From a virus, in the IMG/VR virus record IMGVR_UViG_3300045135_003334, positions 1 through 35,781 of that record: a DNA stretch of 35,781 nt; one strand, 5' to 3'. The notes beneath the pieces are model-generated. The model saw nothing but the letters and a program-made list of their open reading frames with translations. It had not been told where the DNA came from and searched no databases. This document shows positions 1 through 35,781 of this stretch, piece by piece. The position numbers and the translations under genes are program-made. How positions within the stretch are numbered: the first letter of the stretch is position 1; every line of letters begins with the position of its first letter.

Positions 1-1
1 C

Positions 2-757
2 ATAGAAGGTATCCAGATCAAGGGCACAGAGATCAGTTCATCCGACTCAACACAGGTCACAATAAAAGAGAATCTACACGTCACAGGCACAATCTCAGGA
101 ACAATAGATGCCAGCGGACTGTCAGGCACACTGCCGGCGATCAGCGGAGCCAACCTAACAGGCGTGGCGAAACAAGCATTCAAGACAGTACTGATAGGTG
201 GAGGTAATTCTCTGGTGGCAGATGATCCTGTAGACACACTGACCATACATCCTGGAAACAATGTCACCATAACGGATGATGATAGTTTGGACTCATTCAC
301 AATCAACGTCAATGGAATGGGAGATCTCACTTTCGTAGGATCAACCATAATTTCACCGTCCAACGCGGACATCACTCTTGATCCTGCAGGCACAGGGCAA
401 GTGGTTGCCAACGCCGCGGTCAAGTTCAACGCAGGATACGTTGAGAAGATCAACACACTGACATCGAGTTCAACAATTACAGTTGACTGTTCACTGGCCA
501 GCATACACAAGGTCACATTGGCAACAAACACAGAATTCAACATATCAAACCTACCAACAGGTGGCACGGTCACATTGATAATCACACAGGACGGCACGGG
601 TTCAAGGACGGCCACTTTCGGAACAGACGGTTCTACCGCTGTCAAGTTCCCGGGTGGGTCACCAACACTGTCAACAGGTGCCGCTGACATAGATGTGGTC
701 ACGATCGTAAACGACGGAACCAACTTCCTGGGCAACTGTGCTAAGAACTACTCATAG
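2..757 (+). CDS. tail-fibre-like structural protein, 5' end outside window
   Basis: The reading frame is open from the first complete codon at position 2, so this is the 3' part of a longer gene; a GTG at 164 is only an internal codon. The first residues match the fibre repeat found in the genes downstream (an IKGT..S..DS...I.EN...TG pattern, compare IKGTTISAPDSSTVNINEG in the gene at 7914). The middle has an 'SNADITLDPAGTGQVV' unit of the same kind. The C-terminal part (after about nt 450) is a different beta-rich domain with 'GGTVTLIITQDGTGSRTATF', resembling the end of the protein at 12388. It lies 8 nt before the next gene. The role as a virion fibre or baseplate-attached protein is inferred from repeats and neighbours; there is no catalytic motif. 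Confidence 0.75.
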   Translation: MEGIQIKGTEISSSDSTQVTIKENLHVTGTISGTIDASGLSGTLPAISGANLTGVAKQAFKTVLIGGGNSLVADDPVDTLTIHPGNNVTITDDDSLDSFTINVNGMGDLTFVGSTIISPSNADITLDPAGTGQVVANAAVKFNAGYVEKINTLTSSSTITVDCSLASIHKVTLATNTEFNISNLPTGGTVTLIITQDGTGSRTATFGTDGSTAVKFPGGSPTLSTGAADIDVVTIVNDGTNFLGNCAKNYS

Positions 758-765
758 GGGAACTG

Positions 766-1605
766 ATGCCTCTGGGAATCGCTAGACACATAATAACAGA
801 GTACACGGGGTGGTCACCTGGGATAGACATCTCAACCGCAATTTGGATTGACGCATCAGACACATCAAGTTATTCAACAAGTGGATCAGATGTGACCGCA
901 GTCACAGACAAGGGGGATGCAGGCGCCACATTCACAGTGAACGGTACTCCCAACGTCAGCACCACACTGAATTCACTCAAGACTTTCACGTTTGACGCGG
1001 GTAACAACGAAGACCTCACGACCAACGAGGTCCACCAGGCCAGCAGTGGCAATCACTGGGCAATAGGAGTATGGCAGTGGAACTCAGTGAATGACACCAA
1101 GGACAGTTTCTGGAGCACAGAGAACAACACAGTGAATGCGGTCACCAACAAGAGGGACTATGCTGTGAGTTCCGGTGACAACAGTAACTTCAACGGAGAA
1201 GTGGATCTGGATAGTTTGAGTGGCAACAGGATCTCAACAACCATAGGCGATAAAGAGGAGTTCACCACAACATTTGGCAGTAGTAATACATGGCGGATAC
1301 TGGGTGTGTTCTTCAACAAGGCCGGCAACCAGATTGGAGCAAGACTCAATGGTGCCAATGCGTTCACACCTGTGAACGACTATGACAACTCACTGACACC
1401 CAGTCTGGATCTACGTATAATGCGTAACAGGACCAGCATAAGAATGAGCGGTAAGATGGCAGAGTTTTTCTCTGTTGCAAACGTTCCTGGCACAGGCGGC
1501 ACTGACATATCTACGTTCGAAAAAGCGGAAGGTTACCTGGCCCACAAGTGGGGTTTGACGTCAAATCTGCCCAGTGACCATCCGTTCAAAAACGTTTCTC
1601 CGTAG
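766..1605 (+). CDS. LamG/concanavalin A-like structural protein
   Basis: This 279-residue protein is probably a virion surface protein. It starts at an ATG preceded by AGGGGA, a good ribosome-binding site. The N-terminal half contains 'TAIWIDASDTSSY', and the C-terminal end carries 'KAEGYLAHKWGLTSNLPSDHPF'-like sequence (an EGYLAHKWGL...LP..HP pattern), which I know as the typical end of LamG-like beta-sandwich domains in marine phage and bacterial surface proteins. Such domains often bind glycans, so a receptor or host-surface binding role is plausible. It sits between fibre genes in the same direction. It lacks the N-terminal fibre module shared by the neighbours. The fold call is moderately sure; the ligand is unknown. 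Confidence 0.7.
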   Translation: MPLGIARHIITEYTGWSPGIDISTAIWIDASDTSSYSTSGSDVTAVTDKGDAGATFTVNGTPNVSTTLNSLKTFTFDAGNNEDLTTNEVHQASSGNHWAIGVWQWNSVNDTKDSFWSTENNTVNAVTNKRDYAVSSGDNSNFNGEVDLDSLSGNRISTTIGDKEEFTTTFGSSNTWRILGVFFNKAGNQIGARLNGANAFTPVNDYDNSLTPSLDLRIMRNRTSIRMSGKMAEFFSVANVPGTGGTDISTFEKAEGYLAHKWGLTSNLPSDHPFKNVSP

Positions 1606-1625
1606 GCAGGTAAGTACTAATAATC

Positions 1626-2021
1626 ATGAGCAGACTGAACATAGACACAGGCACTTTAGGTAACCCAGCAACAGGCGACACTTTGCGTACCGCCATGACC
1701 AAGGTAAACACCAACTTCGAGGAGGTGTACCAACTGATCGGGAACGCCGACGATGGTCTCATCACCACGACAATAACCAATGGTGACCTTAAACTACAGG
1801 CCAATGGAAGTGGAATCATCGAAGTGGACCATCTACAGGTCAACAACACAACCATATCCACAATCACTACCAATTCAGACCTGACCCTGTCAGCCAATGG
1901 CACAGGTGCAGTTGCAATAACTCCAACTAAGATAATGATGGAGAATTTACCCACTAGCGACCCAAATGTTGCAGGACAACTGTTCAGGGACGGCACAGAT
2001 CTCAAGGTAAGCGTAGGTTAA
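1626..2021 (+). CDS. short tail-fibre paralogue
   Basis: This 131-residue protein is the shortest member of the fibre family in this block. Its N-terminus (TGTLGNPATGDTLRTAMTKV, followed by NTNFEEVY) is the same module that opens the genes at 2067, 6072 and 7914. It is followed by two 'SNGDLKL.ANGSG' type beta repeats. The end, 'LPTSDPNVAGQLFRDGTDLK', is a C-terminal motif I recognise as common in marine phage tail proteins. It may be a natural short fibre or a remnant of a longer one whose repeat region was lost by recombination; the intact start and C-terminal motif favour a functional short protein. No strong Shine-Dalgarno is visible. Confidence 0.7.
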   Translation: MSRLNIDTGTLGNPATGDTLRTAMTKVNTNFEEVYQLIGNADDGLITTTITNGDLKLQANGSGIIEVDHLQVNNTTISTITTNSDLTLSANGTGAVAITPTKIMMENLPTSDPNVAGQLFRDGTDLKVSVG

Positions 2022-2049
2022 CAGCCGTTTGGACATATCCTTAAAAACC

Positions 2050-2057
2050 ACTAAATA
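2050..2057 (+). promoter_or_regulatory. possible T4-type late promoter (ACTAAATA)
   Basis: ACTAAATA differs from the T4 late consensus TATAAATA at two positions but keeps the TAAATA core. It lies 9 nt before the ATG at 2067 in the 45-nt gap between two fibre genes. A start about 6 nt downstream would leave a 4-nt leader. It is weaker than the other late-promoter candidates in the window. Confidence 0.4.
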
Positions 2058-2066
2058 TTACTTAAT

Positions 2067-5000
2067 ATGGCACAAGAGATAATAGATGTAGGGTCAAACG
2101 CGGACGACGGGACAGGTGATTCGCTTTACGAAGCCGGTAACAAGATCAACAACAACTTTGGTGATTTCTTCGGTACGGTAGTAGTAGATTCTGACATCAA
2201 GTTCTTCGGCAACAAGATCACGTCTCGGCTTTCAAACGCCGACATATTCGTACATCCGGCCGGCACGGGATCTATCGTGTTCCCTAGCATCAGGTTCAAC
2301 GACAACAACATAGAAGCAATCAACAGCAATGATCACATCAGGATTACTGCAAATGGTTCGGGTCGAGTGACACTGGCCGGACTGGGATTCAGCGGCACAA
2401 CCATCTCGGCAACTGACTCTTCATCGGTCAACATAAACGAGAACTTGATAGTAGACGGTGACTACACAACGTCAGCAGGATTCACTTTCAGTGGTGCACA
2501 GACCTTCACCTCGCCGATGACATTTGACGATCTTACACTTGCCAGTGGATCGATCACGGACTCGTCTGGTGCAATAAGTTTTGGAGACGAAAACTTAACC
2601 ACTTCCGGAACACTGACTGCAGGCTCCGGTTCACAGTTTGGTACTTTGGATTTCCAAGATGGCCAGATAACAGATTACTTGGGTGGAGCAATAAGTTTTG
2701 GAGATGAAGATTTAACAACAACAGGAACACTATCAGCGGCCACAGGTTCGCAATTCGGAAACTTGGATTTACTCAATGGCTCTATAACAGACTCAGGAGG
2801 AACCATTGATTTTGGCAATGAAAATCTTTCCACTTCCGCGTCCTCGATGGCCATCAACAACACTTTGACTGCGGGAAGCGGTTCGATAACAGATTCAACC
2901 GGTACTCTTGACTTCGGAAACGAGAACCTTAGCACCACAGGGACTTTGAATGCTGGCACCACAACAATGGGATCATTGGCCACAGTGTCTGGCACCACAT
3001 CCTTCGCCGACTCGGTCACGGTAGACAACTTGACTTTCAATGACAACATAATTAGTACGAGTTCTAACGCTGATCTAAGGCTTTCACCTACAGGAACAGG
3101 TGTGGTCAACGTCAAGAATTTGACCATCGATTCCTCTATTAACTTTACAGACAACGTGATAAAGGTTACCAATTCCAATGATGACTTTGTTTTATCAGGC
3201 AGTGGCACAGGATCGGTGCACATCGGCTCGATCGATCTGGACTCGGGCACGATAGATAACACAGTGATCGGTGCAACCACACCTGCCCCTGGACTTTTCG
3301 ATCCGTTGAACTACACAACGTTGGTGATTCCAACCAAGATAACATTCTCAGGCAATGAGATGTTTACCTCTAGGTCCAATGACAACCTAGAGTTCGAAGC
3401 AAGTGGTTCAGGCAATGTCATAATAAATGGTCTGTCGTTGCCCAACGCGGACGGCCAAACTGGAGAGTTCATACAGACAGACGGAAGTGGAAATCTAACA
3501 TTCCAAGGTGTTTCCATATCGTTCAGTGAGTCCACGATACAGGACGCACAGGCCACAATTGGTTTCACGTCAGAGGTGGTGCTGGACGCCAACTTGTCAA
3601 CGGGTGAAAATGAATCCATAACCACAGGAACCAGCATGATCAATGACTGGCCGAGCGCCAAGTACGACAGTGCGTGGTACGTGGCCCTGAGTAGGGTGGA
3701 GGAGGCAGACAGTTCCATAGAGTTCCAGATGCAGAAACACATCCTTGCACGTGGCACCAACGACGGATCAACTTTTGACTCATTCTCTGGTTCGTCACAG
3801 ATAATCAGGACGTCGGCCGCTGAGGAGGTGCAACTTTCCACAGACATAAGGGCGGCAACAGACAGGGTGAGGCTACTCGGAGCCGGAGGAAAATTAGCGG
3901 ATGGTTCCACTGATTCGGCAATCAACACACTGCACTTCTTCAGGATAGGCCTCGGCGACAATGACTCTTCGGGCACACAGGCAGGAAGTTCAACTTACAC
4001 GCAACAACAGACTTTACTTGTGGCGGATCTCGATTCCGCGGCGGCGAACCTAGACACATGGTCCGCTTCGTCATACAGGGGAGCAAAATATTTCATTTCG
4101 GTCAACAACACAACTTCCAATGAAGTGTCATCTTCCGAGGTATTGGTTGTACACAACGGTACCGATGCATTCATTTCAGAATATAACCTGATAATATCTA
4201 ACGCAGAGACCACACCGCTGGCCACATTCACCGCGGACATAAGCGGAGGTAACGTTAGACTACGGGGGGCAAATGGCACAGCAGGAACATGCAGGATAAC
4301 AATGTACAGGGTGCTGTTGTCAGACTCCGAATCAGACAGGTCAGGCACTCCAATAGCGATAGTTGGTTCAACAGCAATCGGACAGATCACCACTACAGAA
4401 GTCGATCATGTTACCGCAACAATAGATTCGAGACAAGGATTTGAAACAGAGGAGATCATTGATGAATTTGCATCATCCAAGTATGACAGTGTTTGGTACC
4501 ATACATTGGTCAAAGACATGACCTCTGGTAGGTTGGCATTCCACAAGTATTCATTGCTACACGGCACCAGTGACGACAGCAGTATCGAGGCGTTTGTCAC
4601 AGACAGTAGTGTGGTGAGGTCTGAGGAGTTCGACGTGGTCACAGCAAACGCCAGCGTTGACGATGGCAACATACAGTTAAAACTCACTGGTATCAACGAC
4701 GGTTCCACGACACTATCAAATTTCGCTAGAGCATACAGGATTGGACTCGGCGACGATGACTCAACAGGATATGTTTCTGAGGACTCGAGTTATTCAACAG
4801 TGGAGATAAACACGGACGTTGACAGTGCTTCAGAGAGCATTGACTCATTCGCACACGCCAGTTTCAGAGGGGCAAAATATTATGTGTCGGTGAATAATGC
4901 ATCAGGTGGCGAAGTCATGAACACAGAATTATTAGTGGTGCACAATGGGACTGATGCGTTCATCACAAGTTACAATGAACACAGTTCAGGCAACACAGGT

Positions 5001-6068
5001 GCCGCTTCGACAAATACCCTTTGTACTTTCACTGCGGCCATCAGCGGCAGTAATGTTGTGGTCAGTGCGGCGGGACTACAGACCAACTTGAGAATACACA
5101 TGTACAGGATTTTATTACCCGATAGTCCAATTGCATCAACCGGCACCAATGTTAATATCATCGGTGCAACCGCTGTTTCAAGTTCTGCGACAACAATTGA
5201 CACTTTCAGCACCAACTCTTACGGTGCGGCACACTACATAATATTAGGCACCAAGTCCAATGACAGTTGCATAATGGAGGCTACGGTTATCAGTGACGGC
5301 ACAGAAGCAAGTGTATCAGAAGGACCACAGGTCACTACAGAGGAGACACCGATGTTGACTCTGTCAGCCTCGCACAGTTCGACAACAACCACCGTACAAG
5401 CGGCTTCCACATCTGGTGCCAGCACCAACGTAACTGCATACAGGATAAACATACCAACACCAGCAGGGACACAGTACACCGAGATAGATTCATTCGCACA
5501 CGCGAGCACACAGGGTGCCATGTATATCGCAGTGACTCACCAGACAGACGACAAATCTGCCATAGATGAATTCATGGTTGTTACAGATGGCACAGATGCA
5601 TACAATCTGAGATACGGGATCAACACAGATTCCGCAACCAGTGATCTCGTCAACTGGACAACAGCCGTGGAAGGAAGCAACGCCAAGGTCAGGGCGTCGC
5701 TGGCAGACACAAGGGCACAAGGCACAATCAACGCATGGCAGGTCCACCTAGACAGGGCGGCGGGCAATCCATCAAACATTGCCACGCTGGATACTTTCGA
5801 CAAAACCACGCACAGAGGTGCTTTCTACACTGTTTCAATATCTGATTCAAATGGCGGCACGCTAGGCAACTACGAAATTGCTGATGTCCGTATCACTCAT
5901 GACGGCACAACTCCATACATCTCCACGTTTGGAAGGACAAACAGTGCTAGTGATGATCTAGTAACATTCACTGCTGACATAGACGGCGACAATGTGAGGC
6001 TCAGAGGTCAGATAAGTACAAGTAACACACATACTGTAACCTCAGTTAGGAGATTGATAGACTTATAG
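2067..6068 (+). CDS. giant modular tail-fibre protein
   Basis: This 1333-residue protein is probably a long tail fibre. Residues 1-32 are the shared N-terminal module (DVGSNADDGTGDSLYEAGNK, then INNNF). Residues of about 35-480 are beta-rich repeats of two kinds: 'SNAD...PAGTGSI' units and 'GSITDSSGAISFGDENLTT' units spaced about 38 residues apart. From about residue 490 to the end the protein changes to roughly seven tandem beta-sandwich-like modules, recognised by 'RGAKYFISV', 'VVHNGTDAFIS' and 'TFTADISGGNVRLRG' motifs. The last module resembles the C-terminus of the gene at 6072. It has no enzyme motif. The two-part build (stalk-like repeats, then a beta-domain string) suits a fibre with a distal receptor-binding region. 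Stop and next start are 3 nt apart. Confidence 0.85.
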   Translation: MAQEIIDVGSNADDGTGDSLYEAGNKINNNFGDFFGTVVVDSDIKFFGNKITSRLSNADIFVHPAGTGSIVFPSIRFNDNNIEAINSNDHIRITANGSGRVTLAGLGFSGTTISATDSSSVNINENLIVDGDYTTSAGFTFSGAQTFTSPMTFDDLTLASGSITDSSGAISFGDENLTTSGTLTAGSGSQFGTLDFQDGQITDYLGGAISFGDEDLTTTGTLSAATGSQFGNLDLLNGSITDSGGTIDFGNENLSTSASSMAINNTLTAGSGSITDSTGTLDFGNENLSTTGTLNAGTTTMGSLATVSGTTSFADSVTVDNLTFNDNIISTSSNADLRLSPTGTGVVNVKNLTIDSSINFTDNVIKVTNSNDDFVLSGSGTGSVHIGSIDLDSGTIDNTVIGATTPAPGLFDPLNYTTLVIPTKITFSGNEMFTSRSNDNLEFEASGSGNVIINGLSLPNADGQTGEFIQTDGSGNLTFQGVSISFSESTIQDAQATIGFTSEVVLDANLSTGENESITTGTSMINDWPSAKYDSAWYVALSRVEEADSSIEFQMQKHILARGTNDGSTFDSFSGSSQIIRTSAAEEVQLSTDIRAATDRVRLLGAGGKLADGSTDSAINTLHFFRIGLGDNDSSGTQAGSSTYTQQQTLLVADLDSAAANLDTWSASSYRGAKYFISVNNTTSNEVSSSEVLVVHNGTDAFISEYNLIISNAETTPLATFTADISGGNVRLRGANGTAGTCRITMYRVLLSDSESDRSGTPIAIVGSTAIGQITTTEVDHVTATIDSRQGFETEEIIDEFASSKYDSVWYHTLVKDMTSGRLAFHKYSLLHGTSDDSSIEAFVTDSSVVRSEEFDVVTANASVDDGNIQLKLTGINDGSTTLSNFARAYRIGLGDDDSTGYVSEDSSYSTVEINTDVDSASESIDSFAHASFRGAKYYVSVNNASGGEVMNTELLVVHNGTDAFITSYNEHSSGNTGAASTNTLCTFTAAISGSNVVVSAAGLQTNLRIHMYRILLPDSPIASTGTNVNIIGATAVSSSATTIDTFSTNSYGAAHYIILGTKSNDSCIMEATVISDGTEASVSEGPQVTTEETPMLTLSASHSSTTTTVQAASTSGASTNVTAYRINIPTPAGTQYTEIDSFAHASTQGAMYIAVTHQTDDKSAIDEFMVVTDGTDAYNLRYGINTDSATSDLVNWTTAVEGSNAKVRASLADTRAQGTINAWQVHLDRAAGNPSNIATLDTFDKTTHRGAFYTVSISDSNGGTLGNYEIADVRITHDGTTPYISTFGRTNSASDDLVTFTADIDGDNVRLRGQISTSNTHTVTSVRRLIDL

Positions 6069-6071
6069 AAT

Positions 6072-7856
6072 ATGGCACAGTTAATTTTAAATGTAGGTAC
6101 AAACGCTAACGACGGAACGGGAGACACGTTACGAGACGCAATGATCAAGGTGAACACGAACTTCACCGAGATCTACGGATCGCCCGGCGTTGACGGAACC
6201 ACAATATCAGTTACTGGAAATGAGATCAGGGCAGTAAGGACCAACGATGACCTTGTTTTTGAACCCGCGGGTGCAGGTGCTGTTGTGTTCCCTGCAATAA
6301 CAATTCAGGGCAACAACATCCTTGGTACCAGATCCAATGAAGACATCAATCTAGTGCCAGCAGGCACGGGTAACGTGGTGTTTGGTGCGATCCAGATCGA
6401 GGGCACAACACTGAGTTCAACAGATTCTACAACCATCAACATCAACGAAGGATTGATCGTTGACGGGACAATGACTGTCTCAGGAACTACAACTTTCCAA
6501 GGAGCCATCAACGCAGGTACGGGATCAACAATAGGAAACCTTACTCTGGCAAATGGATCTATAACAGACTCAGGTGGATCAATAAGTTTTGGCAACGAAA
6601 ACCTATCAACAACAGGTACGATGACCGCGGGCACGGGGTCATCGATCGGTAACCTAACGTTGGCTAATGGGTCGATCACTGACTCATCAGGTGCAATCAG
6701 TTTTGGAAATGAAAACCTGTCTACGACAGGTACCGTTACTGCGGGATCAGGATCCACTATCGGAAACTTGACTCTTGCTAATGGATCAATCACAGACTCA
6801 AGTGGATCAATAAGTTTTGGTGACGAGAACTTAACAACCACAGGAACCTTAACAACAGGAACCTTGACAATGGCAGGAGGATCTATTACAGATTCTTCTG
6901 GTGCAATCAGTTTTGGCAATGAAAATTTAACAACCACAGGCACACTAAACGTTGATGGACTATCAACACTTGGTGCTTTGACTGTCACAGGTGCGGTCAC
7001 ATTCGGTGGCGGTGGAGTCACAGTTGACAACCTAACATTCAATGACAATATTATATCTTCAAGTTCCAATGCAGACATACGTTTGGAACCAGGCGGAACA
7101 GGAAGCGTAATTATTTCAAGTTTAACCATAGATGACAACATCAACATACAAGATAATGAAATAACAACAACTGCGTCAAATTCTGATCTTAAGATCACAC
7201 CGGCCGGCACAGGACAGGTCCAGATAGCCAAAGCGAACATCGATGCAGGAACCATTGATGGTACTTCGATCGGTCAATCCACACCAGCGGCTGGTACTTT
7301 TACGACACTTACAGTAACTTCTGCACTTACATTGGAAGGCATAACAATAGACGACAACACAGTCAAGACCAACTCATCCAATGCCAACCTAGAACTGTCA
7401 GGAAACGGAACAGGTGGAGTAACAATAAGTGGTTTCACTTTCCCAACATCTGATGGAAGCACAAATCAGTTTCTTAAAACAGACGGAGCAGGCAATCTTG
7501 CGTTTGCCACAGCAGGCGCGACACTCAATAATTCCGATCTTGTAGACGCAACAACGACTGTGGCAAGTTCAGCCACATCTGTCATGAACACGTTTGCAAA
7601 GGCCACGTACAGAAGTGCCAAATACTTCATATCGATAACTGACTCAACAAACAGTCGATTCGAGGTCGTAGAAGCCAACGTAACACACGATGGTACAAAC
7701 GCATACATCTCTACCTTTGGTTCCACTACCGATTACACAGGCCCATTGACAACATTCTCAGCAGACATCGATGGGGCAAATGTAAGGGTGTTGGTTACAA
7801 ACATTTCGGATAACAGCACGGTATTCAAGTTCCAAAGGATAACTTTCGACGTATAA
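6072..7856 (+). CDS. modular tail-fibre protein
   Basis: This 594-residue fibre paralogue has the same architecture as its larger upstream neighbour but shorter. It starts with the N-terminal module (NVGTNANDGTGDTLRDAMIK, then VNTNFTEIYG). Three near-perfect 38-residue repeats (GNLTLANGSITDSSGAISFG...) and a shorter fourth copy lie at about residues 156-295. 'SNADIRLEPGGTGSV' units follow. A single beta module at the end (about residues 505-594) has 'YRSAKYFISITDS', 'VTHDGTNAYISTFG' and 'ADIDGANVRV', matching the last module of the 1333-residue fibre. The shared ends make the two genes likely products of duplication or domain exchange. Confidence 0.85.
   Translation: MAQLILNVGTNANDGTGDTLRDAMIKVNTNFTEIYGSPGVDGTTISVTGNEIRAVRTNDDLVFEPAGAGAVVFPAITIQGNNILGTRSNEDINLVPAGTGNVVFGAIQIEGTTLSSTDSTTININEGLIVDGTMTVSGTTTFQGAINAGTGSTIGNLTLANGSITDSGGSISFGNENLSTTGTMTAGTGSSIGNLTLANGSITDSSGAISFGNENLSTTGTVTAGSGSTIGNLTLANGSITDSSGSISFGDENLTTTGTLTTGTLTMAGGSITDSSGAISFGNENLTTTGTLNVDGLSTLGALTVTGAVTFGGGGVTVDNLTFNDNIISSSSNADIRLEPGGTGSVIISSLTIDDNINIQDNEITTTASNSDLKITPAGTGQVQIAKANIDAGTIDGTSIGQSTPAAGTFTTLTVTSALTLEGITIDDNTVKTNSSNANLELSGNGTGGVTISGFTFPTSDGSTNQFLKTDGAGNLAFATAGATLNNSDLVDATTTVASSATSVMNTFAKATYRSAKYFISITDSTNSRFEVVEANVTHDGTNAYISTFGSTTDYTGPLTTFSADIDGANVRVLVTNISDNSTVFKFQRITFDV
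6537..6956 (+). repeat. tandem 114-bp repeats inside a fibre gene
   Basis: Units begin at 6537, 6651 and 6765, giving an exact 114-bp (38-codon) period. A fourth unit starts at 6861 after a shorter 96-bp step. Each encodes a GNLTLANGSITDS-(S/G)-G-(A/S)-ISFG-(N/D)-ENL-(S/T)-TTGT pattern. Nucleotides differ mainly at third positions, so the protein repeat is conserved while the DNA has drifted. Related units occur in the 2067 gene at about 2545-2970. Confidence 0.9.
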
Positions 7857-7881
7857 ATTACATTAGGTTCTTAGAATTCCT

Positions 7882-7889
7882 GATAAATA
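7882..7889 (+). promoter_or_regulatory. T4-type late promoter (GATAAATA)
   Basis: GATAAATA matches the late consensus TATAAATA at seven of eight positions and lies in the 57-nt gap before the fibre gene at 7914. The predicted start is near 7895, giving a leader of about 19 nt that contains an AAGGA Shine-Dalgarno (7901-7905). Confidence 0.7.
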
Positions 7890-7913
7890 ATCTTACAAAT
7901 AAGGATTTTAAAC

Positions 7914-9557
7914 ATGGCACAACAAACTATAAACATAGGATCAGCCGCTAATGACGGTACAGGTGATCCACTAAGAACAGCATTTGACAAGATCAACGAT
8001 AACTTTGACGAGTTGTATGGCTCAACAGCAGAAGCCAATGATCTATTGGAAGACTCTACACCGCAACTCGGTGGTGATTTAGACGTCAACGGCAGGAGAA
8101 TTACATCTGCGAGATCAAACGAAGACATAGTATTATTACCAAATGGCACTGGCGGAGTAGTAGCATCCGGACTAAGGATAGCAGGCACCACTTTGAGTGC
8201 AGATGACTCAAGCACAGTGAACATCAACGAAGCATTGGTTGTTGACGGAACTATAGCAGTAAGCGGCGCAAGTACTTTGACAGGTGCGGTGACGGCATCC
8301 AGCACTTTAGGAGTGTCTGGCATAACAACATTGACAACTACAGTGATCGACAATTTAACAATACAAGACGCCAACATCACTTCATCATCAAACGCAGACA
8401 TCAACATCACACCAGGTGGAACAGGTGATGTGGTACTTGGTTCGTTGAGAGTAAACGGCACAACATTAGACAGTTCGGATTCGAGTTCTATCAACATCAA
8501 TGAGGCATTGGTTGTTGATGGCACTGCAACTGTTTCGGGAGCCGCAACACTTTCAAGCACATTAGGAGTTACAGGTGCGGCAACTTTGAGTTCCACTCTA
8601 GCAGTTTCAGGTGCTACGACTTTGACAACAACAACCATAGATAACCTTACAATACAAGATGCAAACATCACTTCATCTTCAAACTCAGACATCAACATCA
8701 CACCAGGTGGTACAGGTTCGCTTGTTGCGGCAGGATTATCCATCAAGGGCACAACAATAAGTGCGCCTGACTCATCTACCGTAAACATCAATGAAGGATT
8801 GAATGTTGATGGATCAGTGACTGTGCAAGGAACTACCAATACAGCAGACGTTTCAACAACAGGTGCTACAACAATTTCAGGAGCATTAACAGCCGGTTCA
8901 TTGAACGTTGGAGATTTGAACATTTCAGCAGATGGTAGCATAACATCTGACACTAACGGTGACATAGTTATTGACCCTGCAGGAACCGGTCAGATAGTTT
9001 TGTTTGGTGACACAGCACACACTGGGACACATACAACTACTGGACAATTAAACGTTGACAACCTAAGGTTTGACGGAAACGTGATGTCAGCAACGTCAGG
9101 TGGTATTACATTGACACCAGCGGATGGACAAAACGTTGCTATTTCTGGAACTAATACTAATTTGACTGCGGCAGAGGCCAACTTCACATTGATGGAGGCA
9201 ACCACAGCCAGGGCAAATACCATAGAAAGTGATACTTCTAATGCAGACCTTGTGTTCAACACCCAAGGAACTGGTGTGTTTGATTTCAATGCCGCGATTA
9301 AAATGGCTGAAGTTACAAAACCAAGTGCTGTTGCAGACCATGGATTCATTTACGTTAAAAACGATTCAGGAACTGGAGAAGTTTTTGTTCTCGATGCGGC
9401 AGACAACGAAACAAAAATTTCACCGCACAACGATAACGGTGAATGGGAGTACTACTCACGAAACAGCAGAACAGGAAAAACTGTTAGAATAAACATGGAA
9501 GCAATGATTCGTGACCTAGAAACCTTCACAGGCAACAAGTACATCGAAAGCGAATAA
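7914..9557 (+). CDS. modular tail-fibre protein
   Basis: This 547-residue fibre paralogue starts with the clearest copy of the N-terminal module (NIGSAANDGTGDPLRTAFDK, then INDNFDELYG), a pattern I know from many marine phage tail proteins. The body repeats 'IDNLTIQDANITSSSNADIN' and 'INEALVVDGT' blocks; two long units begin near 8349 and 8640, 291 bp (97 codons) apart. The C-terminus switches to 'GEWEYYSRNSRTGKTVRINM', a conserved phage tail ending, rather than the beta module of the two upstream fibres. ATG at 7914 follows an AAGGA site. Confidence 0.85.
   Translation: MAQQTINIGSAANDGTGDPLRTAFDKINDNFDELYGSTAEANDLLEDSTPQLGGDLDVNGRRITSARSNEDIVLLPNGTGGVVASGLRIAGTTLSADDSSTVNINEALVVDGTIAVSGASTLTGAVTASSTLGVSGITTLTTTVIDNLTIQDANITSSSNADINITPGGTGDVVLGSLRVNGTTLDSSDSSSININEALVVDGTATVSGAATLSSTLGVTGAATLSSTLAVSGATTLTTTTIDNLTIQDANITSSSNSDINITPGGTGSLVAAGLSIKGTTISAPDSSTVNINEGLNVDGSVTVQGTTNTADVSTTGATTISGALTAGSLNVGDLNISADGSITSDTNGDIVIDPAGTGQIVLFGDTAHTGTHTTTGQLNVDNLRFDGNVMSATSGGITLTPADGQNVAISGTNTNLTAAEANFTLMEATTARANTIESDTSNADLVFNTQGTGVFDFNAAIKMAEVTKPSAVADHGFIYVKNDSGTGEVFVLDAADNETKISPHNDNGEWEYYSRNSRTGKTVRINMEAMIRDLETFTGNKYIESE
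8349..8930 (+). repeat. two 291-bp repeats inside a fibre gene
   Basis: The segment starting at the GAC codon at 8349 (DNLTIQDANITSSSNADINI) recurs at 8640 with the same protein pattern (DNLTIQDANITSSSNSDINI). Both continue through PGGTG, GTT(L/I)S and INE(A/G)L motifs. The spacing is 97 codons. The similarity continues only loosely past about 8830, so the far boundary is approximate. Confidence 0.7.
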
Positions 9558-9590
9558 AAAACCTAACACATAGTCTTACATAAGACACTG

Positions 9591-9749
9591 ATGAGGAAAC
9601 GTTACAACGATCGGAAACAACAAAGATCTCCACGTTCAGAGATAAAACGCCTGGAGGACGCCATACGGCGTGAGCAAGACAAAGTTCAGCGAGAATCCTT
9701 ACGACAACACTTAGAACACTGGATACGCACACAGAATAATCATCATTGA
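9591..9749 (+). CDS. small basic hypothetical protein (52 aa)
   Basis: An ATG at 9591 opens a 52-residue frame ending at TGA 9747-9749 that fills the gap between two structural genes. The product is highly charged (starts MRKRYNDRKQQRSPRSEIKR, ends in HH) and is predicted to be one helix. A clear Shine-Dalgarno is not visible; a short inverted repeat (GTCTTA-CA-TAAGAC, 9573-9586) precedes it. It has no recognised family. It could be a small real gene or a chance frame in a spacer; same-strand placement and neat fit to the gap are the only support. Confidence 0.4.
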   Translation: MRKRYNDRKQQRSPRSEIKRLEDAIRREQDKVQRESLRQHLEHWIRTQNNHH

Positions 9750-9754
9750 TTACC

Positions 9755-9762
9755 AATAAATA
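9755..9762 (+). promoter_or_regulatory. T4-type late promoter (AATAAATA)
   Basis: AATAAATA matches TATAAATA at seven of eight positions just before the large structural gene at 9784. The predicted start at about 9768 leaves a 16-nt leader with AAGGAG at 9770-9775, well placed for the ATG. Confidence 0.7.
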
Positions 9763-9783
9763 CCCTTGTAAGGAGTAAGATAA

Positions 9784-12384
9784 ATGGCAACACCAGTGTG
9801 GTCTACCACCGCAGGTAAAATTGCATCTATAGACGAACAGTCAGCATTTTCGCTACAATTGGAAGCGAATACCAGCGATTCCACGGCCATAACTTACTCT
9901 CTGATAGCAGGAAGTTTACCCTCTGGTATGAAACTTACAACAGATGGACTTCTAACAGGAACTCCGGCTGAGGTTGCCAAAAGAACTCTTTACACCTTCG
10001 TCGTGCGAGCCACGGCCGGATCCGCTATCACTGATAGGACATTCACACTTGACGTCAAGGGTGCCGATCAACCAACATTTACAACCGTAGCAGGACAACT
10101 AAACAAACCTCTGTCAACTGTTTACACGACAGATAGTGATACCACAACAGATAGCACACTAACCACGGCAGATGTCACAGGGAACGTTACGGTGCTCGAT
10201 GGTTCATTCATTGAATATCAAATAGTGGCCACAGACTCGGACACACAGGCAGGGCAAAATCTTGTCTATGAGATAGTACAGGGATCTTTACCTCCGGGCG
10301 TAACTATGACCCCGCAAGGGAAAATTTCAGGTGTAGTGGAACTTGTGGAAGACGATGCCTACGGACCACAAGGAGGTTATGATTTTGACCCATTCCCTGA
10401 TTATTCTGCTCTCACACCAAGTGATGGCGGAGAACCCACTGCCACAAGGAACATATATGATAGAACCGTGGTATCAAAAAGTAAATCTGTAAACTATGAT
10501 TTCATAGTGAGGGTCACTGACGGCGTTTCTAGTGCTGACAGAAACTTTAATATTTTTGTATACTCTGCAGATTATTGGGTTGTTTCAAATTCAAACGTTA
10601 CAATAGACACAACCTTAGTTGGAACAAGTTTTCTTACAATGGACGCACACACAGGAAGACCACCTGTGTTTATTACAGATTCAGACCTGGGAACATTTAG
10701 GCACGACAATCAGTTGTTGGTTAAAATTGACGTATCAGATTTTGATCCACTACAGGCAGACCTCGAGTACAGTGTTACCAAGGGTGCCTTACCACCAGGA
10801 ATATCCATAGATCTTAACACAGGAGAGTTGTATGGACAACTAGCAAGACAAGCCGCTGTCGAGATTGATTACACTTTCACCATCAAAGCGAACAGAACAG
10901 TTGCTACTGGTCTTTTTGTTTTCTCTGAAAGAGAATTCACCATGAAAGTCATTGGTGAAATAGACATCGGCATAGCATTTACCACACCATCTTTGGTTGG
11001 AACTTTGACAGCAGATATTCCTAGTCTACTTTCTGTCGAGGCAGTCACCGAAGCATCGGATAGAGTGTTATCATACTCTGTGACGGCCGGCGCATTGCCA
11101 ACAGGCATCACACTTTCAGAGCAAGGAAATTTAATAGGAACTATTGATCCCAGTGACTTCACAGATTCAACACGTTCATTTACGTTTACAGTTACAGTAA
11201 GTGATCAATACCAAGCATCTGCTACCACAAAAGAATTTACTTTGAACATAGAAATACCATACACTACTGTAGAGTATGGAAATATGAATGGACATGCCAC
11301 TTCGTTCATTGATCAAAATATATTTTACAATATTGCTCAAGATCCTAATATTAACTCACCTGAATACATTTACAGGCCCGAAGACAGTAATTTTGGAATG
11401 AGATTAAAACCAGACATGTTGATGCTATCAGGATTAGAGGCACAAACACTCACAGCGTTCCAGGAGCAGATGGAACAGAATCATGCGCCTAAGACTCTAT
11501 ACTTTGGAGACATCAAGACAGCCGTTGCCAAAGAAGGAACAACTACAAAATATGAAGTGGTCTATGCAACTATACATGATAATCTTGTAAACAGTTCTGG
11601 CAATGCGGTGTCACAGTCAGTAAATTTGAGATCGGCTGTCACAAAACCTATACTTGGTCCGAGGGCTTCGAGTGTGAATGCGACTGCTGATTACACAAAC
11701 TACGAAGTAACAACAGATGGTGGTCTATCATTCAGCACTTCAGGATCAAAAGTAAGATTTGCAAATCAGCTCAGTGCAGATCTAGGCGCGATAGAAACAC
11801 TTTATCCAAATGCAGTGGCAAACATGCGGTCGAGAATGAAAAGCCTAGGACATAAGGAATGGGATTATTTGCCTCTCTGGATGAAAACGACACAGGCAGG
11901 AGATTTGGCACCGTTAGGTTATGTCATGGCAGTTCCGATATGCTATTGTAAGCCAGGAAAATCAGCATTAGTCAAAAAGAGGATCGAAGATAAAAACTTA
12001 GAACTCAAAAACATTAAATTCATAATTGATAGGTATGTTGTTAATAAAAGCAAGGTTGCAACACAAACATTCACAGCCGACGGATCTACAACTACGTTTG
12101 TTGTCGATGAAATATTACACGAAGAGGACGCATTGATAAAAGAAGGATCAGATGTAGTATTTGTTGGACAGGGCGTGACAGCAGACGCTACCAATCCGTC
12201 CTACTTAACCGCTGATGGTATAATAAGGTCCGCAGATCATGAGTTTGGAATAACACTTACTCATGACACTGGCCTTAAAAAGACCACGATAAACTTTACC
12301 AAACTTGTCCCTACAGCAGGCACAATAATAAAGGTGGAGAGATCTAACGATAAATATCTGAAATTTAGAGACAAAGGAATTTAA
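9784..12384 (+). CDS. large structural protein with Ig-like (He_PIG-type) domains
   Basis: This 866-residue protein has at least four putative Ig/cadherin-like domains of the He_PIG type. They are recognised by repeated 'Y(S/E)(L/V)..G(S/A)LP(S/P/T)G' followed by 'G.L.G' patterns: YSLIAGSLPSGMKLTTDGLL (about residue 38), YEIVQGSLPPGVTM (about 161), YSVTKGALPPGISID (about 328) and YSVTAGALPTGITLSEQGNL (about 430). The second copy carries an acidic insertion (about residues 195-225). From about 490 on the sequence is different and resembles no domain I can name; it contains 'KEWDYLPLWMKTTQ' and 'VPICYCKPG'. It has a strong ribosome-binding site and late promoter. It is probably a virion or baseplate-associated protein. 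Confidence 0.8.
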   Translation: MATPVWSTTAGKIASIDEQSAFSLQLEANTSDSTAITYSLIAGSLPSGMKLTTDGLLTGTPAEVAKRTLYTFVVRATAGSAITDRTFTLDVKGADQPTFTTVAGQLNKPLSTVYTTDSDTTTDSTLTTADVTGNVTVLDGSFIEYQIVATDSDTQAGQNLVYEIVQGSLPPGVTMTPQGKISGVVELVEDDAYGPQGGYDFDPFPDYSALTPSDGGEPTATRNIYDRTVVSKSKSVNYDFIVRVTDGVSSADRNFNIFVYSADYWVVSNSNVTIDTTLVGTSFLTMDAHTGRPPVFITDSDLGTFRHDNQLLVKIDVSDFDPLQADLEYSVTKGALPPGISIDLNTGELYGQLARQAAVEIDYTFTIKANRTVATGLFVFSEREFTMKVIGEIDIGIAFTTPSLVGTLTADIPSLLSVEAVTEASDRVLSYSVTAGALPTGITLSEQGNLIGTIDPSDFTDSTRSFTFTVTVSDQYQASATTKEFTLNIEIPYTTVEYGNMNGHATSFIDQNIFYNIAQDPNINSPEYIYRPEDSNFGMRLKPDMLMLSGLEAQTLTAFQEQMEQNHAPKTLYFGDIKTAVAKEGTTTKYEVVYATIHDNLVNSSGNAVSQSVNLRSAVTKPILGPRASSVNATADYTNYEVTTDGGLSFSTSGSKVRFANQLSADLGAIETLYPNAVANMRSRMKSLGHKEWDYLPLWMKTTQAGDLAPLGYVMAVPICYCKPGKSALVKKRIEDKNLELKNIKFIIDRYVVNKSKVATQTFTADGSTTTFVVDEILHEEDALIKEGSDVVFVGQGVTADATNPSYLTADGIIRSADHEFGITLTHDTGLKKTTINFTKLVPTAGTIIKVERSNDKYLKFRDKGI

Positions 12385-12387
12385 TAA

Positions 12388-12954
12388 ATGGCAAGTAGCA
12401 TAGTACCAGGAAACGTAGACGGCACATATCCCAAAGCAGGGCAGGACAATTCGTCGCAAGGATTCAGAGATAACTTTACAGCGACCAAAAACAATTTCCA
12501 ATTCGCTAAAGACGAAATAGAAGATCTTCAAACAAACAAGGCCAGCAAAGACGCGGCCAGTAACTTTGCAGATAACGAAGTTTCAAGAGCAAAATTTAAA
12601 GATACTTCTCAGACAGTCTACGCACATGGATCTGTGTCTGGAGGTTCTGTGACTTTGAACCATGAGAACGGACACTATCAAACATTGACTGTGACCGCAG
12701 ACACCACTTTCACTATTACTAATTTTCCACCAACTGGAGCCTTGGGTAGGATAATTTTAGATATCACTGTAGAGCCTGCATCCACAGGAGTGCTTACTTT
12801 TCCAAGTGCAGTGATCAAAGCAGACAACGTCCACGGAAGTGATGGCACATCTGATCAGATAACGACTGGCTTGGGCAGATTCCTTTTTGAATTCCTGTCA
12901 CCAGATGGCGGAACAACGATATTAATGCACCAACTAGGTAAACAGTACGCATAA
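12388..12954 (+). CDS. structural protein with fibre-type N-terminus
   Basis: This 188-residue protein begins 3 nt after the upstream stop (TAA TAA ATG), so it is probably co-translated. The N-terminal region 'GQDNSSQGFRDNFTATKNNF' is a distant form of the fibre docking module, here followed by a short helical stretch (FAKDEIEDLQTNKASKD). The C-terminal domain (about 75-188) is beta-rich with 'HYQTLTVTADTTFTITNFPP' and a hydrophobic 'RFLFEFLSPDGGTTI' end. It resembles the C-terminal domain of the truncated fibre gene at the left edge. It is probably a small virion protein. Confidence 0.7.
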   Translation: MASSIVPGNVDGTYPKAGQDNSSQGFRDNFTATKNNFQFAKDEIEDLQTNKASKDAASNFADNEVSRAKFKDTSQTVYAHGSVSGGSVTLNHENGHYQTLTVTADTTFTITNFPPTGALGRIILDITVEPASTGVLTFPSAVIKADNVHGSDGTSDQITTGLGRFLFEFLSPDGGTTILMHQLGKQYA

Positions 12955-12969
12955 TAACAAAGGAGTATA

Positions 12970-13221
12970 ATGTACTTCCATCCATTACAAGAAGAAATAG
13001 GCAACATGTCAGAAGAAGACATTTCTAAAAGAATCAAAGAACTGAACAGAAAAGTTGCGATTGCAAGGCGTGGAAGAAATCCTGAGATGCTGGCTAACCT
13101 AACATTAGCCTTGAACACTTATCGCGATGCCATAAGACAGAGACGTATAGAAGAATGGCACAAAAACAATAAGAAGTTAAGGAATGAACCAGACCTTGGC
13201 GATCTGGTCAACATCGACTAG
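12970..13221 (+). CDS. small helical hypothetical protein (83 aa)
   Basis: This is a charged, mostly helical 83-residue protein (MSEEDISKRIKELNRKVAIA, then 'NLTLALNTYRDAIRQRRIEE'). The ATG has an AAGGAG site 4 nt upstream (12960-12965), supporting the start at 12970 over the internal ATG. No family is recognised with confidence. It sits at the junction between structural genes and the small-gene cluster and reads in the same direction, so it may belong to the late, virion-related set. Confidence 0.7.
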   Translation: MYFHPLQEEIGNMSEEDISKRIKELNRKVAIARRGRNPEMLANLTLALNTYRDAIRQRRIEEWHKNNKKLRNEPDLGDLVNID

Positions 13222-13232
13222 TAAATAGTTTG

Positions 13233-13868
13233 ATGTCAAACACATTCACCTGGAAAACAAAATTTAAATCTATCATTATAGTAGACGGTGAATTGTTCTC
13301 TAATGAATATAAACTGAACATATCTCTCACACCACACACTGCGAACCTAAAAGAGCAAACAGACTACTTCGAAAGGTTGAAAAATCTTTTCGAACAGGTG
13401 TTTGCAAACACAATCACCACATGGAGAGATGAACCTTTATATCAAATTTTGAAGAAAAATACCACAAACAGATTCATTGAATTACCAAAACCACCTTATG
13501 ATCAAATAATGGCCGCGGTGTGTTTCTGTAAAGCAAACTCAACACTGGCAAGCAAGATTGTTATCAATAACATAGAATTGTCATCGTGGCAGGGCGATGG
13601 TATTACCTACAAGGTTGACAAAGACAGCAAAGAACTTATACTGTTAGATAGACCCGATTGGTTTTCTAAGAAATACAGCAAATTTGATCCATGGTGGTTG
13701 AGGGCAGACACGGCAACATATGATCAAGAACTGGACAAAGGCATATACACAGGACACTTTAGTTGGAACACAAACAACATTCCGGTTGACACCAAACACG
13801 AATATCATGCTAAAATATTTGAATTCCAACCAAAGGTTTTAGATGGCGGAAAAAACAAAGACAAATGA
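13233..13868 (+). CDS. hypothetical protein (211 aa)
   Basis: The ATG at 13233 is preferred to an in-frame TTG one codon earlier. The product starts MSNTFTWKTKFKSIIIVDGE and contains 'DPWWLRADTATYDQELDKGI'. It has no transmembrane segment and no motif I recognise. Its last 26 nt overlap the next gene in another frame, which suggests translational coupling. It sits directly upstream of the DNA-polymerase-III-alpha-like fragment, so a shared role is possible but unproven. Confidence 0.65.
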   Translation: MSNTFTWKTKFKSIIIVDGELFSNEYKLNISLTPHTANLKEQTDYFERLKNLFEQVFANTITTWRDEPLYQILKKNTTNRFIELPKPPYDQIMAAVCFCKANSTLASKIVINNIELSSWQGDGITYKVDKDSKELILLDRPDWFSKKYSKFDPWWLRADTATYDQELDKGIYTGHFSWNTNNIPVDTKHEYHAKIFEFQPKVLDGGKNKDK

Positions 13869-14364
13869 TCATGGTGATGTTATCTTCTCTGAAGAAGATG
13901 CGATTGAATTAATCTACACAGACCCAAACTTTGACATATCAAAATTGTACTTCGATGATGTCGAACGTTACGACAAAAGTTTGAAAGAGTTAGGAATAGA
14001 CTTGCCCGCAATAAAGACCGCACCAGAAAGAAGTGATTTGTCGTCATTCGACAAGATGAATTGTGCTCAGTGGCACATGCCTGACAAGTATTACCAAATA
14101 AATGTGTTGCAGTGGTTGTTAGATCGTTGTCAAAATGATGAAGAAAAAATGCGTGTCCAGATGGAATATGATCTATTCGAGAAGAAAAAATTTATTAGGG
14201 TCCTACAATTTTTGATATACTTTGTTGATACATTGAGAGCAAACAACATAGTCTGGGGTGTTGGCAGAGGATCAAGTGTGGCAAGTTTGTGCCTGTTCTT
14301 GATAGGAGTACACAAGATAAATCCTATGTTGTACAATTTAGATATCACCGAATTTTTAAGATGA
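13843..14364 (+). CDS. short protein resembling a DNA polymerase III alpha palm segment
   Basis: The C-terminal 55 residues of this 173-residue protein match the segment of bacterial DnaE that binds DNA and nucleotide. 'NNIVWGVGRGSSVASLCLFL' followed by 'IGVHKINPMLYNLDITEFL' aligns with DnaE 'GPGRGSGAGSLVAY...ITDLDPLEFDLLFERFL'. The upstream helix region (KKKFIRVLQFLIYFVDTLRA) also fits. The protein stops exactly where DnaE would go on to its catalytic aspartates, and there is no PHP domain, so it cannot be a polymerase by itself. The stop is clean and followed by a well-spaced gene, so I see no frameshift. A DNA-binding or polymerase-interacting role is a guess. It overlaps the upstream gene by 26 nt. 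Confidence 0.7.
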   Translation: MAEKTKTNDHGDVIFSEEDAIELIYTDPNFDISKLYFDDVERYDKSLKELGIDLPAIKTAPERSDLSSFDKMNCAQWHMPDKYYQINVLQWLLDRCQNDEEKMRVQMEYDLFEKKKFIRVLQFLIYFVDTLRANNIVWGVGRGSSVASLCLFLIGVHKINPMLYNLDITEFLR

Positions 14365-14392
14365 TAAGTAATAGAAATAGGAGCATATTATT

Positions 14393-14779
14393 ATGGTAGC
14401 AAGAGCACCCAGAAAAAAGATGTACAGATCGATGCAGGGTAAAATGATCGACATTGATAAACTTAGAGCGGCCAACGAAAATGTACAAGCAGTTGGAAAC
14501 ATGAACGTCAACGCAAGGGGCGATGTATTAGGTGCAGGTGGTAAAGTTGTAACTAAGAAGGAAACAGTCATTCAGAAGTACTACGAACAACCGAAAGGCA
14601 TGGTAAGTGATACCCCACTACCGAAACCGATGCCAGCGCCAAAAGGACCGCCACCTAAGCCTGTACAAAAAACATTGGCGCCGAAACCTTCACCAAAGAA
14701 AAAAGTTGTAACACCAACTAAAAAAGCAGAAAGCACGACTAAAAAAGGTATTGACGCCGCACTTGACGGACTAGAATAA
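14393..14779 (+). CDS. basic, proline/lysine-rich hypothetical protein
   Basis: This 128-residue protein has two parts. The N-terminal part is structured-looking (MVARAPRKKMYRSMQGKMID, then 'VQAVGNMNVNARGDVLGAGG'). The C-terminal tail is disordered and rich in proline and lysine (about residues 75-120, e.g. KPMPAPKGPPPKPVQKT). The N-terminal part has the feel of a protein family conserved in T4-like marine phages, but I cannot name it. An AGGAG site lies at 14379-14383, 9 nt before the ATG. A virion or head-assembly role is possible given the co-chaperonin next door; this is inference. Confidence 0.65.
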   Translation: MVARAPRKKMYRSMQGKMIDIDKLRAANENVQAVGNMNVNARGDVLGAGGKVVTKKETVIQKYYEQPKGMVSDTPLPKPMPAPKGPPPKPVQKTLAPKPSPKKKVVTPTKKAESTTKKGIDAALDGLE

Positions 14780-14800
14780 ATCTGTTAAAGTTATCCTACA

Positions 14801-15244
14801 ATGGGACAGTTAGAAGATTTACAAGTTAAAGGGTTTGGTTCTCACGGTGGAAAACAATACACCGTAAACAGTGATATCACACCACTAAAGAAACGAGTGT
14901 TGGTGTCCGACATGCAATTTGGTGCAACAAAATCAAAAGGTGGCATAATCTTGCTTGATGACGACGGCACCGAGGCCGGAATACACCCACGTTGGGCAAA
15001 AGTTTACGCCATAGGAGATCAACAAGAAGACGTCGACGTCGGCCAATGGGTTTTAGTTGCCCATGGTAGATGGTCAAGAGCGTTAAAAGTCAAGAAAGAT
15101 GATGTTGAATTAGAAGTTAGAATGATAGATGAAAACGATATTCTACTTTTAAGCGATGAAGAACCTGACTTCAATAACAGGCAGGCCGGGTATATAAACA
15201 CAGGCGGTATGCGGCAGATGACGTCACTGCCAGGAAATGATTAA
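14801..15244 (+). CDS. groES: GroES-like co-chaperonin (T4 gp31 analogue)
   Basis: The central region (about residues 27-130) follows the GroES pattern: 'LKKRVLVSD', then a mobile-loop region leading to 'KGGIILLDD', 'AKVYAIGDQQEDVDVGQWVL', and 'VRMIDENDILLL' at the end of the domain. In T4, gp31 replaces host GroES so that the GroEL chamber can fold the major capsid protein; this protein probably does the same. At 147 residues it is longer than bacterial GroES (about 97) and gp31 (111), with a short N-terminal lead and a C-terminal tail 'NTGGMRQMTSLPGND'. It overlaps the next gene by 8 nt. Confidence 0.8.
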   Translation: MGQLEDLQVKGFGSHGGKQYTVNSDITPLKKRVLVSDMQFGATKSKGGIILLDDDGTEAGIHPRWAKVYAIGDQQEDVDVGQWVLVAHGRWSRALKVKKDDVELEVRMIDENDILLLSDEEPDFNNRQAGYINTGGMRQMTSLPGND

Positions 15245-15485
15245 ACGATCACACACCTGTTACATCTGTAATAAGATTTTTCACAACGCGATATACTGGT
15301 ATGACAGCCTACATGACACAAAATATGATAAGCGTATCATTAGACCATTCTGTGGTTATATGTGTGCCAACAAATACAGAGAAACATCTGATGTCAATGA
15401 CTACCCACAACGTAGACCTTTGCCACACGGAAAAGAATGGCAGATCATACAAGACATAGATTATATAGAATATGAAACAGATTAA
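15237..15485 (+). CDS. small zinc-ribbon-like protein
   Basis: This 82-residue protein has two cysteine pairs, CYIC near the N-terminus (residues 8-11) and CGYMC near residue 40, spaced as in a treble-clef or zinc-ribbon knuckle. The rest is polar, with 'PLPHGKEWQIIQDIDYIEYE' at the end. It overlaps the GroES-like gene by 8 nt and the ParB-like gene by 14 nt, so the three are probably translated as a unit. Zinc binding is inferred from the cysteines; the function is unknown. Confidence 0.65.
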   Translation: MIKRSHTCYICNKIFHNAIYWYDSLHDTKYDKRIIRPFCGYMCANKYRETSDVNDYPQRRPLPHGKEWQIIQDIDYIEYETD

Positions 15486-15861
15486 AATTAAAAAAGTTAA
15501 GGTACAAATAGACAAACTGGTCACTATGGCAGAAATGGGTTTGGGTGTTGAGCGACCTTTGAATAAAGAAAAGCGTGGATGGATAGCAAAACTCAAAAAA
15601 GAGGGTGCATGGGATCCGATATTGGTCACTCCAATCAAAGATTCTGGATACTATCTACTAACTGACGGGTGGCACAGGGTGCAGGCGGCTAAAGGTTTGA
15701 AAAGGAAAACTATCAACGCATTACAACTACCTGCAAATGCTGGATTAAGCATGGCAAAAGCAAACAAGATATTACGTGACATTGACAGAGAATACGGTTT
15801 CAAATTGCATTGTAGTGACATTATTGGACACTGGGCCATGATGGAAACTTTATTAGAGTAG
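15472..15861 (+). CDS. ParB/Srx-like domain protein
   Basis: The 129-residue product carries the ParB N-terminal (ParB/sulfiredoxin) core: 'WDPILVTPIKDSGYYLLTDG' leading directly to 'WHRVQAAKGLKRKTINAL', which matches the family's 'P..V....~~~y.ivDG.HR..Aak' pattern. It lacks the helix-turn-helix DNA-binding half of a partition protein, so a plasmid-type segregation role is unlikely. Free-standing domains of this type are known as nucleases, CTPases or parts of modification systems. The basic start 'MKQIKIKKVKVQ' suggests nucleic-acid contact. It precedes a consensus promoter and a change of operon. Confidence 0.75.
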   Translation: MKQIKIKKVKVQIDKLVTMAEMGLGVERPLNKEKRGWIAKLKKEGAWDPILVTPIKDSGYYLLTDGWHRVQAAKGLKRKTINALQLPANAGLSMAKANKILRDIDREYGFKLHCSDIIGHWAMMETLLE

Positions 15862-15890
15862 TTGACATCTAAGCATACACAGTTTATAAT
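15862..15890 (+). promoter_or_regulatory. consensus sigma70 promoter for rubrerythrin
   Basis: TTGACA (15862-15867), 17-nt spacer, TATAAT (15885-15890): both hexamers and the spacing are perfect matches to the sigma70 consensus. It begins one base after the stop codon of the ParB-like gene. The predicted start near 15897 leaves a 20-nt leader with AAGGAG at 15902-15907, nine bases before the ATG. It is expected to be strong and read by the unmodified host polymerase. Confidence 0.88.
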
Positions 15891-15916
15891 CATTATAAAC
15901 AAAGGAGAAAAACCAT

Positions 15917-16339
15917 ATGGAACTAAAAGACAGCAAGACTGCCCAGAACTTGAAAGATGCGTTCGCGGGTGAGTCACAGGCAAACAGAAGATACCTTTAC
16001 TTCGCACAGAAGGCCGACATAGAAGGTGCTCCAGACGTAGCAGGTGTGTTCAGATCGACTGCGGAAGGTGAGACAGGACATGCACACGGTCATTTGGAAT
16101 ATCTTGAGGAAGTTGGAGATCCAGCAACTGGTGAGAAGATGGGTGAAACAGAAGACAACCTAAAATCTGCCATCGCAGGTGAGACACACGAGTATACTGA
16201 CATGTATCCAGGCATGGCAAGAACAGCCAGAGAAGAAGGTTTTGAAGAAATCGCAGACTGGTTTGAAACACTTGCAAAGGCTGAGAAGTCACACGCAGGT
16301 AAATTCCAAAGAACACTTGACGCCTACAAGGCACAATAA
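15917..16339 (+). CDS. rubrerythrin (diiron domain only)
   Basis: Rubrerythrins are ferritin-like diiron proteins that reduce hydrogen peroxide in the cytoplasm. The likely iron ligands are all present: E19 ([14 protein letters not shown]), E52 and H55 (EGETGH), E89 and E92 (GETHEY), E123 and H126 (KAEKSH). The 140-residue protein ends after the four-helix bundle and has no C-terminal rubredoxin domain and no cysteine, so electrons must come from a separate donor. It stands alone, with its own perfect promoter and a hairpin after it, which suggests high and independent expression. It is probably an auxiliary gene that protects against oxidative stress during infection. Confidence 0.92.
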
Positions 16340-16349
16340 TACGCAACAG

Positions 16350-16370
16350 GTAAGGCGTTCATCGCCTTAC
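16350..16370 (+). terminator. hairpin between rubrerythrin and UV endonuclease genes
   Basis: GTAAGGCG (16350-16357), loop TTCAT, CGCCTTAC (16363-16370): a perfect 8-bp stem. It follows the rubrerythrin stop by 10 nt. There is no long T-run, only TTGACAAATTT, whose first six bases are the -35 box of the next promoter. It could stop or protect the rubrerythrin mRNA. Confidence 0.55.
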
Positions 16371-16398
16371 TTGACAAATTTCCAATAACTGTTATAAT
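16371..16398 (+). promoter_or_regulatory. consensus sigma70 promoter placing +1 at the UV endonuclease start codon
   Basis: TTGACA (16371-16376), 16-nt spacer, TATAAT (16393-16398). The usual +1, seven bases after the -10 box, is 16405, the A of the ATG. The -35 abuts the hairpin before it. No Shine-Dalgarno can exist in such a transcript. Confidence 0.82.
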
Positions 16399-16404
16399 AA
16401 GCAC

Positions 16405-17448
16405 ATGGTACAACGATTTGGTTTCTGTTGCAAATGGCTGAACTCCGAGAAAGAGTTTGGAGGTATGAAAGTCAACGCCAAGGACAGAGATCTCAATGGC
16501 AGATCAACCACAATGCGTTGGCTACGTGAACACCCACAAGATGCTGTGCAGAGACAGTGGGACATTATGAACCACAACGCCACGGCGGCACGTAAACTCG
16601 TGCAACGTGTTGGATCACTTCCACCAGAACGTAGGATGGTTCGTCTCGGTAGTGAGATGTTGCAAGGCTACACAGAAAAGGACTGGAAGTCTTGGTGGCA
16701 ACAACCACACATACAAGATCACTGTGAAAGACTGTTCGCACCCGTAGGCGAGATGGCACGAAGGCTAGACGTGAAAGTAAGTTTCCACCCTGGTCAGTTC
16801 TGCGTTTTATCAAGTGCCACTCCAGAAATAGTAGAGAGAAGCATAGAAGAATTTGAATACCATGCGGACATGGCCCGTTGGATGGGTTTCGGCAAAAGTT
16901 TCCAGGATGGATGCAAGATAAACGTACACATCTCAGGCAAACAAGGACCAGATGGAATACGTAAGGCTTTGCCTAGACTATCCCAAGAAGCACGTAACCT
17001 CATCACTATAGAAAATGACGAGATGGGTTGGGGACTGGACGCAAGTCTCGAACTGGAAAAGGATCTTGCACTTGTGATGGATATACATCACCACTGGATC
17101 AGAGACGAGGAATACATAGATGCAAACGATGACAGAGTCAAAAGGGTGATTGACAGTTGGCGTGGACAGAGGCCGAGTATGCACTATTCTTATTCTAGAG
17201 ATGAACACCTTGCAGTTGCAAACCTAGGCGACCGTACACACACTGAGATGCACAATATCAAGGATCTACTTGAACGTGGTTGCAAGAAACAAAAACTGAG
17301 AGCACACTCTGACCTGTTACCAAACAGGAAAGTCAATGATTGGGCATTATCATTCTCGGAAAACTTTGACATACAGGTAGAGGCCAAAGGTAAAAACATG
17401 GCCACAGAACAATTATATAGACAAGCAAAGGAAACTGCTGTAATATAG
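16405..17448 (+). CDS. uvsE: UV damage endonuclease (UvdE/UvsE family)
   Basis: This 347-residue TIM-barrel enzyme nicks DNA 5' to UV photoproducts, a repair route independent of UvrABC. Family motifs are in order: 'RFGFCCKW' (first strand), 'SFHPGQFCVLSS' with H128, 'KINVHISGKQGPDG', 'LITIENDEMGWG' with E203-N204-D205, 'LVMDIHHHW' with D226 and H228-H230, and 'MHYSYSRDEH'. These supply the metal-binding His/Asp/Glu set. The start at 16405 is needed because the first strand lies within ten residues of it; the next ATG would remove the strand. It heads an operon with the clamp loader. The fit is obvious for a phage of sunlit water. Confidence 0.92.
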   Translation: MVQRFGFCCKWLNSEKEFGGMKVNAKDRDLNGRSTTMRWLREHPQDAVQRQWDIMNHNATAARKLVQRVGSLPPERRMVRLGSEMLQGYTEKDWKSWWQQPHIQDHCERLFAPVGEMARRLDVKVSFHPGQFCVLSSATPEIVERSIEEFEYHADMARWMGFGKSFQDGCKINVHISGKQGPDGIRKALPRLSQEARNLITIENDEMGWGLDASLELEKDLALVMDIHHHWIRDEEYIDANDDRVKRVIDSWRGQRPSMHYSYSRDEHLAVANLGDRTHTEMHNIKDLLERGCKKQKLRAHSDLLPNRKVNDWALSFSENFDIQVEAKGKNMATEQLYRQAKETAVI

Positions 17449-17453
17449 CATTA

Positions 17454-17636
17454 ATGAAACACAGAAGACTTGTGAAAACTTGCACTTGGCAACTTCTAGG
17501 ATTAGGCTGGTTTATGAGTTATGCTTTGGTCACAGGAGGAGACCTCTGGTATACGTTTGGCCTTTCACTGGCGAGCATTCCTGCAGGAAGTGTGATGTTT
17601 TATGGTCACGAATGGATATGGGACAAAATTAAATGA
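17454..17636 (+). CDS. DUF2061 small membrane protein
   Basis: This 60-residue protein fits DUF2061: 'RLVKTCTWQLLGLGWFMSYA' opens with the 'vKt.tWr' motif, followed by 'VTGG' between two hydrophobic helices, and the C-terminal 'MFYGHEWIWDKIK' matches the family's 'yY.HeriW'. Two transmembrane helices are predicted (about residues 10-28 and 33-50). It starts 5 nt after the UV endonuclease stop and overlaps the clamp-loader start by four bases (ATGA). The function of the family is unknown to me; a replication link is suggested only by position. Confidence 0.8.
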   Translation: MKHRRLVKTCTWQLLGLGWFMSYALVTGGDLWYTFGLSLASIPAGSVMFYGHEWIWDKIK

Positions 17637-18559
17637 AAGATTTATGGGTAGAAAAATACAGACCTAAGACTCTGAAAGAGTACGTGGTCAGAGATGAGGC
17701 ACAACGTCAACAGATACAGTCATGGATAGACGACAAGGCGATTCCGCACTTGTTGTTGAGTGGTGCTCCGGGTGTTGGCAAGACAACACTAGCAAAAGTT
17801 CTGTTTGCAGAACTGGATGTCAGCAGTTATGACATACTTGAAATAAATGCTTCGAGGGAGAACAGTGTAGACACAGTCAGAGAGAAGATAAATTCATTCG
17901 TACAGATAATGCCTTTTGGAGCATACAAATATGTGTTGCTTGACGAAGCGGATTACATGAGTCCAAACGGACAGGCGGCTTTGCGTGGTGTGATGGAGAT
18001 GTATCACACGTCAGCGAGATTCATACTAACTTGCAACTATCCTAACAGGGTGATACCAGCACTGCATTCGAGGTGTCAAGGCTTCCATATGGAAACTATT
18101 GACAAAACAGAGTTCACCGCTAGGGCATGTGAGATATTGATACAGGAAGGTATAACACCAGACATAGAAATATTAGACACATACGTAAAAGCAAGTTATC
18201 CAGACATGAGGAAGTGTATCAACATGTTACAACAGAATTGCAGGGACGGAAAACTTATGCCACCAGCAAGTGGAGATTCAGGACAACAGGACTACAGACT
18301 GCAGATGGTGGACTTGTTTAAACAAGGAAAGATACAAGAAGCAAGGAAACTTGTATGTGCCCAAGCGAGACCAGAAGAATGTGAAGAGATATACAGATGG
18401 TTGTATGACAACTTGGAAATAATATCCAAAGACGAGGACGCACAGGACAAGGCGGTGCTAATTATCAAACAAGGATTGGTTGATCACAGTTTCGTAGCAG
18501 ACCCAGAGATCAATCTCGCAAGTGTTATGATTAAACTATCAAGACTATCCAATGGCTAA
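17633..18559 (+). CDS. 44: sliding-clamp loader ATPase subunit (T4 gp44-like)
   Basis: This 308-residue AAA+ protein is the large subunit of the T4-type clamp loader, which opens the sliding clamp and places it on primed DNA. Walker A is GAPGVGKT at residues 44-51, Walker B is LLDEAD at about 102-107, sensor 1 is 'ARFILTCNYPNRV', and the arginine finger is in 'LHSRCQGF'. The N-terminal 'LWVEKYRPKTLKEY' is the RFC-box signature. Length is close to T4 gp44 (319). It overlaps the upstream membrane-protein gene by four bases and the downstream oxygenase-like gene by eight. gp62, expected directly after it in T4, is not seen, nor are the clamp, regA or polymerase. Confidence 0.93.
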   Translation: MKDLWVEKYRPKTLKEYVVRDEAQRQQIQSWIDDKAIPHLLLSGAPGVGKTTLAKVLFAELDVSSYDILEINASRENSVDTVREKINSFVQIMPFGAYKYVLLDEADYMSPNGQAALRGVMEMYHTSARFILTCNYPNRVIPALHSRCQGFHMETIDKTEFTARACEILIQEGITPDIEILDTYVKASYPDMRKCINMLQQNCRDGKLMPPASGDSGQQDYRLQMVDLFKQGKIQEARKLVCAQARPEECEEIYRWLYDNLEIISKDEDAQDKAVLIIKQGLVDHSFVADPEINLASVMIKLSRLSNG

Positions 18560-19130
18560 AAACATACAGTATCTAGGGCGTGTCAATTTACCCTTTGATA
18601 AAATTTTAAACGTCATAAATTTAAAATCTACAAAGGTCAATACTACCTACGACACTGAAGACACTTGCCACACGGTCGACAGGAATAAAGAGCAGTTAGA
18701 ATTTAGCAAAAAGATTTTGAAGTTATACCATCCAAAAAAAAATATTGCTTATTTTTATAGGTATACAAACAAAGCACTATCTGACATGATACCAAGAAGT
18801 TTTTGGAAGAAATACAAAATGGACAAAGCAACTTGTCGTATTACAATTATGAGACATCCGCCAGGCACTGTGAGCATTCCACACATTGACCGTTACTACA
18901 ATGCAGTGAAGGAGTTAGGGACAAAAGGACTTGATACCAACAGGATTAGAAGACTTTGGATACCTTTAACGGAGCCAAAATTAGGTCATGCACTGTTTGT
19001 TGGAAATGAAGTGGCATATGCTTTGAAGCGAGGAACTGTGATCACGTTCAATAAAGATGTTCCACATTCCGGATGCAACGTTGGATATGAAGATAGATAC
19101 GTGCTAACACTTACAGGATATTATGGGTAG
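18552..19130 (+). CDS. Fe(II)/2-oxoglutarate oxygenase-like protein 1
   Basis: This 192-residue protein has the metal triad of a double-stranded beta-helix oxygenase: H111-I-D113 (PHIDRY) and H172 (VPHSGCN), with R182 (EDRYVLTL) placed to bind 2-oxoglutarate. The layout 'IPLTEPKLGHALFVGNEVAY' and 'LKRGTVITFNKDVPHSGCN' resembles aspartyl/asparaginyl-hydroxylase-type cupins. The substrate is unknown. It lies where gp62 would be expected, eight bases overlapping gp44, and overlaps the following small gene by eight. It is one of three such proteins in the window, all different from each other. Confidence 0.72.
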   Translation: MAKNIQYLGRVNLPFDKILNVINLKSTKVNTTYDTEDTCHTVDRNKEQLEFSKKILKLYHPKKNIAYFYRYTNKALSDMIPRSFWKKYKMDKATCRITIMRHPPGTVSIPHIDRYYNAVKELGTKGLDTNRIRRLWIPLTEPKLGHALFVGNEVAYALKRGTVITFNKDVPHSGCNVGYEDRYVLTLTGYYG

Positions 19131-19395
19131 CAAACACAACAAAAAAAGATACATGATAGTCAAGTATAGTCTCAACAAGAAGGGCACATACGACGAGCTC
19201 GTGGAACTTTCGAAGAAGAATGTTGGTCCAGGTAAGTTGGCACAATCAGGCGTGGTTTTAGACCTTGTGGACAAGGAGGTCTTGAAGTGTGAAGTGCCCG
19301 GTCAGCCAGACTTGGTCAACCATATTTCTTATGAAACTCTACACAAGCATTTTTACAAGGCCTACGGAGCGATGCTAGATCAGTTTATGAAATAG
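19123..19395 (+). CDS. hypothetical protein (90 aa)
   Basis: This lysine-rich 90-residue protein (starts MGSKHNKKRYMIVKYSLNKK) appears to have an N-terminal beta strand and a helical end (YETLHKHFYKAYGAMLDQFM). The stretch 'QSGVVLDLVDKEVLKCEVPG' looks beta-rich. No family is recognised. It overlaps the oxygenase-like gene and is the last gene of the operon that starts at the UV endonuclease. At 90 residues it is too short to be T4 gp62 (187), although the position is similar. Confidence 0.6.
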   Translation: MGSKHNKKRYMIVKYSLNKKGTYDELVELSKKNVGPGKLAQSGVVLDLVDKEVLKCEVPGQPDLVNHISYETLHKHFYKAYGAMLDQFMK

Positions 19396-19612
19396 CCTGA
19401 CTGTACATGCGTCTAAGCATGGCCAATTGACTTGCTCTCCATAACCTTGCTAGAACCCTACGTCTCCTCCTATCCTTCTGTTTTCTAATCTTCAGCCAAT
19501 GTTGATTCATCATGTACAATTTCACCCTCTTGTCGTACACTCTCTTTTTCCTCATTTGTTTCCATAATTTCCTTTGGAATAAAGGTCGCATTTGTAGGCT
19601 GTTGATCAATAG
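19385..19612 (-). CDS. possible small arginine-rich protein on minus strand
   Basis: A minus-strand frame ends at 19385. The ATG at 19612 has GAGGA a few bases upstream and gives about 75 very basic residues (MLLINSLQMRPLFQRKLWKQ; later 'RRRRRVLARLWRASQLAMLR'). It overlaps another minus-strand frame (19485-19673) in a different phase, and its end overlaps the plus-strand gene at 19123 by a few bases. At most one of the two frames may be real over the shared stretch. I include it because the 355-bp gap is otherwise unexplained. Confidence 0.3.
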   Translation of the reverse strand, partial: LLINSLQMRPLFQRKLWKQMRKKRVYDKRVKLYMMNQHWLKIRKQKDRRRRRVLARLWRASQLAMLRRMYSQAIS

Positions 19613-19673
19613 CATAAGATTCCTCATAGGTTGTAGTTGATTGTGTTTCGATGTGTCTTTGATTAGGACTCAT
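19485..19673 (-). CDS. possible small acidic protein on minus strand
   Basis: This minus-strand frame gives 62 residues from the ATG at 19673 (or 64 from 19679): MSPNQRHIETQSTTTYEESY and then many E, D, T and Q residues. The composition is that of a small soluble, largely unstructured protein. No clear promoter or Shine-Dalgarno is visible before it. It occupies the gap between a plus-strand operon end at 19395 and a plus-strand late promoter at 19737. Confidence 0.35.
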   Translation of the reverse strand: MSPNQRHIETQSTTTYEESYAIDQQPTNATFIPKEIMETNEEKESVRQEGEIVHDESTLAED

Positions 19674-19736
19674 GTACAAATACTTACGATCTTTTTTCCA
19701 AATAAAGTATGCATATTTTACAACACAGATCTTTAA

Positions 19737-19744
19737 GATAAATA
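19737..19744 (+). promoter_or_regulatory. T4-type late promoter (GATAAATA)
   Basis: GATAAATA lies six bases before the ATG at 19751; the predicted +1 is 19750, one base from the start codon. No Shine-Dalgarno is present. Confidence 0.7.
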
Positions 19745-19750
19745 AGAACT

Positions 19751-20233
19751 ATGCATGACGTCTTAGACATAATCAAAAACGTACAATCGTTATACTCTGT
19801 AGGCCCTACTTTAGGTATTTTGAAAGACTTCGAAAGGGTGATCGACGAACTAGATGTGTACGTGTTCAAAAATTGGCAGGATGGTGAATTGCTGTCTGGA
19901 CCAATCGATTCTCGACACTTTGTCACATGTTCATTTATGTGGCCTATTGACAAAATGCCTGATCCCGCAGGAGGAAAACGATTGCTGGACAAAGGATGTA
20001 AGGTTACATATAAAAAAGACGAGTTATTAAAACCAAGAGAAATAAAATCTCCAGAAGACTACAGACCAGGAACAACAAAAGGCAAAATAGACGCTCACGA
20101 TATTTGGATAGTTGAAATAAGAATGCCAAAACAACTGATCGGCAACATGAAACACGGTCAAGATGAGATTGAAGTTCAAGATCAAACAGGTGAAGTCGTA
20201 AAAGACTTAGATACAGCAAATGATATTAGTTAA
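19751..20233 (+). CDS. hypothetical protein (160 aa), late gene
   Basis: This 160-residue soluble protein (starts MHDVLDIIKNVQSLYSVGPT) contains 'DELDVYVFKNWQDGELLSGP' and 'HFVTCSFMWPIDKMPDPAGG', and ends in an acidic tail. Its composition looks like a virion or DNA-metabolism protein, but I recognise no family. It sits behind a late promoter and overlaps the next gene by 14 nt, so the two probably form one unit made late in infection. A second ATG two codons in (19755) is in another frame and not an alternative. Confidence 0.7.
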   Translation: MHDVLDIIKNVQSLYSVGPTLGILKDFERVIDELDVYVFKNWQDGELLSGPIDSRHFVTCSFMWPIDKMPDPAGGKRLLDKGCKVTYKKDELLKPREIKSPEDYRPGTTKGKIDAHDIWIVEIRMPKQLIGNMKHGQDEIEVQDQTGEVVKDLDTANDIS

Positions 20234-20960
20234 TGAAGGTTTAAAAGCCGGTGACCTAGAAGGGGTGATAAGCAATCGTTTTTCAATTGATCAGTACAAA
20301 TCCAAGATGGGCGAAGACAAGAACATCATGGTCCTGACATTTACCGTTGATGGTCAGGCTCCTGCAAAAGACCTAGAACGTTTTGCAGAAACAGGCTACA
20401 GATCAGTGCTTGATGCAGATGCAACACCTGGGTCCATGGAAGATGGCAAACACAAGGTGTTCATAGAATTCGCGAGAAGACCAGAAGTCGTGTCGGAAAT
20501 CATGGCATTCCTGGATGATCTTAAAAAACTTACTAACATCGAGGAGTTCGAATACACATACCACAAAGGAGAAAATCCAACAATGGTATCAGCAGGAACA
20601 ATGAGTGAGACTGTACCTACAACGCCCGAAGACTACGAACAACGAGTCAACGAAATGAAAGTGAGTGAGGCTAGAAGTTTCTTTGACAAATACGACATGA
20701 TGGAATGCAAAATTTTAGAAAACACCATGTCTGTTAAAAAAACAGGTGCTGGACATGAATTAAAATTCGAAATACACAAATTTGGTCCAACACAAGACAT
20801 AATGAAAGAAGTAAAATCTTTCAAAATAGATATGGATTCTATCGCGGAATGCACACACCTTACAAAATACTTTGGTCCTTATAACATCACCAAAACTAAC
20901 GAGAACAAGTTTATTTTCACAAATAGTGATAAGTCAGCATTAGTAAGTAGAATATCTTAA
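20220..20960 (+). CDS. hypothetical protein (246 aa), late gene
   Basis: The N-terminal part of this 246-residue protein is mixed alpha/beta ('DKNIMVLTFTVDGQAPAKDL', 'RRPEVVSEIMAFLDDLKKLT'). The C-terminal part (about 140-246) has 'SFFDKYDMMECKILENTMSV' and 'LKFEIHKFGPTQDIMKEVKS'. It is clearly coding, but I cannot assign a family. I considered the T4 sliding clamp because of length (228 in T4) and the nearby loader; the sequence does not resemble it. It ends with a TAA directly next to the TAA of the convergent radical SAM gene, with no bases between. Confidence 0.7.
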   Translation: MILVNEGLKAGDLEGVISNRFSIDQYKSKMGEDKNIMVLTFTVDGQAPAKDLERFAETGYRSVLDADATPGSMEDGKHKVFIEFARRPEVVSEIMAFLDDLKKLTNIEEFEYTYHKGENPTMVSAGTMSETVPTTPEDYEQRVNEMKVSEARSFFDKYDMMECKILENTMSVKKTGAGHELKFEIHKFGPTQDIMKEVKSFKIDMDSIAECTHLTKYFGPYNITKTNENKFIFTNSDKSALVSRIS

Positions 20961-22742
20961 TTAGAGTTTACTTACTGAAACCTTTAGAGAGTTTCTTCTT
21001 CTTTTAGCGTAACTATTATCAATTTCATTAAAATTACTATCGAAAATATAGGATACCAGACTAGATGATTTCATTTTGTTGTAATCAAATGCAAGTTCTT
21101 TTTTGATTGGATAGTTTGCATTTTCGTCGTGTATGCTGTGTTGTTGGAAAATAATTACGTCCTCGTTCGGAGAATCTAAAAAATCATTTAAGGTTTTTTT
21201 GCCTATTTTATATACCTCCTCCTTGTTTTGATAAAAGAACTCAAAACTTTTATTTTGCATCCATGCATGAGCAGACACTGTATCGGTGCTTTGGTTCCCT
21301 TTTAGATAGTATGTGATACTATCTTTTATAAATTTGTAATGTGCATTCAAAAGTTCAGACAATTTTATGTTCTCAATCAATCGGTCATAGAACTGTTGGA
21401 AACTGATATCATGGTTTCGAGCATATCTAGACAAAACTTGTGTATAGCCTCGTATATGAAACTGTACTATAACCCAACTATACATATAAGACTCTATCAT
21501 ATGATCGGTGCTCATTGTATTAGTTGCGGTCACGATGTCCATGTACTCTGGTATGTCGTCTGCTTCGTTGAAAATAAACATATAATCCTTTACTCGAGTA
21601 GTCTTCAGTCCATATTTTGTTATTGATTCTTCACTGGCCATCTCGCTGTTTTTTAAAATCTGTGTCAACCAAACATCAATACTATTATGTTGTCCTAACT
21701 CTAAAAGATCAGTTATTCCTTTTTTCCAACTTTCCAGTGTTTCATTAGGCATACCAAGTATAAGTTCGCTATAAGACCCTAATTGTGCTTCTTGAATACG
21801 TTCAAACATATCTCCTAGTTTGTTAATGGCCATGTTCTTTCTTTTGATCACGTCAAGAGTTTTATCACTCATACTCTGGACACTTAAAGTAATCCCCCTA
21901 CATAACCGTCCTAACGCTTTCGCGATTTCAATCACTACTGAATTACTGTTTTTTGTAAACTGAGCATTGACCGTATCTACCATACTGGTATCTAAATGTT
22001 GATGTAAGAGTTTAGCGATTGCAAGATCTCGCTCCTTGAAAATGCCAAAGTTTGCATCTGCTAGGAACACGTAAGATATGCGGTGATTTTTGATCCAAAG
22101 TATTTCCTCCTCTACTTTTATGAGGTCGTGTTGCTTTACTTTAGAGTTGATGAGGCTACCCCAATCACAAAAGGTACAAGAAAAAGGACAACCTCTATTT
22201 GTTTCGAAAGTCATCTGCCAGACAGCATTAGGATTGTTTTCGATTATCTTGTCAAATACGCCTGATGTATATGGACTAGGCAACTCTGATAAATCTGTTA
22301 TTCTTTCTGCTAGGTAAACTCTTTGTGTGTCTTTATGATGTTTCAATGAGTCCAAAATTTTTACAAAATTTTTTTCACCCTCGCCGAGTATTACGCTATC
22401 TATGAATTGATGTTCGTCCAATGTATTCCTGGTTATTTGTGGGCCTCCAAAAACTATTTTACAATCAGGGAACTTTCTTTTAATCCTTTCAGCAACTGTT
22501 AGACAGTATTGCTCATTCCACACATAACAACTGAATCCACAGATAGTCGGATTTTCCAACTTTTCAATTAGCGAATCAATATCTTCTCTGGCAAAGAATA
22601 AATCCTTAAGGACAAAGTTTTCCCTAACCCATTCAAACTGATTAGCATACGCCCAGATACAACCTACGCTGTACGGCAACCAATATTGAGTAGTGTTGTT
22701 GAAAAATATTTTGTATTGGGGTTGAAATAGGTACACATTCAT
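20961..22742 (-). CDS. B12-binding radical SAM enzyme
   Basis: This 593-residue protein has an N-terminal cobalamin-binding Rossmann domain (MNVYLFQPQY; 'KIVFGGPQIT'; 'VILGEGE') and a radical SAM barrel with the 4Fe-4S cysteines C185, C189 and C192 in 'NRGCPFSCTFCDWG'. 'YVFLADANFGIF', 'ITLSVQSMSDKTLDVIKRKN' and 'ELILGMPNETLESWKKGI' are further barrel strands. The C-terminal ~200 residues match nothing I can name. Members of this class carry out methylations and rearrangements on unactivated carbon; the substrate is unknown. I prefer the ATG at 22742, which overlaps the upstream stop as TAATG, over the ATG six codons earlier, because B12 domains normally begin right at this strand. Confidence 0.85.
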   Translation of the reverse strand: MNVYLFQPQYKIFFNNTTQYWLPYSVGCIWAYANQFEWVRENFVLKDLFFAREDIDSLIEKLENPTICGFSCYVWNEQYCLTVAERIKRKFPDCKIVFGGPQITRNTLDEHQFIDSVILGEGEKNFVKILDSLKHHKDTQRVYLAERITDLSELPSPYTSGVFDKIIENNPNAVWQMTFETNRGCPFSCTFCDWGSLINSKVKQHDLIKVEEEILWIKNHRISYVFLADANFGIFKERDLAIAKLLHQHLDTSMVDTVNAQFTKNSNSVVIEIAKALGRLCRGITLSVQSMSDKTLDVIKRKNMAINKLGDMFERIQEAQLGSYSELILGMPNETLESWKKGITDLLELGQHNSIDVWLTQILKNSEMASEESITKYGLKTTRVKDYMFIFNEADDIPEYMDIVTATNTMSTDHMIESYMYSWVIVQFHIRGYTQVLSRYARNHDISFQQFYDRLIENIKLSELLNAHYKFIKDSITYYLKGNQSTDTVSAHAWMQNKSFEFFYQNKEEVYKIGKKTLNDFLDSPNEDVIIFQQHSIHDENANYPIKKELAFDYNKMKSSSLVSYIFDSNFNEIDNSYAKRRRNSLKVSVSKL

Positions 22743-23656
22743 TACAGAATTTGTTTCCAAGCATTAATAGTGTAATCTAGACCGTCCTCTAAAGAAACAT
22801 TCGGTCTCCATCCTAAAGTTTCTGTAATAAGATTGTTATTTGAATTCAGCCAATATATTTCTCCAGGCCTCGCAGGTTTGGTGTTCCAGTTGACCTTGCC
22901 ATCCCAGTGTATTTTTTTACTAATCTTATTGACATAGTCTTTTATTTTGATAGGGTCATCAGGCCCTATTGTGAATATTTTACCATTATTACATTTTTCA
23001 TGGTTTTGTATAACAGTGTGCCACATGTTCATCATGTCATCTATAAAAATAAAGTTCCTATACGGTTCACCATAACCCAGGTTTATCTCATTTGGATTTT
23101 TGATCATTTGTGTGATTATTTGTTCTGTAACAAAAAAGTCATTGTCCTTTCTTCCATAACAGTTGGTTTGTCTCAAAGCGGTAAACGGTAGTCCTAAACT
23201 ACGATGTGCGTACTCAAGGTATTTCTCGCACCCATATTTTGCAACGGCATATGGTGCGTTTGGATTTGGTTGCGTGTTCTCATCAAAAGCAATAAATTTA
23301 CTTGGTATACCATTTTTTTGCACGTCATCAGATATGGGTTGCCATCCATATACCTCCATGGTACTTGCAAATACAAAGTTTTTGAAATTCCTCAATTTTG
23401 CCGCGGCTTCTATGAGGTTAACAGTGCCAACATAATTTATTTCGCTGAATGTGATCTGTTCGTAAAAACTTTTTTCTACTTCGGTCCTAGCGGCAAGGTG
23501 AACTATTATTTGAGGATCTATCGAACTTACTTCTTGATTTACTGCATCATGATCTAGTAGATCGCTTTTAAGATGATAAAGTTGGTAATTTTTTTCAAGA
23601 TCTGGAGTTAAATGCTGTCCTATAAAGCCAGAACTACCCGTGAGAAGCAATTTCAT
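22742..23656 (-). CDS. NAD-dependent sugar epimerase/dehydratase (extended SDR)
   Basis: This 304-residue extended short-chain dehydrogenase has the nucleotide-binding GSSGFIG at residues 7-13, 'IIVHLAARTEVEKSF' (the NAD-side HLAA motif), serine/threonine in 'FASTMEVYG', and the catalytic Y136-x3-K140 in 'YAVAKYG'. 'LRQTNCYGRKDN' and 'RNFIFIDDM' are typical of the UDP-glucose-4-epimerase/GDP-mannose-dehydratase group. It acts on a nucleotide sugar. The start is set at 23656, at 'MKLLLTGSSG', not at an upstream in-frame ATG at 23734, because the family begins here and a late promoter lies 5 nt before it. It is translationally coupled to the radical SAM gene. Confidence 0.88.
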   Translation of the reverse strand: MKLLLTGSSGFIGQHLTPDLEKNYQLYHLKSDLLDHDAVNQEVSSIDPQIIVHLAARTEVEKSFYEQITFSEINYVGTVNLIEAAAKLRNFKNFVFASTMEVYGWQPISDDVQKNGIPSKFIAFDENTQPNPNAPYAVAKYGCEKYLEYAHRSLGLPFTALRQTNCYGRKDNDFFVTEQIITQMIKNPNEINLGYGEPYRNFIFIDDMMNMWHTVIQNHEKCNNGKIFTIGPDDPIKIKDYVNKISKKIHWDGKVNWNTKPARPGEIYWLNSNNNLITETLGWRPNVSLEDGLDYTINAWKQIL

Positions 23657-23661
23657 ATCAA

Positions 23662-23669
23662 TATTTATA
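23662..23669 (-). promoter_or_regulatory. T4-type late promoter (TATAAATA), minus strand
   Basis: On the minus strand the sequence reads TATAAATA, a perfect late consensus. The predicted +1 six bases after its end is 23656, the A of the epimerase ATG. It is one half of a divergent promoter pair. Confidence 0.78.
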
Positions 23670-23683
23670 TGTGCGTATATTAT

Positions 23684-23691
23684 GATAAATA
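23684..23691 (+). promoter_or_regulatory. T4-type late promoter (GATAAATA)
   Basis: GATAAATA with predicted +1 at 23697, the A of the endolysin ATG. It faces away from the minus-strand promoter only 15 bases off. Confidence 0.75.
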
Positions 23692-23696
23692 GTTTT

Positions 23697-24158
23697 ATGC
23701 GACTAAGCACAAATTTTACACTAGCAGAATTCACAAAGAGTCAGACGGCAACTAGAAAAGGTCTGGACAACACGCCTGGCGCTGAACATCTTGAAAATGC
23801 AAAAGCACTTTTTACCAATGTTGTTCAAAAGGTAAGAGACAACTTTGGTGTCACAGTGATCAATTCTGGATACAGAGGTCCTGCGTTGAATGAAGCGGTG
23901 GGTGGCTCAAGTAAATCACAACACTGCAAAGGTGAGGCAGTTGACATAGAATGTCCAGGAACAGGAAATTATGATGTTGCAAAATGGATTTCAGAAAACT
24001 GTGATTTCGATCAACTGATATTGGAATTTTACACACCTGGCATACCTGATTCTGGTTGGGTACATGTTTCCTATAAATCTGAAGGAAATCGTAAAAGTAT
24101 TTTGACTGCTATGAAGGAAAATGGCAAGACTGTTTACAAGCCTGGTCTTATTGCCTAG
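23697..24158 (+). CDS. M15-family peptidase, probable endolysin
   Basis: This 153-residue zinc peptidase is of the D-Ala-D-Ala carboxypeptidase / L-Ala-D-Glu type. The zinc ligands are H76 and D83 in 'SQHCKGEAVDIE' and H123 in 'GWVHVSY'. 'FTLAEFTKSQTATRKGLDN' at the start and 'VINSGYRGPALNEAVGGSS' before the first ligand are typical. It would cut peptidoglycan stem peptides at lysis. The ATG at 23697 is chosen because the family's first helix starts here and the late promoter places +1 on it; an upstream in-frame GTG at 23640 would put the promoter inside the gene. There is no signal peptide, so a holin would be needed. The end overlaps the convergent gene by 11 nt. Confidence 0.88.
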   Translation: MRLSTNFTLAEFTKSQTATRKGLDNTPGAEHLENAKALFTNVVQKVRDNFGVTVINSGYRGPALNEAVGGSSKSQHCKGEAVDIECPGTGNYDVAKWISENCDFDQLILEFYTPGIPDSGWVHVSYKSEGNRKSILTAMKENGKTVYKPGLIA

Positions 24159-24648
24159 GTGCTATCCCGGTAATCTGTAAATTATATCTATGTTCGTTAC
24201 ATAAATTGGCCGCCATGTGCCAACTATCTTCGCTCCATCCAAAATAGTCTCCCGCAGAACCATAACACAATTCCTGATCTATCCAAAGTTGCTGTCCTGG
24301 GACACTGTCATGCAGGAACAAAATGATTCTAAAAACGGTTTCGTCCTTTTCTAGTTTGTTATGTTTACGATATGTTGTGTAGGTGTCTTTGTGCCATGGC
24401 AGATAAGAATTAAGATAGTATTTCTGTATCGCGTAAGACATGTTTCTAAGTTTCAATTTTGTAATGTTTTGCAAAATGTTTGCTGGTACATCTCGACAAG
24501 TTTCCAAAGGTGCCTTTTCCAATCGGTGTGAATCTCCTGACCTTAGAACAAATCCTCTGTTTGGATCAGGATGAGGTGTGTATGACAAGCCTTCATAATC
24601 ATTACTAATCCAAGTGACTGGTAATTTTCCTTTAATAATTTTCGCCAT
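24148..24648 (-). CDS. Fe(II)/2-oxoglutarate oxygenase-like protein 2
   Basis: This 166-residue protein has the beta-helix metal triad H86-K-D88 ('LPWHKDTY') and H144 ('DSWHMAANL'), with R154 following at the expected distance. 'FRIILFLHDSVPGQQLWIDQ' and 'AGDYFGWSEDSWH' are the strands in between. It resembles small hydroxylases that act on peptides, amino acids or nucleobases; I cannot tell which. It differs clearly from the 18552 protein. It is transcribed against the endolysin gene, with which it overlaps by 11 nt at the 3' ends. Confidence 0.7.
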   Translation of the reverse strand: MAKIIKGKLPVTWISNDYEGLSYTPHPDPNRGFVLRSGDSHRLEKAPLETCRDVPANILQNITKLKLRNMSYAIQKYYLNSYLPWHKDTYTTYRKHNKLEKDETVFRIILFLHDSVPGQQLWIDQELCYGSAGDYFGWSEDSWHMAANLCNEHRYNLQITGIAPRQ

Positions 24649-24654
24649 GAACGT

Positions 24655-24662
24655 TATTTAAT
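24655..24662 (-). promoter_or_regulatory. possible T4-type late promoter (ATTAAATA), minus strand
   Basis: The minus strand reads ATTAAATA, six of eight matches. The predicted +1 is 24649, one base before the ATG at 24648. It is weaker than its divergent partner at 24679. Confidence 0.5.
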
Positions 24663-24678
24663 CAGGGAAAAAACAGTC

Positions 24679-24686
24679 TATAAATA
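24679..24686 (+). promoter_or_regulatory. T4-type late promoter (TATAAATA)
   Basis: Perfect late consensus; the predicted +1 is 24692, the G of the GTG start of the aminotransferase-like gene. It supports that GTG as the true start. Confidence 0.82.
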
Positions 24687-24691
24687 TCTCC

Positions 24692-25279
24692 GTGTTTAAT
24701 CTCGTAGAAAAATTTGAATCAGAAATCGCGAAATATTATGGTAGTCCATACGCCGTGGCCACAGACTCATGCACCCACGCGATTGAATTGTGTTTGAGGT
24801 ATCAAAAAATATCTAACGCAACAACCCCAAAACACACCTACATTTCAATTCCGTTTACGTTTGAGAAATTGGACATTGAATGGGATTGGACTGACCAGGA
24901 ATGGAAAGATTATTACTTTATAGGAAACACAAACATTGTGGACGCGGCCGTCTTATGGAAAAAAGACGGGTACATTGAAAATACAATGATGTGCCTTAGT
25001 TTTCAGCACAAAAAACATCTCAAACTTGGTAGAGGTGGTATGATATTGTGCGATGACGGAAATGCCAGACAGGCATTGAAAAGAATGAGTTACGATGGAC
25101 GCAGTTTTGACTCGCCGTGGATGGAGCAAAACATCAAGACTTTAGGTTATCATTACTACATGACACCAGAAACAGCAAAAAATGGTCTGGACGTCTTGCC
25201 AGAAGCAAAAAGAACGACCCCTAGATCTTGGGATTGGAATGACTATCCTGACTTATCAAAAATGGATGTTTTTAAATGA
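24692..25279 (+). CDS. miniature DegT/DnrJ/EryC1-type aminotransferase
   Basis: This 195-residue protein keeps the core PLP signatures of the sugar aminotransferase family. 'YYGSPYAVATDSCTHAIELC' aligns with the usual 'HAVAV.SGT.AL'. D84 lies in 'NIVDAAVLWK' (the Asp that holds the PLP ring nitrogen). K108 in 'LSFQHKKHLKLGRGGMILCD' aligns with the PLP lysine of the 'FSFhptKn.ttGeGG' motif. Normal members are about 370 residues: here about 75 residues before the Asp and most of the C-terminal small domain are missing. The gene starts with GTG on a late promoter and overlaps the amidinotransferase gene by four bases. It may be active, may need a partner, or may be only a PLP-binding relic. Confidence 0.72.
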   Translation: MFNLVEKFESEIAKYYGSPYAVATDSCTHAIELCLRYQKISNATTPKHTYISIPFTFEKLDIEWDWTDQEWKDYYFIGNTNIVDAAVLWKKDGYIENTMMCLSFQHKKHLKLGRGGMILCDDGNARQALKRMSYDGRSFDSPWMEQNIKTLGYHYYMTPETAKNGLDVLPEAKRTTPRSWDWNDYPDLSKMDVFK

Positions 25280-26244
25280 TATCAAATAACGAGTGGGATC
25301 CATTGAAAAAGGTAGTGGTCGGGGTAGCCGACAATGCCAAAATACCAGAGATTGACATCAGTGTGAGAACTGTGAACTATTCCGACAAAAATGATTCTGA
25401 ATTGAAGGATGTAGTGATAGGTCCTTATCCTAACGAAGTGCTGGATCAGGCAAATGAGGACTTGGAAGTATTTTGTAATTTTTTAATCAAAGAAGGTGTA
25501 GAGGTTTTAAGACCAAACAAAACAGACTGCGGCTACTACAACTACTGTCCTAGGGACACCGTTTTGCACTACCAAGGTATTTCGGTGCCTGCCCCGATGG
25601 CCTTGAAAGTTCGAAAGGAAGAATACAGATCATTCGGACACCATCTCGAAAACGTAAGATTAATCGAGTATGATCACAAAGAAAACTTGTATGATATCAA
25701 TTGTGTCGGGAACAAAAAAGTCCTCGCAATTAATGAAAGCAATCCTGCTTTTGATGCCGCTAACGTGGTTAGGGCCAATGACAAACTTTTGTACCTTGTG
25801 AGCAATAGCGGAAATAAAAAAGGCGCAGAACAAATCAAGGAAATTTTCAACGTTGACGTTTGCCTTTTGGAAGATGTCTATAGTTACATGCACATCGATT
25901 CTACAGTGGCACTCCTCAGAGACGGCTTGATGTTGGTCAACCCTAGCAGGATCAAAAGCAAAGAATCGCTTCCTACTGAATTCCGTAACTGGGATATGGT
26001 AATCTGTCCTGAACCTTTTGACATAGGCCATTTTCCTGGCTATTGCAACGCTAGTGCCTGGACCAACATGAATCTTTTTAGTGTCAACCCAAACCTGGTT
26101 GTATTAGAAGAACACCAGCATGATCTTAGGAAAGAACTTGAAAAGCACAACATAGACTGCGCCATGTTGCCTATGCGCCAAGCACGAACACTGGGAGGAT
26201 GTTTTCACTGTGTCACCCTGGATCTCGAAAGAGATCATTATTAA
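25276..26244 (+). CDS. glycine-amidinotransferase-like enzyme
   Basis: This 322-residue protein belongs to the arginine:X amidinotransferase group (AGAT, inosamine-phosphate amidinotransferase), which moves the amidino group of arginine to an amine. The catalytic triad is intact by comparison with human AGAT: D160 in 'PAFDAANVVRA', H206 in 'YMHIDSTVALL', C312 in 'LGGCFHCVTLD'. 'YCPRDTVLHY' (R93-D94) is another family motif, and 'NEWDPLKKVVVGVAD' is the typical start. Length is a little below the family norm. The four-base overlap (ATGA) with the aminotransferase-like gene makes co-expression very likely. The acceptor amine is unknown. Confidence 0.88.
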   Translation: MISNNEWDPLKKVVVGVADNAKIPEIDISVRTVNYSDKNDSELKDVVIGPYPNEVLDQANEDLEVFCNFLIKEGVEVLRPNKTDCGYYNYCPRDTVLHYQGISVPAPMALKVRKEEYRSFGHHLENVRLIEYDHKENLYDINCVGNKKVLAINESNPAFDAANVVRANDKLLYLVSNSGNKKGAEQIKEIFNVDVCLLEDVYSYMHIDSTVALLRDGLMLVNPSRIKSKESLPTEFRNWDMVICPEPFDIGHFPGYCNASAWTNMNLFSVNPNLVVLEEHQHDLRKELEKHNIDCAMLPMRQARTLGGCFHCVTLDLERDHY

Positions 26245-26261
26245 TAGCAGTATAATACCCG

Positions 26262-26269
26262 TATAAATA
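26262..26269 (+). promoter_or_regulatory. T4-type late promoter (TATAAATA)
   Basis: Perfect late consensus in the 30-nt gap between the amidinotransferase and spanin-like genes. The predicted +1 is 26275, the A of the ATG. Confidence 0.82.
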
Positions 26270-26274
26270 TCTAC

Positions 26275-26748
26275 ATGTTCTCAAGTATAAGAATAATGAT
26301 GGTTGTTTTATTAATGTCTGGTATAGCCGGTGCGGGCGTGTATGTTATGAAATTACGTGCTGATAACGCCACACTAAAGGCCAACCAGATAGAACTTGAA
26401 AAGGGCATTGAAGCACAGACAAAATTGATCGAACAACAAAAAGTAGACTTTGAAGCCATAATGGAAAGCAACAAGAAACTAAACGTGTTGGTACAGACAT
26501 TTAAGAAAGACCTAGACGAATTAGATAAGCGTTTCAACAAGAAGAAAAGAGATGTGGGTAAACTTGCGATAGAGAGATCCAAGTCTGTTGAGCGTGTGAT
26601 CAACAAAGGTTCTGCTGAGGCAACTAGATGTGTAGAACTGGCCAGCGGTGCAGAGAGAACAGAACAAGAATTGAAAGCCACAAAGAAATCGGAGATAAAC
26701 ACGATGTGCCCAAGTTTGGCAAATCCTAATTTTGTACCTTATGAATAA
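26275..26748 (+). CDS. i-spanin-like inner-membrane coiled-coil protein
   Basis: This 157-residue protein has one N-terminal transmembrane helix (about residues 6-25, 'IMMVVLLMSGIAGAGVYVM'), a long coiled coil (about 28-95), and a C-terminal region with two cysteines (TRCVELASG; NTMCPSL). This is the layout and length of Rz-type inner-membrane spanins (about 150 residues). The next gene, a lipoprotein, starts inside its last codons, which is the usual arrangement of Rz/Rz1 pairs. Spanins fuse the inner and outer membranes at the end of lysis. The call rests on architecture only, since spanins share little sequence. Confidence 0.65.
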   Translation: MFSSIRIMMVVLLMSGIAGAGVYVMKLRADNATLKANQIELEKGIEAQTKLIEQQKVDFEAIMESNKKLNVLVQTFKKDLDELDKRFNKKKRDVGKLAIERSKSVERVINKGSAEATRCVELASGAERTEQELKATKKSEINTMCPSLANPNFVPYE

Positions 26749-27103
26749 ATTTTTTGCAATAGCATTGATACTATTACTGACCGGTTGTGGCATAGGCGGA
26801 GAGAAGAGGATCAAATTGTTTACGGTTGAAGAACCAAGACAGAAGTTGAACCTTCCAGATCCGATGCCGTTAACATTAGAAGACATTCGTTGGATTATAA
26901 TTACATCGGAGAACGCACAAGAGGTTTTCAAGAAATTGGAAGAACAAGGCATAGACCCTGTGTTGTTTGGTTTGACTGACAAGGACTATGAGATGTTGGC
27001 CAAGAACTTCGCACAGATCAGGCAGAAATTACAGGAAACAAATAGTCTCCTAGAGGAGTACAAGAAATATTACGAAGGAGAAGAGAATGCAGACAGTAAT
27101 TAA
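26741..27103 (+). CDS. o-spanin-like lipoprotein
   Basis: From the ATG at 26741 the product has a lipoprotein signal: MNKFFAIALILLLTGCGIGG with lipobox LTGC and the lipidated cysteine at residue 16. The mature part (about 105 residues) holds a proline-containing segment (EEPRQKLNLPDPMPLTLEDI) and a C-terminal helix/coiled coil (RQKLQETNSLLEEYKKYYEG). It overlaps the preceding gene by 8 nt (ATGAATAA), typical of spanin pairs, and the next gene by 17 nt. It is longer and less proline-rich than Rz1, so another lipoprotein role is possible. The lipidation site itself is clear. Confidence 0.65.
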   Translation: MNKFFAIALILLLTGCGIGGEKRIKLFTVEEPRQKLNLPDPMPLTLEDIRWIIITSENAQEVFKKLEEQGIDPVLFGLTDKDYEMLAKNFAQIRQKLQETNSLLEEYKKYYEGEENADSN

Positions 27104-27299
27104 AGTGATAGCAGAACATCTAGATGTGGCAGAAAGCAAAGTCACACCAGAAGCACATCTAGTTGATGACCTAGGTGCAGATCCATTTGACACAATAGAA
27201 CTGGTGATACAGGTAGAGAAGGCGACAGGTGTTAAGATATCAGAGGAAGACGGTGACAAAGTCCAGACAGTGCAAGATCTTATCAACCTAGTACAGTAA
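27087..27299 (+). CDS. acyl-carrier-protein-like protein lacking the phosphopantetheine serine
   Basis: This 70-residue four-helix protein aligns along its whole length with bacterial AcpP: 'IAEHLDVAESKVTPEAHLVD', 'DLGADPFDTIELVIQVEKAT', 'EEDGDKVQTVQDLINLV'. In AcpP the motif is GADSLDTVEL, with the serine carrying 4'-phosphopantetheine. Here the serine is proline 33 (CCA, 27183-27185), and the next residue is F in place of L. It therefore should not be able to carry acyl groups. It starts within the lipoprotein gene's last codons and has an AAGGAG site at 27074-27079. It may act as a decoy or a binding partner for host ACP enzymes. Confidence 0.85.
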   Translation: MQTVIKVIAEHLDVAESKVTPEAHLVDDLGADPFDTIELVIQVEKATGVKISEEDGDKVQTVQDLINLVQ

Positions 27300-27317
27300 A
27301 ATCACAAGCAGTAGATA

Positions 27318-28064
27318 ATGTCTACAAAAATATTACATAATGTCATCGAAGACAACGATAGAAAATTATATTGTGATTGGTTAGACAAAAGAGACAAACT
27401 TACAGATGACAGGCCAAATTTTGTTTCAAAAACTCCTTCATGGAATAGTGATAATTGGCCTAAAGGACCAATCAAAAAAGTTCTAGACAACATACACACA
27501 GAAGGATACACAATAGATTCTTTAATATTCTGTGATATAAGCACCGCGTTCAAACTACATGCCCACAGCATTGAAGGACAAAAAAATTCTAAGGTCACTA
27601 TCATCCCTTTGAAATGTTATGGGCCAAGTTCAACAGTAATGTTTGATAATCATTGGTATGGCAAAGAGGGTAGGTTTAGCAAAAATAATCCACCGCCTTA
27701 TGAATACACGTTAGAAATAAACGGAAAAAAGGAGCACATAGAAGATATACGTCAATACAAAACGGATGATAAAGAATTGCAGTTGTATATTGATAAACTT
27801 GTCGAGAATACAACAAAAACTGTTTACAAAAGATATTCTGATTACAGCCAAATTTCAAACATAACCAATAATGCATTTGATCAGGACATTCACACAAAAT
27901 TTTTAGGCCATGTCCCATACGAAGACCTACACGGCCTCAGTTTAGAGAAAGTAGTGGAGTGGCAAGAAGGAGATGCCTTCACGTTTGACCGAACACAACT
28001 ACACTGTAGTTCAAACACTCACGACAGAAAAATGTTCTGCACTGTGTTCACTTTGCATACCTAA
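27318..28064 (+). CDS. Fe(II)/2-oxoglutarate oxygenase-like protein 3 (uncertain)
   Basis: The C-terminal end of this 248-residue protein, 'EWQEGDAFTFDRTQLHCSSN' followed by 'HDRKMF', matches the last strands of 2OG-Fe(II) oxygenases, with H229 as distal ligand and R237 as the 2-oxoglutarate arginine. The expected HxD is replaced by H81-A-H83 ('FKLHAHSIE'); either the motif is changed or the metal site is lost. A large insertion lies between (about 105-200). The N-terminal 'NVIEDNDRKLYCDWLDKRDK' is like the start of phage hydroxylases. The function is unknown. It is separated from the ACP-like gene by 18 nt. Confidence 0.55.
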   Translation: MSTKILHNVIEDNDRKLYCDWLDKRDKLTDDRPNFVSKTPSWNSDNWPKGPIKKVLDNIHTEGYTIDSLIFCDISTAFKLHAHSIEGQKNSKVTIIPLKCYGPSSTVMFDNHWYGKEGRFSKNNPPPYEYTLEINGKKEHIEDIRQYKTDDKELQLYIDKLVENTTKTVYKRYSDYSQISNITNNAFDQDIHTKFLGHVPYEDLHGLSLEKVVEWQEGDAFTFDRTQLHCSSNTHDRKMFCTVFTLHT

Positions 28065-28066
28065 TC

Positions 28067-28074
28067 AATAAATA
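28067..28074 (+). promoter_or_regulatory. T4-type late promoter (AATAAATA)
   Basis: AATAAATA lies just after the stop of the third oxygenase-like gene, with predicted +1 near 28080, three bases before the thermonuclease ATG. No Shine-Dalgarno is present. Confidence 0.6.
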
Positions 28075-28082
28075 CTGCTATA

Positions 28083-28517
28083 ATGTGGACATATCGATGT
28101 AAAATCATAAGAGTGGTTGACGGGGACACTGTTGACGTTGATATCGATCTAGGATTCGGGATATGGCAGAAAAACGAACGTGTGAGGATCATGGGGATCG
28201 ACACGCCTGAATCAAGAACAAGAGACAAGGTAGAAAAGAAATTTGGACTTGCAAGTAAAGAACATTTGAAAACGTTGTTAGGTAAAGAATCGGTACTGCA
28301 AACCACAATTAACAAGAAAGGCGTGGACATGAAGGGTAAGTTTGGACGTGTGCTTGGAGATTTCATAATAGACAAGAAGAAAGTTTCAAAACTGCTTTGT
28401 GAGGCCGGACACGCTGTACCATATTTTGGCGGAAGCAAGAAAGACGTTGAAGCAAAACACATGGCAAATAGGCACAAATTAGTTGATGCAGGTGTTGTAG
28501 AAGGCCCATTAGAATAA
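28083..28517 (+). CDS. thermonuclease (SNase) family nuclease
   Basis: This 144-residue protein has the staphylococcal nuclease OB-fold signatures: 'IRVVDGDTVDVDIDLGFG' with the calcium-binding aspartates, 'RVRIMGIDTPESR' with the catalytic arginine, and 'KFGRVLGDF' with the second arginine. The middle glutamate of the classic site is not clear to me. It has no signal peptide, so it acts inside the infected cell, perhaps in host DNA degradation. The late promoter before it argues for a late role. Similar small nucleases are common in marine T4-like phages. Confidence 0.85.
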   Translation: MWTYRCKIIRVVDGDTVDVDIDLGFGIWQKNERVRIMGIDTPESRTRDKVEKKFGLASKEHLKTLLGKESVLQTTINKKGVDMKGKFGRVLGDFIIDKKKVSKLLCEAGHAVPYFGGSKKDVEAKHMANRHKLVDAGVVEGPLE

Positions 28518-28520
28518 ATA
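28513..28520 (+). promoter_or_regulatory. T4-type late promoter (AATAAATA)
   Basis: AATAAATA overlaps the thermonuclease stop codon. The predicted +1 near 28526 gives a 16-nt leader with GAGGAG at 28532-28537 before the ATG at 28542. Confidence 0.7.
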
Positions 28521-28541
28521 CGCATATAAACGAGGAGACTT

Positions 28542-29132
28542 ATGGAACTAATAATAACGTTAGCAATGAAATTTTGGCAGTGGACTATATTAATCGCTGT
28601 TGTGATCTTAGCCGCTATTTTCAATGCTTTAGACAAAAGAAAAAAACCTAATTTAAAATTCAACTTCAAAGGAATGCCGAAGTTACAACCTGTGCCGATC
28701 AAGACCAAAGGTAAAGGATTCTGGAAAGGAATCATAATGTGGTTGTTATCTACAAGAAACTGGGTGCTGACAGATGACTGGAAGTACAACATAGACGGAA
28801 AAGAATATGTGATACCAGCGGGATTCCAATTTGATGGTGCAAGTATTCCTAAGTTCCTAAGAACGTTCTTCTCTCCAGTTGGTGTTTTGTTAATGGGCGG
28901 TCTTGTACACGACTACGCATACAAATACAAAACACTTTTAGAAGTAAACAAGAAGAAAACAATGGGTGAGTTGACTCAGAAGAGAGCGGACGAGATATTC
29001 AGAGACATCAACATCATCGTGAACGGTTTCTATGCTATGAACTACCTGGCGTACTGGTCATTGAGAATCGGTGGCTTCGTTGCTTGGAACGGACACAGAA
29101 AAAGAGACGCTAAGATACCGGGGATAAAATAA
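28542..29132 (+). CDS. DUF1353 protein with N-terminal membrane anchor
   Basis: This 196-residue protein starts with a transmembrane helix (about residues 12-30, 'QWTILIAVVILAAIFNAL') and a basic stretch. The DUF1353 domain follows (about 70-180): 'YVIPAGFQFDGASIPKFLRT' and 'MGGLVHDYAYKY', which fit the family pattern 'vP.Gf.tDgaSiP' and 'iHDyly'. The family is frequent in phages near lysis genes, with unknown activity. It overlaps the following holin-like gene by one base (TAATG), so the two are coupled. It has a good Shine-Dalgarno and a late promoter. Confidence 0.82.
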   Translation: MELIITLAMKFWQWTILIAVVILAAIFNALDKRKKPNLKFNFKGMPKLQPVPIKTKGKGFWKGIIMWLLSTRNWVLTDDWKYNIDGKEYVIPAGFQFDGASIPKFLRTFFSPVGVLLMGGLVHDYAYKYKTLLEVNKKKTMGELTQKRADEIFRDINIIVNGFYAMNYLAYWSLRIGGFVAWNGHRKRDAKIPGIK

Positions 29133-29485
29133 TGGTAGCAGAACATCCAGAAACATTGAAAGAAGACAAATTAGTTGTGCCAGCAGATAAGGCGACCGCT
29201 AATAAAAAAGTAAAAGTTGAATTGGAAGTAGACACTTCTGCTAAAGACCTAGGACCTAATCCTTATGCAAGATTAATACACCTTGCGAGAGCAGTAGACA
29301 GTTGGAGAATTTTTCCAAGAGTGTTCATCACCACTTATATAATATTACTGTACAAGTGTGTGATATGGTACATGGAATTGCCTGCTCCAACAATGGAACA
29401 GTCAGGTCTTATTTCAATTGTTGTAGGTGCAGGCGCGGCTTGGTTTGGACTTTATACAGGATCAAGTAAAAAAAGTTCTAAATAA
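29132..29485 (+). CDS. holin-like small membrane protein
   Basis: This 117-residue protein has a charged N-terminal half (about 1-65) and two hydrophobic helices: 'VFITTYIILLYKCVIWYM' (about 65-82) and 'GLISIVVGAGAAWFGLYTGS' (about 91-110). It ends in a lysine/serine tail. The glycine/alanine-rich second helix and the charged tail are features of phage holins, and I know similar proteins from marine phages. A role in releasing the cytoplasmic endolysin at 23697 fits, but other small membrane roles are possible. Confidence 0.6.
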   Translation: MVAEHPETLKEDKLVVPADKATANKKVKVELEVDTSAKDLGPNPYARLIHLARAVDSWRIFPRVFITTYIILLYKCVIWYMELPAPTMEQSGLISIVVGAGAAWFGLYTGSSKKSSK

Positions 29486-29495
29486 TTACCACACA

Positions 29496-29523
29496 TTGAC
29501 AGATAACCGATCTGTTGTATAAT
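29496..29523 (+). promoter_or_regulatory. consensus sigma70 promoter for the DnaJ-ClpA operon
   Basis: TTGACA (29496-29501), 16-nt spacer, TATAAT (29518-29523). The predicted +1 is 29530, one base before the ATG of dnaJ at 29531. There is no room for a Shine-Dalgarno. Confidence 0.82.
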
Positions 29524-29530
29524 AAGCATA

Positions 29531-30391
29531 ATGAAAAATTATTATGACGTCCTAGGTGTGTCCGAAGATGCCTCCAACGAACAGATAAAGAAAGCATTCA
29601 AAGAGATCGCAAAAAAAGAACATCCGGATAGAGGTGGAGACGAGGCAAAATTTAAAGAAGCGAACGAAGCCTATGACACTTTGAAAGATTCGCAAAAAAG
29701 ACACGACTATGACACCATGCGAAAGTTTGGTGGTTCAATGCCGGGAGGCGGACAACATCCGTTCTTCAACGAAGACATATTTGGAGATTTCTTTTCAGGC
29801 TTTGGTAACGGTGACACTGATTTCAAATTCAATTTCACACAAGGTCCTGGACGTGCCCGTACATTCCGTACTCAGAGACGAGGCAATAGGAATGTTCAAG
29901 TAAGAATGGCTCTAAGTATTAAAGAAGTCATGACTCAAAACGAGAAGACTATCAATTACAAACTACCTAGTGGCAGAGATGAATTTGCCACTGTCAAAAT
30001 ACCTGCGGGTGTACAGCACGGTGTCACCTTCAAATTTGAAGGCATGGGAGATGATGCTATAAAGAATGTGCCACGTGGAGATCTGTTGGTAGTGATGAGT
30101 GTGTTGGACTCCGACGGGTACACACGAAAGGGGAACGACCTTTACACAGATAAAACCATAGACTGTTTCCAAGCAATACGTGGACATGAATTTAATCTCA
30201 AGACCCTGGAAGATAAAATAATTAAAGTTAAAGTGCCAGCAGGCACACAACCTAACACTGTATTGCAAGTGAAGGGACAGGGAATGCCAGTGCATAAAAC
30301 AATCGGTATTAGAGGCAACCTATATGTAAAAGTGCATGTGCTTATACCACAATTAAGTGCCTCTGATTTGAAAAAAATTAAAGATTTATGA
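29531..30391 (+). CDS. dnaJ: DnaJ/CbpA-type Hsp40 co-chaperone
   Basis: This 286-residue protein begins with a J domain (residues 1-65: 'MKNYYDVLGVSEDASNEQIK', HPD at 31-33), which stimulates host DnaK. A glycine/phenylalanine-rich linker (about 70-105: 'FGGSMPGGGQHPFFNEDIFG') and two C-terminal client-binding domains follow ('INYKLPSGRDEFATVKIPAG', 'RGDLLVVM', 'KIIKVKVPAGTQPNTVLQVK'). The cysteine-rich zinc domain is missing, so it is closer to CbpA than to DnaJ. It is the first gene of an operon reading into deformylase and ClpA. The likely job is to direct host DnaK to phage proteins. Confidence 0.92.
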   Translation: MKNYYDVLGVSEDASNEQIKKAFKEIAKKEHPDRGGDEAKFKEANEAYDTLKDSQKRHDYDTMRKFGGSMPGGGQHPFFNEDIFGDFFSGFGNGDTDFKFNFTQGPGRARTFRTQRRGNRNVQVRMALSIKEVMTQNEKTINYKLPSGRDEFATVKIPAGVQHGVTFKFEGMGDDAIKNVPRGDLLVVMSVLDSDGYTRKGNDLYTDKTIDCFQAIRGHEFNLKTLEDKIIKVKVPAGTQPNTVLQVKGQGMPVHKTIGIRGNLYVKVHVLIPQLSASDLKKIKDL

Positions 30392-30624
30392 GAACAAAAA
30401 AGAAATACATACACGTCAATCAACACGTAATACGTGCTAACAAGAAAAATGGCAACAACGATCCTGTAATCACTATCAAACAGGGTAGCAAGAACACCTA
30501 TTGTCATGAAGTTCAAATCAACGGACCAAGCAAGGTCATTTACGGAGGCAACGACAAACCATTGCTTTCTTGTGGTGCAAGGGTCGTAATCGAAACAGAA
30601 GCGGACATAGAGATAGTTAAATGA
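30388..30624 (+). CDS. hypothetical protein (78 aa)
   Basis: This is a small basic beta-rich protein (starts MRTKKKYIHVNQHVIRANKK; then 'DPVITIKQGSKNTYCHEVQI'). It overlaps dnaJ and the deformylase gene by four bases each (ATGA type), so it is part of the operon. No family is recognised. The repeated short strands suggest a small beta-barrel. Confidence 0.7.
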   Translation: MRTKKKYIHVNQHVIRANKKNGNNDPVITIKQGSKNTYCHEVQINGPSKVIYGGNDKPLLSCGARVVIETEADIEIVK

Positions 30625-31115
30625 TACAAGTATTCCAATATCCACACGAAACACTACTTCAGTCAAGCACAGAATGGACAAAAAATGACAGCATACAAGG
30701 TTATAATGATATCGAAAAATTTGAGGCGGATATGATAAAATCCATGTTGGATGAACGTGGAATGGGCCTCGCGGCCAACCAGATAGGCATTACCAAAAGA
30801 TTTTTTGCAATCGGGCACGAGTCATTTGACACATTTCAAAAACATGTTATAATTTGGAATCCACAGGTGATAAATTTTAGTGAAGAGAAAGTCATTGACG
30901 TGGAAGGATGTCTGAGTTTCAAGGATATCTTTGTAAAAGTTGAAAGACCAAAAGTAATTGAAGTAAAATATGAAACAACACAAGGCAAAACAAAATTCGC
31001 AAGACTCGATGGCATGGAGTCCAAGTGCTTCCAGCATGAACTGGATCACCTTGACGGTATTACATTTAATAAAAGAGTCTCTAAAATTAGATGGCAAATG
31101 GCAAACAAAGGATAA
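30621..31115 (+). CDS. def: peptide deformylase
   Basis: This 164-residue metalloenzyme removes the formyl group from new proteins. All three motifs are present: 'GMGLAANQIG' (residues 47-56), 'EGCLSF' with metal ligand C97, and 'QHELDHLDG' with H139, E140 and H143. Length is normal for bacterial deformylases. The gene is coupled to the 78-residue gene before it and lies 3 nt before clpA. Marine phages often carry deformylase genes, perhaps to process host photosystem or phage proteins; pairing with an unfoldase suggests a protein-quality role here. Confidence 0.94.
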   Translation: MIQVFQYPHETLLQSSTEWTKNDSIQGYNDIEKFEADMIKSMLDERGMGLAANQIGITKRFFAIGHESFDTFQKHVIIWNPQVINFSEEKVIDVEGCLSFKDIFVKVERPKVIEVKYETTQGKTKFARLDGMESKCFQHELDHLDGITFNKRVSKIRWQMANKG

Positions 31116-31118
31116 TAA

Positions 31119-33455
31119 ATGTTAGAAGCAAACGAAGGACTAGAAAACATATTTGAAAATGCAGTAAAAGAAGCAGAGAAGAGAAGGCACGAGTATGTGA
31201 CTATCGAGCATGTTTTGTTATCTCTGATTACTGACCAAAGTATAGGGACCATATTACACGATTTTAAAGTACAGGTGGGGGCATTGATAAAAGATGTTCA
31301 AGATTACTTAGACACCAAATGCAATGACATCATTGCAAAAGGCAAAGAGCCCATGACTCCACGTAAAACTGCAAGTTTAGAAAGGTTAATGAATAGGGCG
31401 TTTACACAGGCACTTTTCCAAGGCAGGCAGGATGTAAGTTCTGTAGATATTCTCATATCAATATTCGCTGAGAAGAAAAGTTATGCGGCATTCTTCTTGA
31501 AGAAGCATCAGGTCAACAAACAAGACTTGATGGATTTAGTTTCAACAGAAACAATACTAGATGAGGGGATGGCTGGACTGGGAGGACCTGAGCAGGGTGG
31601 ACCGGAACAGAGATTAAGACCAAATCAAGCAGATCGTATCTTAAAAAGTTATTGCGAGAATTTGAATCAAAAATATTTTGATAAAAAGATAGATCCTGTG
31701 ATAGGTCGAGATCAAGAGACAGATGATCTTAAACAAATTTTGGCAAGGAGAAACAAAAATAATGTCCTAATCGTAGGAGACCCTGGAGTAGGTAAAACAG
31801 CGGTAGTAGAAGGGTTGGCGAGAAGGATAGCCAAGAACAAAGGTGATATACCAGAGTATCTCAAAGATCACATAGTATGGAGCCTTGACGTCAACAGTTT
31901 GATTGCTGGAAGTAAATTTAGAGGTGACTTCGAAGAGAGATTAAAACTTGTAGTGAACGCTCTCGATCAAAAAGGCAAGTCAATATTATTCATAGACGAA
32001 GCACACATGATAGTGGGTGCAGGAGCCACGGGCCAGGGCAACAACATGGACATGGCAAACATGTTGAAACCAGCACTTTTGAAAGGTACAATCAAAGTTG
32101 TTGCTTCCACCACGTGGGAAGAATACAGGAAGTATTTTGAAAAGGACCGTGCTCTTATGAGGAGATTCCAGAGACTCCAAGTCGGGGAACCATCTAAGGA
32201 CACAGCAGTGAAAATCTTAAAAGGCGTGAAACAATACTACGAAACATTTCATAAGTGTAAAATAACAGACGAGGCTTGTGAGGACGCAGTAGACTATTCG
32301 ACTAAATTTATAGCAGATAAAAAACTACCGGACAAAGCGATAGACGTGATAGACGTGGCATGTGCAAGGCTAAGACTGAACGGCATCAAAGATGGTAAAA
32401 TTGATCATGACGAAATCATACATGAGATATCGGTAATGACAGGTATCAGCATAGAACAACTGTCTCAAAAACAGGCGAGCAATTTGAAAACCCTTGAAGA
32501 GAAAATGAAACTACAGGTATTTGGACAAGACAAGGCAATAAACACGATCACCGACAAGATATTGGTTGCTCGAGCAGGACTGAAAAGTTTAACTAAACCT
32601 GTGGGCTCGTTCCTTTTCTTAGGTCCTACAGGTTGCGGTAAGACCGAAACTGCTAAACAATTGGCAAAAACATTGGGAGTAGAACTGATTAGATTTGATA
32701 TGTCAGAGTATCAGGAAAAACATTCAATTGCTAAATTGATAGGTTCTCCTCCTGGCTACGTAGGCTACGAGGATTCTAACATGGGTGGAGGTATGTTTAT
32801 CAATGAGGTTGAAAAACATCCACACGCAGTTGTGTTGTTCGACGAGGTTGAAAAAGCACACAGAGACGTATCAAACATGTTATTGCAAGTGATGGATTAT
32901 GGTACAGTGACAGGCTCCAATGGGAAGAAAGCAGATTGTAGAAACATCACTTTGATAATGACATCTAATTTGGGTGCAGAAGAGAATGAAAGAAACAATA
33001 TAGGATTTGGAAAAAGCGAGAGAACAGGTGAGGATGATAAGGCACTTAAAAAATTCTTTCCGCCCGAGTTTAGGAACAGACTCGACGCTGTGATCAAGTT
33101 TGATAAACTTGCTAAAGAAACAATGCGTTCAATAGTTAAAAAATTCCTACAAGAACTTAACACAATGACAATAGAAAAAGATGTTGAGGTAAATGCAACA
33201 GATGACGCAATTGACTTTTTAATGACCAAAGGATTTGACGCTAAACTTGGTGCAAGGCCATTGCAGAGAGTTATAGACGACGAGATAAAGAAACCTCTAT
33301 CTAAAATGATGTTGTTTGGTGAACTAACTGCTGGAGGCATGGTTGAAGTTGGCGTGTCCACGGACATCGTACCTAAACTTACTGTAAAATTCAAAGCAGG
33401 AAAACCAAAGAAGATAGATGTAAAATCGGAAGTCTCTGATGAGAAAACATCATAA
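31119..33455 (+). CDS. clpA: ClpA-like AAA+ unfoldase
   Basis: This 778-residue protein has the Clp N domain (about 1-145) and two AAA+ modules: Walker A1 GDPGVGKT at 220-227 and Walker A2 GPTGCGKT at 502-509, with Walker B 'LFIDEAH' and 'VLFDEVEKAH'. The 282-residue spacing of the two sites matches E. coli ClpA (about 281) and leaves no room for the ClpB middle domain. 'NNIGFGKSE' (I628-G629-F630) sits where ClpA has its IGL loop, which docks on ClpP; this predicts use of host ClpP. No clpP or clpS is in the window. The start at 31119 is 3 nt after the deformylase stop. Confidence 0.9.
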   Translation: MLEANEGLENIFENAVKEAEKRRHEYVTIEHVLLSLITDQSIGTILHDFKVQVGALIKDVQDYLDTKCNDIIAKGKEPMTPRKTASLERLMNRAFTQALFQGRQDVSSVDILISIFAEKKSYAAFFLKKHQVNKQDLMDLVSTETILDEGMAGLGGPEQGGPEQRLRPNQADRILKSYCENLNQKYFDKKIDPVIGRDQETDDLKQILARRNKNNVLIVGDPGVGKTAVVEGLARRIAKNKGDIPEYLKDHIVWSLDVNSLIAGSKFRGDFEERLKLVVNALDQKGKSILFIDEAHMIVGAGATGQGNNMDMANMLKPALLKGTIKVVASTTWEEYRKYFEKDRALMRRFQRLQVGEPSKDTAVKILKGVKQYYETFHKCKITDEACEDAVDYSTKFIADKKLPDKAIDVIDVACARLRLNGIKDGKIDHDEIIHEISVMTGISIEQLSQKQASNLKTLEEKMKLQVFGQDKAINTITDKILVARAGLKSLTKPVGSFLFLGPTGCGKTETAKQLAKTLGVELIRFDMSEYQEKHSIAKLIGSPPGYVGYEDSNMGGGMFINEVEKHPHAVVLFDEVEKAHRDVSNMLLQVMDYGTVTGSNGKKADCRNITLIMTSNLGAEENERNNIGFGKSERTGEDDKALKKFFPPEFRNRLDAVIKFDKLAKETMRSIVKKFLQELNTMTIEKDVEVNATDDAIDFLMTKGFDAKLGARPLQRVIDDEIKKPLSKMMLFGELTAGGMVEVGVSTDIVPKLTVKFKAGKPKKIDVKSEVSDEKTS

Positions 33456-34080
33456 CAAGTTATACTACGGCAGGTTCCGTCACAAGACTGAATTCAAGAT
33501 GCCAGGAAGCCTCATGTTTTATCCAACAACAGATGAACACCTTGTGCGTATAAAAAAAGAATACCCGGATGCTCCTGACATGACACGACTTGCTGACTTT
33601 ATACTACAAAACAGAAGGCAAATAAAATTCCGTTTCCAGGACAGGAAGGCGATATTTTATACAGACCATAAGACATCTTTATCTCTGATTGATAATTTTT
33701 GGGAGTTCTGGACAGGATCTGAGACTGTTGATCCCAAGTTCGCAGGCCTTGGCAAGAACATGATAGGATGTCTTAGATTGCCACATGGCAAATTTGCATA
33801 TCAAATTTATCTTAAAAAAGACACACACAATATTCTTTCGTACGCCGAAATAGAAACACTGAGAAATTTTCTGGACTCAAACGCCGAAAACTGCCTAGTG
33901 ACAAATAGAGATGTTGTTGGATTATTACACAGTAAGCATCCATACTTCACAGGCGGTTATTTTTATGTTACCAGCGAGAAATTCCTAACTCCAATATACA
34001 TGATGGCACAGAAAGCCATTGAAAAAGTAATTAAATTTAGAAAGGTAAAAAATGGAAGCAATAAAAAAACTAAGGGATAA
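33439..34080 (+). CDS. hypothetical protein (213 aa)
   Basis: This basic 213-residue protein (starts MRKHHNKLYYGRFRHKTEFK) contains 'MPGSLMFYPTTDEHLVRIKK' and 'GCLRLPHGKFAYQIYLKKDT', and ends in a lysine-rich tail. It has no transmembrane helix and no motif I can name. The conserved-looking aromatic stretches (NFWEFWTGSETV; KHPYFTGGYFYV) suggest a folded protein. It overlaps clpA by 17 nt and the next gene by 29 nt, so it is part of the same transcription unit. Confidence 0.65.
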   Translation: MRKHHNKLYYGRFRHKTEFKMPGSLMFYPTTDEHLVRIKKEYPDAPDMTRLADFILQNRRQIKFRFQDRKAIFYTDHKTSLSLIDNFWEFWTGSETVDPKFAGLGKNMIGCLRLPHGKFAYQIYLKKDTHNILSYAEIETLRNFLDSNAENCLVTNRDVVGLLHSKHPYFTGGYFYVTSEKFLTPIYMMAQKAIEKVIKFRKVKNGSNKKTKG

Positions 34081-34348
34081 CAAGATATTCAATGATCAAA
34101 GCATTGTTGAAAGCATGATACAAAAGAACTGGATGGGCTCTCCGGTAATCAAAAGAAGTCTACTAAGGGTCCGACAAGTAAGCGAAGATCATTGTGTGTG
34201 CGAGGAACTAGGCGAATCTGATGGTAAAGCATACAAGATAAAATACATCAACATACTGACCGTAGATGGCCAAGAACCCAACGAACTCGCCGCTGTGTAC
34301 GGACTGGGTCCGAAAACAGCAAGATTCAAAAGAAAAAATACTGAATAA
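34052..34348 (+). CDS. hypothetical protein (98 aa)
   Basis: This small protein (starts MEAIKKLRDNKIFNDQSIVE) has a helical start and a beta-rich middle ('LLRVRQVSEDHCVCEELGES', 'KAYKIKYINILTVDGQEPNE'). It ends in the basic tail 'LGPKTARFKRKNTE'. No family is recognised. It overlaps the upstream gene by 29 nt. Its stop codon lies inside the late promoter of the next gene. Confidence 0.65.
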   Translation: MEAIKKLRDNKIFNDQSIVESMIQKNWMGSPVIKRSLLRVRQVSEDHCVCEELGESDGKAYKIKYINILTVDGQEPNELAAVYGLGPKTARFKRKNTE

Positions 34349-34351
34349 ATA
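34344..34351 (+). promoter_or_regulatory. T4-type late promoter (AATAAATA)
   Basis: AATAAATA, overlapping the stop of the gene before; the predicted +1 is 34357, the A of the next ATG. Confidence 0.75.
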
Positions 34352-34356
34352 TAACG

Positions 34357-34932
34357 ATGGCACAGAAAAGCACCACACTACTAGCGTCAAAATCGCACCT
34401 AGCAAACGTATCTGGAACAGATATCAGTTTCACTGCCACTGGTTCGGAGTACAAGATATCTTCGACAAGCACAAGTTTGTCTGGATTCAACGTGAGAGAT
34501 CTGATCACAGTCACAGGCACCACAAACAATAACAGCACATTCACTGTGAAGTCCGAAGTGTCTGCAAATGAACTTATCGTTGAAGAAGTGGTTACAACAG
34601 AAACAGCAGACGGGTCAACGACATACACATTAGATCACACAGGTTTTGTAAGTGACAAAGCAAAAGGTGATGGCTACTACCAACAACCAGATGGCGTACA
34701 CACAGTTGCGTATCAGGTCAATTCAACAATGACAGGATCAATCAAGATGCAGGGATCACTTGCCACAACGCCAACAGAAGATGATTGGTTTGACATAAGT
34801 GGTACAACATTCACGGCAGACCAAAGCACTTTGATCTCCACTGCCAACTTTACTGGGAACTTTGTTTGGATACGTGCAAAAGCCACGTCAGTCACGGCAG
34901 GAACTATAAGTTCTATTTTGAGCAACTCATAA
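34357..34932 (+). CDS. probable structural protein (191 aa)
   Basis: This threonine/serine-rich beta protein resembles the virion proteins at the other end of the window in composition. The N-terminal half has 'GTDISFTATGSEYKISSTST' and 'VRDLITVTGTTNNNSTFTVK'; the second half has 'QQPDGVHTVAYQVNSTMTGS' and 'IKMQGSLATTPTEDDWFDIS', a pattern I know from small marine phage structural proteins. A late promoter fits this. The exact place in the virion is unknown. Confidence 0.7.
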   Translation: MAQKSTTLLASKSHLANVSGTDISFTATGSEYKISSTSTSLSGFNVRDLITVTGTTNNNSTFTVKSEVSANELIVEEVVTTETADGSTTYTLDHTGFVSDKAKGDGYYQQPDGVHTVAYQVNSTMTGSIKMQGSLATTPTEDDWFDISGTTFTADQSTLISTANFTGNFVWIRAKATSVTAGTISSILSNS

Positions 34933-34971
34933 AAGTCGCACTACTACTAGATTCTAGCAAGATCAACTTGG

Positions 34972-34999
34972 TTGACATATACGTAATCTGTAGTACAAT
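34972..34999 (+). promoter_or_regulatory. sigma70 promoter placing +1 at the next start codon
   Basis: TTGACA (34972-34977), 16-nt spacer, TACAAT (34994-34999, one mismatch). The usual +1 is 35006, the A of the ATG of the small membrane protein. Confidence 0.75.
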
Positions 35000-35005
35000 A
35001 ATTAA

Positions 35006-35188
35006 ATGACAGATAATGAAATAGAAAATATACAAACAGTAGACGTAAAAGTCACAGCAGAATCAATAGATGCCCACGTGGAATGTCTCAGACAAAATGG
35101 TTACAAGGTTGAAAAACACACTACTTCGTGGACAAAATACATCCTAGCATTTTTATTCGGTGGATACATAATTGGGGTGCTTTTGTAA
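35006..35188 (+). CDS. small membrane protein (60 aa)
   Basis: The N-terminal 40 residues of this 60-residue protein are polar (MTDNEIENIQTVDVKVTAES), and a single C-terminal transmembrane helix (about 43-60, 'KYILAFLFGGYIIGVLL') ends at the stop, so it is a tail-anchored-like layout. It has its own sigma70 promoter, which predicts early or host-type expression. No family is recognised. Confidence 0.65.
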   Translation: MTDNEIENIQTVDVKVTAESIDAHVECLRQNGYKVEKHTTSWTKYILAFLFGGYIIGVLL

Positions 35189-35190
35189 AC

Positions 35191-35535
35191 ATGCAAAAAG
35201 ATATCTTCAAAGAAGATTACTTTGGTACTCTTATGTGCATTCTCATAGACACGTCACGTAAAATGCTACCTACGTTTATGCCAACAAAAGAATTACACAA
35301 AATACAGAACGACATGTGTAAGGCGGGAAGTTGGATAGACAACATGCCAATTGGAACCATAGTTCAGTCGGTTCCACAAGAATCAATTGTGAAATTACAA
35401 CAGGATGTGCTACCAAAATACAGGAAATTGGCGGCAAATTTGATAGATCATTTTATAAATGATTTTGAAGCACAAGGTGGAAACAGAAGAGAAATAACCG
35501 AAAAATTTGAAAGTATGTATAAATGGAAACAATAG
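35191..35535 (+). CDS. hypothetical protein (114 aa)
   Basis: The ATG at 35191, two bases after the stop of the membrane-protein gene, is preferred to an in-frame ATG at 35128 that lies inside that gene and would give an odd tryptophan/histidine-rich start. The product (starts MQKDIFKEDYFGTLMCILID) is mainly helical ('NLIDHFINDFEAQGGNRREI'). No family is recognised. It overlaps the next gene by 13 nt. Confidence 0.65.
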   Translation: MQKDIFKEDYFGTLMCILIDTSRKMLPTFMPTKELHKIQNDMCKAGSWIDNMPIGTIVQSVPQESIVKLQQDVLPKYRKLAANLIDHFINDFEAQGGNRREITEKFESMYKWKQ

Positions 35536-35717
35536 TTTTAACCTGTACAAACAACGACAGGACCAAAGAGGCAGAGGTTTTAGAAAGAAGTGACAAGTAC
35601 ATGAAAGTTCAAGTGCCAGGCACTCAGTTATTCATTGAGATGTTTAGGGATGATGTAAATATCCCATACACAGGAAGAACAGCAGGACTGGAGTTTGAAT
35701 GGGAACCGAAAAATTAA
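35523..35717 (+). CDS. hypothetical protein (64 aa)
   Basis: This small beta-rich protein (starts METIVLTCTNNDRTKEAEVL; then 'DKYMKVQVPGTQLFIEMFRD') overlaps both neighbours, so it is part of the operon from 35006. Its short strands fit a small SH3-like or OB-like barrel, which is only an impression. Confidence 0.6.
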   Translation: METIVLTCTNNDRTKEAEVLERSDKYMKVQVPGTQLFIEMFRDDVNIPYTGRTAGLEFEWEPKN

Positions 35718-35781
35718 AATTTAAATTAGAACTCTATGCAACAATGTGGGACAAACCGCCACATGTCGAAGTTTTTATACA
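35699..35781 (+). CDS. hypothetical protein, 3' end outside window
   Basis: An ATG at 35699 overlaps the end of the previous gene and stays open to the window edge (27 complete codons; starts MGTEKLKFKLELYATMWDKP). Too little is present to name it; the overlap fits the pattern of this operon. Confidence 0.5.
   Translation, partial: MGTEKLKFKLELYATMWDKPPHVEVFI

What the first reader, a model, noticed from the sequence alone, without database searches (positions are those of the whole stretch)
16371..35008. Predicted transcription starts cluster on the start codon: systematic leaderless genes from two promoter classes
Applying the standard offsets (sigma70 +1 seven bases after TATAAT; T4 late +1 six bases after TATAAATA), +1 falls exactly on the first base of the start codon at 16405, 23656(-), 23697, 24692, 26275, 34357 and 35006. 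It falls one base away at 19751, 29531 and 24648(-), three at 28083 and four at 2067 (weakest promoter). The other recognised promoters (7914, 9784, 15917, 28542) give leaders of 16-20 nt, all with a Shine-Dalgarno. None is in between. Two promoter types, both strands and one GTG start follow the same rule, so chance is unlikely. It suggests two translation classes, leaderless and SD-led, perhaps with different timing or ribosome use.
Basis: partly seen in the sequence, partly recalled or inferred. Interest (0 to 1): 0.85.

Follow-up and report, generated by a model that had tools for sequence, protein, structure and literature searches.

The report
Leaderless genes in marine T4-related phages
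In an uncultured group of ocean viruses related to phage T4, and separately in a phage of the abundant bacterium Pelagibacter, many promoters sit so close to the gene that the messenger RNA should begin at or within three bases of the start codon, with no room for a ribosome-binding site; textbook T4 and its better-known relatives do not do this.

Summary
In the window, 6 of 11 ATAAATA late motifs lie 5-8 nt before an ATG, or 7 counting one GTG. Three of the four near-perfect sigma70 promoters that precede a likely gene start are 6-7 nt before an ATG.

The pattern is lineage-specific. Late motif 5-8 nt versus 16-40 nt from the start: 46 versus 32 genes in six window-clade records, 18 versus 17 in four HTVC008M-like records, but 5 versus 191 in T4, KVP40, three cyanophages, PA5oct and Atu_ph07. 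Sigma70 promoters shift only in the window clade: 43 of 80 sites versus 8 of 162 (p=1e-17). A polymerase tree forces at least two changes of the trait. Orthologs keep the spacing while flanking bases diverge, and codons just after most of these ATGs vary synonymously.

Best explanation: RNA polymerase with sigma70 or a gp55-type late sigma starts at, or 1-3 nt before, the A of AUG, giving leaderless mRNAs beside a Shine-Dalgarno-led class. Transcript ends are inferred, not mapped. Timing and special ribosomes are unsupported.

The parts
16371..16398 (+). sigma70 promoter TTGACA-N16-TATAAT; N6 then ATG 16405 (uvdE): leader 0
   Evidence: orthologs keep a sigma70-type promoter at the same distance
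16405..17448 (+). UvdE-like UV endonuclease, leaderless start
   Evidence: Pfam PF03851 1e-30
29496..29523 (+). sigma70 promoter TTGACA-N16-TATAAT; N7 then ATG 29531 (dnaJ): leader 1
29531..30391 (+). DnaJ-like co-chaperone, leaderless start
   Evidence: Pfam PF01556/PF00226; codons 2-8 differ 30 synonymous, 20 non-synonymous among orthologs
34972..34999 (+). sigma70 promoter TTGACA-N16-TACAAT; N6 then ATG 35006: leader 0
23662..23668 (-). late motif ATAAATA (TATAAATA); N5 then ATG 23656 (-): leader 0
   Evidence: orthologs L008 and L014 keep it
22742..23656 (-). nucleotide-sugar epimerase, leaderless start; divergent from 23697
   Evidence: Pfam PF01370/PF16363
23685..23691 (+). late motif ATAAATA; N5 then ATG 23697: leader 0. 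Shares the 40-bp divergent gap 23657-23696 with the promoter of 23656(-)
23697..24158 (+). M15 peptidase endolysin, leaderless start
   Evidence: Pfam PF08291, phrog_894; codons 2-8 differ 81 synonymous, 30 non-synonymous
24680..24686 (+). late motif (TATAAATA); N5 then GTG 24692: leader 0; least certain exact case (GTG start, no conserved orthologous start)
24655..24661 (-). degenerate late motif TTAAATA; N6 then ATG 24648 (-): leader 1; weak
26263..26269 (+). late motif ATAAATA; N5 then ATG 26275 (spanin): leader 0
   Evidence: most listed orthologs keep the motif at 5-8 nt
34345..34351 (+). late motif ATAAATA overlapping the stop codon of the upstream gene; N5 then ATG 34357: leader 0
   Evidence: all 12 distinct orthologs keep it at 6-7 nt
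19738..19744 (+). late motif ATAAATA; N6 then ATG 19751: leader 1
   Evidence: most of 23 distinct orthologs keep NTAAATA at 6-10 nt
28068..28074 (+). late motif ATAAATA; N8 then ATG 28083: leader 3; orthologs mostly SD-led, a likely class switch
2051..2057 (+). weak CTAAATA; N9 then ATG 2067: not conserved
28514..28520 (+). late motif, 21 nt before ATG 28542, with GAGGAG: SD-led contrast, conserved as such
9756..9762 (+). late motif, 21 nt before ATG 9784, with AAGGAG: SD-led contrast, conserved in 4 of 4 orthologs
7883..7889 (+). late motif, 24 nt before ATG 7914, with AAGGA: SD-led contrast
15862..15890 (+). sigma70 promoter TTGACA-N17-TATAAT, 26 nt before ATG 15917 (rubrerythrin-like), with AAAGGAG: SD-led contrast

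Best explanation
These are promoters of a T4-superfamily phage placed so that transcription begins at the A of the start codon or 1-3 nt before it. Host-type sigma70 holoenzyme (uvdE, dnaJ, g35006; presumably early) and RNA polymerase with a gp55-type late sigma (lysis and virion genes) both do this. The resulting leaderless or near-leaderless mRNAs lack any Shine-Dalgarno and would be initiated by direct recognition of the 5'-terminal AUG. A second class of genes keeps the ordinary 16-20-nt SD leader. The architecture arose or was fixed in the marine window clade and, for late promoters, in the HTVC008M-like Pelagibacter phages. It is absent in T4, KVP40, cyanophages, PA5oct and Atu_ph07. A likely benefit is compaction: promoter and start fit in a gap of about 13 nt. 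Shown: spacing, its conservation, lineage restriction, coding from the first codon, presence of a gp55 gene in the clade. Inferred: +1 positions, leaderless translation, benefit.
For: Spacing verified. Only ATAAATA among its 21 anagrams is concentrated at 5-8 nt (219 per 1000 occurrences; the next, overlapping shifted forms, 42 and 38). Near-empty at 0-4 nt and a dip at 9-15 nt. Lineage contrast: window clade 46 vs 32, HTVC008M-like 18 vs 17, seven leadered phages 5 vs 191; single genomes are enough (G005 p=1e-9, HTVC008M p=5e-10). Sigma70 sites: 43/80 vs 8/162, p=1e-17; in 80 loci the first start lies at 6, 7, 8 nt in 35, 18, 12 distinct sites. All nine ATAAATA-N5-ATG sites of HTVC008M are annotated CDS starts. 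Ortholog upstreams diverge but keep promoter and spacing, while SD-led genes keep their own spacing. Synonymous excess in codons 2-8 for most genes. gp55 homolog in G005, E=2e-58. SD in 73% of the 16-45-nt class. Median gap to the upstream same-strand gene 13 vs 34 nt. Tree: at least two changes forced.
Against: No transcript 5' ends are available. The +1 offset for the late promoter is taken from T4. Many genes could also be read from upstream transcripts and translated without SD. The absence of SD in the 5-8 class is partly built in, since the motif fills that space. Hosts of the window clade are unknown, and two marine bacterial MAGs show only a weak -10 excess at 5-7 nt. One exact case starts with GTG, a poor leaderless start in E. 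coli (established knowledge). For g35006 and the spanin the codon test shows no clear excess. Window-clade genomes are close to each other, so pooled p values overstate independence.
Confidence: 0.83

Rival explanations
1. The start codons are misassigned: translation begins at a downstream ATG with a normal SD-led leader, so the promoters are ordinary.
For: Some genes have further in-frame ATGs 20-30 nt downstream (26275).
Against: Orthologous starts coincide, and codons 2-8 differ largely by synonymous changes in endolysin (81:30), g19751 (38:13), dnaJ (30:20), g34357 (22:15), epimerase (8:2) and uvdE (17:14) against about 0.2 synonymous expected for random single changes. HTVC008M's independent annotation starts at all nine ATGs.
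Confidence: 0.05
2. ATAAATA near the ATG is an A/T-rich translation-initiation element or compositional by-product, not a promoter.
For: A+T-rich start regions are common and promote SD-free initiation (established knowledge).
Against: Anagrams of the motif are far less enriched. The same spacing is seen with full TTGACA-N16/17-TATAAT promoters, including the -35 hexamer. The motif is the known T4-type late promoter and also appears at 16-40 nt before SD-led genes of the same genomes. Divergent gene pairs leave only about 40 bp for two promoters.
Confidence: 0.05
3. Most of these genes are translated mainly from longer upstream polycistronic transcripts; the leaderless mRNA is minor and the spacing reflects only packing of promoters into short gaps.
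For: 59 of 69 leaderless late genes follow a same-strand neighbour with a median gap of 13 nt.
Against: Packing alone would not stop sharply at 0 nt or leave the dip at 9-15 nt. Ten of the 69 are divergent and have no same-strand gene directly upstream to read through from.
Confidence: 0.2

Closest known systems
Leaderless (TA-led) genes of bacteria, e.g. Deinococcus-Thermus and Actinobacteria (Zheng 2011, PMC3160421)
   Same: -10 element about 10-12 bp before the start codon, no SD; read as leaderless mRNA.
   Different: Here in a lytic T4-superfamily phage, from both host-type sigma70 and phage late promoters. That survey found leaderless genes in only 2 of 117 alphaproteobacterial genomes.
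T4-type late promoters (TATAAATA, gp55 sigma)
   Same: Same motif; gp55 homolog present in the clade.
   Different: In T4, KVP40, cyanophages, PA5oct and Atu_ph07 the motif lies 16-40 nt before the gene start (5 of 201 called genes at 5-8).
Pelagibacter phage HTVC008M and other pelagimyophages (PMC7029224)
   Same: HTVC008M shows the same late spacing: 10 genes at 5-8 nt versus 6 at 16-40.
   Different: Distant in core genes (TerL 31%, polymerase 25%) and not enriched for sigma70 leaderless starts. The pelagimyophage survey reported that late-promoter detection failed; the passages found there do not describe leaderless starts.
Pseudomonas phage PA5oct (Arenbergviridae)
   Same: Best cultured match by terminase, 56% identity.
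   Different: Conventional leaders: 1 gene at 5-8 nt versus 31 at 16-40.
Leaderless transcripts mapped in the alphaproteobacterium Sinorhizobium meliloti (PMC3616915)
   Same: Primary 5' ends at the AUG, 171 mapped.
   Different: A cellular genome and a small minority of its mapped starts; here about half of recognisable phage promoters.

Membership tests
Leaderless gene (leader 0 to about 3 nt, no SD, AUG-dependent) | Promoter placed so +1 falls at or within a few nt of the start codon | tested here: met
Leaderless gene (leader 0 to about 3 nt, no SD, AUG-dependent) | No Shine-Dalgarno | tested here: met
   0 of 69, partly by construction
Leaderless gene (leader 0 to about 3 nt, no SD, AUG-dependent) | AUG as start codon | tested here: met
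   67 of 69 late, 33 of 34 TATAAT cases; window 24692 is GTG
Leaderless gene (leader 0 to about 3 nt, no SD, AUG-dependent) | Mapped primary 5' end at the AUG | not testable with these tools
   no transcript data held
T4-type late promoter | TATAAATA-like motif before late (lysis, virion) genes | tested here: met
T4-type late promoter | gp55 late sigma encoded by the phage | tested here: met
   found in clade member G005; the window itself is a fragment without it
T4-type late promoter | gp45 clamp and gp33 co-activator | tested here: inconclusive
   no hit in window-clade records with HTVC008M-seeded profiles; PA5oct and Atu_ph07 also gave none; a clamp-loader-like AAA protein is at 17633-18559
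T4-type late promoter | SD-led leader of about 10-30 nt, as in T4 and cyanophages | tested here: not met
   about half of called genes with the motif are at 5-8 nt in this clade

The most novel reading that the evidence does not exclude
Two distant T4-superfamily lineages in the ocean have independently moved much of their gene expression to leaderless mRNAs, because their hosts' ribosomes, or ribosomes altered during infection, favour 5'-terminal AUGs, so leaderless initiation is an adaptive viral strategy rather than only genome packing.
Probability: 0.25. Interest if true: 0.8.

Novelty: new variant of a known kind. Interest (0 to 1): 0.6.

Why it matters
Start-site and promoter prediction for abundant marine phages has assumed T4-like leaders with Shine-Dalgarno sites; a pelagimyophage survey reported that late-promoter detection failed (PMC7029224). 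A late promoter that abuts the start codon may be one reason, and it gives a simple search rule (NTAAATA-N5-8-ATG). It also supplies a cultured system (HTVC008M on Pelagibacter) in which leaderless translation of viral late genes can be tested, and an apparent repeated gain of leaderless architecture to correlate with host.

Tried and rejected
Phage-encoded bS21 as the cause: found in HTVC008M, Melnitz, G014 and G018 but not in the strongly leaderless window-clade records, so it does not track the trait. IF3 or S1-domain genes: none in the leaderless records; IF3 occurs in the jumbo phages Atu_ph07 and Phosso, of which Atu_ph07 has conventional leaders and Phosso few motif-start pairs. Host already leaderless: a Pelagibacter MAG and MED657 show only a weak excess; those MAGs were reached through phage contigs binned into them, so they are not evidence of the host. 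PA5oct looked promising in a raw ATAAATA-N5-ATG count but the matches are mostly not at called gene starts. Nucleotide search of phage records gave no match. The library held no paper matching the Syn9 transcription-start search; the transcript map I recall (Doron 2016) could not be read. No Rfam family and no tRNA in the window. No structure prediction was run; it would not bear on the question.
Full report
What the window is. It is a 35.8-kb linear virus record. Its genes include tail-fibre and baseplate proteins, a tail assembly chaperone, endolysin, spanin, UvdE, DnaJ, ClpA and peptide deformylase. The tail assembly chaperone is 64% identical to Pelagibacter phage HTVC008M. However, clade members with longer records (G005, 196.6 kb; G001, G004, G011, G017) are as distant from HTVC008M in core genes as T4 is (terminase 31%, capsid 35%, polymerase 25%). 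The best cultured terminase match is the Pseudomonas jumbo phage PA5oct at 56%. The window therefore belongs to an uncultured marine branch of the T4 superfamily on the PA5oct side (tree).

The observation. reproduces all listed sequences and offsets. An unbiased listing of every NTAAATA in the window and every sigma70 site with at least 11 of 12 matches adds few others. One perfect sigma70 site lies inside the peptide deformylase gene (30826-30853), and other near-consensus sites (1393, 13615) have no likely gene start nearby. Four listed cases are weak: 24692 (GTG, no conserved orthologs), 24648(-) and 2067 (degenerate, unconserved motifs), and 28083 (orthologs mostly SD-led).

Is it more than chance? 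In dinucleotide shuffles of upstream regions the late motif appears at 5-8 nt 0.07 times per window on average, against 4 observed in called genes. Across relatives, ATAAATA stands far above its 20 other anagrams at 5-8 nt. Positions 0-4 are nearly empty, as expected if transcripts must include the AUG, and 9-15 nt is a dip. Counts at leader lengths 0, 1, 2, 3 are 32, 17, 10, 9 distinct cases. So the class is '0-3 nt', which matches the usual range of RNA polymerase start-site choice (established knowledge), rather than strictly 0.

Lineage contrast. Called genes with the late motif at 5-8 versus 16-40 nt: window clade 46 versus 32; HTVC008M, G007, G008 and G020 18 versus 17; Melnitz and G014 5 versus 27; PA5oct 1 versus 31; Atu_ph07 3 versus 45; three cyanophages 1 versus 74; T4 and KVP40 0 versus 41. 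Clade genomes are close relatives, so I also tested them singly: G005 p=1.3e-9, HTVC008M p=5.1e-10, the window alone p=6e-5. Sigma70 promoters with at least 11 of 12 matches: 43 of 80 with a nearby start lie at 5-8 nt in the window clade, against 8 of 162 in the seven leadered phages. This sigma70 effect is not significant in the HTVC008M-like phages. On a polymerase tree the leaderless label needs two changes, both forced by well-supported branches.

Conservation. In orthologs of uvdE, g35006 and dnaJ the -35, spacer length, -10 and 5-8-nt distance persist while the flanking bases change; spanin, g34357 and g19751 do the same with NTAAATA, mostly at 5-8 nt. In parallel the tail chaperone and g9784 keep an approximately 20-nt leader with GAGGAG or AAGGAG. 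Each gene thus tends to keep its own class, though some genes switch (28083, endolysin). Codons 2-8 differ with a clear excess of synonymous changes in six of the eight leaderless genes tested; the spanin and g35006 are not clear. This argues against misplaced starts. All nine ATAAATA-N5-ATG sites in HTVC008M coincide with its deposited CDS starts.

How it most likely works. Shown: promoters of two kinds abut start codons; a gp55-type late sigma is encoded in the clade (G005, E=2e-58); the leaderless late genes have no SD and almost always AUG; and they sit a median 13 nt from the upstream same-strand gene, versus 34 nt for SD-led late genes. In the window the motif before 34357 even overlaps the upstream stop codon. 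Inferred: transcription starts at the A of AUG or up to 3 nt before it, ribosomes bind the 5'-terminal AUG directly, and compaction is the benefit. No ribosomal or initiation-factor gene tested tracks the trait.

What is known. Leaderless genes with a -10 element just before the start are well described in bacteria (PMC3160421) and mapped in an alphaproteobacterium (PMC3616915). T4-type late promoters are described for cyanophages (PMC2984593), Melnitz (PMC9004378) and phage CBB (PMC5259590). The pelagimyophage survey says its late-promoter search was unsuccessful (PMC7029224). In the passages found in these papers, and in the full-text searches, I saw no report of leaderless late genes in T4-superfamily phages. 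The library is incomplete, so this is not proof of novelty. The AR9 paper remarks in general terms that phage transcripts are 'often leaderless' (PMC5312081), so leaderlessness in phages as such is not new.

Limits. No transcript ends, unknown host for the window clade, mechanical gene calls in all genomes except the HTVC008M annotation check, and related genomes within the clade.

Noticed in passing
window 28542-29132; G005 core genes: The tail assembly chaperone (DUF1353-like) is about 64% identical to HTVC008M although terminase, capsid and polymerase are only 25-35%, suggesting gene exchange between distant marine T4-superfamily lineages.
   Followed up: partly
G005 (L122-L131), G001, G004, G011, G017: An apparently undescribed marine branch of T4-superfamily phages whose best cultured terminase match is the Pseudomonas jumbo phage PA5oct (56%).
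   Followed up: partly
window 29531-33455: Cluster of chaperone, protease and maturation genes: DnaJ, a short ORF, peptide deformylase, ClpA; the ClpA gene has close copies in relatives.
   Followed up: no
window 30826-30853: A perfect TTGACA-N16-TATAAT lies inside the peptide deformylase coding sequence with no suitable ATG after it; possibly chance or an internal promoter toward clpA.
   Followed up: no
window 15917-16339: Rubrerythrin-like protein (PF02915), with the one SD-led near-consensus sigma70 promoter that precedes a likely gene.
   Followed up: no
window 20961-25279: B12-binding radical SAM protein (20961-22760, -) beside a nucleotide-sugar epimerase and a short DegT-like aminotransferase fragment (24692-25279), a small cargo block on mixed strands.
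   Followed up: no
L204, L205, L207: Contigs of this phage group are binned into bacterial MAGs labelled Pelagibacter, Rickettsiales and Verrucomicrobia in GTDB: probably contamination, not host evidence.
   Followed up: partly
W09 (Atu_ph07) 256-501(-), W10 (Phosso) 382560-382817: Two jumbo phages of alphaproteobacteria encode translation initiation factor IF3.
   Followed up: no
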